From Heterobasidion occidentale (lineage: Eukaryota; Basidiomycota; Agaricomycetes; Russulales; Bondarzewiaceae), in contig JBCAQO010000007.1 of NCBI GenBank assembly GCA_039111635.1, forward strand, positions 248,001 to 312,000: a stretch of 64,000 nt of DNA. The letters run 5' to 3'. A program made the position numbers and the translations under genes. Below the pieces are notes generated by a model. That model was not told the DNA's origin and did no database searches. It was given only the letters and a program-made list of their open reading frames with translations. The first letter of the stretch is position 1. Each line of letters starts with the position of its first letter. This document shows positions 1-64,000 of this stretch, piece by piece.

Positions 1-181
1 GAATTTACCCGATAGTAAGTTGCCACCATCCTCATCTCTCAAAACATTTTTCAATGTCTCCGAGTCTTACAAAAGAAGTCACATCCAAACACTCTCGCAC
101 CTCTGGAAGTATGTCGCCTTTTGAGACATCAACGCCAAACCCTCATTCTCTTCAGACAGGAAACGGCGCAGCGCCGAACCA

Positions 182-1451
182 ATGAACCATACTCCATCTG
201 AATCCGAATTCCCAGAGATGTGTCTTGTAACAGGAGACCTTGCGACTGAGGCTCCTGTACATCTCTGCCATGTCTTCCATGAACGCTACTGGAGCAATGA
301 CCCTCTGGTCAGTGGTCTTCGTGAGTCGCTCTCTGTGTCTAAGCTGAATACAGTCGATACATCAAGCTATCGCGTCTTGAATGGGCATGGGGCATGAAAT
401 ATGATACCATTAAGATGGACACAGACTCTAACACTATATCGCGTGCGTATACAGCTCTATTGACATCCTTGCTTTTTCTAATGGTCTCCAGTCCGTCATG
501 ATTGGCGTGATTTATTCGAATCTGATAGGTGGGCTCTGATGCCCTCGATGGATATGATTGACAAGTTGTGGGACCACTGGGATAGGCTTCCCCTTCGTCA
601 TGGGAATGTTCCATTGATTGAGGACGTGCGTTCCTGTATCCTTCGTTGCTGTATAGAGCTTGACTCTTCCTCAGATGTACGATGGCGCGGACATTTTTGA
701 GTACCGCCTTGTGCCATTATTCTCCAATGTCCCTCCCATTTCCCATTGCAACAACTATAAAGAAATTTCGGGATGCAAGAGCGATGATACTGCACGCATC
801 TCCGTCTATTCGTACCCGTTTGAAACTTTGCCACCCATTCTCTCACGAGTCAAACCTCACTTCGTGATTTACGATGCTGGCAGGAAGCTGGACTTTATTT
901 CCAATAAAGGTTGCACTACACCTCCTGCTATGGCTCGTATCTATGGAGTCTCCCAAGAAAAGGCCAATCTTGCGAGGACAGTCGTGCTTCAAACATATCG
1001 CACATGGAATCGCCCTGCCCACCCTGCCACTTTTGTAACGTCACCTCGAGCGAACGATTCGAGGTCACGCTCTGGTCTGATTAAGCCTGGCCAACCAAGC
1101 TCTGCATCTCAAGGGGCTAGCTGGCCGAAGAAGCGAATCAGGACGACTGGTAAAGCTGTCGACACGGTGTGCCCACAGCCGAATCAAGTCCAATACGCCA
1201 CCTCTCTCTCGCGTGTCTCTGCATGCGGACTGGACGTCTCGATGGTAGGTGACTCGGGATGGGATACCGAGGTAAATGCTGAATTTGAGAAGATACAGCT
1301 CCGCCGCGTTATCAAAGTCTCGAAAGGATGGGTCAAGGACTGTGAACGGGAGGCCCAATCTTCGGGCGGGTGGGTAGCTTGTGGCACAGACGATGAACAA
1401 GTGACAAGTTATCGTCGAGAACCAAGTCGGAGGATGCTTTTGACGATGTAA
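182..1451 (+). CDS. HNH-nuclease-like protein, multi-exon
   Basis: The N-terminal exon from ATG 182 contains MCLVTG followed by HLCHVFHERYW, which resembles the Cys and His/Val core of the HNH_2-type proteins common in Agaricomycetes. A following exon near 355-440 reads LEWAWGMKYDTIKMDTD, and after an intron ending at 491 comes RHDWRDLFESDRWALMPS. A further intron (about 627-674) leads into MYDGADIFEYRLVPL and a long last exon to the TGA-less frame end at 1451. The exact splice between 307 and 355 is unresolved: no simple GT-AG pair keeps the frame, so this gene may be damaged there too. A second ATG at 54 opens a 43-codon frame that is out of phase. The neighbour at 1.5-4.3 kb is a paralogue sharing the FEYRLVPL and PHFV motifs. 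Nuclease activity is inferred from family resemblance only. Confidence 0.5.
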
Positions 1452-1532
1452 TGTACTCTTCATGCGCCCGCGATTGTGGCTATCGCCTGCTGGATTGAGT
1501 CCGTGTTCATTTACCTTGGTTTCATTTGTAGA

Positions 1533-4262
1533 TCACGAGATGCGAGTGGGCTCTGGGTCGAAGGTATAAGAGTCTTCACGTTGATGAACCTAGAAACATG
1601 ATTAAAAGTGAGCAGATGAGTCTTCTTGTCCTGCCCTTCCTTTTTCTGACTGGCTTTACTTGATTTAGTCCGTAAGGACTGGCACTAAAACTATGACCAG
1701 GACATGTTCCTCTTTATGCCTCCATTAAAGATCATCGATGCCTTTGAAGCCCGCAGAAAGGCTCTCAAGTTATCGCCATCCAACGACCCCCCGGACATCA
1801 TGTCGATAAGCCCTGATCCATTATGCTCGATGAGTATGATTGGTGATCTTGTATTCTAGTTGTATGGCGAGGAGGACATCTTCGAATATCGCCTGGTTCC
1901 CCTTACGGATGACATTAAAAATATCTTTTGGTTCGACCGGGACGATGACCCCGTGCCGCCCACCACTCCCGATACTCATCATAGCTCCTCCAGTTTTGAC
2001 CCTTCACACCCTACTACTCCCGACGCTGATCATCCTGCAACCGAGTCCGAAGCTGACCTCATACTGCCCACCACTTCTGATAATGATCATTCTGCACCCG
2101 ATTCTGAGCTCTCACTCTCCGCCACTTCCCAGGCAGATGATACTGCATCTGTGTGCGACTCCTTGCCGCCAACCACTCCCTCAGTGGTTGATCATACTAC
2201 ATCCGGCTCTCCTGAGCCCCAGCCTCAGTTGTCTGCGCAAAACGACAGCTCTATCTCTGATGAAGATTCTCCAGCATCCAGCACAGATCATTTACTCGTA
2301 GATGCGGGCACTGAAGCCGACGTAGGCCATCTTTCAAATAAGACAGAAATCCCTGTCACCCAAGACAGTACATCGAAGATGAATCGTCCTGCAGCCAAAT
2401 CAAATTGGTCATGCCATTGTTACCCGTTCGATACTCTCCCAGTTCTTCGCTCCCATGCCCTACCGCATTTTGTTCTGCTCAACGCAGGGGAAAATTTGAC
2501 AAAGATAGAATCGCAGTACGTGGCACCCGATGTTGCTCGCATCTTCAAAATAGACAAAATCCAAGCAATGCAGTCTCTAATGACTATGCAAGACATCTAT
2601 ATATTGTGGGTCCAAGCAGTGGTTCCATCGACGTTCTACCCTACGCCCCAGCGACCGCCATCGGACAACGATACCACCGAATCTGAAGGGGAGAAGGAAC
2701 AGGCCGAAATCAGTACTACCATGTCGGAGACACTTGGAGCAGGTGCCGCAGACATGACCGATAATCCAAGCCAGAGGCCAGAGCACAATGATGGTCAGAT
2801 TGAGTCCGACAGGAGTAAGCGCTATTCCAGACGCCAAAATGGGAATGAAGGCCTAGCTAGCCATAGTCCTGCGGGCGCTGTTACAGATACGGAAGTCCCA
2901 GCTCATGCATCAGTCGCAAACCCAGAGGCATCTGGCGAGCCTAGTAGTGAGCCTTCCCACAAGTCCACGGCCACATCCCTCCCTGCTCTAGGCTCGAACC
3001 CGGCTGTTCCATTCGCGGTACCCGCTGCATCCTCTCAGACCACCGCACCCGCCGAGGCCATCAGACTTGCCGTACCTGATCCGATCAAGGCCATCGAGAT
3101 CACCTTGCAAGACCAGGTGGCGGCAGTGAGGAAGGTAGTCACGGCCTAGAAAGTCCCAATCAACACATCCAACCAGGCAAGCCGTAGTGTAGCCGCGAAG
3201 ATTCAGACAGGCATCCCGACAAAAGCATTGCACATGGCTGACGGATCTGGACAGGCAGGTTCCCCTCGATGCAAGTTTGACGTATCTGGAAGATTGGCGA
3301 CTGGCAGCGACGAGAGCACACATAACAAGATGGCCACGCCAGAGGATAGGGTTTGGACGACAGAAACAATTCATCCGGCTCCAGGTGGATCTGAGCACAA
3401 GGACTCCCGCCGCGCTTCGAGAACTCTAGACAATGACACGGTATCCATTGACTCTGATGTTCTTACCACTGGGGAGGCGATTGCTCAGGGAAATCCTCAG
3501 ACGACGGCTACGCACACTCAAGCACCAGGTGAATCGCACGTCAAGATCATTCAACAAGGGCATCTAGGTAATAGTCAGATATATTCTCGGGCCAAAGTAC
3601 CTAACTCGCAGTCAGGTGCAACGCTCGACATACCTGTACGTGTCGAGGGGCATTCCCAGCACCAGGTAATTACCCAGCCTCTACCCGCTTTTGCACCAGG
3701 ACATTCTTATGCTATTCAACACTCACGGATAACCAAGGACAACAATCATAGCAAGAGCGGAGGTGAAGGAGGCTTGGAGCAACCGCCGGAACAGAAACGG
3801 AGGCGAGTTGCGCGGCCATCAGAGGGTGAAGAATCCCTGCCTATTTCTCGCATTCCACGGCCGGTGGGCAACGCTAGGTTCATAGACCGGACGAAGAAGA
3901 AGGCACCTGCACTGCCCTCTCTGAAGGTTTCTTTTGTTCAGGAGCAGAGGGAAGATCTTCCCGTAGCATCTAGTTCACGAACTAGGGTTGAAAGGATGCC
4001 AGTGAACCCGGACCGTGCGCAAGACAAGGACAAGTCCACGGGCGGCCTGAAAGCCCAAGGTTCAAAGCAAAGTCCGAAACAACCAAATGACGACGAGCAA
4101 GACGAAAGGGCCGTAAATTGTCCAAGTCAGGCAAGAAGAGGAGGTATTCTAGACGATCGTTGGGCAGCGGCTAGAAAATTGTCAGATCTCGACTCACGCC
4201 TTGATTATTTTTGGGCGCAAACAACTACTCATTCTTGGGTGTTATTCTCCTTAAAGTGGTAG
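1533..4262 (+). pseudogene. 5'-truncated HNH-like paralogue with two in-frame stops
   Basis: Starts abruptly at TRCEWALGRRYKSLHVDEP, the equivalent of the second exon of the gene at 182-1451; the CLVTG/HNH exon is missing. After an intron (about 1609-1669) the exon aligns codon for codon with RHDWRDLFESDRWALMP of the neighbour but has TAA at 1686-1688. The next exon begins LYGEEDIFEYRLVPL near 1860 and carries a Pro/Thr/Asp-rich low-complexity stretch (about residues 30-110 of that exon), then YPFDTLPVLRSHALPHFVLLN, matching the neighbour. The frame is broken by TAG at 3147-3149, then stays open in the same frame for about 370 further codons to 4262, with Lys/Arg-rich nuclear-like composition (EQKRRRVARPS). 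Both stops point to a decaying tandem duplicate, though CAG to TAG could also be a sequencing or deamination change. Confidence 0.5.
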
Positions 4263-5103
4263 GAAGTCGACGTTTATTTAAGGTTTGAGTTTGCCTATGC
4301 TTCATATGTACTAAATGACGATTGTTGGTTTGCTACGTCTTGTGCGAGAGAGATAAGGAGCGAGAATCTGGTGTCATGGTATTTCATTACTGAGGGTTTT
4401 TCTATGATAACTTCGGGTGTATCGTACTCATCTAGCATGATTACAGAGCGTACGTAGTCCCTCGAGAGTAGACTCCTCTGACTTCTGCCGCGATAGCTGT
4501 ACTGTCAATTTTTTATCAGGAGAAAAGATTGATATGTTATCCTCACACCCTGGCCAACGTCTTTGATGGCTCAAAATTTTATCACCACTCAGGTTTTAAC
4601 TCGGCAAAGGCCTGCGTTGCCAATCATTTAATTGAATCAGCGTCTCATATCTCCGAGAAGAATAATGTGAAACCGGGCCTAAGATGCATATTTCAAGGAA
4701 GTAGGACGCACTGGACATTCTGCATCGATCCATTAATGATATCAATAAGGAGCGCATGGGGATGGAGCGGAGATGTGGACGTACTCGTGAGTTACCAATT
4801 AATCATGGACTTCTCCGCGATTGGCACAGATTGCCCACGTCAGAAATGGGTGAGGATTTGTCTAGAACACAGGATGACCGAGTGTAACCTGCACGACATC
4901 CAGATTGAATCTAAGACAGATGCTTAATATTCATTTCTTAAATTTGTAGTGCGATCAATTCGCCTGAGATGTAAATAGAGCTTGATGGCGCTATCAATCT
5001 CCGTGAAGTTTGAGCAAGCCGCGTCGTCGACAGTTGGCAGGAATGGACCCTAGAGGTGCAAATGACTCATTTCAGGTTCGAAAAGCATGCCTGGTAAGAA
5101 AGA
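4263..5103. other. Gene-poor stretch
   Basis: No recognisable gene. A 132-codon open frame at 4529-4927 (plus) has no family resemblance and no supporting splice structure. Confidence 0.5.
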
Positions 5104-5901
5104 CTATACTGGAAAGAGAAACTTAGAAGGTATGCGCACATATGACTGAATGGTAGTGGCCGAGTCGACACTCGCAGAGCAGGGGAGGATGCCTGTGACT
5201 CGATTGGCCATTTCAAACCGGTATTTATGGCGCGATGATGGTCGGGGTGGGATATCAGATGTGTACTTACTAGAATATATGTATCCCTGCCTGTCCACGA
5301 TAAGTAAATGAAAATAAAATGAAAGAGGAAGACATACTGAGTGATATGCCGCTCGCAAAGACAAGTGAGCAGGTGACGGACATTTTTGGGAAGATGAAAA
5401 GGCGAGAACATAGTGCGTTGCAGTGCATGGAAAAGGGAAGTCGTGCAGACAATGTCGTAGTGGAATGAGCAAGGGAAGCGTCAAACGCGAAGAACTACAC
5501 CAGCGCCTATCTTGCGGAGGCGCCAAATGCCGAGCGCCAAATGCCGAGCGCCAAATGCCCACCACTTCCTTGGTAAGGACTGAGGATGAGAATAGCCACA
5601 TCATGTCCTGCGCAAGAAATGAGACATATCCCTCGCAAGATAACATAACTCTGAGAGAGTCGCGCAAAAGAACCTGCCGGCGCGTGTGACACTGGCGCGG
5701 TATTGTCGGGCAAGTTGAGATGCATGCTCCAGCATGCTCCTCGTGTGGGGTGCATTTGTACACCCTTCGATATGTGAGCAGTGGAAATCTATCTAGCTCG
5801 GTGTATAAAGTCGAGCTCACCGGACAGTCCAGCGGGGCCTTGTATCCGATCGCAGGATAATCTTTCGGAACGTAGTTGTCGAGAGAAGGATAGGTAGACA
5901 T
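5104..5901 (-). CDS. Unrecognised 265-codon open frame
   Basis: This is the longest unexplained frame in the left third. It begins MSTYPSLDNYVPKDYPAIGY and has no family I recognise. The first 45 or so residues look protein-like (balanced, acidic and aromatic), while the rest is Ser/Arg/Cys-rich and could be read-through of introns. A 14-bp direct repeat (about 5516-5561) lies inside it and would encode an in-frame shifting repeat, which argues against the middle being coding. It may represent only the 5' exon of a minus-strand gene beginning at 5901. Function unknown. Confidence 0.25.
   Translation of the reverse strand: MSTYPSLDNYVPKDYPAIGYKAPLDCPVSSTLYTELDRFPLLTYRRVYKCTPHEEHAGACISTCPTIPRQCHTRRQVLLRDSLRVMLSCEGYVSFLAQDMMWLFSSSVLTKEVVGIWRSAFGARHLAPPQDRRWCSSSRLTLPLLIPLRHCLHDFPFPCTATHYVLAFSSSQKCPSPAHLSLRAAYHSVCLPLSFYFHLLIVDRQGYIYSSKYTSDIPPRPSSRHKYRFEMANRVTGILPCSASVDSATTIQSYVRIPSKFLFPV
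5516..5561. repeat. Short tandem repeat, 14-bp unit
   Basis: About three head-to-tail copies of gccaaatgccgagc are directly visible. The unit length is not a multiple of three. Confidence 0.8.
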
Positions 5902-6785
5902 AGATTACTGAGAGTTCAATGCGCTCTGTGCCGATATTACTGACAGCTCAACAGGCATCGACAGTACATATCCTTGAAGGAAATCATGTTGATCAGAATA
6001 TATGCGCCATTCTCCAGCGGACAATCGCATCTGCTCCAAACATGACCACCGTCACCCATCTTGATCTACCATCTTGCCTAATGAGCGCCGGCCATTGCAT
6101 ACAAACGAAATACGCACATGAAGAACTGCAATGCTGAATGACATGGCACGATCAGGATGGCGAAGAGCGAAGAGTCGCCGCCATGGGGACGTGATAGATC
6201 TCGAGATTATACATGCTTTGATACCGCATCGTAACAAATCAGAGACTGTCATATTCTTGCCTCTGCTCCACGGCGGGAACGTGTTGGCAAATATGGGTCC
6301 ATAGGGTGGCAGGACCGTTTGAGGGATGGTCGTCGCCATCCGATCCTAGATTTCGTGCCTGAAAGTCAAACAAATGCCGATCCATCAATGACAAGGCAAA
6401 GGCGACGCCGCCTTCTTTGCCATGCATGCGCTTCGGATGGAGGCGATAACGCGAAAGAAGGCAAAAAAAACAAGGACACCCCATTAATTGGCCGTTACAC
6501 CATCGGACCCGCAGTACGTACTGTGCGTGCGGCAAAGAAGGCACAAAGCGAGCACAACGTTGAACGCAGGATCGGCCCAAACCAGAGTGCGCGCCCACAA
6601 GGACACATAACCGCCAATACCCTGCGAGCCGAGGCAGCCAATCATGGACACGATAGACTCGAGAAGCAGGTCAATTCGCCTCCGCCTCTTGCCATCGTCG
6701 TACAGGTTAAAAAGGGGACGCGGGCAGCTGCAGTCCAACAGCATCTCCATCCTCAATCACAATCGCCCGCTTCTAAACCTCGCTC
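5902..6785. other. Unresolved region upstream of the zinc-finger gene
   Basis: Overlapping open frames on both strands (6319-6858 plus; 6484-6756 and 6239-6598 minus) cannot be told apart. The minus frame at 6484-6756 has a hydrophobic stretch and might be part of a small membrane protein transcribed divergently from the zinc-finger gene. No motif supports a call. Confidence 0.3.
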
Positions 6786-7925
6786 ATGTCTTACCTCCAG
6801 TCCCAGCAACTTAGCTTCCTGCAGCAATTGGAGGAAGACATCTCCTCAGTGCCCCTAACGAGGCAGCATGCCTTCGCCACCAGAGATACCGGCGCCAACC
6901 ACATTGGCTACGCTGGCCCCTCAGTGAGCCGCCAGTCGCAATTTGCGCCTCCCCCACTGCTGCAATACCCGACCTTCCCAGTACGCCTCATTTACAATGC
7001 ATTGCATAGGATCACACTCACCAGATACATGCCAGCAACATCCTGCGGCACCGTCATACCTCCCGCTGTATGCGGCGGGCGGGCCGGCTTACCTCGTCTT
7101 CCCAGGTTGCCCACCAATGGTAGCCCCGTTCTTCATGGCTGGCGACCTTTACCGCCACGCCCAGCAGATACGCCCGCCTCCGCCAACGCACATACGCCAC
7201 CATGATAGATCTATGGATGCATTTGGTGAGTCATCCTTCCTCGCGATATCTGGGTATGTACTCAAACAATGCACACGCACCTAGATTATGCAGGGCCGAC
7301 AATGCCCCACTACCAGCCCCCCGCTGGTCCTCCTCCGCAACAGAATACCGCTACCGTCCACTGCTACACCCCTGCCTCATACCCTACTGAGCCTGCGTCT
7401 CATGGGCTGAATGCGCCCATGGTGCAGGACGTAAAGCCCGTCATCATAGACATCCCGCCGTCAACGAGCGGGAGCGGCGCGCGCGAGGCAGAATTGGCAT
7501 CCGCTCGCCACAGATTCCGTCCCATCCGACCCCGCCCAGCGGAAAGTCGTCTAGGCCCCATCAGAGGCCATCGCGGATCTGATGGTATGACCCTCAAGCA
7601 AGACACTACGAGATCAAGAATGTCTGTCAAGCGGCGCAAAGCCGCCGACAGGCCCATTCCCGAGTCGGCTCAAGTGCCCGGCTTGGGGGAGCTCCCACAG
7701 AACCCGGGTCGCCCGCAGAAGGCGCGCGGGGCAGCCTTAGGAACCACTCCCTACGGCTGCGATTCATGAGGGCAAGGCTATGGGCGTGAGGCCGACCTGA
7801 CCCGCCACCTGCAAAGCGACCGGCGGCACAAAAAGCCCGCATTCAAGTGCGACGGCTGCGGGACCCGCTGTGGTCGCAAGGATGTCCTCATGAAGCACAA
7901 GCGCGAGTCGTGCTGCGCGCGATGA
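6786..7925 (+). pseudogene. Zinc-finger protein with TGA at a zinc-ligand Cys position
   Basis: Three exons are supported by in-phase GT-AG introns: 6786-6980, 7036-7225 and 7294-7925, giving 338 codons before the final TGA at 7923. The N-terminal two thirds are Pro/Gln/Tyr-rich, like fungal regulators. The C-terminal part has two zinc-finger units. The second is complete: CDGCGTRCGRKDVLMKH followed by Cys. The first reads YGCDS-stop-GQGYGREADLTRH followed by a distal His, so the TGA at 7767-7769 falls exactly where the second Cys of the C-x2-C pair is expected (TGC or TGT to TGA is a single change). Everything downstream stays in the same frame. Most likely a DNA-binding regulator that has lost its finger domain by one nonsense change, or a base-call error. 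Polypurine-like Lys/Arg patches precede the fingers (SVKRRKAADR). Confidence 0.6.
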
Positions 7926-9569
7926 GGGCTGTGGGGACGCCTGGCAGCTGAGAAGGGGGGCGGGGAGAGCAGAAGGTGGAAGTGCGCGCACGGAGAGGGG
8001 GCAGGAAGGTGTGTAGAACATCGTCTTTTATCTCTCACCTTTGTCTTTCCCTCTCCCTCTCCCTTCTACTCTTATCGATCAAATCCCTCGCTCATGCTCC
8101 TCTTCTTGTCGCAGGGACCTCTTCTAACGTTGTCAACGACGCTCCGCATCGGCACCCGCATCGATCCGCCGGCACTACGCAGGACTCGCGGCCATCTGCG
8201 AGGATTGACCGCAGCGCACATGAAAGGTTCAGACGGGGTGGGTGCGCATGTGCAGCGCTCAGATGGACATTCAGCGCAAAGCATCCTCAGCTACGGGGTT
8301 GCATCGCAATGAACTGTGAGAGGTGACGGGCTTACCGCATAGAATTCGCAGCTGCCATCGCCGCTTTCCGCCCTCTAGAGCCCATGGCCACTGTGTATCC
8401 GGGTTTGTGTGTGCAAGAAGAGTTGTCTGACCATCAAATTCGAAGTTTGGGATGAATAGGAGGAAATCAAAATGAATTTTGCTATTTGTTGTTTGCAACT
8501 GGCTGCATGAGGGCGTGAGAAGCAGGAACAGTCGGAGCCAATTAGTTCGGTCTGCACGTCAGCGTTTAGCTTAGGCGTCGACTACTCATGCTTGCAGCGA
8601 TGGCTACGAACCATCAAGGATTACTCGAGCTACTGTGTGCGCCTATCTCTCAGAGTCTTCAAGCATCGATCACATCTGAAAAAATCAGTCGAGAAGCTAG
8701 AATGAGGAGGATGCTCAGATCGTTTAGACTTCACAATGTCTGCCGCCTTCATGAAATTTTCAGGAGATAGGCTCACGTTGCTCGTACCACAGTGTCTCGT
8801 CGTCGTCGCATGTATATCCCAGCCCAATCACGTACTCCTGCATCAGCATACTGACTTGAACCCTTTCTGTACTTCGCGCTTCAGGCCCATTCGACACACT
8901 CAATTCAGCCTCTTCCTCACGCAACGAAATGTTCTCAACGCACCTGATGGCGGCTTCGACTCTCAGCGGTCGGGCTATCCAATGCTCTCGGCAGCCGGAA
9001 GCCTAGGCACTTCCTGAATTTCTTTTACTATCGTTCTGAGAGGATCAGCGCGGGCCAGCACATCGAAGAGGAGACCTTGCTACGTCGCAGGGCGGTTCCA
9101 CCACGTTCGCAATGGCGACCTGTTTTCTTCGCGCCATCAGGTAAGTTTCGCCTTTGACACAACATCAATCATCTGGTTGCCTCGCAACCCAATGGAGTGC
9201 CGCCGCATTGATTTGAAGATCTTCATTCACTTGTCTACTTTGGGAGACGACTCATACGAGCTATCGCCGAGGGTCTCCACCTACTAGTGCCTGGACTGAT
9301 GCCCCATTTCTCATCCGTGTTGATGGCCCATCTCGCACCGACAGCAGGGACCAGTGTATCATGCACCCGCCGCTATGGGACAGCGGCAAGGCCTTCCTGG
9401 CACGCAAGCTCGTTGGCAGGCTTCTCACGCCCGTTCTCTCCATCATACCCAAGCAGGTCTCACAAGCTCCCGATTAGGTCATCCACACAAGGGAGCATGT
9501 TGTTTCTTCCGTCTTTTGCTGATTCAATCGGATATATCTGTACTACACGCAAGACTCACAACTGGCCGC
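7926..9569. other. No gene recognised
   Basis: Only short, overlapping frames on both strands; none has a domain motif or convincing splice signals. Confidence 0.5.
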
Positions 9570-10740
9570 CCAGACATCAAGATGAGCATGAAGATACCAA
9601 GACTGTAATGAATGAAAGCCAAGGGTTGAAGCTGTGGAACCATAGGTAGCTACACCTATCGAATACTCGTGCCAACTGTGACAAGGGAAAGCCAGGCGAC
9701 TCTATGTTCGGCAGAACTATGAATATATGTGTCTACATCCAAAGACAGAAGAAATTGATACATATCTCTACCAGAGATCCATCTCGATACCAGAAACCTG
9801 ATAGAAACCTCTGACGGATACTCCAGCTAGAATTCTGCGAACAGGCCTCTGATACATTCTCCTGTGAAAGTCTGACATGTTCTTTGACGTCCACGAGAGC
9901 AATTGCGGTATAAGACCGGTTTCTTTATTCTCGCTCAACGTTAGTCTGATACTGTTTTGTATTGATTTAGGCACAGACCCCCGCGAGCTCAGCAGCCTGA
10001 ACAGCTGATATCGAAGCTTTGAAAACCGTGCTCGCATCGTTTCCTGTAGGGCTTCTTGTAGGTTCACCGATTAGCTCACTTGCCGGTGCCCGACTAGAGA
10101 TCAGAGCATGGACACATTGATCTCAGTCTATCCTTCGTCCTTGCTTGAGATTGATCAGGTATCATAGTCTTGAGACGAGCGAGGAAGGAGTCTAACAAGC
10201 TCGCATATTATGAGATTTTATGGGGTGGATTCCGATATTACTATTTGTTTGTAGCGAGGGCGTGAGAAAAGTCGAAGTCATCCGCGGCGGCCGCTGCGTC
10301 ACAGTTTTCGTCTTAGATGTCTTTGACGTGCACCATTCGTGCTCACCTGGCCTGACAGTGACGACTCGTCATCAAAGATCGCCAGAGCCAGCATATGTCA
10401 TAGCATCCCGAACCCTCGTCAGAACTCTCACTGTCAATGCTGTATCACCACCCAAAGTTTCCGATGTCCAACGCCTAGGGCACCAAGGTTTGAAGATGCA
10501 ATGCTTGTATAGAGTCATGGCGGCTATATTACAACACTTGCACCAGCTGTGATAAGAGAAACACAGGAGACCCTCATTTCTGGCAGAAGCATGAGTATCC
10601 ATCGTCTATAAAGAAAACAAAAGAAACTGCTACGTATCTCATCCATTTCATTGGCGTCTGACGGATGGTGAATTTCTATGCACAGGTCTGATATATACTC
10701 CTATAAAAGATCAGGGATGCGTAAGGGTTTGATGTACGGA
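9570..10740. repeat. Degenerate tandem repeat including a relic 3' end of a secreted-protein gene
   Basis: Segments at about 9600-9880 and 10,490-10,720 align by eye (for example CCAACTGTGACAAGGGAAAG against CCAGCTGTGATAAGAGAAAC, then shared AGAAGAAA and CTGACGGAT landmarks). Between them, 9880-9995 reads MFFDVHESNCG, an intron, then DPRELSSLNS and a stop, which is the last exon pair of the secreted-protein gene at 12,738-13,607. The flank to about 10,430 also matches the 3' flank of that gene to about 13,940. This is an eroded duplication without the 5' exons, so it cannot make the protein. Confidence 0.6.
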
Positions 10741-11770
10741 GTTCAGGTAGCATCACTCACTGGCGGGTGCAGGTGGAATAATGAAGGGACGTACAAGCCT
10801 TCATGAAAAAACCTACACATACATCAATGTATGACTTATCGAAGAGGCCCTCGGCGCGGGGCTGTTAAACCAACGAGAGAAACCTACAGGCTATTCAGCA
10901 TATTCCGATCACGATCTCTGCGCGCTCACCGGTGTTCTGAGTATCAGCGCTTCGGCTGATTCGTGCTTCGTTGTGGCCATTGTGACTGAGGCCTCATCGG
11001 TGCATCTCCCCCGTGTCCATGCCCTCGACACCAATTTCCGCAAATTATTGGAGGCAGTATCTACCTCGAACTATTCTGCCGTCAGCTGCTGCGCACAATA
11101 AGGACATAATGTGGGCCTTCTCCTTCATCAAGTATCGAGTGTAGTGTTCAAACCTGACATACTGTCTAGTGGCGCTTTGCTGCCTTTGATACGCGTCGAA
11201 TAAGCCTGATAAGCGCATAAAGGGTGTAACGACATATCACTGGGCGCTCATATCCACGCAGCACCAAGCCATCTCCCCCTTGATTGTTCCTGACGTTCGT
11301 TCTTGAGAGCGCTTTGTTTCTACCGCTTGTGACATCTGACACGTTTGTTTCTGAAACATATGCTCTCAGCATATAACCCGAAGCCACCATCTGTGTGACG
11401 AGTTGCATCTACGGAGCTAGACCACCATTCTGTGTCAGGTATCAAACATTGACCTCCAAATGGGTCTTACTCCTTCAATGATTTAGAAAAGTCGCTTGCA
11501 ACAACTATGCTCGGCCACACATAAGGATCCAGAACCTCAGACTCTCAGCTTCCACGATCACATTCGATCTCTAGAGATTTATGAAACTTGTTTTCCATGC
11601 TCGATAGACGGAGGGCATTGTGATCAGCCCATTTGTATCATAATTCACAACGTGATGAACCTATGCTAATCTATATTTTATTAATCCAACGTTCCATCGT
11701 GTTTCATCCTCCCATTAGGTGCAACCCAGGCTAGACCGAGGGGGCATGTTAGATATATAAACCTCTCCTC
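10741..11770. other. No gene recognised
   Basis: Only short frames; nothing that resembles a conserved protein or RNA gene. Confidence 0.5.
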
Positions 11771-11775
11771 GATTC

Positions 11776-12612
11776 TGTTAGGTCGGAGACCTATCACGTG
11801 CACTGATGCACGAAGGGGTCCCTAGGCTAAACCTCCACTGGTTCGTATAGTCGTAGACTCCAATGGATGAAGACGATGGATCGCCTTTGGGCTCTTTCGA
11901 GGAACTCGGGGTCGCTGTCGGCTTTGTTCTCGAAGAGATTGAGAAGGTGATCTTCGAGGTCTTCTCGATGATGAGGAGGAACCGGATGATCTTCTCCTGT
12001 CCAACAGATGACACGAGGGGGTGTCCAACTGAGAACGCGATAGGCAGCTAGCCCGGTATAGAAGCGGATGAGTAGAGGGAGGGGGAGGGAAGGGAGACGA
12101 GTCCAGTGCTTCGTCAGACCGTGCAAAGAGTTTCTCAGATCTGACAGAGATCACGAAGCGTGGGCTAGGAAGGTAGCCAGACGCCGGGTGCAGTGCAGAG
12201 ATCGAGTGTATTACAGGTGAACGAGCTGAGCTTCTTAGAAGCTCATCTCGGCTATTTACGTACAGAAGTGTCTAGGGCAGGATCCAGATCTGGTCCGTGC
12301 GCTTCTCAGGTACCGAAGTCAACGATCGAGATCCGTAAACTAGAATGCCTCATCGACCTGCCATGTAACCAAATATAGTAATCCGAATCACTAATGTCCA
12401 TCCACATCTTCGATCGATCAAGAACCAGGAACGGGGGTCAGGAACCAATGTCTGTCCACATCGAGAATCAGGAACCAGAAGTCAGCGTTCATGCGTTTAG
12501 CATGTAAATGGTAAGGAGTCATAGAAAGCGGTCCGAGTCTGCAACAAGTCCGAAGCACTTGACCAGCCCATCCACTCACGTGCGAAGCACGTGTTAGGAC
12601 GCGGTCCTAACA
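11776..12612. mobile_element. Solo LTR of a retrotransposon
   Basis: The element starts TGTTAGG and ends CCTAACA, so it has the TG...CA ends of an LTR with short inverted termini. It is flanked by a perfect 5-bp direct repeat, GATTC, at 11,771-11,775 and 12,613-12,617, the usual LTR-retrotransposon target duplication. The first and last 40 or so bases are imperfect inverted copies of one another (CACGTGC...GCACG on each side). No reverse transcriptase or integrase frame is present, so this is a solo LTR left by recombination between LTRs. Open frames inside it on the minus strand (11,822-12,154) are not credible genes. Confidence 0.75.
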
Positions 12613-12737
12613 GATTCCGGGTGTTAGCCAGTTTCATTTCCCTTCTCCATCCTTGATAGATAAACGTGTGCAGCGCACCACTTTTATTTCTACTATAGCA
12701 ACACTCTTTGGACTTCTTCTTGAGACGACTTTCAATA

Positions 12738-13607
12738 ATGTTCTTTCACACGACCTCTGCCATTCTTTTTGCCATTCTTCTGTCCTGTGCCGATGCCGTA
12801 CCGTTGGCAATCCGGGACAATTCCCCCTCGGATGCAGACCTGTTTGCTTCATGCCCAGGTGGAGCTGGTGAGTCCCTATGCAATGTCAATCACTATTTTC
12901 TCTCTCTGATGCGGGTCGTTCTCAGGCTCTCATAACATTGAAAAAGCGGATCAATGCACCTTGCTCACCCCAACCACAAATCCCGACAAACGGATCTTCA
13001 CCATCGTGGGCAGCCCCGAACAAAAGCAAGTTTTCTTGTTTTGATAATTTTGGCTGTAGTGTGTTCGCTGACCGCTAGTGTCGACAGCTGTGATGGGGGT
13101 ACGAACCCTGTAACCGTGACAATCGGTGGAAGCACGACTGTCTCAACGACGAATACTATCGACGCAAGCGCCGGCATCAACATCGATGGCATCAAAATCG
13201 GCGGTGGCTTCAGCAAGACCAAGACAACGACAACAACCATGTCTAACTCAACTACATTCAGTGTCCCGCCCGGGCGGCAAGTGGTGCAGGTTGTCGGAGT
13301 CAATCACCACTCTCAAACGGGCCGAGTCCAGGTCAATTTTGGGGATCGCGTTGACGGTCACTTTATTGTAAGAGCTTGCTTTCTCCGCAAAAGACGATGG
13401 TCACAGCTAACTCCATTCGCTCCACAGTGGTTCACCCAGGCGTCTGTGACCCAGCTGACGCCCGACCCGTCTAACATGTTCTTTGACATTCACGAAAGCG
13501 CTTGCGGTATGCGACCGATTTTCTCATTCTTGACTGATGGCATTCTGATGCCATCTCATGATACTTTAGGTGCAGACCCTCGCGACCTCAGCAGCCTAAA
13601 CCACTGA
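12738..13607 (+). CDS. Small secreted protein of unknown function
   Basis: Begins at ATG 12,738 with a signal peptide (hydrophobic TSAILFAILLSCADA, cleavage likely after ADA). Introns: 12,868-12,925; one around 13,025-13,090 whose ends are uncertain and which may use a GC donor (gcaagt); 13,368-13,427; and 13,507-13,569. The mature part has a Thr/Ser-rich beta-strand region (TVTIGGSTTVSTTN, then FSKTKTTTTTMSNSTTF), followed by VNHHSQTGRVQVNFGDRVD and the end ADPRDLSSLNH. This layout matches a family of short secreted Agaricomycete proteins without known function. The alternating polar/hydrophobic strands could fit a beta-rich pore-forming fold, but that is speculation. A relic of the 3' end lies at 9.9-10.4 kb. 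Confidence 0.65.
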
Positions 13608-13949
13608 TCTTAAAGTTTTGAAATCCGTGGTCGCAGAGGTTTTTGAAGGTTAAGTTACCTGCCGGTACCCCCTCATTAGCCCCAACTCGTCTTTGATATA
13701 GTACCTCATAGATTCCCTGGCAAAATTGGGAATATCATATTCAAGCTCTTGTCTCTGAGTCTTGAGCACGGCTCGCTATTTGTCATTTCTAGTGAGCGTG
13801 AGAAAAGTCGGGTCATCTGCTGCGTCGCAGTTTTCCTCCTCGATATCTTTCCTCTGTCCATCACTCGTGCTCCCTGGCGCGGCAGCGACGACTCATCGTC
13901 AATAATCGCCAGAGACAGCGTGCTAGTACATGTCTCAGCGCTCTGAGAC

Positions 13950-15390
13950 TTCCTTACTCATGTTGCATTGCAACCCAGGGTCTTTCTGATCTCCATCGCC
14001 CAACTCCTTTTTTTCTCGGGATCCGCGCGCATATAGTCGTCCACCAACACAACATATCTTGAAGGGCCATCACGGAAAATGGATATAGGAGGAGACGCCG
14101 GAGGTTCAAGGGGAAGTGCCAACGTCTCATGGAGACTCGATGCGTACTTCTGGTGCGTCTGCGACAAATTCAAAGCGCATACACTGCCCTAGATTGATAT
14201 CGCATGGTCCTTTGATAAATCAAACTTCTCCGTATCTGAAGAGAGGTCGGTTTACGTCGATATGGTACGTTTTTTCTTGTAACCACTAGAACGTATCTTT
14301 TGAGCTCATTTGCGAGCAGTTTCGGCTTGGGAAAAAGTATAATGTTAAGACAGGCCAACAGAATGTACCTATCGATTATCAAGCAGGTGCGTCAATCACA
14401 CTCGTTGAACGGCCCGTCGGCTTTTCCTGGTCTCCCACCAACGAGATTTTCAGCTTCATCCCCTTGCCGAACGCCCCAAACTCTCTATTACTCCCCTACT
14501 GACTGAACGCGTGCGAACCGTACTCTATCACCTCATAGTCTGATATAAAGACTATTTCCAAGACGTGGCTCATCGCAAGGTGCGTGGTCTTGGACCCGGC
14601 ATACGCATTTCAAACTGCGGTGTTAGTATCTTGTGCATGCTGCAACCGAGGTGCGTTGACATGCCTGCCTCACGCTGGGCTCGCATTGACGAGTCTGTGC
14701 GCCGGAGGACAGAGAAGCAATGCGCTATATGCTGCTTACTACGTAGCGATGGGTTTCGATCACTCTCAGTCAAATTTCGTCATCAACTTGTGCGATTTTT
14801 TGCTGACCTTGCAGTGAATGATCAAGTCCTTCCAACATTTAGAATGGATGGATGATATGTGGGGCGGCTAGTTATCTGCTCAAGGCGGGAGTCTATTCAT
14901 TGCTACGGATAGTGACAGCCTTGATTTCAAACGTGCCAGTGCTAGCGCTTCGTCTGGCAGATACTGATGCTGATGCTTTTCTTGCATCCCATCTGCCGGC
15001 TGTAGGTCGGGATCAGATGATCATGTGCCCTTCCATCATACCCAACGCGTCTAGCATAGGACAGTACTCTTTCTCTCATCAACTCATCAACATCCTGTTC
15101 GTTTCCAATTCGTTCGACTATCATTCACATTATGTCCACTGCATATGCCTGCGCTTGCTCTGGGCGAAGTCGACATATTGGCTATCGCCAAGGTGGGTGT
15201 CTGCCGAGCATATTGTTTCTCGGTCTCTTTGACACCTAGTGGTAATACAGTGACACCGGTTGCGTTCTTAACGTACGATGTTTCGTCCACCATTGCTGAT
15301 GAGGTCTGCCACATCAATTGAATGAAAACTCTGTGCTTAGTGGGAACAGGTTGCATCTGAAGGTATGTTAACCTACTCCAGCCACGTATA
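13950..15390. other. No gene recognised
   Basis: Short frames on both strands. A hydrophobic plus-strand frame at 14,584-14,817 could be a membrane-protein exon but matches nothing I recognise. Confidence 0.4.
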
Positions 15391-17662
15391 TCATCCAGCG
15401 GCATGAACGAGCGCCTCTGCGGCTCTCGTCCGAGGAGTTATCATGCACTCGAATTGCTCGGGATGGCTAACAGACACGCATTTCGAAGCAGCGCAAGGTG
15501 AGCAAACACAAAAATGACGAACAATATAAGCAGGAAACAGCTCAGCGTACCTGATCGACCCATCCATGTACTTTCCGGATGGCAGGACAGGCTTGCCGTC
15601 CTTCATAGGAGGACGGATGTCAAATGCTGCAAGTGCCGATGCGCATAGTAGCCACATCGATGCATCGGCAAGGTGGATTCCTGGTGGTCCCAGTGACGGT
15701 GAGTGAGATCAGCGTTTTAGGGATGGGAAATATGAGAAGCGTACCAGGACAAGCGCTAGGTGCCATGAATCAGACAAAGACAGAGCGAAGAAGGGGATCG
15801 CGGTGAACAAGGCGGCGTCAGAACGCGGTTAACTCGTGATCAAGACGCACCGACGACCAAAGCCGAACAAATACTCCCGTGGGTCTTTCTCCTTGGCATG
15901 CCCTTCAGAGGCTATGAATCGCTCTGGTGAGAATGCCTCCGGAGCCGCGTATGTCTTGGTATCTTTGAAGAATTGCCTGAGAAGAGTAAGACGAGGGCCG
16001 AATCGCAACTTTGCATTTTGTGTGTCAAGCAGGAATGTAGCGGGAATGGACGAACCACACGTTGGCGATGACGATCGAGCCCTTGGGGATGAAATACCCA
16101 TTGTGGACATCGTCTTCGCGAAGGACATGTGGAAGGCCTACCGTGCATTCAATCAGCCAGCTCGATGGTGATGATACGTATCAGGTGCACACACCTATGG
16201 GCCCCATGGTGAATACACGAAGTATTTCAGTGAACAGCGCCTCAAAATAGGGCAGTCGCGCGCGGTCAGCAAGGGTAGGTAGCCGGTCGGTTCCGATAAC
16301 GTTGTCGAGTTCTTCTTGAGCTTTCTGCTGCTCTACAACGTGCAATGTCACAGCGAGGAAGAACGATTTGATTCCAGCCACAGTCTGTCCTCGCGCGTGT
16401 TGATATGAGGACTCGAGGACCAAAATCCAGCCAGGAAACGACGAACCGTGTCAGCGCCGCCTTAGGAGTTTCTTTCAGTCAAAAAAGCGGGATTGTGAAG
16501 TTTATTCACGAACTTACCGCTGTATATGCCTGCCGCGGCCCACTTGATGACGTGTTCCTCTTCGGCGGTGAGCTTCTCCTTTTCGAGTAAACTCGATACG
16601 AAGCATGCGCGCGCGGCTCCTGTGGCCTGAAAACCATTGTCAGTCGATATCAGCAGCGTATCGTGAAGACAGTCTCACCGCTTGCTGTTTGACCCAGTCG
16701 TATGGCAGGTTCAACATGTCCTGCAGTGTTTTCCTGTATTTTGGCACCTTCTTCTTCCATGAAGCGCCGGGGAACCACTCGGGTACGTGGCGCACTGCAT
16801 TCGCAACACTAATGAGTACAAGAGCCAAGAGGGATCGGAGGGATCGGACGCACGGATAGGAAACACGTCTACCTGGAATGCGTTACTCGCCGTTGTCTCG
16901 GAGAATTGTTCGACTGCTTCGTCTACCAGTCTCACCATCCGGTCGTCTTCGTCACCCACTGCCTTATAACCGTATGCCAGCGTCAGCACAATCGACCCTG
17001 CAAATCTAGGGCGGGGACGTGAGATGGTCCCAATGAAGATATAGCAAGAGGACGTACTTGCAACCGTGCTTTACCCATGCCTCTGGATCCACAGCGTGCG
17101 CCTCAAAAAAGTGTGCGTCTCTTGCTGAAGAACATCCTGAAACGCGTCAATCTTGGCTCGCGTTCCCATGAACTTGGCAAACAGCCTGCGGTACTCGCTC
17201 CAGGTCTTTGAAACCTGGATGAGGGCAGGTCCTTCGTCCCAGCCCACGAGCTTGCCAGCCATCATGAGCGTCGGGCGGTTGCTGTAGAGGCGGCCCTTCT
17301 TGTCGAGCATGTCGAGCGCATGTTGGGCATCGTTCAGGACGACGATCGACTGGCCTAGCGCGCTGACGTGTACGATTCCGCCTGTTTCCGTGAAGGATGA
17401 CCATCGCCCGAAATCGTGTGTGAGAGTGGTGCGATGAGGTTTGCGCAAACAATACCATTCACGCACCATAGATCTCGCCCCACTTGGCGAACGTCACCCA
17501 TGGCTGGGATCGCGGCAGGTCTGCGACATTGCCGAATAGTGGAAGAGGCTTCGGACCAGGAGGCAGTGGCGCGGGCGTACGTCTTTTGCCGCATTGAACA
17601 TAGAGTGAAAGCGACAAGCAGACGAGACCAACTGCGAGCAGGATAGTCATGATAACGGTCAT
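15391..17662 (-). CDS. Cytochrome P450 monooxygenase (P450-A), complete
   Basis: Multi-exon minus-strand gene. ATG 17,662 is chosen because a membrane anchor (TVIMTILLAVGLVCLSLSLY) and the proline hinge APLPPGPKPLPLFGN follow at once. Then come KTWSEYRRLFAKF (helix C), WFPGASWKKKVPKYRK, the I-helix GGADTTVAG assembled over two introns, EILR (helix K, ExxR), FSPERF, and the haem motif FGFGRRACPG. The haem Cys sits in an 11-nt exon at 15,745-15,755 between two introns. The C-terminus reads SHPEQFECMITPRTRAAEAL. All conserved catalytic residues are present, so the enzyme should be active and ER-bound, using O2 and a P450 reductase. Architecture resembles the O-methylsterigmatocystin-oxidoreductase-like P450s of basidiomycetes. 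Substrate unknown; proximity to the halogenase block suggests, but does not prove, a shared pathway. Confidence 0.85.
15745..15755 (-). other. 11-nt exon carrying the P450 haem-ligand Cys
   Basis: Sense sequence CGCTTGTCCTG lies between acceptor ctag and donor gtacgc. Joined in phase to the flanking exons it gives FGFGRR-ACPG-IHLADASM. The related fragment at 18.4-19.2 kb has the same layout at 18,791-18,801, which supports the model. Confidence 0.75.
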
Positions 17663-18393
17663 TGTGATGAGGGTTCCTCGGTCCAGGCGGAATTTTTGGT
17701 CTACCGGCGAGCTGCGCGATGGAGATTTATACCATGAGGCATTGCGACGGATCACAGAAAGCACACCCGTAGACCCTTACGGTCAAAGTCCGGAGAGTAA
17801 TCACGCGGGGAGATGCAGGCTATGCAGAGGAGCGCCCCGGGAGATGTAGCAAGAACACTTCCTCGGGTCCCCGGCGCTCCCAAGCTTCGGACTTGACGCT
17901 GAAATGATCAGATCTCGCTGATCGATCTAGTGGCCAGCCGCTCTCAGGTTCGAATGATAACATGACCCGTCTCCCGTGTGCTCTCCACCATCTCATATTG
18001 TTCCATAATCATGCCCAAATCCATCCTCTCGAATGTCCTACAGAGCCCTGTATTCATTGATGAGCACCCTGTACGGCAAATTGATAAAAGGCTATTGAGT
18101 GCACTCATCACAGGCTCACCGTAAACCTGTTCATACTGAGACTGTGAGAGGTGCGATCAGGAATTTGGAGGAAGATCAAGCGATGCTGTAACAGCATCCT
18201 GCGATGGAGGGAAAGACTGACTTTCAACGGCCATGACAATCGCCTTGCCTCCGACTTTCAATCGCCGCTCGGTGTTATCCGGCCACCTCCGCAGTAACGA
18301 CACAATAGTTTGTCGGGTGTCCTCACCTGGACATCTCATGGCACCGCCGCGTCGTTTTCACTCAAAGCTGACGAGTAGGTGAATAATTTGTAG
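17663..18393. other. Region between the P450 gene and the P450 fragment
   Basis: Separates the 5' end of the minus-strand P450 from the truncated plus-strand relative. No N-terminal P450 exons are recognisable on the plus strand here. Confidence 0.5.
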
Positions 18394-19155
18394 GCCTCCC
18401 GCATGTGCCTCGCGAAGATGATGTTCACGAAGGGTATTTTATCCCTAAAGGCTCGATTGTCATCACCAATATATGGTTCGCAAATTCTCGCCATCATATA
18501 TCAAACTAGTAGATCTAAATATCATTGACCTTTTTTTAACATTCTTCATGTGTGGGACGTTCCCTAGGCAATTATTCAAAGATCCCAAGACATACGCACA
18601 CCCTGAGATCTTCTCTCCTGAGCGTTTTATAGCCTCTGAAGGGCATCCAAAGGAGAGAGATCCCCGGGATTATCTGTTTGGGTTCGGGCGTCGGTGCGTT
18701 TCCATCTCATTGCTCAAAATCATATTCCAGAATCAGTCGCGTTGACGCGCGACTTATGTCTGTCCCGTCATACTGCCCGCCGCTATCCAGAGCCTGTCCA
18801 GGTGCAGCTCACACGCTTGTGTACACGCGCGTCCTTTCTCACATTCTACTTCGATCTGTTAGGTGTCCACCTTGCCGATGCATCTATGTGGCTTCTGTGT
18901 GTGTCGCTCCTCGCGGCATTTAGCATCCGTCCACCGGTGAAAGATGGCAAAGTCGTCGTTCCATCCGGGAAGTATATGGATGGGTCCATCAGGTATGCCT
19001 CTGTCCTTCCCCTACTTTGAGTTGAGATCCACCTTTTATATGGCTGACTCGATATCTCTCGGCATCATCGTAGCCATCCAGAAGCGTTTGAGTGTGTGAT
19101 TAGGCCTCGTTCGAGAGCTGCAGAGGCGCTTGTCCGTGCGCACAATTTGCGCTGA
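18394..19155 (+). pseudogene. 5'-truncated cytochrome P450 fragment
   Basis: Only the last exons of a P450 closely related to the gene at 15,391-17,662 are present: LPHVPREDDVHEGYFIPKG, FKDPKTYAHPEIFSPERF, FGFGRR, the 11-nt exon AGCCTGTCCAG (18,791-18,801) giving ACPG, VHLADASMWLL, and SHPEAFECVIRPRSRAAEAL to a stop at 19,155. No stop or frameshift is seen inside these exons, but the membrane anchor, helix C, I-helix and ExxR are absent, so no functional P450 can be made. It faces away from the complete gene, which suggests an inverted duplication followed by loss of the 5' part. Confidence 0.8.
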
Positions 19156-20125
19156 TATTTCCCAGCGGTGTGAGATAAGTTCTCTTCGTCGCACCACAAT
19201 GCCATTCGGAATTTCTTGTATCAGTGTGAAAAGGGTTGCGCGTCTCGTGATGTGCATCAGGCGTTTGCAAACTTCAAATACATGAGACATGGTTTGTATG
19301 AAATTAAATTCGAATCTCAGATGAAATACGAGCCGCAGATGGTCTGGATACGTACAATGCAGGTGCATGGTCAAGAAAGGGGATTCGATAATACATGTTC
19401 GCCTTCATCGAATCAGTACAGCCTGCATATCGTATTCTTCTTTGTCATCCTGATGGAAGGCTCACAGAAAAACCTAGCTGTTGTCGCCCTGAAATGTAGG
19501 TATCGGCATCAATGCCCTAGATAGGTTATGGCTCTGATTTATCCTTGCGCGCTCTCGAGCCTGTCAGCGCTCTGCAAAATCTACTCAGATATTTTGGGCA
19601 TACCATCACGATTTAGCCCTGTTGTCTAGGTAAAATAGTGCATATCGGACAAACATCAAGAAATTTAAAGCTGTGAATCGTTTATGACTTATACAGTCGC
19701 ACCTAGGCGTCGACTCTTTTCCAGGCTTCAGAACGGAGATCATACATGGGGCGACGGCAGGTCACACAGCCTAGAGAATATTTGATGATTCAGTGTCTAG
19801 AGACTTCCAGATGCATATTGCGCCTTAGTCACTCACAGTAGAGATTGAACGATCCTCGGCTTGTGCTCCCCATCAAAGTCGACTAGTTCTACACCCTGTG
19901 TCTCCGAGGATGTTGTGTGGTAATGTGATCCGACATTCACCGATATCGTGTCTCTGCTAATGTCGAGGACTTGCAGTTCTGTTGTCGCGGCTGCATGGCG
20001 GCCACCTCTACTGCGTATGACAGTGTCTGAGACAATCTCTGCTGATATGTAGTCTTTGTGTATGTTACGCATATGACTCCGACTGTTGAGTGCAGCTAGG
20101 AGGCTGTTGACGTAGACTACATATA
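19156..20125. other. No confident gene
   Basis: A 79-codon minus frame (19,833-20,072) reads like a beta-rich protein fragment (ISRDTISVNVGSHYH) but matches no family I know. It abuts the tandem repeats that follow. Confidence 0.35.
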
Positions 20126-21790
20126 ATGTGGATAAAGGGGCTTATCTCGGAGAGAATAGGTCTCACGGTGCACACTCACGAACTCGATACACAGGGCCCA
20201 AATGGTATCCGGTTTGACAATGAGCTAAATGTGGACATAAATAAGTTGAGTAGGAACAAGGGTACGTGGAGGATTCATATTATACTCACAACGATTGTTT
20301 CGACAACGACAACGACTCTGTGACAGCGCATCCTATTTAGCAATAGTACTCCATTTCGGAAGAGCAGACTGACGTGGTCAGGACAAATATATTGATGGCA
20401 TATATGATGAGGGTGTTGACCACTCTTATCGACCTATCCCATAATTGGTCACCACAACTTTACAGATGATGACGAGACTGCATGGCATTCAAGCGCACCT
20501 TGGAAGACTGGGGCGAGTTTTATACAGCACGAAGCACAATGTGCTCGCTGTAATTACATCCGACACCACCCTGACCACTAACAAGGGAATTATCGTCATA
20601 TACTGTTCGTTATATCAGCCTTGAACACTTCTTTGTAGAGAGTAAAGCTGTTTTACCACGGCACCTTTCAACTTCGGCAACTGCCATAACTGAAACCTGT
20701 TGATAAATTTGCTTAAATTACATGCCAGAAGGTGCTGAGGCGATGAAGGGGGCATAAGCACAGATTGATAGATAGCTCTGTTTCGAATTGTTAGAATTTT
20801 TCCATTAAAAACACCATGGACTGCAAGGACGTACCGATGACAAATGCTGGTTGTATGGGTTTGTCCCGGTGCATCAGAGGCCACATACAAAGATGAGACA
20901 GAAATGCTCTCACCGAGAAAAGCCAAGATCAACACTGTCTACAGACGCGACGGCCAGTTGTGTTCTTACAATGCACTTTGAAAAAATCGATAAGCATTGC
21001 CCAAGTGTTATCCGGGCTGACAGTGAGCTAAACGTGGCCAGAAACATATTGAGTAAGTTGAGAGGTATATTCAAGATTCGGATCATACGCACGCCAATTA
21101 TTTGGATGACAACGACGACTCTACGGCAGCATATCCTGCTCTCAGCGACCGTGTGCCGTTCCATTAGAGCGAGCTTACGTGGTCAGGATAAATCTGTTGA
21201 CTGCGTATAAAATGAGCGTGTTGATGAGTCTTATGGACCTGTTGCATATTTAATCATTGCGATATCAAAGGGAAGCTGGATTATATGGTGTTCAGCGCAC
21301 CTTGCCTGACTACGGTGGGTGCTGTGCAACACAAAACACAACGTAGTTGCTGTTATTGCATCCGACACTATCATGACTGCGTCTAAAGGTACCATCCCTA
21401 CGTACTGCTCACTATATCATTCCTTGACCCTTGATTATAAGAAGTGAGGTAGAATGATTTACCGCAGCATTGTTCAACTTCACCGGCTGCCATAATTGAA
21501 ACCTGTCAAACAATCCACGTAAGTTACACGGAAGGTGCAGATGTGGTGGAGCAGGCATAAGCACCGCTTGACAGATAGCTCTGTATAAGAATGTCGGATG
21601 ATTACAACATTGCCACTGAAACTCACGAGAATCGCGAGGACATACCGATGCCAAACGCTGGTAGAACGGATTCGTACCGACGTATCAGAGCCAATCCACA
21701 AAAATGGGCAAAAATGCTTTCACCAAACTGGGCCAAGGTCAAAATTGTCTGCAGATGCAACAGCCGGTCGCGAGTAATTAGCCCACACAA
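20126..21790. repeat. Old tandem duplication, two units of about 0.83 kb
   Basis: Unit 1 (about 20,126-20,950) and unit 2 (about 20,951-21,790) share ordered blocks: GACAATGAGCTAAATGTGG against GACAGTGAGCTAAACGTGG, ACGACAACGACTCT against ACAACGACGACTCT, ACGTGGTCAGGA, and later CTGCCATAA-TGAAACCTGT and GATAGATAGCTCTGT. Divergence is high and frames are broken in both. They probably derive from a duplicated gene (minus-strand frames show a shared HRYVLA segment), now dead. Confidence 0.6.
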
Positions 21791-22228
21791 CTGCTAGCAA
21801 GGTGTTTGTACGCACCAGAGATGTCATCAGAAATAATCGCCACTTGTTCTCCATCACTGCAATTAAAGGATTTTGATGATGAGCAGGGACCGTGGCAGCG
21901 AAGACTCACTGTAGTAAATCATTTGTGCGAAGAATCTAGGATTTTCATGAGCAATTAAAAACCAATCAAGAGACCATCACTTACATTTGCACGATGGAAT
22001 AACTAAGAATCTGTCAAGTGATCAACAACGTCTTGATCTATCACATAGCGAAGGGAGGACAAACTCCGAGGCAAACAGACACCTAGATTATGAAACTTCA
22101 ATGATTAATAGTTGCTCAATATAGAGGATTTGCAAGACCTACGTCATCGATAGTTTCACAGCCGTCTGGCGCACTGGACACGCTGATTCGCTGGGTTCCA
22201 GACTTCCAGCGTTTCCAGCGTGCCAGTG

Positions 22229-22246
22229 CAACTCCGGCCGGAGTTG
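22229..22246. repeat. 18-bp perfect palindrome beside the copy-1 breakpoint
   Basis: CAACTCCGGCCGGAGTTG is its own reverse complement. It lies about 36 bp outside the left edge of duplicated block copy 1. Confidence 0.7.
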
Positions 22247-22281
22247 ACTAAGCGTGTCAAAATAAAGAAGGCCAGAGCAAG

Positions 22282-23442
22282 CCGAACGTGGAATTCGGGC
22301 CCCTCTTCGGTCTCGCGAAGCTGTAGTGCAGTGGCTCCGTGTTCTCATCGGCCTCGGAAGTCGAGGGCCGAAGTCTGAAGAGAAACCCGACTACGACTGT
22401 CAGGTTTGCGACAAGAAGGCTGACAGCCGCCTGTGCACGGTTGCAAGTGAGACCGACTTGTCTGTATGCGACCGGGTTGAAATTTTACCTGAATGGTTGC
22501 CGCCCTGGACTCCGTCAGCCCTCCCACAGCGAAAACCGCGTAGGCATGGTACATGCTGACCGCGGTCGTGATCGACGTACTGCCGAAAACGGTCATCAAG
22601 CGTATCTTCAACGTCCTGTCAAGCACCACGGTCCATATGAGTCGGAGCGGAGCGACAATCAATATCGAATCCGTGATGACATCCGCTGAGCGATATAGAG
22701 TCAGATGCGCTGAGTGACAGGGAACATGAAGTGAGCGTACTGATGACCTGCGCTGCCGCGACGTCTTTGCCGAGGGGACAATGCGGAAGCGGAGAGGACT
22801 TCCAGGACTGGTCCCCCTCACATATCCACATCACTTGGGAGAAGAGTATGATCCATGCCACCACGAAGAAAGCAGCTAGGATGACGAGCGCACGGCGCAT
22901 GGTTCCAAACGAGATGCGGACGATGGTGAACAGGATCGACAACCTGGCACTCCTGTGGGGTGGAGACATGCTCTCACGATCAGCTTCACGATCGGGCGGG
23001 ACAGAACGACGGACCATGTGACACCATAGTAAAACTGGGCGGACCTGCAGAAATTGTCAGTCCCGGAGCATGGACAACAGGCGAGGACGACGAACATGTA
23101 GTACACGGCTATCTTGACCTGGTGAGGCACTTGAGCTGTGAACGCGCGGTCAGAACGCGGGCGCCGGGTGATTTTGCTCAAACTTACTCAGAGCTTTCAC
23201 AAACAATTCGATCGCGACCACGAGAACGACGAGGCATATGAAAGCCAGCATCGCGCAAGCGTCGTCCCACCAGAGCTTGCTCCTGGTGGCCCGCACGTAC
23301 AGACGGAAGGCAGTCACCAAGAGAGAGAATAAAGGTAGGACGATGCCCAATACTGGTCACAATGGAGACCATCAGCGCCAGGCATGGACGACGCTCGCTG
23401 CGCAAACTTACTGCGTATCTCGTCGATGGTGGGCTCTGGCAT
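22282..23442 (-). pseudogene. Seven-helix fungal rhodopsin-like membrane protein, copy 1, 3'-truncated
   Basis: ATG 23,442 gives MPEPTIDEIR, an intron, then LGIVLPLFSLLVTAFRLYVR and WWDDACAMLAFICLVVLV. Later exons give FYYGVTW, SARLSILFTIVRISFGTMRR, ALVILAAFFVVAWIILFSQV, VITDSILIVAPLRLIWTVVL and SLLVANLTVVVGFLFRLR. This is the hydrophobic pattern of the fungal rhodopsin-domain/Pth11-like integral membrane proteins. The block edge at 22,282 cuts off the cytoplasmic tail after RPKRGPNSTFG, and the frame runs into unrelated sequence. Membrane helices are retained, so a shortened protein is conceivable. It is transcribed divergently from the O-methyltransferase. Confidence 0.65.
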
Positions 23443-24157
23443 ATCGGCTGTGACTGGATGAAGAACAGGTGGTGCTATGAGCGCCAACGTCCATGAGTTG
23501 CTCAAAACCATCCCCAATGGGCCTGGCAGCCGCACGATGGTGGACGCCGATCTGACACGGACGCGCTCTGATGCTGAACAGGGCACAGCTTGAAGGCCAG
23601 GACGGGCCCAGACGCCGTCGCAGGTCCGAGCGCCCCGCTGAGCTATCCATCAGAGAGCAGGGAGGCTGTCACAAGGGAACATTTATGGGGTCGTCGACGA
23701 CTTCGGTGCGTGGGTCCAAGCAGTGCAAACAGCGATGGTGAGCTATGAAACCAATCAGTGAAGCATTCTCCATCAAGGCCAACTTCGTACGCGCCGAGGC
23801 TCTGCATATGCAGAGTCAGACTTGCCGCATCGATGAAGGGCCATGCGTTCGGCCTAGGCCGCTGGCGGCGGAGTTCGCCGAGCGGGCGTCTGCCTCCAAC
23901 TCTACCAGTCGGTCTTCTTTGTCTGATCGCGCTGATTCCGTTTCTACCTTGAAGGAGGGATCACAACCTGATGCAGATTCAGAAGCTCGACGTGAACCCT
24001 CAGGCCTCAGGCCTCAGTTCTACCTGGCGGGAATGGATCGATGTTCGGCGAACCGGCTTCATCGCTTGCTTTTGATGTCTGTGTCTGTGTATGCCAGCTT
24101 CTGACCAGGATCTGACCCTCTGGTTTTCCCCCTCTGCCCAGCACGCCCGCAAACCCC
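23443..24157. promoter_or_regulatory. Divergent promoter region, copy 1
   Basis: About 715 bp between the starts of the membrane protein (minus) and the O-methyltransferase (plus). It contains a perfect 16-bp palindrome, CTCTGCATATGCAGAG, at 23,800-23,815, kept in copy 2 (45,295-45,310) and copy 3 (53,468-53,483), and a direct repeat of CCTCAGG near 24,000. A binding site for a dimeric regulator is an inference. Confidence 0.4.
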
Positions 24158-26105
24158 ATGGCCAGTCCCCGACAAGCCCTCGAAGCCCTCCTGTCCCTCA
24201 TCAATCAGGCCGCCCACGACGCAATCGACCAGTACCAGTCCACCAAGTTCCCCTCTCTCGATGTCCCCGCTCGTCTGCCCGAGGACGACCTTCCCCTCAA
24301 ACGAGCTCTCCGCATCCTCGAGGGCGCATGTTTCCAGCTGTGCACAACCCTCGCGCCCCCCGACCTGGTCATGTTCCGCGTCAGTAGCCTGTCCGTTTCG
24401 CAGCGTGCGTGACGGTGATCTCCAGCCTGTCCTCTGCAGCGCTCCATGGAACCGATCGACTCTGCATGCCTGCGCGTCGCGGTGAATGCCAAGGTTGCCG
24501 ACATACTCTTCGAACATCCCCAGGGCCTTCACGTCCGCGAAATCTCTCAAAGGACCGGCCTCGACGAAGGGAAACTGTTGAAGATCTTGCGCAACCTCTC
24601 CACCAGACACTGCTTCCGTGAAGGTATGGCGCTATTGAACACCGTTCCGCCCTTCACGGTCGCGCTCAGACCTATGGACCGCTCTCTCCACAGTCGCTCC
24701 AGATGTTTTCGCAAACAATCGCCTGTCGTTCATCCTTGCCAACGACAGCCCTACCGCCGCGTTGACGTCTCTGATGATGGAAGACATGAACAAGATCGCC
24801 GTCACCAACTTTTACGAAGCCCTGGTCGATCCCGACTATGGCCACTCGTACGACTCTCGCAGGACCGCTTTCGGACACGGCGTCAAGCGTGAAATGCCCG
24901 ACGCCACGCTGTTCGACTGGCTTCAACGTCATGTGCGTCCCTTCGATCTCGAGTCGAGCTGTTTCCCTCATTCCGAGTACGACAGCCTGCATCCAGAGAG
25001 GTATGCTCGTGCTTTTCCATCTTGTGCTGGTCGTCCCCGGTCGCTCACGGCTCGTGTTGAGCGCTTCCACCGGGGCATGATTGGAATGGCGGCGGTCACC
25101 GATTGCCAGGCCGTGGTCGAACGTGAGTTGCGGTGAACTCGAGTCACCCGAGCTGCTGGATGGTCACGATGCTTCCCGCAGAGTTTCCGTGGGATGCGCT
25201 TGCTCCCGGTGCAACCGTGTGTGACGTGGGCAGCGGTGTGGGAGCGGTGATGGAGTCACTCGCGACGCGGCACCCTCACGTCCACGTCACTCTCCAAGAC
25301 CTTCCTGTGGTCATAGATCGTGCTCGCGCCGTGAGTCGCCTCCCTGCGTGCCTCAAAAATCGACCCTTCGCGCGCTGATGAGACCGTCCAGCACTGGCAG
25401 CTGGAGAATGCGGACGTTGTCAAAGACAATCGTGTCGACTTTGTCTCGCTTGATTTTCTCAAGGAATCACCTGTCAAGGGCCAGGACATCTACTTTGTGC
25501 GCTCGATTTCTCGGCCATGTCCACGATGCTGTGGCCAACCGACGCATAGATCCGACAGGTTCTTCACAATTGGAATGACCAGGACTGCGTCACCATCCTG
25601 AGGAAGGTTCGGGATGTCATGAGCAAAGGCAGTCGTATTCTGATACATATGCCCTCTGTCTTGCCCGACGGACCACCCCTGTTCTCAGCCATTTTTTTCG
25701 CCGACAGACGAGTATGTGTTGCAATCGAAGCCAGGGATCGATCGCCAGGACCAAGGCGACCGTAGCGGCCAGGATATGGTGAACAAGAATCAGTGTCTGC
25801 TCACGCACGCGGCTGGGAGGGTTTGCAGGCTCCGGAGCCTCTTCTTCCCAACTACGGCTTTGGCAGCTCCAGGGCCCACCTGGGAGACGTGAACATGCAC
25901 ATCCTCACGAACGCTGGAGAGCGGACTTTGGACGACTTCAAGGAACTAGGGTGGGTTCACTCTCGTGAGCGTATCGGACGATCCTCGCTCATCCCACGAT
26001 GTCTACCACAGTCGTCTCTCTGGATTGCGATTCATCAAGATGTGGGACTTTGTGGAGACGGGGTTGGTTGAATTAGCACTGGAATCGCGCGAGGGTCGGG
26101 AGTGA
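24158..26105 (+). CDS. COMT-like O-methyltransferase, copy 1
   Basis: SAM-dependent O-methyltransferase of the plant COMT/fungal OMT type, transferring methyl to a phenolic or similar hydroxyl. Start ATG 24,158 (MASPRQALEALL). Then comes an N-terminal dimerisation and winged-helix part (ISQRTGLDEGKLLKILR), HSYDSRRTAFGHGVKREMP, the SAM motif CDVGSGVGAVMESL with acidic TLQDLP after it, the active-site segment LHNWNDQD carrying the catalytic His, and a tail assembled over introns: APEPLLPNYGFGSSRAHLGD, NAGERTLDDFKEL, FIKMWDFVETGLVEL. At least seven introns interrupt it. The intron before LHNWND is uncertain because copies 1/2 and 3 differ by one base there. The halogenase follows in the same orientation after about 740 bp, fitting a methoxylation step in the same pathway. 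Confidence 0.75.
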
Positions 26106-26363
26106 TGTAGGATATCAGGCCAGACACGGGTCCATCGGCATCATTCTGTACTGCTACTCGGACTCGGGCTGTCTCCAACAGTTCCGCGGGTGTGCACACG
26201 GACCCGTTCGATAGATAACCAACCCATAAATGGGAATTCAGTCGAATACCGCTTGAGCGAAAATACAAGGATGGCTGGGCGCTATTCTCCTGCCCGGACT
26301 CGTTCTGGGCGACTCTGGTTCTTGAACTTCGCAGAGCGTCAGCGCTCCTCAGTGGGTTCTGTC

Positions 26364-26427
26364 TTCTGATCTATCATTCTGATCTGTCATTCTGATCCGT
26401 CATTCTGATCTGTCATTCTGATCTGTC
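26364..26427. repeat. Minisatellite, about 13-bp unit, copy 1
   Basis: Four to five copies of CATTCTGATCTGT, with small changes, upstream of the halogenase. The same array is at 42,680-42,743 and 56,047-56,107 with different unit details. Confidence 0.8.
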
Positions 26428-26765
26428 TGTCTGACACGTCGAGTGCCGTTCATCCCCCCCCCCGTACATTCTCCTTGCTTCAGAATGCATGAGCGCTCCC
26501 GAGTCCCCACTCAGAATAGCGTGCGCCTGCTGTACGAAAGCAGGAACACGCTCGTTGATATGCGCGAAGACAGGGACCACGAGGACAGGGACCGGGAAGA
26601 CGAGGGTTTGTAGGCGAACGCTGAGATCTAGCGATATCACGTACCTCGACGCTTCAACGCCATCCTCGGCACCGGCCGAATGACTGCGACTTGCGAGCAC
26701 TGAGCAGTGATGCAGTCTCCGAAAAATTGACACCTCGCTGAAATCGGTGCACAATGGAATGGTGC

Positions 26766-26772
26766 TATATAA
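26766..26772 (+). promoter_or_regulatory. TATA box of halogenase copy 1
   Basis: TATATAA 71 bp upstream of the halogenase ATG, conserved at 42,336-42,342 (reverse) and 56,445-56,451. Confidence 0.55.
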
Positions 26773-26842
26773 GCTCCAGTAAATTGCACAATACAGCCCG
26801 ACCTCTCTTGCACTTGCTGTACGATCGTCACCTCCAGATATC

Positions 26843-29033
26843 ATGGGACTCGTTTCTTCTATGGTACGCACGTCGGATCGCTTGCACGGCCTGTGCTGCA
26901 TCTCAAACGGCCTGCCGTCTCCAGCCTCTCAAGGCACAGGTTCTCGTCATAGGAGGTGGTCCCTCTGGTTCCTATTCTGCGACGCTGCTTGCCAGAGGTA
27001 CTTGATGCTCTTGGTGCATGCCTTGATCGCGCTGATTTCCATGCCACACGCTCAGAGGGCTTCGACGTCGTGCTGCTCGAGAGCGACGTATTTCCGCGGT
27101 TCGGAACTTCCAACTCGCCGACGGAGAATGTCGCTGACGAACCCGCAGATATCACATCGGGGAAAGCCTCTTGCCTTCCATTCATCAATTTCTGGCTCTC
27201 ATAGATGCCGACGACCTTCTCTCATCTCACGGCTTCACGCCAAAGGTAACCCACTCGCTCTTCGCCTCTGTCCGACGCGACCTTACTAACCCTTGTGCAG
27301 CCCGGCGCCGCCGTCAAGCTCAATCAGTTCAGCCGTGAAGGATGTAAGCCAACGATCGTGCTGCGCCTCTGGCAAACGCTCACGTCGGCGCTTTCCACCC
27401 ATCAGACACCGACTTTACATCTCTGGACTCTAACAATCAGGCATGGAATGTGGTCAGTGAAAGCTCCATCTGAACGAACCGCGCACGCTCATGGGGATAC
27501 TCGCCTAGATCCGAGCCGAGTTTGACGACATCATGTTGAAGAATGCGGCCAACAACGGCGTCAAGGTGTTCCAAGGCGTCAAGGTCGTCAACATCGTATT
27601 CAGCGACCGGCACCCCGAGAGGCCCGTCGCCGCCGAATGGGTGTCCAAGTCGGGCGCAAAGGGGTCCGTTCGTTTCGAGTGGCTCGTGGATGCCTCCGGG
27701 CGTGCCGGAATCATGTCGACTAGGCATCTGAAAAACCGGACGTTCAATCAGAGCCTGAGGAACGTTGCCTGCTGGGGCTACTGGGAGAGGGGGAAAGGTG
27801 TACTCTCCTGGGACGACGAGGGAGAACGCGCCGTGGTTTCGAGGCATTGACGGTGAGCGCGCGCCCCATCGCTAGCGCCGTTTGCTTCGAATTAATCGAA
27901 TTTCATCTGACGTGTGCTCGCAGACGAAACGGGTTGGAGTTGGTACATCCCGCTTCACGACGGGACGGTTTCCGTGGGGTTCGTCACCACGGAGGAGTCC
28001 AGCGTCGCGAAGAAAGCTGAGACGCGGCGTGGTTTCGAAGGTCGGCCCGTCGACGACGTGGTTCTGAAGACGCACTACTTGGACCAGCTTCGGTTCACTC
28101 CGGGGCTGGCGAGCTTGCTGGAAAAGGCGTGGCTGAGCAGCGAGGTCAAGTCCGCCAGCGACTACAGCTACAAGGCGACCGCGGTAGCGGGAGATCACTT
28201 CCAGATAGTAGGAGATGCGGGCGGTACGTGCCGATCGGCGCGACTCAGAGGGAGCGGAGTGGATTTGCTGAATGCTCTACAGCTTTCATAGACCCATTCT
28301 TCTCATCCGGTGTGCATCTCGCGTTCACGAGCGCGCTATCCTCCGCATGCACCATCGCAGCCTCCATCAGAGGCCACTGCAGTGAACGCGAGGCTCAGAC
28401 GTATCACGAACTCAAGGTGGGAACCTCGTACACCCGGTGAGTCGCCATGCCCCATGCGCGTCGGGTTCGCGTTGACGGCGGCGTGGACATGGATCAGGTT
28501 CTTGATGGTCGTTCTGAGCGCGTACAAGCAGGTCAAGGCACAGCACACGCCTGTGCTGCAGGACTTGAACGAGGGCAACTTTGACCGGGCGTTTGCGCTT
28601 CTCAGACCAGGTGAGCAAAGACCGCTCGTGCGGCTGCGTTGATCTGACCTCGGTCTGGACATGAAAGTGCTGCAAGAGGCGGGGGACGTGGGGAAAGAGC
28701 TGACGGAAGACGAGGTGCAAAGGGCGATCGAGTTCTGCTCGAACCTGTTCGCTCCGACGGACCCGAAGATGCACTCGACGGTCGCTGCCAGGGTGGATCG
28801 AAGGTTGGTGGACAAGCAAGGCCCTATCCTGTTGTCCGAGGACGTCAAGAAGATCGTGGGGGAAGAGGACGAGGAGGCGATGCATGTGTTGAACGAAATC
28901 AACGCGCGGAAGCCGATCCACACGATGTACGATGTAGCGCAGCAGTTCGGGCACGAGGCGTGGGGCGGGTTTGTGCCTGTGTGCGTTAGAGGGAAGCTGG
29001 GACTGGACGGCGTGGGAGTACTATAGACGATAG
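26843..29033 (+). pseudogene. Flavin-dependent halogenase, copy 1, frameshifted
   Basis: FADH2-dependent halogenase. MGLVSSM (ATG 26,843), intron 26,864-26,939, then VLVIGGGPSGSYSATLLAR (FAD-binding GxGxxG), EGFDVVLLESDVFPR, YHIGESLLPSIHQFLALID, the KPGAAVKLNQF segment bearing a Lys, [12 protein letters not shown], and GWSWYIPLHDGTVSVGF, the WxWxIP halogenase signature. HFQIVGDAG and [18 protein letters not shown] follow, then a long C-terminal helical part. It resembles the phenol/aryl halogenases of Armillaria type. Compared with copies 2 and 3 this copy has an extra G near 27,784, an extra T near 27,837 and a missing G near 27,849, which break the frame around residues GYW...FEAL. The C-terminal exon also differs by one base from copy 3 (PVCVRGK instead of PVALEGSWDW). 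As sequenced it is not intact. Confidence 0.75.
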
Positions 29034-29606
29034 CGAGAAGCAGGCGTAGGCGTAGGCGTGTTTCGATCTTTCGTTTGTTTATCGATTGTTGCCACCGCAT
29101 GATCGCACCGACCGCCAACTTGCCTCCGCCACGGCGCCAACACTCCGCCAACTTGGAGGCGCGCGATGTCGATGTCGGCGACCTGACTGATTGCCGGACG
29201 TAGGCATGGTTGCTGACTAACGACGCCAGCGCTTGTTCTTCACCGCTCGAGGCACTGGACGTCCGCATCCAGAACAGAGACAGATCAGATCAGAATGGAA
29301 TCTGTACAGGCGGCAAGAAGACAGACATCCACCCAGACGCAGGTGCTGCGTCGAAGTACGGCATGCTGCATGGAGCCCCCCCATTGGGGTGTCCTCGGCA
29401 GCCCTCGTTCTCACGTGTGAGTTCCTCTCTGCATCGACTCGCCGCTGACTAGCACCCACAAGCGCCGTCGAACCAAAGGTGCGCACATTCCATTCCTGGG
29501 CCGAGCATCCAATCTGGGGCACGGACCTTAAAAGGCGTTGAGCTCGCCTTTCCCCGTCGACGCCTCTCACTCAGCAACATCGCCGACGACCGCACTCACC
29601 TTTCTC
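29034..29606. other. Intergenic region between halogenase and hydrolase, copy 1
   Basis: No gene. Contains a GTAGGC hexamer run (two units here and in copy 2, three in copy 3 near 58,690) and a TTAAAA element about 80 bp before the hydrolase start. Confidence 0.5.
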
Positions 29607-30726
29607 ATGGCCTCCTCCTCGATCTCGTCCGGAAAACTCGTCTCTTCCAAGGACGGCACCCTCATCTACGCAGACGCAGCCGGTAACCCCAAGAACCCCG
29701 GCATCGTCTTCCTCCACGGCCTCTCCCTGAACGCGACCTGCTTCGACGATGCCTTCGCCAACGCGGACATCCTCAAGCATTTCTACCTCGTCAGCGTCTC
29801 CCCGCCTCGACGCCCTCCGACCCATCTCTGATCTCCTCCTCATCATCTTCACCTTCCAGGTCCGCTACGACATGCGTGGTCACGGCAGGAGCGGGAAGCC
29901 AGACACGGCACACGGCCACCTCTCCCACCTCTACGCAGAGGACTACGCCGCCGTCGCCGCCGCCTTTGGCCTGAGAAAGCCGATCTTTGTAGGATGGTGA
30001 GCTCCGCCCCCGCCCGTCTCCCTCTCTCGCCTCCCACAGGTCGCTGACACACCACACCGCCATTCAACAGGAGCCTCGGCAGTGCGTTTCTTCCTGCTGA
30101 TCTCCCGTGATCGCATCCCGTCCGTCCACTCGCTCACTCACCCTCGCCCCAAAGGCACCGTCATATGTGACATCGCGGCGCACCTGCCCCCGGACACACT
30201 CTCCAGCATCGTCTATCTCGGCGGCCTACCCTTCATCGGCCCCATCATGGGCATCATCGGCACCCCGGTCATCAACGGCTTCCTCCCCGGACTGTTCACC
30301 ACCGAGGACGTCGGGCTGAGCACCAAGACGGCGGTCGATTTCGTCGACTCTCTCTTCGTTGACCCCAAGGCGGTCTCGTTCAGGAAAAAGTGTGCATGGA
30401 TCGGCAGCTCGTTCTTGACGACGCCCCAGGTGAAGCAGCTGATCCTGACGCGGCCTCAGGACCCGACCAAGCTGCACGCTCTCGGACAGACGGGCTTCCC
30501 TCTGCTGATCGTGAGCGGGAAAGAGGACAGCCAGGTGATGGGCGAGGCGCTCGCCGGGGAAATGAAAAAGACGTTCACGAATGTGGAGGTGCTGATTGTC
30601 AACGGCGCGGGGCACGCGGTGTTGGAAGACCGTCCCGATGTGGTGCTCGGGCGAATCGCCTCTTTCGCAACCAAGGTCGGTGCCAAGGTGGGTCCCTTTG
30701 ACTATGAAACCTCGCTAGGCCGTTGA
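29607..30726 (+). CDS. Alpha/beta hydrolase, copy 1, intact
   Basis: Four exons, 29,607-29,789, 29,860-29,996, 30,071-30,081 and 30,155-30,726, sum to 903 nt, a 300-residue protein in frame. Motifs: FLHGLSLNATCFDD (oxyanion-hole HG), MRGHGRSGKPDTAHGH, the nucleophile elbow GWSLGS, the acid region VSGKEDSQV, and GHAVLEDRPD with the catalytic His. The nucleophile Ser is encoded in an 11-nt exon, GAGCCTCGGCA. This is the esterase/lipase-like hydrolase fold; no signal peptide is visible, so a cytosolic enzyme is likely. Substrate unknown; it may hydrolyse an ester or lactone in the same pathway as the halogenase. ATG 29,607 is the first Met in an upstream-open frame. Confidence 0.8.
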
Positions 30727-30894
30727 CGATGATCCGCAGTAAGTCTCAAAAATCTCCCGGCCCTGGGCGCTTCGGGCCTCCGTGCTGTATGATAGTGTAG
30801 GAAGCGGGTTTGGGGAACTGGTTCATTGAATCCGCCGCGTGTATTGCCTTTGAGATTGCTAGAATTAAACGCTTTTCACCATCGTTTCAACGTC

Positions 30895-32223
30895 TTGATG
30901 CCTTCCGTGAGGGGACACCGAAATAGACCCTGACCGCGTGTGCGACAGCATCTGATAGGACTATTCTTGCATATGTGTTGTCACTTGTGTGCGAAATCGT
31001 GTTGTTCAATGCTCAATTTGAAGGGCTCGTGTTCATTGCGCAATTGAAGCCGTACCGCTCAAGCTCATGAATGGCCTTCCTGATTTTTGTTTATAAACAC
31101 CATGGTCGCTGTATTTGATCATTTGATCATATTGGTCACAATTTTCCACTTCATAAGTAGCTGCTAGCATCAGACGTACGATTGGCTCACGTGGATATTC
31201 GAGTTATGCACTTTCTGACAGTGTCGTGATGTTTTTGTCAAATGCCGATAGTGACATCTTCGGATCTCGGAAGACGGCTAATTGTACTGGTTCGTGGAAA
31301 ATCCGATTCGAGATGATCTATCACGACTTGACGCCCGCATAGACTCCACATGCTGGCAAATCGGCATTTTCATGTACACAGATCCAGAAGAGATTGATCA
31401 ACACTGGGATTTTTTCGGCAACAGTTTGAGGTGTTTTGCTGTCTACCTTGTGTGTCAACAGTCATCAGAGTAGTTGTCGTGTCAGTGTTCAGATCTTTCA
31501 CCATCTCGCAGGAGACTTCATTCAATTGAGTGTCTGACTGGTGATCGCACGCTACGCTTCTATTCGGTACCTCTAGAAGTGCAGGAGACTATTGGAGAAA
31601 CTGCGTTCGCTAACTAGCGCTCCTACGGCGGCCAGTCCCCTCGATTTTCTCATCATCATCTTTAGAAGCTCTATGTAGTCCACCTCTAACCGCCCAGCCA
31701 ACTAGGCCTGGCACAGGCACAGTGTGTTCATCATTGCTTGTGCCAATTTTATACCACATCGGGAGGCTGTCCTTCCATCACTAATCAGACGATTGTCGCT
31801 ATCGGCAATTGATGCTGGCGCGCTTTTGCAGGCCAGCCGTCAAGACCTCATCACCCAGACAATTACGCCACCACGAACGGCAGCAACTGAGGAGTACCAA
31901 GCAAGTGGTCCAAATTGCTGATGCAAGGGGATACATACATAATCTTAGATTGAACCACTTCAAATGTTCGTTTTTCGGCTTTCCCGGGGTTCTGTTGATC
32001 GCCGGCGAACTCGCTCTCAGCCATCTCACTCGTTCCTTGCGAATGTCATCCCCATTGTCTCCAAGATGGGCTGAAGCAAGATACGTATGAGGAAGAGAAT
32101 GATACAGACACAGATACGTACAGACATGGTCAAGTCATACAGCTCGCCGTGAAAAGACTTTATATTTCCGATTAATAAATAAAATGGGAAAGAAAAGTAA
32201 ACATATTACACAATGCTAACCAC
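30895..32223. other. Unique spacer right of copy 1
   Basis: No homology to the flanks of copies 2 and 3. Short frames only; no gene recognised. Confidence 0.5.
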
Positions 32224-32227
32224 GTTT

Positions 32228-33581
32228 TCACTTTCGAACACTAGTCGTGCTTTCATTCGAATGAGAGACGGTCTTCAGCTCGTACGTGTCCTGAGGTTGT
32301 GATTCAGTCTCTCCTGGTTGGCTCGTCAATGTGCGAGAGTCTCCAAAGACGGGGTTGAACGGCCCAATCGTCGCACTCTGCCCTCGGGCTTCCGTGTTGC
32401 TGACAGTCGAGATCAACCCGAACGTGGAATTCGGGCCCCTCTTCGGTCTCGCGAAGCTGTAGTGCAGTGGCTCCGTGTTCTCATCGGCCTCGGAAGTCGA
32501 GGCCCGAAGTCTGAAGAGAAACCCGACTACGACTGTCAGGTTTGCGACAAGAAGGCTGACAGCCGCCTGTGCACGGTTGCAAGTGAGACCGACTTGTCTG
32601 TATGCGACCGGGTTCAAATTTTACCTGAATGGTTGCCGCCCTGGACTCCGTCAGCCCTCCCACAGCGAAGACCGCGTAGGCATGGTACATGCTGACCGCG
32701 GTCGTGATCGACGTACTGCCGGAAACGGTCATCAAGCGTATCTTCAACGTCCTGTCAAGCACCACGGTCCATATGAGTCGGAGCGGAGCGATGATCAATA
32801 TCGAATCCGTGATGACATCCGCTGAGCGATATAGAATCAGAGGCGGTGAGTGACAGGGAACATGAAGTGAGCGTACTGATGACCTGCGCTGCCGCGACGT
32901 CTTTTCCAAGCGGACACTGTGGAATCGGCAAGGACTTCCAGGACTGGTCCCCCTCACATATCCACATCACTTGGGAGAAGAGTATGATCCATGCCACCAC
33001 GAAGAAAGCAGCTAGTATGACAAGGGCACGGCGCATAGTTCCAAACGAGATGCGGATGATAGTGAACAAAATAGATAATCTTGCACTCCTGTGGGGTTGA
33101 GACATGTTCTTATGATCAACTTCACAATCTACCGTTGCAAATTACCCACCATGTAACACCATAGTAGAATTGGTCAGACCTGTGAAAGTTATCAGTCAGA
33201 AGAGATGGACAAAAAGTAAGTCAAACAATGCACATGTAATACACAGCTATCTTGACCTGGTGAGGTACTTGAGCTGTGAATGTGCCGTCAGAAAATGAGG
33301 AGAGCATCATTGGCTTAAATACGTACTTGGATTTTTCACGAACAACGAGATTGCAACCATAAGAACAATGAGACATATGAAAGCCAAGATTGCCCAAGCG
33401 TCGTCCCACCAGAGCAAGCTCCTGGTGGCCCGCACATACAAACGGAAGGTGGTCACCAAGAGAGAGGATAAAGGTAGGACGATGCCCAATACTGGCCACA
33501 ACACACACTATCAGTGCTAGACATGGACAACGTTCGCTGCGCAGACTTACTGCGAATCTCGTTGACGGTAGGCTCAGGCAT
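32228..33581 (-). CDS. Seven-helix rhodopsin-like membrane protein, copy 4 (lone paralogue)
   Basis: Full-length homologue of the membrane protein in the cluster blocks, without the neighbouring OMT, halogenase or hydrolase. ATG 33,581 (MPEPTVNEIR), then LGIVLPLSSLLVTTFRLYVR, WWDDAWAILAFICLIVL, SARLSILFTIIRISFGTMRR, VVAWIILFSQVMWICEGD, VITDSILIIAPLRLIWTVVL and the soluble tail ending with NESTTSVRK. The homologous segment is about 32,224-33,595. The 5' half is clearly more diverged and more AT-rich than the other three copies, while the 3' half is nearly identical to copy 2. Splice sites match the other copies and no stop was noticed, so this may be the most nearly functional member. Confidence 0.65.
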
Positions 33582-33595
33582 GTCGACTGTGACTG

Positions 33596-34771
33596 CTTGA
33601 ACTAACTGTAGTGGTCATATATATACTTACATCCAGATCGTACTGGAAGGTCAAACTCCCGCGATCTGCCAGCCAAAAGATGATCAATAAGTCGGATCTC
33701 GAACAAAAGCGCGTGGCATGCTTCTGATTTGACCACGCGTTGAGAAATCTGAGCAGCATATGCTTGTGAGAGACTGAAGGGCCTCGATGGGCCGGATTCT
33801 TCCGTGGAACTGCCATAACAGACGCGCCTCGCAGTCCCATGATATCCGTATCACTGACGCCCCACGGGCTGCTATTTTCATGAGCCATGTGTCCGTTCTC
33901 AGATATCATGGAGGGTGAACGCAATCCTCTTCTATTTGCGCTTCCGTATCATGCTACTCGAGGCGCCTTTATGTCATGGGTAATCTGAGCGCTGAAAATT
34001 GCTATCCTTATAGGAAACACATAATGACTATTTGATACCAGCCATCATGCATCGAGTATCTCCACTGCAGAGTTAGAATGTCGTGCAAGCGACGTCAAAG
34101 TAAGCTCCATGGAGCGTCTTCAACTCAGAAGCAAGACATGTACGAGTCGTCACCACTGGCCTTACCCCGCGCGGGATGTGATTGCGTTGAAAAAAAGAGA
34201 CATGAATGAGTCGGATGACTAATGTCAACAGGCGATATAGTACACTCACCATCTCACCATCCTAGTCTCCGTTGCTGACCAACACAGAAGACAGTCGTTC
34301 TCGTAACATGTAGCCTCGATCGACGATGACGTGGCGGCGCTTTGGACAGTTTCCCTCATCGGAGTTTGAAGTGCCATAGAGTGCCATTTGCTTTTTTGGG
34401 AGGTTAGTTTCAGTTGAATCGTGCCACTTGGGGATAACTTGCAACTTGCCCAAGCCGTACAAGTCAGGTTAGGTATGCGTATTACTCCTCCATATGAGTG
34501 CACCCGAGCGTGGTATAACCCGCCCCTGTACTGAGGGTTTCCCCATCCGCTGTCGTGAAACTCTAGACAGTCAAGCAGGCGAAAGCTGTCCGTGCAGTCT
34601 TCACGACCGCAAGAGGACGTGATATAGTTCCGCACAGAATTTATGGAGTGACTGTACGTTCTTTCTCGTGAGAACCCATGTGCTTACAGTGGGACAGATA
34701 CCAGCCTCAACCTTGTTGGTTGAATGTGGATATGTAATTGATGGTGCGCATGTCTTAAATGGACTCCATTC
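33596..34771. other. Spacer before the large inverted repeat
   Basis: Short frames only (for example 34,246-34,635 minus); no recognisable gene. Confidence 0.5.
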
Positions 34772-34877
34772 TTCCTCGATGTCTCATAATCAGCTATATG
34801 TATGGTACAAAATTGCAATTCAAGAGACAGGTAACAATAGTGAGCGCGCAGACCTGAAATTTACTTCATTTCCCAGT

Positions 34878-36342
34878 TCAGACTGAAGCCACGATGAACG
34901 GCTTAATCTCGATCTTCTCCTTGTCCCACTAGAATCATGTCATAAGCCACCAATGCGAACACTCAAATCTGCCCACGCACCACATTATCTGTCCAGTAAA
35001 CATCTGCCTCGATGATATTCCTGACTGCTTCCGTGCTGGACACTTGGTAAATGAGCAGAGACCCGTTCAACTTGGGATCCGCGGAGTTTACCGAGTTGGG
35101 GGACACGGTCACCCTGCCACCCTCTATACTTGTCGTGTCAGCATGGGAGAATCACCGAAATCGTCAACTTTGCGCACTGATCATGCCCTTTTCTACGTAT
35201 GCCTTGTTGGCTCTCATATGCGCCGGCCTCGCCAACGCCCGGCGCTGGGAGGAATCTTCGTCGGTGCGATACGGGGCTAAGACAGCGAACTGATAGGAGG
35301 GACGTGTAGCCGTGAGCGGGCCCCTGGGAATCGTGGATTTCTGTGCATATACGATGTGGAACGTGACTTGCGAGCCTCGCTGAGTGTCCCACTCTGACCT
35401 CACGTCGTCAAGAAGTTGATCCAGAGCAGACTCGGAATCGACCATGCCGAAACCTCCCGATCGAAGGATAGGCGTCTTCATCCCTCGGAAGACTCCCATG
35501 AAATTGTTGCCCGCGTCTGTACCGTCTTGGCCAGCCCAGCTGCCTAAGGGAATGACGCGTTCCACAACAACAAGATTGGAGAATCCTGCCTGGCTGACGA
35601 GCTCCGGCAGATCGACGGAGATGTCGAGAATCAACCCTCGAGAGCTGAGGAGCTTGTCAATGAGCTCCCTCAGTCGCTCGTTCTTCTCCCTAGCGACGAC
35701 ACGACCAGCTTCCCCAAGCTGAATCCAACCTCCCGGGCGCAGCACGCGAAACATCTCTGCCAAAGCAACAGGCCATTCAGCTTTCTGCAAAGCAGCGATG
35801 AGAAGGCGTTGATGAACGAGGTCGAAGCGTTCCGTCCACTCAGAGGGGAGGTGGGTGATCGAGTTCACAGAAAACGACATGTTTTTCGCTGGATATTGAG
35901 GGAAAAGCCTGCTCTCTATGTCGACGCCGAGCAAGACGGCAGAAGGGGAGATACGTTGCGCCAACTCGGACAACCATACCGCTAAAACAGCAGATGTCAT
36001 GAGCCAGGGCCAATATAAAGATGCAGTAGGCCCTGAAACTCACCTGCGCCGGTCCCAGAGTCCAGTACAAAATGCGCTTGGCCGAGGTCTAGCGGCGCAA
36101 GGACAAGCTTGTCGTCGAAGGCCTTGGTGAGGACTTTATGTTGCAGAGCAAGTCTGGAAGTGATTCGCGTCAGCGACAAGAATCCTTTTGAACACGGTGG
36201 AGAAAACCCCTCACCGTTGCCGCTCTTGCTCGTCCGAAGGCAAGACGTAGTTAGATCCAGGATAGTTTTGGTATGTACGCGGAGCTCGCTCGCTCAGCTG
36301 TACAGTGTCCAAAGATTCGGTAGTATCGACGGACGCTGACAT
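34878..36342 (-). CDS. SAM methyltransferase-YCII fusion protein, left-arm copy
   Basis: Mirror of the gene at 62,430-63,894 with the same five exons. The N-terminal part is a class I methyltransferase: YPGSNYVLPSDEQERQR, LQHKVLTKAFDDKL, motif I VLDSGTGA, GVDIESRLFP, and RVLRPGGWIQLGE. The frame continues without a stop into FAVLAPYRTDEDSSQRR, then the exons VTVSPNSVNSADPKLNGSLL and WDKEKIEIKPFIVASV, a YCII-like dimeric alpha/beta-barrel domain. Differences from the right arm include Gly to Arg (RVVAREKN) and Glu to Val (VVVERVIP). A TATA-like run (AATATATATA, 36,392-36,401) lies 50 bp upstream. Substrates of both halves are unknown. Confidence 0.7.
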
Positions 36343-38391
36343 GTTATGATTGGGGTGAAGACAGCGATGGATAGGCAAGTTACTTCATCTGAATATATAT
36401 ATCAGTGCATGGTATCTCCGAGCTGTGCGCCCCATTCGTATAGTTGCCCAGTATAAGCGGTGTTGCGTTTCACATCTTCACGAGAAGGACTGGCATCCTC
36501 TATCACTTCAGACAGGACTAAGTTCGAGCGCATCTAGCTTCCCTACCCTTCCATTTCCCTTCACATGGTCAACATGTCAATTTCGCACCAGAAGCTGTAA
36601 TAATAGAGGTAGGGGTGAACGATGATCAGAGTGACGACGACCATCAGAAAGGAGCGGAGAAAGCTCTAGCACAAATGGAATATGGAAGCCAGGGTTTGCG
36701 CAGCTTGATGGCTTCAAGATCCTATTTGGTCGACAGCGAAGATTTCGAGCTCTGGGAAGCTAGGCAAGGGACATATGAAGAGAACCCCACCCGCAAACCA
36801 TCATCTTCTGTGATATGTCCACGGCATTGTAGTCTCAGTCTGGGACAGCAAGTGATATCAGCGGTGCAATTTTAAACAGCTATCACATGCCTATCATTTA
36901 GTCCGAAGTACCATAGTGGGAATAGAAGGCCAAGTCAAGGCGTCACGGAAGACATGCGTTGGCGCCGGTGCGTTTGCTGTTATTCCTCGCGTCAGCATCA
37001 AACCCCAACTTTGTGGAGACAGGAGTGATTCAGATTTCAGAGAAAGATGTTGGTTCTATCTGAAGTTCACAGCTTGACGGAGAATCCTCGAGCACTGACT
37101 ATATTGCATGATCAGGTGAGTCGCTTTGAATGAAAACGGTGGACGCACGCACACTTGTCACATATGTTCCTCGTAAAAAGCTGCTCAAAGGTGGCCTGTG
37201 CTGATAACGCGTGGGTAGAAGTCGCGAGGGCGTCCAATTTGAAGCCCGGGGTCGGTCAACATTCCAACCAGCTGTCAGGCCCCTGTAGCGTGCCGCTCAA
37301 GTTGGAGTATGTGGGCGAAGTGGGGGGATTCTGATTGATCTGACATCAGGTATTCCCGGTCAGAGGTGCTACCAATGGCGGGGGTTGTGATGATCAGTAC
37401 CCTTCAAAAAACATCTTTAAATAGTTCATTTATTTCTGTAAGGTTGTGATCATCACCGCACTAACTCACCATACTTGTTCCTCCATCATAAGAGGATATC
37501 AGAACACAAGAAAGATTGATGGAAACAGGCCGATACGTGTCGACCCATGAGATACAGCTTGTTACAGCGAGAGCGACGAATGGAGAGATAAAGTCACTGG
37601 CCTCAGGGAATTTATCTGACAGGTAGGGTTCAATGTCGTCATTTGGACGCTGTGTGTATAGAAGGACAGTAGAGCAAATGTGGCGCTGTCTTGTTGGCGT
37701 CTACGAACACCGCCTGCAGGCCCTGCGGCTTCCTTGGGAAAAATGTTGATAAGTCGCTTAGAAATAGACCAATATTCTTCTAAGGGTTTGGCCAAAAGCA
37801 TATGTAAGCAGCGAATGCTTGAATATATTTCCGCTTTGCGTTGGCTGGGATCCTGATAATAGCACAAAAAAAGTACGGTCTGGGACGTTACAAACCCTGC
37901 TCGTATGCGCCCCAGTGCCCCATGCCAGATCATCGGTGTAACATCCAGATTTTATTTCCTTTGTGCATTCATCAAGATCTCATGCGACCCAGAGCGTAAA
38001 GATTCAAACATCCTCTACTTACATATGCCTTGGCAGAATCCTTAGAAAATATTTGTCTATTTCCGAGGGATTTATCAAGACCTTTCACAAGGAAACCGTA
38101 GGCATTGCAGGCAGTGCACTGACCGCATAAATCGGCGGTGCGGGCTATGTTGACGATGACGAATGGCTTGAGGAACACGGCAAATAAGCTGCAAATCATA
38201 GTCTGAACAGCGACAATTTGCGGGACGTTGAAACGATGGTGAAAAGCGTTTAATTCTAGCAATCTCAAAGGCAATACACGCGGCGGATTCAATGAACCAG
38301 TTCCCCAAACCCGCTTCCTACACTATCATACAGCACGGAGGCCCGAAGCGCCCAGGGCCGGGAGATTTTTGAGACTTACTGCGGATCATCG
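36343..38391. other. Intergenic region with a pair of inverted paralogous exons (left arm)
   Basis: Mirror of 60,387-62,429. About 37,692-37,858 (minus) encodes IRCLHMLLAKPLEEYWSISK and INIFPKEAAGPAGG; about 37,957-38,124 (plus) encodes the related LYLHMPLAESLEKYLSISE and FIKTFHKETVGIAGS. They face each other as imperfect inverted copies. Family unknown; no complete gene can be built. The rest holds only short frames. Confidence 0.4.
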
Positions 38392-39509
38392 TCAACGGCC
38401 TAGCGAGGTTTCATAGTCAAAGGGACCCACCTTGGCACCGACCTTGGTTGCGAAAGAGGCGATTCGCCCGAGCACCACATCGGGACGGTCTTCCAACACC
38501 GCGTGCCCCGCGCCGTTGACAATCAGCACCTCCACATTCGTGAACGTCTTTTTCATTTCCCCGGCGAGCGCCTCGCCCATCACCTGGCTGTCCTCTTTCC
38601 CGCTCACGATCAGCAGAGGGAAGCCCGTCTGTCCGAGAGCGTGCAGCTTGGTCGGGTCCTGAGGCCGCGTCAGGATCAGCTGCTTCACCTGGGGCGTCGT
38701 CAAGAACGAGCTGCCGATCCATGCACACTTTTTCCTGAACGAGACCGCCTTGGGGTCAACGAAGAGAGAGTCGACGAAATCGACCGCCGTCTTGGTGCTC
38801 AGCCCGACGTCCTCGGTGGTGAACAGTCCGGGGAGGAAGCCGTTGATGACCGGGGTGCCGATGATGCCCATGATGGGGCCGATGAAGGGTAGGCCGCCGA
38901 GATAGACGATGCTGGAGAGTGTGTCCGGGGGCAGGTGCGCCGCGATGTCACATATGACGGTGCCTTTGGGGCGAGGGTGAGTGAGCGAGTGGACGGACGG
39001 GATGCGATCACGGGAGATCAGCAGGAAGGAAACGCACTGCCGAGGCTCCTGTTGAATGGCGGTGTGGTGTGTCAGCGACCTGTGGGAGGCGAGAGAGGGA
39101 GACGGGCGGGGGCGGAGCTCACCATCCTACAAAGATCGGCTTTCTCAGGCCAAAGGCGGCGGCGACGGCGGCGTAGTCCTCTGCGTAGAGGTGGGAGAGG
39201 TGGCCGTGTGCCGTGTCTGGCTTCCCGCTCCTGCCGTGACCACGCATGTCGTAGCGGACCTGGAAGGTGAAGATGATGAGGAGGAGATCAGAGATGGGTC
39301 GGAGGGCGTCGAGGCGGGGAGACGCTGACGAGGTAGAAATGCTTGAGGATGTCCGTTGGCGAAGGCATCGTCGAAGCAGGTCGCGTTCAGGAGAGGCCGT
39401 GGAGGAAGACGATGCCGGGGTTCTTGGGGTTACCGGCTGCGTCTGCGTAGATGAGGGTGCCGTCCTTGGAAGAGACGAGTTTTCCGGACGAGATCGAGGA
39501 GGAGGCCAT
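38392..39509 (-). pseudogene. Alpha/beta hydrolase, copy 2, nonsense-interrupted
   Basis: Same four-exon gene as copy 1. In exon 1 one C is lost, so FLHGLS is followed by TGA (complement at 39,387-39,389), and two further bases are lost near 39,356. The net loss is three bases, so the frame recovers downstream, but the internal stop removes the nucleophile and His. The remaining exons (GWSLGS micro-exon, GHAVLED) are unchanged. Confidence 0.75.
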
Positions 39510-40085
39510 GAGAAAGGTGAGTGCGGTCGTCGGCGACGTTGCTGAGTGAGAGGCGTCGACAGGGAAAGGCGAGCTCAACGCCTTTTAAGGTCCGTGCCCC
39601 AGATTGGATGCTCGGCCCAGGAATGGAATGTGCGCACCTTTGGTTCGACGGCGCTTGTGGGTGCTAGTCAGCGGCGAGTCGATGCAGAGAGGAACTCACA
39701 CGTGAGAACGAGGGCTGCCGAGGACACCCCAATGGGGGGGCTCCATGCAGCATGCCGTACTTCGACGCAGCACCTGCGTCTGGGTGGATGTCTGTCTTCT
39801 TGCCGCCTGTACAGATTCCATTCTGATCTGATCTGTCTCTGTTCTGGATGCGGACGTCCAGTGCCTCGAGCGGTGAAGAACAAGCGCTGGCGTCGTTAGT
39901 CAGCAACCATGCCTACGTCCGGCAATCAGTCAGGTCGCCGACATCGACATCGCGCGCCTCCAAGTTGGCGGAGTGTTGGCGCCGTGGCGGAGGCAAGTTG
40001 GCGGTCGGTGCGATCATGCGGTGGCAACAATCGATATCAAACAAACGAAAGATCGAAACACGCCTACGCCTACGCCTGCTTCTCG

Positions 40086-42265
<2,180 letters not shown>

Positions 42266-42679
42266 GATATCTGGAGGTGACGATCGTACAGCAAGTGCAA
42301 GAGAGGTCGGGCTGTATTGTGCAATTTACTGGAGCTTATATAGCACCATTCCATTGTGCACCGATTTCAGCGAGGTGTCAATTTTTCGGAGACTGCATCA
42401 CTGCTCAGTGCTCGCAAGTCGCAGTCATTCGGCCGGTGCCGAGGATGGCGTTGAAGCGTCGAGGTACGTGATATCGCTAGATCTCAGCGTTCGCCTACAA
42501 ACCCTCGTCTTCCCGGTCCCTGTCCTCGTGGTCCCTGTCTTCGCGCATATCAACGAGCGTGTTCCTGCTTTCGTACAGCAGGCGCACGCTATTCTGAGTG
42601 GGGACTCGGGAGCGCTCATGCATTCTGAAGCAAGGAGAATGTACGGGTGGGATGAACGGCACTCGACGTGTCAGACAGA

Positions 42680-42743
42680 CAGATCAGAATGACAGATCAG
42701 AATGGCGGATCAGAATGACAGATCAGAATGATAGATCAGAAGA
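42680..42743. repeat. Minisatellite, copy 2
   Basis: Reverse-complement array of the 13-bp unit (ATGACAGATCAGA) seen at 26,364-26,427. Confidence 0.8.
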
Positions 42744-42998
42744 CAGAACCCACTGAGGAGCGCTGACGCTCTGCGAAGTTCAAGAACCAGAGTCGCCCAG
42801 AACGAGTCCGGGCAGGAGAATAGCGCCCAGCCATCCTTGTATTTTCGCTCAGGCGGTATTCGACTGAATTCCCATTTATGGGTTGGTTATCTATCGAACG
42901 GGTCCGTGTGCACACCCGCGGAACTGTTGGAGACAGCCCGAGTCCGAGTAGCAGTACAGAATGATGCCGATGGACCCTGTCTGGCCTGATATCCTACA

Positions 42999-44952
42999 TC
43001 ACTCCCGACCCTCGCGCGATTCCAGTGCTAATTCAACCAACCCCGTCTCCACAAAGTCCCACATCTTGATGAATCGCAATCCAGAGAGACGACTGTGGTA
43101 GACATCGTGGGATGAGCGAGGATCGTCCGATACGCTCACGAGAGTGAACCCACCCTAGTTCCTTGAAGTCGTCCAAAGTCCGCTCTCCAGCGTTCGTGAG
43201 GATGTGCATGTTCACGTCTCCCAGGTGGGCCCTGGAGCTGCCAAAGCCGTAGTTGGGAAGAAGAGGCTCCGGAGCCTGCAAACCCTCTCAGCCGCGTGCG
43301 TGAGCAGACACTGATTCTTGTTCACCATATCCTGGCCGCTACGGTCGCCTTGGTCCTGGCGATCGATCCCTGGCTTCGATTGCAACACATACTCGTCTGT
43401 CGGCGAAAAAAATGGCTGAGAACAGGGGTGGTCCGTCGGGCAAGACAGAGGGCATATGTATCAGAATACGACTGCCTTTGCTCATGACATCCCGAACCTT
43501 CCTCAGGATGGTGACGCAGTCCTGGTCATTCCAATTGTGAAGAACCTGTCGGATCTATGCGTCGGTTGGCCACAGCATCGTGGACATGGCCGAGAAATCG
43601 AGCGCACAAAGTAGATGTCCTGGCCCTTGACAGGTGATTCCTTGAGAAAATCAAGCGAGACAAAGTCGACACGATTGTCTTTGACAACGTCCGCATTCTC
43701 CAGCTGCCAGTGCTGGACGGTCTCATCAGCGCGCGAAGGGTCGATTTTTGAGGCACGCGGGGAGGCGACTCACGGCGCGAGCACGATCTATGACCACAGG
43801 AAGGTCTTGGAGAGTGACGTGGACGTGAGGGTGCCGCGTCGCGAGTGACTCCATCACCGCTCCCACACCGCTGCCCACGTCACACACGGTTGCACCGGGA
43901 GCAAGCGCATCCCACGGAAACTCTGCGGGAAGCATCGTGACCATCCAGCAGCTCGGGTGACTCGAGTTCACCGCAACTCACGTTCGACCACGGCCTGGCA
44001 ATCGGTGACCGCCGCCATTCCAATCATGCCCCGGTGGAAGCGCTCAACACGAGCCGTGAGCGACCGGGGACGACCAGCACAAGATGGAAAAGCACGAGCA
44101 TACCTCTCTGGATGCAGGCTGTCGTACTCGGAATGAGGGAAACAGCTCGACTCGAGATCGAAGGGACGCACATGATGTTGAAGCCAGTCGAACAACGTGG
44201 TGTCGGGCATTTCACGCTTGACGCCGTGTCCGAAAGCGGTCCTGCGAGAGTCGTACGAGTGGCCATAGTCGGGATCGACCAGGGCTTCGTAAAAGTTGGT
44301 GACGGCGATCTTGTTCATGTCTTCCATCATCAGAGACGTCAACGCGGCGGTAGGGCTGTCGTTGGCAAGGATGAACGACAGGCGATTGTTTGCGAAAACA
44401 TCTGGAGCGACTGTGGAGAGAGCGGTCCATAGGTCTGAGCGCGACCGCGAAGGGCGGAACGGTGTTCAATGGCGCCATACCTTCACGGAAGCAGTGTCTG
44501 GTGGAGAGGTTGCGCAAGATCTTCAACAGTTTCCCTTCGTCGAGGCCGGTCCTTTGAGAGATTTCGCGGACGTGAAGGCCCTGGGGATGTTCGAAGAGTA
44601 TGTCGGCAACCTTGGCATTCACCGCGACGCGCAGGCATGCAGAGTCGATCGGTTCCATGGAGCGCTGCAGAGGACAGGCTGGAGATCACCGTCACGCACG
44701 CTGCGAAACGGACAGGCTACTGACGCGGAACATGACCAGGTCGGGGGGCGCGAGGGTTGTGCACAGCTGGAAACATGCGCCCTCGAGGATGCGGAAGAGG
44801 AGAGCTCGTTTGAGGGGAAGGTCGTCCTCGGGCAGACGAGCGGGGACATCGAGAGAGGGGAACTTGGTGGACTGGTACTGGTCGATTGCGTCGTGGGCGG
44901 CCTGATTGATGAGGGACAGGAGGGCTTCGAGGGCTTGTCGGGGACTGGCCAT
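42999..44952 (-). CDS. COMT-like O-methyltransferase, copy 2
   Basis: Same gene as copy 1, start ATG 44,952. It differs by an in-frame 6-bp insertion adding Leu-Phe (KRALLFRILEGACF), by Ala to Thr in EMPDTTLF and by Arg to His in WLQHHVRPF. The SAM motif CDVGSGVGAVMESL and LHNWND are kept and no disabling stop was seen. It is divergent from the membrane protein at 45,666 across a promoter containing the conserved 16-bp palindrome at 45,295-45,310. Confidence 0.7.
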
Positions 44953-45294
44953 GGGGTTTGCGGGCGTGCTGGGCAGAGGGGGAAAACCAGAGGGTCAGAT
45001 CCTGGTCAGAAGCTGGCATACACAGACACAGACATCAAAAGCAAGCGATGAAGCCGGTTCGCCGAACATGGATCCATTCTCGCCAGGTAGAACTGAGGCC
45101 TGAGGCCTGAGGGTTCACGTCGAGCTTCTGAATCTGCATCAGGTTGTGATCCTTCCTTCAAGGTAGAAACGGAATCAGCGCGATCAGACAAAGAAGACCG
45201 ACTGGTAGAGTTGGAGGCAGACGCCCGCTCGGCGAACTCCGCCGCCAGCGGCCTAGGCCGAACGCATGGCCCTTCATCGATGCGGCAAGTCTGA

Positions 45295-45310
45295 CTCTGC
45301 ATATGCAGAG
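45295..45310. promoter_or_regulatory. Conserved 16-bp palindrome, copy 2 divergent promoter
   Basis: CTCTGCATATGCAGAG, identical in all three block copies, between the divergent O-methyltransferase and membrane-protein genes. Confidence 0.4.
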
Positions 45311-45665
45311 CCTCGGCGCGTACGAAGTTGGCCTTGATGGAGAATGCTTCACTGATTGGTTTCATAGCTCACCATCGCTGTTCGCACTGTCCACGCACCG
45401 AAGTCGCCGACGACCCCATAAACGTTCCCTTGTGACATCCTCCCTGCTCTCTGATGGATAGCTCAGTGGGGCGCTCGGACCTGCGACGGCGTCTGGGCCC
45501 GTCCTGGTCTTCAAGCTGTGCCCTGTTCAGCATCAGAGCGCGTCCGCGTCAGATCGGCGTCCATCATCCATCGTGTGGCTGCCAGGCCCATTGGGGATGG
45601 TTTTGAGCAACTCATGGACGTTGGCGCTCATAGCACCACCTGTTCTTCATCCAGTCACAGCTGAT

Positions 45666-47016
45666 ATGCCAGAGCCCACCATCGACGAGATACGCAGTAA
45701 GTTTGCGCAGCGAGCGTCGTCCATGCCTGGCGCTGATGGTCTCCGTTGTGACCAGTATTGGGCATCGTCCTACCTTTATTCTCTCTCTTGGCGACTGCCT
45801 TCCGTCTGTACGTGCGGGCCACCAGGAGCAAGCTCTGGTGGGACGACGCTTGCGCGATGCTGGCTTTCATATGCCTCGTCGTTCTCGTGGTCGCGATCGA
45901 ATTGTTTGTGAAAGCTCCGAGTAAGTTTGAGCAAAATCACCCGGCTCCCGCGTTCTGACCGCGCGTTCACAGCTCAAGTGCCTCACCAGGTCAAGATAGC
46001 CGTGTACTACATGTTCGTCGTCCTCGCCTGTTGTCCATGCTCCGGGACTGACGATTTCTGCAGGTCCGCCCAGTTTTACTACGGTGTTACATGGTCCGTC
46101 GTTCTGTCCCGCCCGATCGTGAAGCTGATCGTGAGAGCATGTCTCCACCCCACAGGAGTGCCAGGTTGTCGATCCTGTTCACCATCGTCCGCATCTCGTT
46201 TGGAACCATGCGCCGTGCGCTCGTCATCCTAGCTGCTTTCTTCGTGGTGGCATGGATCATACTCTTCTCCCAAGTGATGTGGATATGTGAGGGGGACCAG
46301 TCCTGGAAGTCCTCTCCGCTTCCGCATTGTCCCCTCGGCAAAGACGTCGCGGCAGCGCAGGTCATCAGTACGCTCACTTCATGTTCCCTGTCACTCAGCG
46401 CATCTGACTCTATATCGCTCAGCGGATGTCATCACGGATTCGATATTGATTGTCGCTCCGCTCCGACTCATATGGACCGTGGTGCTTGACAGGACGTTGA
46501 AGATACGCTTGATGACCGTTTCCGGCAGTACGTCGATCACGACCGCGGTCAGCATGTACCATGCCTACGCGGTCTTCGCTGTGGGAGGGCTGACGGAGTC
46601 CAGGGCGGCAACCATTCAGGTAAAATTTGAACCCGGTCGCATACAGACAAGTCGGTCTCACTTGCAACCGTGCACAGGCGGCTGTCAGCCTTCTTGTCGC
46701 AAACCTGACAGTCGTAGTCGGGTTTCTCTTCAGACTTCGGGCCTCGACTTCCGAGGCCGATGAGAACACGGAGCCACTGCACTACAGCTTCGTGAGACCG
46801 AAGAGGGGCCCGAATTCCACGTTCGGGTTGATCTCGACTGTCAGCAACACGGAAGCCCGAGGGCAGAGTGCGACGATTGGGTCGTTCAACCCCGTCTTTG
46901 GAGACTCTCGCACGTTGACGAGCCAACCAGGAGAGACTGAATCACAACCTCAGGACACGTACGAGCTGAAGACCGTCTCTCATTCGAATGAAAGCACGAC
47001 TAGTGTTCGAAAGTGA
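45666..47016 (+). CDS. Seven-helix rhodopsin-like membrane protein, copy 2, complete
   Basis: ATG 45,666 (MPEPTIDEIR), donor gtaagt, then LGIVLPLFSLLATAFRLYVR. Further exons give QVPHQVKIAVYYM, FYYGVTW, SARLSILFTIVRISFGTMRR, VVAWIILFSQVMWICEGD, VITDSILIVAPLRLIWTVVL and SLLVANLTVVVGFLFRLR. The polar C-terminal tail ends NESTTSVRK at the TGA in 47,014-47,016. All splice junctions can be placed with GT-AG ends. Role unknown; relatives include Pth11-type receptors, so sensing or membrane-associated function is possible. Its repeated presence in every block makes it a consistent partner of the OMT. Confidence 0.7.
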
Positions 47017-47333
47017 AAACTTCGTTGTCGTTATGCACTATTTATACACTCACTCTCTTCCTGAATTCGCTTGTATCGAGACGACGCCAAGATCATCCCC
47101 AAATAACAAATGAGATAGGCTGGAGAATTGCGCCTGCGTTCAAGAAATCCTCGGGAAAGCCGGAAGCACAGCATCTGAGCGGGTCCCCTCGTCCAATTTC
47201 GGACCCTCGCCCTTGCAAGTGCGAATCGTTACGGGATGGAGTGCATGTATGTATTTCAGACAACTTGACGGAGAATTGTCCTATTCTTATCTAGATATCA
47301 CGGACAGGTTCTGCGGTGAGCAGGGTACCTCGC

Positions 47334-49435
47334 CTATGTTTCGTCCCCAGTCTGCTGAATGAGCCTCAAGGAAGACTCTGAGCGAGGGGTAATATCGCAG
47401 TGAAAGGCTTTCGGCCGACTGGTGAAAGAACATGATGTCAGCCAAATCGTCGATCATCAGACGAAAACGCATTCTGACCTTGCCAAGCCGGTGGTATACT
47501 CGACTTCAGGTTCGATGACGGCTCCGGTCTCGTCGACGGCTTTCGCGATGTTGTACACAGAAAGAACGGAGGCGATTGTGATCCATATCGTGTCAACAGC
47601 AAGCCAGCGGCCAGGGCAGATGCTACTCGGGAGTTATGAGCAAGCACGTCGATACGCTGTACCAGGACACGACTGACCGACGTCCAAAGCCGAAGACTTC
47701 CATCGGAGTGGGATTGATTCCTAACGCATCGTTCTTCTTCTGGTCCGCGAAGCGCTCTGGATAGAATCTGAATGGATCTGGATATCTGTCCTTGTCGCGG
47801 CAAATGGCCCTGTATCATGTTTGTCGTGTCAATCACTGCCACAATCTAGGACGAGAAACCCACCAGATGTTAGGTAGCACCGTCGTTCCTCTTGGTATCA
47901 AGTATCCCTCGTAGATATCGTCTTGTAGAGTAGAGTGCGGAAGGGACAGTGGAACGACTGGATTCCATCGTAGGCATTCTCAAAGGAGACAGTTGATGTA
48001 CGGAAGCTGACCGCGATCTGAGAATTGCGGAAGACGGTCGCGGCCGACTACGCTATCGAGCTCATCTTGAGCGGCATGCAGAATGTCAGGGTAGATAATC
48101 ATCGCAAGAAAGAATGACATGATAGCAGCGACCGTCTACCAGCCCAGGTGATGCAACATCAGAATGAGTTCATACCATAACTTGGAGGAGCCCTCACAGT
48201 CTCAGACCCAGCTAATCACACAGTTACATGTTAAATATAGTCTTCGAGACGAAATACGAATCGCGCCTACCAGCATAAGAAAGCGCAGCAACATCCTTGA
48301 TCATAGTGAGTTGCTCCGGATCTTGTTCAGAGTGATTCCATCGCTCCAACTCTGTGGCCATGAAAGATGGCACTGCCATGCCAGATGCCTAATAACATTG
48401 TCAACTCGTGAAAAAAAGGAACAAGAGAGAATTATCTACCATCTGCCTTTTCACCATCTCGAATGGCTGATCGATCATCTTTCGGGTTGCTTCTCGCCAT
48501 TGCTTCGCTTTCGTCTGGAATTTTGCACCTGGTACCCAACTAGGAACATATTTCACTGTAATGGTTGCCGGTGATTTAGTGGGAGATTGGAAAAGTGCGG
48601 GAAGACTAACATATAGGAATATAATCGACCATATATGTACCGAACCCGCCACTTTGAACTGCACCGGACATAGCCTTGTTGGATAGGGTCACATAAACGT
48701 CGTCGTCATCCTTGATCAAATGGCCATACGAAAACATCATTATGAGAGCGGCCGATTGTCTGGTTTGAACTGTCTCAGAGGAAAGTATACGAGGAGAATA
48801 GAGACCTTGCCTTTGCACAAAGTTGGGTAGTTCGTTGGGATTGAGTAGAAGATTGCGCAGCAAGGCGTGTGTTTCCCTGACTTGGATGGGATGGAACTGC
48901 GGCATGGCTCGAGAATGGAAATGCCTCTCAAACAGTGCACGTTCTTTGCGCCATCTCGTCCCGTACGGCATTGCAGACAATGGCCAATCCCAGCCTATTC
49001 TGAGGCAGCACTGTCGGGATGAGCAAGCTTTGAACGCGCATGACCGACGAGCTCACAGTTCTTGCAACATGACACGTCGCGGTCTGGACGAATAGATCGT
49101 GCCACGCTTCTCCAGTAAGTCGTCGATGACTTCCGCCGAGTTTAAGACAAGGATCGGGTTGCCGAAGATGTGGATGTAAATTATATCACCTGTGCTTCTG
49201 TCAGAATCTGGTGCCCAATGTCGACAGCCACGAACAAGGGCACACCGTACAAGTCCCGCCACTCAGCGTATGTCCTCCACGGTAGACTCCGCGGCAGAGA
49301 CGGAGGCCGAAACCACGATGATTGTGGACCAGGCGGCTTCGGTAGACGTCGAGGTCGAGGTCGAACATAAGCCTGGGATAGTATATAAAAGCAACAAGCA
49401 GATAGTAAGCCAACTACAATAACTGGAAACGACAT
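47334..49435 (-). pseudogene. Cytochrome P450-B with an in-frame stop and atypical I-helix
   Basis: Start ATG 49,435 gives the anchor SFPVIVVGLLSACCFYILSQ, then PKPPGPQ, YGTRWRKERALFERHFHSR (helix C), WVPGAKFQTKAKQWREATRK, ECLRWNPVVPL (ExxR), FYPERF, FGFGRR-ICPGRW (haem Cys) and RPKAFHCDITPRS at the end. A TGA (complement at 47,980-47,982) sits directly before the ExxR motif (YINCLL-stop-ECLRW). The I-helix region reads SYAG, then GLLQVM or GSSK depending on splicing, then TVAAIM; the Asp-Thr pair used in oxygen activation could not be found. Unlike P450-A, the haem Cys is not in a micro-exon. It is a different subfamily from P450-A. Confidence 0.7.
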
Positions 49436-50663
49436 CTGGAGGGTCAAGCCGGTGGTCAAGAGCATGCAAGTGCAGTGAGCCTTGCGCAGGTCCTTACTAC
49501 TGATTCTCACGCTGCATCAAATGGAAAGGAAGGCGAGCCAACCGGCTTCGTGACGGTGGACACAAGTCCCACACCGCCTTCTCACTGAAGGCGTGCGTGC
49601 AGCATTTCTCCCTTCGAAGATAGACCTGTACCACGGCGGATTGATGCGACCGGACCGAGTCCTATGCGCACTGATCATTATCGCTCATCCAAAGAAGAAA
49701 ATAAAAAGAATAGAAGGCGAGCGCTGAAGCGCTGAATGCTGCGCCGTCACAGATTCGGCTCATGTTCCCGTTCCAATTCCAGACACGCGGGCGCTTTGTG
49801 TGGCTTCCAACGGTGGTAAAGAAGGGACCACCCGCTTCCACGCCTCCGGGCGTGTGAACTCTATAAGCACTGCGCCGATATGGATGCTGATATCCACCGA
49901 TATCTGTCCAAACGCTAGGACAGCGCGATGACAGAGCTTGCTCGATGGAGGCAGCTCATGACACAGATGATGCGGAAGCAGGCACATCTCGAAAGCGCTG
50001 ATTAGTCTGATGCCCGTTGAGGAGCCAATGATTCCTGAACCAAGATCTATCTTTCATAGGCAAGCGTGTCGGCGGAAGAAAGCTCGATGCAGTTAAAGGG
50101 CTATGGGTTGCTGCTGTGAAAGTGGATTACGCGGTGCCATCCTGTTGGCTAGATCGGCATTCACTCCACCTTTCACCGTGTGGTGCACATGCATGCAGTT
50201 TATTTGATCCTTACGTGGGGCTGAGACACTGTCGAGAAATTTGTAAGGCTCAAACGTTGCACTAGGATCTGTGAAAAAGGGTATACTTACATTATTTTTC
50301 TTGTTGTCGTAAGCAGTGGACGGCAGAATGCGCAAACTGATGCGGAAGCATGTTACAGAAACGGCATTGGAGGTGTGCTGGGGAGCGTATATCTTGGAAC
50401 CTACGATGAGAAGAACGGCAGCGAGGAAAATATTGAGAATCATGATATACTGTATACAATGAAGCGAGCCGCATGGTACGGGCGTCTGAGAGAGTGATTG
50501 GAAAGACCGTGGGATCATGGATTTAATTGGAGGTAAGAAAGGGTTGAGTTGGGGACAGTCAAAGCTGGATCACGTGTCAGCTTTACGACCTTCTCAGTTA
50601 GAGTTAACCTGTCGGCAAACGGGTCTGAGACCCTGAGGAGTAGGAGGAGGTCCGAGGAGTTCA
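49436..50663. other. Unique centre of the inverted repeat, left contig end
   Basis: Ends at the scaffold gap. A minus-strand frame beginning near 50,440 (MILNIFLAAVLLIVGSKIY) looks like a signal anchor and ends at a strong donor (gtaagta near 50,290), so a short gene may start here. The family is not recognised. Confidence 0.3.
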
Positions 50664-50763
50664 NNNNNNNNNNNNNNNNNNNNNNNNNNNNNNNNNNNNN
50701 NNNNNNNNNNNNNNNNNNNNNNNNNNNNNNNNNNNNNNNNNNNNNNNNNNNNNNNNNNNNNNN
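50664..50763. other. Scaffold gap of 100 N
   Basis: Exactly 100 undetermined bases, the usual placeholder for a gap of unknown size. The contig to its right starts inside the inverted repeat. Confidence 0.95.
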
Positions 50764-51445
50764 TCGCGGTCAGCTTCCGTACATCAACTGTCTCCTTTGG
50801 AATGCCTACGATGGAATCCAGTCGTTCCACTGTCCCTTCCGCACTCTACTCTACAAGACGATATCTACGAGGGATACTTGATACCAAGAGGAACGACGGT
50901 GCTACCTAACATCTGGTGGGTTTCTCGTCCTAGATTGTGGCAGTGATTGACACGACAAACATGATACAGGGCCGTTTGCCGCGACAAGGGCAGATATCCA
51001 GATCCATTCAGATTCTATCCAGAGCGCTTCGCGGACCAGAAGAAGAACGATGCGTCAGGAATCAATCCCACTCCGATGGAAGTCTTCGGCTTTGGACGTC
51101 GGTCAGTCGTGTCCTGGTACAGCGTATCGACGTGCTTGCTCATAACTCCCGAGTAGCATCTGCCCTGGCCGCTGGCTTGCTGTTGACACGATATGGATCA
51201 CAATCGCCTCCGTTCTTTCTGTGTACAACATCGCGAAAGCCGTCGACGAGACCGGAGCCGTCATCGAACCTGAAGTCGAGTATACCACCGGCTTGGCAAG
51301 GTCAGAATGCGTTTTCGTCTGATGATCGACGATTTGGCTGACATCATGTTCTTTCACCAGTCGGCCGAAAGCCTTTCACTGCGATATTACCCCTCGCTCA
51401 GAGTCTTCCTTGAGGCTCATTCAGCAGACTGGGGACGAAACATAG
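50764..51445 (+). pseudogene. 3' part of P450-B, right arm, cut by the gap
   Basis: Holds only the exons from LPYINCLL onward: LPHSTLQDDIYEGYLIPRG, FYPERF, FGFGRR, ICPGRW, FHCDITPRS. At the site of the left-arm TGA this copy has one base fewer (CTTTGGAATGCC against CTTTGAGAATGCC), which removes the stop but shifts the frame, so this copy is broken in a different way. Confidence 0.75.
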
Positions 51446-51665
51446 GCGAGGTACCCTGCTCACCGCAGAACCTGTCCGTGATATCTAGATAAGAATAGGA
51501 CAATTCTCCGTTAAGTTGTCTGAAATACATACATGCACTCCATCCCGTAACGATTCGCACTTGCAAGGGCGAGGGTCCGAAATTGGACGAGGGGACCCGC
51601 TCAGATGCTGTGCTTCCGGCTTTCCCGAGGATTTCTTGAACGCAGGCGCAATTCTCCAGCCTATC

Positions 51666-53112
51666 TCACTTGTTATTTGGGGATGATCTTGGCGTCGTCT
51701 CGATACAAGCGAATTCAGCAAGAGAGTGAGTGTATAAATAGTGCATAACGACAACGACGTGTCTACTTTGAACACTGCTCGTGCTTTCATTCGAATGAGA
51801 GACGATCTTCAGCTCGTACGTGTCCTGAGGTTGTGATTCAGTCTCTCCTGGTTGGCTCGTCAACGTGCGAGAGTCTCCAAAGACGGGGTTGAACGGCCCA
51901 ATCGTCGCACTCTGCCCTCGGGCTTCCGTGTTGCCGACAGTCGAGATCAACCCGAACGTGGAATTCGGGCCCCTCTTCGGTCTCGCGAAGCTGTAGTGCA
52001 GTGGCTCCGTGTTCTCATCGGCCTCGGAAGTCGAGGGCCGAAGTCTGAAGAGAAACCCGACTACGACTGTCAGGTTTGCGACAAGAAGGCTGACAGCCGC
52101 CTGTGCACGGTTGCAAGTGAGACCGACTTGTCTGTATGCGACCGGGTTGAAATTTTACCTGAATGGTTGCCGCCCTGGACTCCGTCAGCCCTCCCACAGC
52201 GAAAACCGCGTAGGCATGGTACATGCTGACCGCGGTCGTGATCGACGTACTGCCGAAAACGGTCATCAAGCGTATCTTCAACGTCCTGTCAAGCACCACG
52301 GTCCATATGAGTCGGAGCGGAGCGACAATCAATATCGAATCCGTGATGACATCCGCTGAGCGATATAGAGTCAGATGCGCTGAGTGACAGGGAACATGAA
52401 GTGAGCGTACTGATGACCTGCGCTGCCGCGACGTCTTTGCCGAGGGGACAATGCGGAAGCGGAGAGGACTTCCAGGACTGGTCCCCCTCACATATCCACA
52501 TCACTTGGGAGAAGAGTATGATCCATGCCACCACGAAGAAAGCAGCTAGGATGACGAGCGCACGGCGCATGGTTCCAAACGAGATGCGGACGATGGTGAA
52601 CAGGATCGACAACCTGGCACTCCTGTGGGGTGGAGACATGCTCTCACGATCAGCTTCACGATCGGGCGGGACAGAACGACGGACCATGTAACACCGTAGT
52701 AAAACTGGGCGGACCTGCAGAAATCGTCAGTCCCGGAGCATGGACAACAGGCGAGGACGACGAACATGTAGTACACGGCTATCTTGACCTGGTGAGGCAC
52801 TTGAGCTGTGAACGCGCGGTCAGAACGCGGGAGCCGGGTGATTTTGCTCAAACTTACTCGGAGCTTTCACAAACAATTCGATCGCGACCACGAGAACGAC
52901 GAGGCATATGAAAGCCAGCATCGCGCAAGCGTCGTCCCACCAGAGCTTGCTCCTGGTGGCCCGCACGTACAGACGGAAGGCAGTCGCCAAGAGAGAGAAT
53001 AAAGGTAGGACGATGCCCAATACTGGTCACAACGGAGACCATCAGCGCCAGGCATGGACGACGCTCGCTGCGCAAACTTACTGCGTATCTCGTCGATGGT
53101 GGGCTCTGGCAT
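51666..53112 (-). CDS. Seven-helix rhodopsin-like membrane protein, copy 3
   Basis: As copy 2 (start ATG 53,112), but a one-base loss near the end (GTTCAAAG against GTTCGAAAG) bypasses the usual stop after TTSVRK and adds about 35 residues (SSVQSRHVVVVMHYLYTHSL onward) before TAA at 51,666. All helices are kept. Its 3' half matches copy 1, while its 5' half matches copy 2. Confidence 0.65.
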
Positions 53113-53467
53113 ATCAGCTGTGACTGGATGAAGAACAGGTGGTGCTATGAGCGCCAACGTCCATGAGTTGCTCAAAACCATCCCCAATGGGCCTGGCAGC
53201 CACACGATGGATGATGGACGCCGATCTGACGCGGACGCGCTCTGATGCTGAACAGGGCACAGCTTGAAGACCAGGACGGGCCCAGACGCCGTCGCAGGTC
53301 CGAGCGCCCCACTGAGCTATCCATCAGAGAGCAGGGAGGATGTCACAAGGGAACGTTTATGGGGTCGTCGGCGACTTCGGTGCGTGGACAGTGCGAACAG
53401 CGATGGTGAGCTATGAAACCAATCAGTGAAGCATTCTCCATCAAGGCCAACTTCGTACGCGCCGAGG

Positions 53468-53483
53468 CTCTGCATATGCAGAG
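53468..53483. promoter_or_regulatory. Conserved 16-bp palindrome, copy 3 divergent promoter
   Basis: CTCTGCATATGCAGAG, as in copies 1 and 2. Just downstream, copy 3 alone has a short duplication (GAAGGAGTGATGAAGG). Confidence 0.4.
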
Positions 53484-53837
53484 TCAGACTTGCCGCATCG
53501 ATGAAGGAGTGATGAAGGGCCATGCGTTCGGCCTAGGCCGCTGGCGGCGGAGTTCGCCGAGCGGGCGTCTGCCTCCAACTCTACTAGTCGGTCTTCTTCG
53601 TCTGATCGCGCTGATTCCGTTTCTTACCTTGAAGGAAGGATCACAACCTGATGCAGATTCAGAAGCTCAACGTGAACCCTCAGGCCTCAGGCCTCAGTTC
53701 TACCTGGCGGGTATGGATCGATGTTCGGCGAACCGGCTTCATCGCTTGCTTTTGATGTCTGTGTCTGTGTCTGCCAGCTTCTGACCAGGATCTGACCCTC
53801 TGGCTTTCCCCCTCTGCCCAGCACGCCCACAAACCCC

Positions 53838-55789
53838 ATGGCCAGTCCCCGACAAGACCTCGAAGCCCTCCTGTCCCTCATCAATCAGGCCGCCCACGAC
53901 GCAATCGACCAGTACCAGTCCACCGAGTTCCCCTCTCTCGATGTCCCCGCTCGTCTGCCCGAGGACGACCTTCCCCTCAAACGAGCTCTCCGCATCCTCG
54001 AGGGCGCATGTTTTCAGCTGTGCACAACCCTCGCGCCCCCCGACCTGGTCATGTTCCGCGTCAGTAGCCTGTCCGTTTCGCAGCGTGCGTGACGGTGATC
54101 TCCAGCCTGTCCTCTGCAGCGCTCCATGGAACCGATCGACTCTGCATGCCTGCGCGTCGCGGTGAATGCCAAGGTTGCCGACATACTCTTCGAACATCCC
54201 CAGGGCCTTCACGTCCGCGAAATCTCCCAAAGGACCGGCCTCGACGAAGGGAAACTGTTGAAGATCTTGCGCAACCTTTCCACCAGACACTGCTTCCGTG
54301 AAGGTATGGCGCTATTGAACACCGTTCCGCCCTTCACGGTCGCGCTCAGACCTATGGACCGCTCTCTCCACAGTCGCTCCAGATGTTTTCGCAAACAATC
54401 GCCTGTCGTTCATCCTTGCCAACGACAGCCCTACCGCCGCGTTGACGTCTCTGATGATGGAAGACATGAACAAGATCGCCGTCACCAACTTTTACGAAGC
54501 CCTGGTCGATCCCGACTATGGCCACTCGTACGACTCTCGCAGGACCGCTTTCGGACACGGCGTCAAGCGTGAAATGCCCGACGCCACGCTGTTCGACTGG
54601 CTTCAACGTCATGTGCGTCCCTTCGATCTCGAGTCGAGCTGTTTCCCTCATTCCGAGTACGACAGCCTGCATCCAGAGAGGTATGCTCGTGCTTTTCCAT
54701 CTTGTGCTGGTCATCCCCGGTCGCTCACGGCTCGTGTTGAGCGCTTCCACCGGGGCATGATTGGAATGGCGGCGGTCACCGATTGCCAGGCCGTGGTCGA
54801 ACGTGAGTTGCGGTGAACTCGAATCACCCGAGCTGCTGGATGGTCACGATGCTTCCCGCAGAGTTTCCGTGGGATGCGCTTGCTCCCGGTGCAACCGTGT
54901 GTGACGTGGGCAGCGGTGTGGGAGCGGTGATGGAGTCACTCGCGACGCGGCACCCTCACGTCCACGTCACTCTCCAAGACCTTCCTGTGGTCATAGATCG
55001 TGCTCGCGCCGTGAGTCGCCTCCCTGCGTGCCTCAAAAATCGACCCTTCGCACGCTGATGAGACCGTCCAGCACTGGCAGCTGGAGAATGCGGACGTTGT
55101 CAAAGACAATGCGTGCGACTTTGTCTCGCTTGATTTTCACTCAAGGAATCGCTGTCAGGGCCAGGACATCTACTTTGTGCGCTCGATTTCTCGGCCGTGT
55201 CCACGATGCTGTGGCCAACCGATCGCATAGAATCCGACAGGTTCTTCACAATTGGAATGACCAGGACTGCGTCACCATCCTGAGGAAGGTTCGGGATGTC
55301 ATGAGCAAAGGCAGTCTGCTGATACGTATGCCCTCTGTCTTGCCCGACGGGACCCCCCTGTTCTCAGCCATTTTTTTCGCCGACAGACGAGTATGTGTTT
55401 GCAATCGAAGCAAGGATCGATCTCCATGGACCAAGGCGACCGTAAGCGGGCCAGGTATGTGAACAAGAATCAGTGTCTCTCACGCACGCGCTGGGATGGT
55501 TTGCAGGCTCCGGAGCCTCTTCTTCCCAACTACGGCTTTGGCAGCTCCAGGGCCCACCTGGGAGACGTGAACATGCACATCCTCACGAACGCTGGAGAGC
55601 GGACTTTGGACGACTTCAAGGAACTAGGGTGGGTTCACTCTCGTGAGCGTATCGGACGATCCTCGCTCATCCCACGATGTCTACCACAGTCGTCTCTCTG
55701 GATTGCGATTCGTCAAGATGTGGGACTTTGTGGAGACGGGGTTGGTTGAATTAGCACTGGAAATCGCGCGAGGGTCGGGAGTGATGTAG
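53838..55789 (+). CDS. COMT-like O-methyltransferase, copy 3
   Basis: Start ATG 53,838 (MASPRQDLEALL). It carries the same winged-helix, SAM motif CDVGSGVGAVMESL and LHNWND as copies 1 and 2. Around 55,110-55,170 compensating small indels alter the stretch following VVKDN. One extra base before LHNWND gives an open reading HRIRQVLHNWNDQD, which may remove the need for an intron there. An extra A near the end changes the C-terminus to VELALEIARGSGVM. Probably coding, with less certainty than copies 1 and 2. Confidence 0.6.
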
Positions 55790-56046
55790 GATATCAGGCC
55801 AGACACGGGTCCATCGGCATCATTCTGTACTGCCTACTCGGACTCGGGCTGTCCTCCAACAGTTTCCGCGGTGTGCACAACGGACCCGTTCGATAGATAA
55901 CCAACCCATAAATGGGAATTGAGTCGAATACCGCTTGAGCGAAAATACAAGGATGGCTGCGCTATTTTCTCCTGCCCGGACTCGTTCGGGCGACTCTGGT
56001 TCTTGAACTTCGCAGAGCGTCAGCGCTCCTCAGTGGGTTCTGTCTT

Positions 56047-56107
56047 CTGATCTATCATTCTGATCTGTCATTCTGATCTGTCATTCTGATCTGTCATTCT
56101 GATCTTC
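56047..56107. repeat. Minisatellite, copy 3
   Basis: Four units of CATTCTGATCTGT, slightly different in phase and number from copy 1. Confidence 0.8.
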
Positions 56108-56524
56108 TGTCTGACACGTCGAGTGCCGTTCATCCCCACCCCCCCGTACGTTCTCCTTGCTTCAGAATGCATGAGCGCTCCCGAGTCCCCACTCAGAATA
56201 GCGTGCGCCTGCTGTACGAAAGCAGGAACACGCTCGTTTGATATGCGCGAAACAGGGACCACGAGGATAGGACCGGGAAGACAGGGTTTGTAGGCGAACG
56301 CTGAGATCTAGCGATATCACGTACCTCGACGCTTCAACGCCATCCTCGGCACCGGCCGAATGACTGCGACTTGCGAGCACTGAGCAGTGATGCAGTCTCC
56401 GAAAAATTGACACCTCGCTGAATCGGTGCACAATGGAATGGTGCTATATAAGCTCCAGTAAATTGCAACAATACAAGCCCGACCTCTCTCGCACTTGCTT
56501 GTACGATCATCACCTCCAGATATC

Positions 56525-58683
56525 ATGGGACTCGTTTCTTCTATGGTACGCACTCGGAAGTCGCTTGCACGGCTGTGCTGCATCTCAAACGGCCTGCCGT
56601 CTCCAGCCTCTCAGGCACAGTTCTAGTCATAGGAGGTGGTCCCTCTGGTTCCTATTCTGCGACGCTGCTTGCCAGAGGTACTTGATGCTCTTGGTGCATG
56701 CCTGATCGCGCTGATTTCCATGCCACACGCTCAAGGGCTTCGACGTCGTGCTGCTCGAGAGCGACGTATTTCCGCGTTTCGGAACTTCCAACTCGCCGAC
56801 GGAGAATGTCGCTGACGAACCCCAGATATCACATCGGGGAAAGCCTCTTGCCTTCCATCATCAATTTCTGGCTCTCATAGATGCCGACGACCTTCTTCAT
56901 CTCACGGCTTCACGCCAAAGGTAACCCGCTCTTCGCCTCTGTCCGACGCGACCTTACTAACCCTTGTGCAGCCCGGCGCCGCCGTCAGCTCAATCAGTTC
57001 AGCCGTGAAGGATGTAAGCCAACGATCGTGCTGCGCCTCTGGCAAACGCTACAGTCGGCGCTTTCCACCCATCAGACACCGACTTTACATCTCTGGACTC
57101 TACAATCAGGCATGGAATGTGGTCAGTGAAAGCTCCATCTGAACGAACCGCGCACGCTCATGGGGATACTCGCCTAGATCCGAGCCGAGTTTGACGACAT
57201 CATGTTGAAGAATGCGGCCAACAACGGCGTCAAGGTGTTCCAAGGCGTCAAGGTCGTCAACATCGTATCAGCGACCCGGCACCCCGAGAGCCCGTCGCCG
57301 CCGAATGGGTGTCCAAGTCGGGCGCAAAGGGTCCGTTCGTTTCGAGTGGCTCGTGGATGCCTCCGGGCGTGCCGGAATCATGTCGACTAGGCATCTGAAA
57401 AACCGACGTTCAATCAGAGCCTGAGGAACGTTGCCTGCTGGGGCTACTGGAGAGGGGGAAAGGTGTACTCTCCTGGGACGACGAGGGAGAACGCGCCGTG
57501 GTTCGAGGCATTGACGGGTGAGCGCGCGCCCATCGCTAGCGCCGTTTGCTTCGAATTCATCGAATTCATCTGACGTGTGCTCGCAGACGAAACGGGTTGG
57601 AGTTGGTACATCCCGCTTCACGACGGGACGGTTTCCGTGGGGTTCGTCACCACGGAGGAGTCCAGCGTCGCGAAGAAAGCTGAGACGCGGCGTGGTTTCG
57701 AAGGTCGGCCCGTCGACGACGTGGTTCTGAAGACGCACTACTTGGACCAGCTTCGGTTCACTCCGGGGCTGGCGAGCTTGCTGGAAAAGGCGTGGCTGAG
57801 CAGCGAGGTCAAGTCCGCCAGCGACTACAGCTACAAGGCGACCGCGGTAGCGGGAGATCACTTCCAGATAGGAGATGCGGGCGGTACGTGCCGATCGGCG
57901 CGACTCAGGGGGAGTGGATTTGCTGAATGCTCTACAGCTTTCATAGACCCATTCTTCTCATCCGGTGTGCATCTCGCGTTCACGAGCGCGCTATCCTCCG
58001 CATGCACCATCGCAGCCTCCATCAGAGGCCACTGCAGTGAACGCGAGGCTCAGACGTATCACGAACTCAAGGTGGGAACCGTACCCCCGGTGAGTCGCCA
58101 TGCCCCATGCCCGTCGGGTTCGCGTTGACGGCGGCGTGGACATGGATCAGGTTCTTGATCGTCCTCAGAGCGCGTACAAGCAGGTCAAGGCACAGCACGC
58201 GCCTGTGCTGCAGGACTTGAACGAGGGCGACTTTGACCGGGCGTTTGCGCTTCTCAGACCAGGTGAGCAAAGACCGCTCGTGCGGCTGCGTTGATCTGAC
58301 CTCGGTCTGGACATGAAAGTGCTGCAAGGGGCGGGGGACGTGGGAAAAGAGCTGACGGAAGACGAGGTGCAAAGGGCGATCGAGTTCTGCTCGAACCTGT
58401 TCGCTCCGACGGACCCGAAGATGCACTCGACGGTCGCTGCCAGGGTGGATCGAAGGTTGGTGGACAAGCAAGGCCCTATCCTGTTGTCCGAGGACGTCAA
58501 GAAGATCGTGGGGAAGAGGACGAGGAGGCGATGCATGTGTTGAACGAAATCAACGCGCGGAAGCCGATCCACACGATGTACGATGTAGCGCAGCAGTTCG
58601 GGCACGAGGCGTGGGGCGGGTTTGTGCCTGTGGCGTTAGAGGGAAGCTGGGACTGGACGGCGTGGGAGTACTATAGACGATAG
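56525..58683 (+). pseudogene. Flavin-dependent halogenase, copy 3, several frameshifts
   Basis: Start ATG 56,525. The segment from about 56,550 to 57,400 has many single-base losses against copies 1 and 2 (for example in the GGGPSGSYSA approach, in EGFDVVLLES and in NIVFSDRHPE), and one G is missing near 58,513 (KKIVG then frame change). In contrast, the GYWRGGKVYSPG and GWSWYIPLHDGT regions are in frame, and only this copy gives the C-terminus FVPVALEGSWDWTAWEYYRR, which looks like the true end. As sequenced it cannot make the whole enzyme. Confidence 0.7.
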
Positions 58684-59265
58684 CGAGAAGCAGGCGTAGG
58701 CGTAGGCGTAGGCGTGTTTCGATCTTTCGTTTGTTCGATATCGATTGTTGCCCCGCATGATCGCGCCGACCGCCAACTTGCCTCCGCCACGGCGCCAACA
58801 CTCCGCCAACTTGGAGGCGCGCCATGTCGATGTCGGCGACCTGACTGATTGCCGGACGTAGGCATGGTTTGCTGACTAACGACGCCAGCGCTTGTTCTTC
58901 ACCGCTCGAGGCACTGGACGTCCGCATCCAGAACAGAGACAGATCAGATCAGAATGGAATCTGTACAGGCGGCAAGAAGACAGACATCCACCCAGACGCA
59001 GGTGCTGCGTCGAAGTACGGCATGCTGCATGGAGCCCCCCCATTGGGGTGTCCTCGGCAGCCCTCGTTCTCACGTGTGAGTTCCTCTCTGCATCGACTCG
59101 CCGCTGACTAGCACCCACAAGCGCCGTCGAACCAAAGGTGCGCACATTCCATTCCTGGGCCGAGCATCCAATCTGGGGCACGGACCTTAAAAGGCGTTGA
59201 GCTCGCCTTTCCCTGTCGACGCCTCTCACTCAGCAACGTCGCCGACGACCGCACTCACCTTTCTC

Positions 59266-60386
59266 ATGGCCTCCTCCTCGATCTCGTCCGGAAAACTCGT
59301 CTCTTCCAAGGACGGCACCCTCATCTACGCAGACGCAGCCGGTAACCCCAAGAACCCCGGCATCGTCTTCCTCCACGGCCTCTCCCTGAACGCGACCTGC
59401 TTCGACGATGCCTTCGCCAACACGGACATCCTCAAGCATTTCTACCTCGTCAGCGTCTCCCCGCCTCGACGCCCTCCGACCCATCTCTGATCTCCTTATC
59501 TTCATCTTCACCTTCCAGGTCCGCTACGACATGCGTGGTCACGGCAGGAGCGGGAAGCCAGACACGGCACACGGCCACCTCTCCCACCTCTACGCAGAGG
59601 ACTACGCCGCCGTCGCCGCCGCCTTTGGCCTGAGAAAGCCGATCTTTGTAGGATGGTGAGCTCCGCCCCCGCCCGTCTCCCTCTCTCGCCTCCCACAGGT
59701 CGCTGACACACCACACCGCCATTCAACAGGAGCCTCGGCAGTGCGTTTCTCACCTGCTGATCTCCCGTGATCGCATCCCGTCCGTCCACTCGCTCACTCA
59801 CCCTCGCCCCAAAGGCACCGTCATATGTGACATCGCGGCGCACCTGCCCCCGGACACACTCTCCGGCATCGTCTATCTCGGCGGCCTACCCTTCATCGGC
59901 CCCATCATGGGCGTCATCGGCACCCCGGTCATCAACGGCTTCCTCCCCGGACTGTTCACCACCGAGGACGTCGGGCTGAGCACCAAGACGGCGGTCGATT
60001 TCGTCGACTCTCTCTTCGTCGACCCCAAGGCGGTCTCGTTCAGGAAAAAGTGTGCATGGATCGGCAGCTCGTTCTTGACGACGCCCCAGGTGAAGCAGCT
60101 GATCCTGACGCGGCCTCAGGACCCGACCAAGCTGCACGCTCTCGGACAGACGGGCTTCCCTCTGCTGATCGTGAGCGGGAAAGAGGACAGCCAGGTGATG
60201 GGCGAGGCGCTCGCCGGGGAAATGAAAAAGACGTTCACGAATGTGGAGGTGCTGATTGTCGACGGCGCGGGGCACGCGGTGTTGGAAGACCGTCCCGATG
60301 TGGTGCTCGGGCGAATCGCCTCTTTCGCAACCAAGGTCGGTGCCAAGGTGGGTCCCTTCGACTATGAAACCTCGCTAGGCCGTTGA
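59266..60386 (+). CDS. Alpha/beta hydrolase, copy 3, intact
   Basis: Same four-exon structure as copy 1, with the one extra base lying in the third intron. It encodes FLHGLSLNATCFDD, MRGHGRSGKP, GWSLGS (Ser in the 11-nt exon) and GHAVLED, 300 residues. Amino-acid changes include Ala to Thr (FANTDIL), Ser to Gly (TLSGIVYL), Ile to Val (IMGVIG) and Asn to Asp (LIVDGAGH). Expected to be as active as copy 1. Confidence 0.8.
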
Positions 60387-62429
60387 CGATGATCCGCAGT
60401 AAGTCTCAAAAATCTCCCGGCCCTGGGCGCTTCGGGCCTCCGTGCTGTATGATAGTGTAGGAAGCGGGTTTGGGGAACTGGTTCATTGAATCCGCCGCGT
60501 GTATTGCCTTTGAGATTGCTAGAATTAAACGCTTTTCACCATCGTTTCAACGTCCCGCAAATTGTCGCTGTTCAGACTATGATTTGCAGCTTATTTGCCG
60601 TGTTCCTCAAGCCATTCGTCATCGTCAACATAGCCCGCACCGCTGATTTATGCGGTCAGTGCACTGCCTGCAATGCCTGCGGTTTCGTTGTGAAAGGTCT
60701 TGATAAATCCCTCGGAAATAGACAAATATTTTTCTAAGGATTCTGCCAAAGGCATATGTAAGTAGAGGATGTTTGAATCTTTACGCTCTGGGTCGCATGA
60801 GATCTTGATGAATGCACAAAGGAAATAAAATCTGGATGTTACACCGATGATCTGGCATGGGGCACTGGGGCGCATACGAGCAGGGTTTGTAACGTCCCAG
60901 ACCGTACTTTTTTTTGTGCTATCATCAGGATCCCAGCCAACGCAAAGCGGAAATATATTCAAGCATTCGCTGCTTACATATGCTTTTGGCCAAACCCTTA
61001 GAATATTGGTCTATTTCTAAGCGACTTATCAACATTTTTCCCAGGGAAACCGCAGGGCCTGCAGGCGGTGTTCGTAGACGCCAACAAGACAGCGCCACAT
61101 TTGCTCTACTGTCCTTCTATACACACAGCGTCCAAATGACGACATTGAACCCCTACCTGTCAGATAAATTCCCTGAGGCCAGTGACTTTATCTCTCCATT
61201 CGTCGCTCTCGCTGTAACGAGCTGTATCTCACGGGTCGACACGTATCGGCCTGTTTCCATCAATCTTTCTTGTGTTCTGATATCCTCTTATGATAGAGGA
61301 ACAAGTATGGTGAGTTAGTGCGGTGATGATCACAACCTTACAGAAATAAATGAACTATTTAAAGATGTTTTTTGAAGGGTACTGATTATCACCACCCCGC
61401 CATTGGTAGCACCTCTGACCGGGAATACCTGATGTCAGATCAATCAGAATCCCCCCACTCCGCCCACATACTCCAACTTGAGCGGCACGCTACAGGGGCC
61501 TGACAGCTGGTTGGAACGTTGACCGACCCCGGGCTTCAAATTGGACACCCTCGCGACTTCTACCCACGCGTTATCAGCACAGGCCACCTTTGAGCAGCTT
61601 TTTACGAGGAACATATGTGACAAGTGTGCGTGCGTCCACCGTTTTCATCCAAAGCGACTCACCTGATCATGCAATATAGTCAGTGCTCGAGGATTCTCCG
61701 TCAAGCTGTGAACTTCAGATAGAACCAACATCTTTCTCTGAAATCTGAATCACTCCTGTCTCCAAAAAGTTGGGGTTTGATGCTGACGCGAGGAATAACA
61801 GCAAACGCACCGGCGCCAACGCATGTCTTCCGTGACGCCTCGACTTGGCCTTCTATTCCCACTATGGTACTTCGGACTATGGCATGTGATAGCTGTTTAA
61901 AATCGCACCGCTGATATCACTTGCTGTCCCAGACTGAGACTACAATGCCGTGGACATATCACAGAAGATGATGGTTTGCGGGTGGGGTTCTCTTCATATG
62001 TCCCTTGCCTAGCTTCCCAGAGCTCGAAATCTTCGCTGTCGACCAAATAGGATCTTGAAGCCATCAAGCTGCGCAAACCCTGGCTTCCATATTCCATTTG
62101 TGCTAGAGCTTTCTCCGCTCCTTTCTGATGGTCGTCGTCACTCTGATCATCGTTCACCCCTACCTCTATTATTACAGCTTCTGGTGCGAAATTGACATGT
62201 CGACCATGTGAAGGGAAATGGAAGGGTAGGGAAGCTAGATGCGCTCGAACTTAGTCCTGTCTGAAGTGATGGAGGATGCCAGTCCTTCTCGTGAAGATGT
62301 GAAACGCAACACCGCTTATACTGGGCGACTATACGAATGGGGCGCACAGCTCGGAGATACCATGCACTGATATATATATTCAGATGAAGTAACTTGCCTA
62401 TCCATCGCTGTCTTCACCCCAATCATAAC
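60387..62429. other. Intergenic region with inverted paralogous exons (right arm)
   Basis: Right-arm mirror of 36,343-38,391. Minus-strand frame at about 60,648-60,815 (LYLHMPLAESLEKYLSISE, FIKTFHNETAGIAGS) and plus-strand frame at about 60,914-61,080 (IRCLHMLLAKPLEYWSISK, INIFPRETAGPAGG) are homologous and divergent. A minus frame at 61,897-62,157 is unrecognised. A TATA-like run (62,371-62,380) precedes the fusion gene. Confidence 0.4.
62371..62380 (+). promoter_or_regulatory. TATA-like element of the fusion gene
   Basis: TATATATATT, 50 bp upstream of ATG 62,430; the mirror copy is at 36,392-36,401. Confidence 0.45.
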
Positions 62430-63894
62430 ATGTCAGCGTCCGTCGATACCACCGAATCTTTGGACACTGTACAGCTGAGCGAGCGAGCTCCGCGTACATA
62501 CCAAAACTATCCTGGATCTAACTACGTCTTGCCTTCGGACGAGCAAGAGCGGCAACGGTGAGGGGTTTTCTCCACCGTGTTCAAAAGGATTCTTGTCGCT
62601 GACGCGAATCACTTCCAGACTTGCTCTGCAACATAAAGTCCTCACCAAGGCCTTCGACGACAAGCTTGTCCTTGCGCCGCTAGACCTCGGCCAAGCGCAT
62701 TTTGTACTGGACTCTGGGACCGGCGCAGGTGAGTTTCAGGGCCTACTGCATCTTTATATTGGCCCTGGCTCATGACATCTGCTGTTTTAGCGGTATGGTT
62801 GTCCGAGTTGGCGCAACGTATCTCCCCTTCTGCCGTCTTGCTCGGCGTCGACATAGAGAGCAGGCTTTTCCCTCAATATCCAGCGAAAAACATGTCGTTT
62901 TCTGTGAACTCGATCACCCACCTCCCCTCTGAGTGGACGGAACGCTTCGACCTCGTTCATCAACGCCTTCTCATCGCTGCTTTGCAGAAAGCTGAATGGC
63001 CTGTTGCTTTGGCAGAGATGTTTCGCGTGCTGCGCCCGGGAGGTTGGATTCAGCTTGGGGAAGCTGGTCGTGTCGTCGCTGGGGAGAAGAACGAGCGACT
63101 GAGGGAGCTCATTGACAAGCTCCTCAGCTCTCGAGGGTTGATTCTCGACATCTCCGTCGATCTGCCGGAGCTCGTCAGTCAGGCAGGATTCTCCAATCTT
63201 GTTGTTGAGGAACGCGTCATTCCCTTAGGCAGCTGGGCCGGCCAAGACGGTACAGACGCGGGCAACAATTTCATGGGAGTCTTCCGAGGGATGAAGACGC
63301 CTATCCTTCGATCGGGAGGTTTCGGCATGGTCGATTCCGAGTCTGCTCTGGATCAACTTCTTGACGACGTGAGGTCAGAGTGGGACACTCAGCGAGGCTC
63401 GCAAGTCACGTTCCACATCGTATACGCACAGAAATCCACGATTCCCAGGGGCCCGCTCACGGCTACACGTCCCTCCTATCAGTTCGCTGTCTTGGCCCCG
63501 TATCGCACCGACGAAGATTCCTCCCAGCGCCGGGCGTTGGCGAGGCCGGCGCATATGAGAGCCAACAAAGCATACGTAGAAAAGGGCATGATCAGTGCGC
63601 AAAGCTGACGATTTCGGTGATTCTCCCATGCTGACACGACAATTATAGAGGGTGGCGGGGTGACCGTGTCCCCCAACTCGGTAAACTCCGCGGATCCCAA
63701 GTTGAACGGGTCTCTGCTCATTTACCAAGTGTCCAGCACGGAAGCAGTCAGGAATATCATCGAGGCAGATGTTTACTGGACAGATAATGTGGTGCGTGGG
63801 CAGATTTGAGTGTTGGCGTTGGTGGCTTATGACACGATTCTAGTGGGACAAGGAGAAGATCGAGATTAAGCCGTTCATCGTGGCTTCAGTCTGA
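62430..63894 (+). CDS. SAM methyltransferase-YCII fusion protein, right-arm copy
   Basis: Five exons, 62,430-62,557, 62,619-62,728, 62,791-63,594, 63,649-63,791 and 63,844-63,894, total 1,236 nt, a 411-residue protein in frame. Residues about 1-340 form a class I methyltransferase (YPGSNYVLPSDEQERQR, motif I VLDSGTGA, GVDIESRLFP, RVLRPGGWIQLGE, VTFHIVYAQK). Residues about 350-411 form a YCII-like domain (FAVLAPYRTDEDSSQRR, VTVSPNSVNSADPKLNGSLL, YWTDNV-WDKEKIEIKPF). YCII proteins are normally separate, roughly 100-residue proteins. Here no stop or Met lies between the domains, so either the two are truly fused or the gene finder's view merges overlapping genes. A role in tailoring the cluster's product is an inference from location. 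Confidence 0.7.
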
Positions 63895-64000
63895 ACTGGG
63901 AAATGAAGTAAATTTCAGGTCTGCGCGCTCACTATTGTTACCTGTCTCTTGAATTGCAATTTTGTACGATACATATAGCTGATTATGAGACATCGAGGAA

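Follow-up and report, generated by a model that had tools for sequence, protein, structure and literature searches.

Inverted pairs of a halogenase, O-methyltransferase and hydrolase gene block in Heterobasidion occidentale, most likely two haplotypes of a candidate tailoring cluster

Self-BLAST of the window (the whole 64,000-nucleotide stretch of Heterobasidion occidentale DNA that was analysed) revealed three near-identical copies of an 8.6-kb block, copy A at 22274-30894 on the plus strand, copy B at 38224-46834 on the minus strand and copy C at 51944-60554 on the plus strand, with identities over approximately 8.6 kb of 98.9% (A/B) and 97.7% (A/C). Copy D, identified by sequence comparison, lies on the minus strand just outside the window (window-equivalent positions 67880-76511), and the block occupies 270-325 kb of scaffold C7. 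Four genes recur in every copy; they encode a rhodopsin-like membrane protein, an O-methyltransferase (OMT), a flavin halogenase of the RadH/ArmH type and an alpha/beta hydrolase of the serine type. An earlier note on this DNA had described three copies of a triplicated block; the near-identical copies are real, but their number is four and they form two inverted pairs about a scaffold join, most likely representing two haplotypes. Three real tandem copies are ruled out by copy D outside the window and by the gap between the copies.

Copy A lies to the left of B in the first inverted pair; flank L (13.7-22.2 kb) borders it on the left and the 7.3-kb spacer s (30895-38223) separates it from copy B on the right. 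The spacer recurs in inverted form, with 1.45% mismatch, between C and D, where it occupies 60555-64000 and runs on beyond the window to copy D; the 34-38 kb part of s is matched over nearly its full length at two places in the genome. Flank R (46835-50663), adjoining copy B, recurs next to D with 0.97% mismatch, and 1,180 bases of it also adjoin C; a scaffold gap of 100 N (50664-50763) separates copies A and B from C and D. For flank L, the only full-length genome match was to itself, and no second copy elsewhere, which would reveal the other haplotype, was found in a genome search that, for its first, dispersed-repeat-swamped query, scored the best 39 of 517 candidates. Flanks L and Right also hold older inverted paralogues of approximately 70-72% identity. 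A partial fifth copy of 1.4 kb (32197-33601, its gene on the minus strand), approximately 88-89% identical, is limited to the end of the block that bears the membrane protein gene. There is no support for its having converted copy A: of the 10 ungapped sites private to A, it shares the A state at 4 and that of the other copies at 5, and differs from both at 1. An Rfam search of the whole window at gathering thresholds gave zero matches. The Pfam frame scan took in one of the three minus-strand frames at 1-14.5 kb, part of 30.9-33.6 kb and, in the right flank, one frame per strand of one locus.

The halogenase is encoded at 26843-29026 on the plus strand in copy A (11-exon model), at 42265-40093 on the minus strand in copy B and at 56525-58676 on the plus strand in copy C. 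As assembled and modelled, its frame is broken in these three copies and whole in one of the four (D), and the copy D model matches PF04820 with 101.4 bits against a cut-off of 21. The protein contains an FAD-binding GxGxxG motif near its N-terminus (GGGPSG at residue 17), a WxWxIP motif (WSWYIP at residue 227) and the sequence GDAGAFIDP, and its best solved relative is RadH (PDB 8gu0, E 9.4e-134, residues 6-435), so that its designation as a WxWxIP-type flavin halogenase is borne out. It is 93% identical to the putative H. irregulare halogenase P0001, which supports a basidiomycete origin, and 66% identical to the putative paralogue P0003 of that species. In a halogenase tree, the window copy, P0001 and Bondarzewia formed one group (98/91), and P0003 and Auriscalpium another (100/99).

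The OMT is located at 24158-26105 on the plus strand in copy A (11-exon model, open as assembled, 449 amino acids), at 44952-42999 on the minus strand in copy B (open) and at 53838-55784 on the plus strand in copy C, where the frame is broken; as assembled and modelled it is intact in A, B and D (3/4). The copy D model scored 87.3 bits with PF00891 (Methyltransf_2, cut-off 22.3), a glycine-rich SAM motif (DVGSGVG) lies at residue 255, and comparison of the protein with 8pha gave an E of 2.5e-110. The reading as a COMT-like OMT is upheld by the domain and the SAM motif, with the dimerisation domain PF08100 under its cut-off (21.6 against 25.6 bits). Among the OMT relatives listed as matches, PF08100 is present in many and absent from some.

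For the alpha/beta hydrolase, the frame is intact in two of the four copies as assembled and modelled, namely A (29607-30726, plus strand, 4-exon model, 300 amino acids) and C (59266-60386, plus strand), and broken in copy B (39509-38392, minus strand). The fold assignment is confirmed by PF12697 (72.2 bits, cut-off 26.3) and PF00561 (61.4 bits, cut-off 25.8), and the best solved relatives are a putative hydrolase, an esterase and a non-heme haloperoxidase. A haloalkane dehalogenase was considered and rejected because the nucleophile elbow of the model (GWSLG) carries a serine and not an aspartate. The fourth gene, encoding a seven-helix, fungal-rhodopsin-like membrane protein, was placed from open reading frames and a PF20684 ('Fungal rhodopsin') match of 20.6 bits, under the cut-off of 27, this score being that of frame pieces and not of a spliced model. 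It lies on the minus strand at 22282-23442 in copy A, where its 3' end appears to be cut at the junction of flank L and copy A, the left block boundary; on the plus strand in copy B, from 45666 to about 47013 and so beyond the limit of the block; and on the minus strand in copy C, from 53112.

Cytochrome P450 genes adjoin the block, one in flank R (47400-49435, approximate limits, minus strand; PF00067, 101.9 bits in 2 stretches) and another to the left (15500-17500, approximate limits, minus strand; PF00067, 55 and 30.1 bits in two frames, with matches at about 16-17.4 kb). This neighbourhood had been claimed before and stands as far as the domain matches go, but the textbook haem motif FxxGxRxCxG was absent from both regions in the one frame searched. 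The methyltransferase-YCII fusion also described previously was only partly recovered: at 34978-36039 on the minus strand a PF13649 methyltransferase (30.3 bits, cut-off 27) runs in frame into a YCII-like match of 19.8 bits, under its cut-off of 24, and the open frame (35167-36039) ends within this match, suggesting a stop or an intron there.

No ketosynthase match was obtained on C7 (6 genome-wide), the AMP-binding matches listed for this scaffold (15 of 67 candidates scored) lie only at 2.19 Mb, and the terpene synthase matches closest to the block along C7 (134 and 436 kb) are each over 100 kb away. These results are in line with the earlier statement that the window holds no PKS, NRPS or terpene cyclase, and agree with a cluster restricted to tailoring.

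In order to follow these genes in other Agaricomycetes, proteins on equal-sized contigs within one species were taken as linked. By this measure, the halogenase is linked to an OMT on Auriscalpium contigs of 27,016 and 67,288 bases and, for the paralogue P0003, on an H. irregulare contig of 1,764,121 bases; it is linked to a hydrolase in Bondarzewia (genes g5488 and g5487 on a 47,691-base contig), Peniophora (134,134-base contig) and Leucogyrophana (62,950-base contig). A second locus of the present genome, on C12, also pairs an OMT with a halogenase. The two gene pairs recur in relatives, but for P0001 no OMT or hydrolase orthologue occurred among the 120 best matches listed for each, where annotation may be missing. 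No contig among the matches listed carried halogenase, OMT and hydrolase together, and the Bondarzewia OMT relatives among them were on contigs other than that of the halogenase. The Russulales have two old halogenase lineages, one found by a hydrolase and the other by an OMT. An environmental protein (P0241) was discarded as evidence of expression, since its N-terminal part is read through from an intron and it is thus not a spliced transcript.

Among known systems, RadH resembles the halogenase here as its best solved relative and in the FAD and WxWxIP motifs. RadH serves a PKS-made resorcylic lactone, in contrast to the scaffold studied here with no ketosynthase match. Chlorinated anisyl metabolites are known from basidiomycetes, and phenol chlorination with O-methylation is the chemistry expected from the present gene set; a literature search pairing these metabolites with 'halogenase' found no paper. 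ArmH1-5 of Armillaria mellea, which act in melleolide chlorination, likewise come from a tree-pathogenic basidiomycete with several parallel halogenases, and proteins named armH1 or armH4 by their sources (Tephrocybe, Stygiomarasmius) are 56-59% identical to the halogenase here. The melleolide cluster differs in that, according to a review (PMC9144378), no halogenase gene is found in it, whereas here the halogenase adjoins an OMT and a hydrolase. The H. irregulare P0001 differs in representing a single sequence, from a single contig, in a 90%-clustered database, so that no second copy is visible there. Literature searched by title yielded no title on such a cluster in Heterobasidion, the H. 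irregulare genome paper lying outside this scope.

Taken together, the gene families and their arrangement suggest, with a probability of roughly 0.6, that these genes make up a compact tailoring cluster in which halogenase, OMT and hydrolase act with a P450 on one product, that each nucleus holds one inverted pair, and that the four copies derive from two haplotypes. The block would probably chlorinate and methylate a phenolic compound. The FADH2-dependent RadH/ArmH-type halogenase would chlorinate an electron-rich free phenol, the COMT-like methyltransferase would O-methylate the phenol, the serine-type hydrolase would probably free or trim an ester or lactone, and the adjoining P450, perhaps with a GMC oxidoreductase further right, would act on the same product; the substrate and the order of these steps are predicted, and the product may be a chlorinated methoxy-aromatic. 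Each nucleus would have one inverted pair around a 7.3-kb spacer bearing the second methyltransferase, and contigs of two haplotypes, differing also in spacer orientation, would have been set side by side on the scaffold.

The copy number itself admits another explanation, namely four real copies on one chromosome that stem from an inverted duplication of A-s-B-R with its centre in the gap; gene conversion would have maintained their similarity, and the halogenation cluster would have been amplified recently in the species. Outside copy C, the 1,180 bases up to the contig start equal R; this is expected of a palindrome with its centre in the gap, whereas in a plain second haplotype L should stand there. 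Because the spacer orientation differs between the pairs, a flip must be assumed if they are haplotypes. The paralogous C12 locus likewise forms an inverted pair; with just 88% identity, its 5-kb arms are unlikely to be haplotypes, and the older inverted paralogues in flanks L and Right fit such a history too. In addition, the block copies differ by 0.5-1.3%, less than the 1.8% and 2.3% mismatch of two redundant loci compared elsewhere in the assembly, and the MCM genes occupy 6 loci, the number expected, with no redundancy. On the other side, the end of the left contig (38224-50663) equals the interior of the right contig (67880-80336) in direct orientation, at 98.8% over 12.4 kb and as far as the gap edge. 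Variants split the four copies as AB|CD 38 times, as AC|BD once and as AD|BC never, whereas after an inverted duplication of A-s-B the expected split is AD|BC, provided that conversion had not erased it. The two redundant loci themselves, an RNA-polymerase locus present twice on C7 (9,991 columns, 97.9%) and C48, which repeats C10, show redundancy elsewhere in the assembly. The published H. occidentale draft was built from FALCON-Unzip contigs ordered with RagTag on H. irregulare (PMC11492984), and the assembly used here fits that draft; the gap between the copies is a product of this reference-guided scaffolding. The variant split, the contig-end overlap and the redundancy at two other loci favour two haplotypes, and the scaffold most likely displays both, with one inverted pair per nucleus. 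Four real copies are accordingly regarded as rather unlikely, and it is doubtful that they form a genuine palindrome of the cluster that arose after the split from H. irregulare, homogenised by gene conversion and with an invertible spacer.

A joint pathway may also be questioned, as these genes could be mere neighbours, the halogenase acting alone on diffusible phenols, as ArmH reportedly does from outside the melleolide cluster, and the OMT and hydrolase serving other routes. The P0001 result, the separate contigs of the Bondarzewia OMT relatives and the melleolide precedent fit this proposal. It is nevertheless considered unlikely, since chance would hardly account for the recurrence of halogenase-OMT on two Auriscalpium contigs of small size and at the paralogous C12 locus, or of halogenase-hydrolase on three contigs under 200 kb from three genera. 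Copy C carries 68 private variant events, of which 46 are gapped, all within one 3.8-kb stretch (25.4-29.2 kb in block-A coordinates), and therefore looks like unpolished long-read sequence. Decay of the block into a locus now without product, with the halogenase a pseudogene in most copies, would fit the counts of whole frames but is improbable given this appearance of copy C, the ambiguity of polishing near-identical copies and the at least one open copy each of halogenase, OMT and hydrolase.

The striking 'triplication' straddles a join made by reference-guided scaffolding of a public draft, a warning against reading it as gene dosage ahead of a read-depth check. Were a four-copy palindrome true, it would raise the dosage of a chlorinated metabolite, and the C12 inverted pair would then point to repeated inverted-pair amplification of halogenation loci in the genus. 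The two halogenase lineages let the pathway be dissected by comparison and, if the gene set acts together as a tailoring cluster, it would constitute a small, testable chlorinated methoxy-aromatic route in a tree-killing fungus.

Self-comparison of the window displayed three copies of an 8.6-kb block carrying a membrane gene, an O-methyltransferase (OMT), a halogenase and a hydrolase, namely A at 22274-30894 (+), B at 38224-46834 (-) and C at 51944-60554 (+). When 6.5 kb of the block was used as query, four near-full-length copies were recovered genome-wide, copy D lying outside the window at window-equivalent 67880-76511 (-). The block is therefore present three times in the window as the earlier note had it, but the description as triplicated does not hold since D is a fourth copy. 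The assembly totals 45.05 Mb in 159 contigs, of which contig 7 (C7), bases 248001-312000, provides the window. The order from left to right is L-A-s-B-R-gap-R'-C-s'-D-R-right flank, where L is the left flank of A, s and s' are the A-B and C-D spacers, and R and R' are the flanks beside B and D and beside C, respectively. Between B and C lies a 100-N gap (50664-50763). In inverse orientation, 22274-48016 matches 50764-76511 (97.85% over 25,885 columns), and 67880-80336 is a direct copy of 38224-50663 (98.8%).

Several repeats surround this arrangement. Older inverted paralogues of about 69-72% identity (19738-22036 and window-equivalent 83369-84863) stand on either side of the whole cluster, and thus inverted duplication also occurred earlier in this region. 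Near the left boundary of A, possibly a breakpoint left by a mobile element or a rearrangement, 56 bases (22145-22200) match scaffold C13 at 96%. A 612-base dispersed repeat at 12001-12613, perhaps the end of an LTR or other mobile element, has at least 39 genome copies at 97-99% identity. Related stretches of 1-2.7 kb, about 67-78% identical, are repeated left of the window and at its start (window-equivalent -20000 to 4200), and scanning four of the six frames over 1-14.5 kb gave no Pfam match.

The reading with two block copies per nucleus is favored, at a probability of about 0.65, and the striking copy number is probably an assembly artefact of two haplotypes placed side by side. This is suggested by the end of the left contig, which falls inside sequence repeated in the same orientation within the right contig, and by the four-copy alignment, in which 38 of 184 variant runs separate AB from CD against one for AC from BD and none for AD from BC, the remainder being mostly private to one copy. 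It is also suggested by redundancy elsewhere in the assembly. The second-largest RNA polymerase subunit domain was found at four loci instead of the three expected from the three nuclear polymerases, and the two of them on C7, at C7:1036001-1046000 and C7:1227001-1237000 (L025 and L026), lie in collinear stretches (97.9% over 9,991 columns, 183 mismatches), a doubling that can be taken as a sign of retained haplotypes. Likewise, C48:17501-21500 (L028) repeats C10:1859001-1863000 (L027) in inverted orientation (93.7% over 3,872 columns, 85 mismatches, 159 gap columns). RagTag joins are written as 100-N. The published H. occidentale assembly, of 45.21 Mb in 160 scaffolds (largest 4.14 Mb), is described as built from FALCON-Unzip contigs, with Pilon used for polishing and RagTag for scaffolding on H. 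irregulare (PMC11492984), and re-sequenced H. parviporum homokaryons are reported at mostly 32.8-33.3 Mb (PMC5870257).

Four real copies per nucleus, on the other hand, is a doubtful alternative, although several observations count against two haplotypes. MCM genes occupy the six loci expected without redundancy; the outer flank of C is R, not L; the two sides carry the spacer in opposite orientations, which requires a flip to be assumed; and mismatch at the cluster (spacer 1.45%, R 0.97%, blocks 0.5-1.3%) is lower than at both redundant loci (1.8% for RNA polymerase on C7, 2.3% for C48/C10).

As assembled and modelled, only D has an open halogenase frame; the OMT frame is open in three copies (A, B and D) and that of the hydrolase in two (A and C), each of the three genes thus having at least one open copy. 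Private variant events number 68 in C, 36 in A, 26 in B and 6 in D; since 46 of those in C carry gaps and all are within one stretch, this copy looks poorly polished rather than decayed.

Exon structures were modelled by visual inspection of the sequence. The halogenase (copy D, 11 exons, 530 residues) contains GGGPSG, WSWYIP and GDAGAFIDP, matches PF04820 at 101.4 bits, has the phenol halogenase RadH as best solved relative and is 93% identical to P0001 of H. irregulare TC 32-1, its assignment as a WxWxIP-type flavin halogenase being supported. The hydrolase (copy A, 4 exons, 300 residues) is likewise supported as an alpha/beta hydrolase, with a GWSLG elbow whose splice is backed by the Peniophora relative P0261, and with a putative hydrolase, an esterase and a non-heme haloperoxidase as best solved relatives. 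For the OMT (copy D, 11 exons, 449 residues), the COMT-like proposal agrees with PF00891 (87.3 bits) and the best solved relative, 8pha, but the dimerisation domain is below cut-off. The membrane protein matches the fungal rhodopsin family weakly. The proposed methyltransferase-YCII fusion in the spacer is retained for its methyltransferase part, the YCII match behind being weak, and the P450 genes announced beside the block were found in flank R and in the left flank, but with no textbook haem motif in either region in the one frame searched. Further right, locus L005 holds a GMC oxidoreductase domain.

A paralogous OMT and halogenase occur twice on scaffold C12, at C12:1510088-1515079 and, inverted, at C12:1556768-1561770 (L019-L024), separated by a 100-N gap (1523089-1523188) that has a repeated edge. 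With 88% identity, compared with the roughly 2% difference of haplotypes elsewhere, these arms are far apart for haplotypes. Complex inverted and direct repeats accompany the paired genes.

Linkage in other fungi was read from the best 120 of 5283 halogenase, 285 OMT and 294 hydrolase matches, the candidates scored for halogenase and OMT being those sharing most words, and its sign was an equal size, compared by eye, of the contigs bearing both proteins in one species. Halogenase and OMT shared a contig in six cases: Auriscalpium vulgare (two contigs, 27,016 and 67,288 bases), H. irregulare (1,764,121 bases) and, as weak evidence, Lyophyllum shimeji, Mycena latifolia and Favolaschia claudopus (1.5-3.2 Mb). 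Halogenase and hydrolase did so in six as well: Bondarzewia mesenterica (47,691 bases, adjacent gene numbers), Peniophora sp. CONT (134,134), Leucogyrophana mollusca (62,950), Mycena crocata (483,686) and, weakly, Gloeophyllum trabeum and Hohenbuehelia grisea (over 2.7 Mb). By this sign, synteny in related genomes appears partial: both pairs recur, but no contig carried all three among the best 120 matches per protein. Against a fixed unit also count the best OMT relative among the best 120 of 285, only 52% identical, and the absence of an H. irregulare hydrolase among the best 120 of 294. Among the matches listed, P0001 accordingly appears with neither OMT nor hydrolase on its 2,304,243-base contig, where a missing annotation would look like a missing gene.

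In a halogenase tree of 48 rows (copy D and 47 of the 120 listed), the window copy grouped with P0001 and Bondarzewia (98/91) and the H. irregulare paralogue P0003 with both Auriscalpium proteins (100/99), all six forming one starred set (99/95). The divergence of two halogenase lineages therefore seems, from these sequences, to predate that of Heterobasidion and Bondarzewia.

The absence of PKS, NRPS and terpene cyclase claimed for the window agrees with the searches: no ketosynthase was found on C7 (six matches genome-wide), the AMP-binding matches listed on C7, with 15 of 67 candidates scored, were at 2.19 Mb, and the terpene synthases closest to the block on C7 were at positions 134 and 436 kb of that scaffold. 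Look-alike pairs resembling C48 and C10 were also seen among the terpene synthase matches (C118 with C7, C4 with C8). Given the results on these scaffold enzymes, a tailoring cluster working on a ready-made phenol is the best reading, and from the enzyme classes its product would likely be a chlorinated methoxy-aromatic. Armillaria provides a halogenase precedent, described in a review (PMC9144378); judged from titles, no literature on a Heterobasidion halogenase cluster was found, and a study of the transcriptomes of H. irregulare and H. occidentale in spruce bark is, in its main text, without a word starting with "halogen" (PMC7125170). Taken together, the gene set is real, well-formed and of known families, and its arrangement is new.
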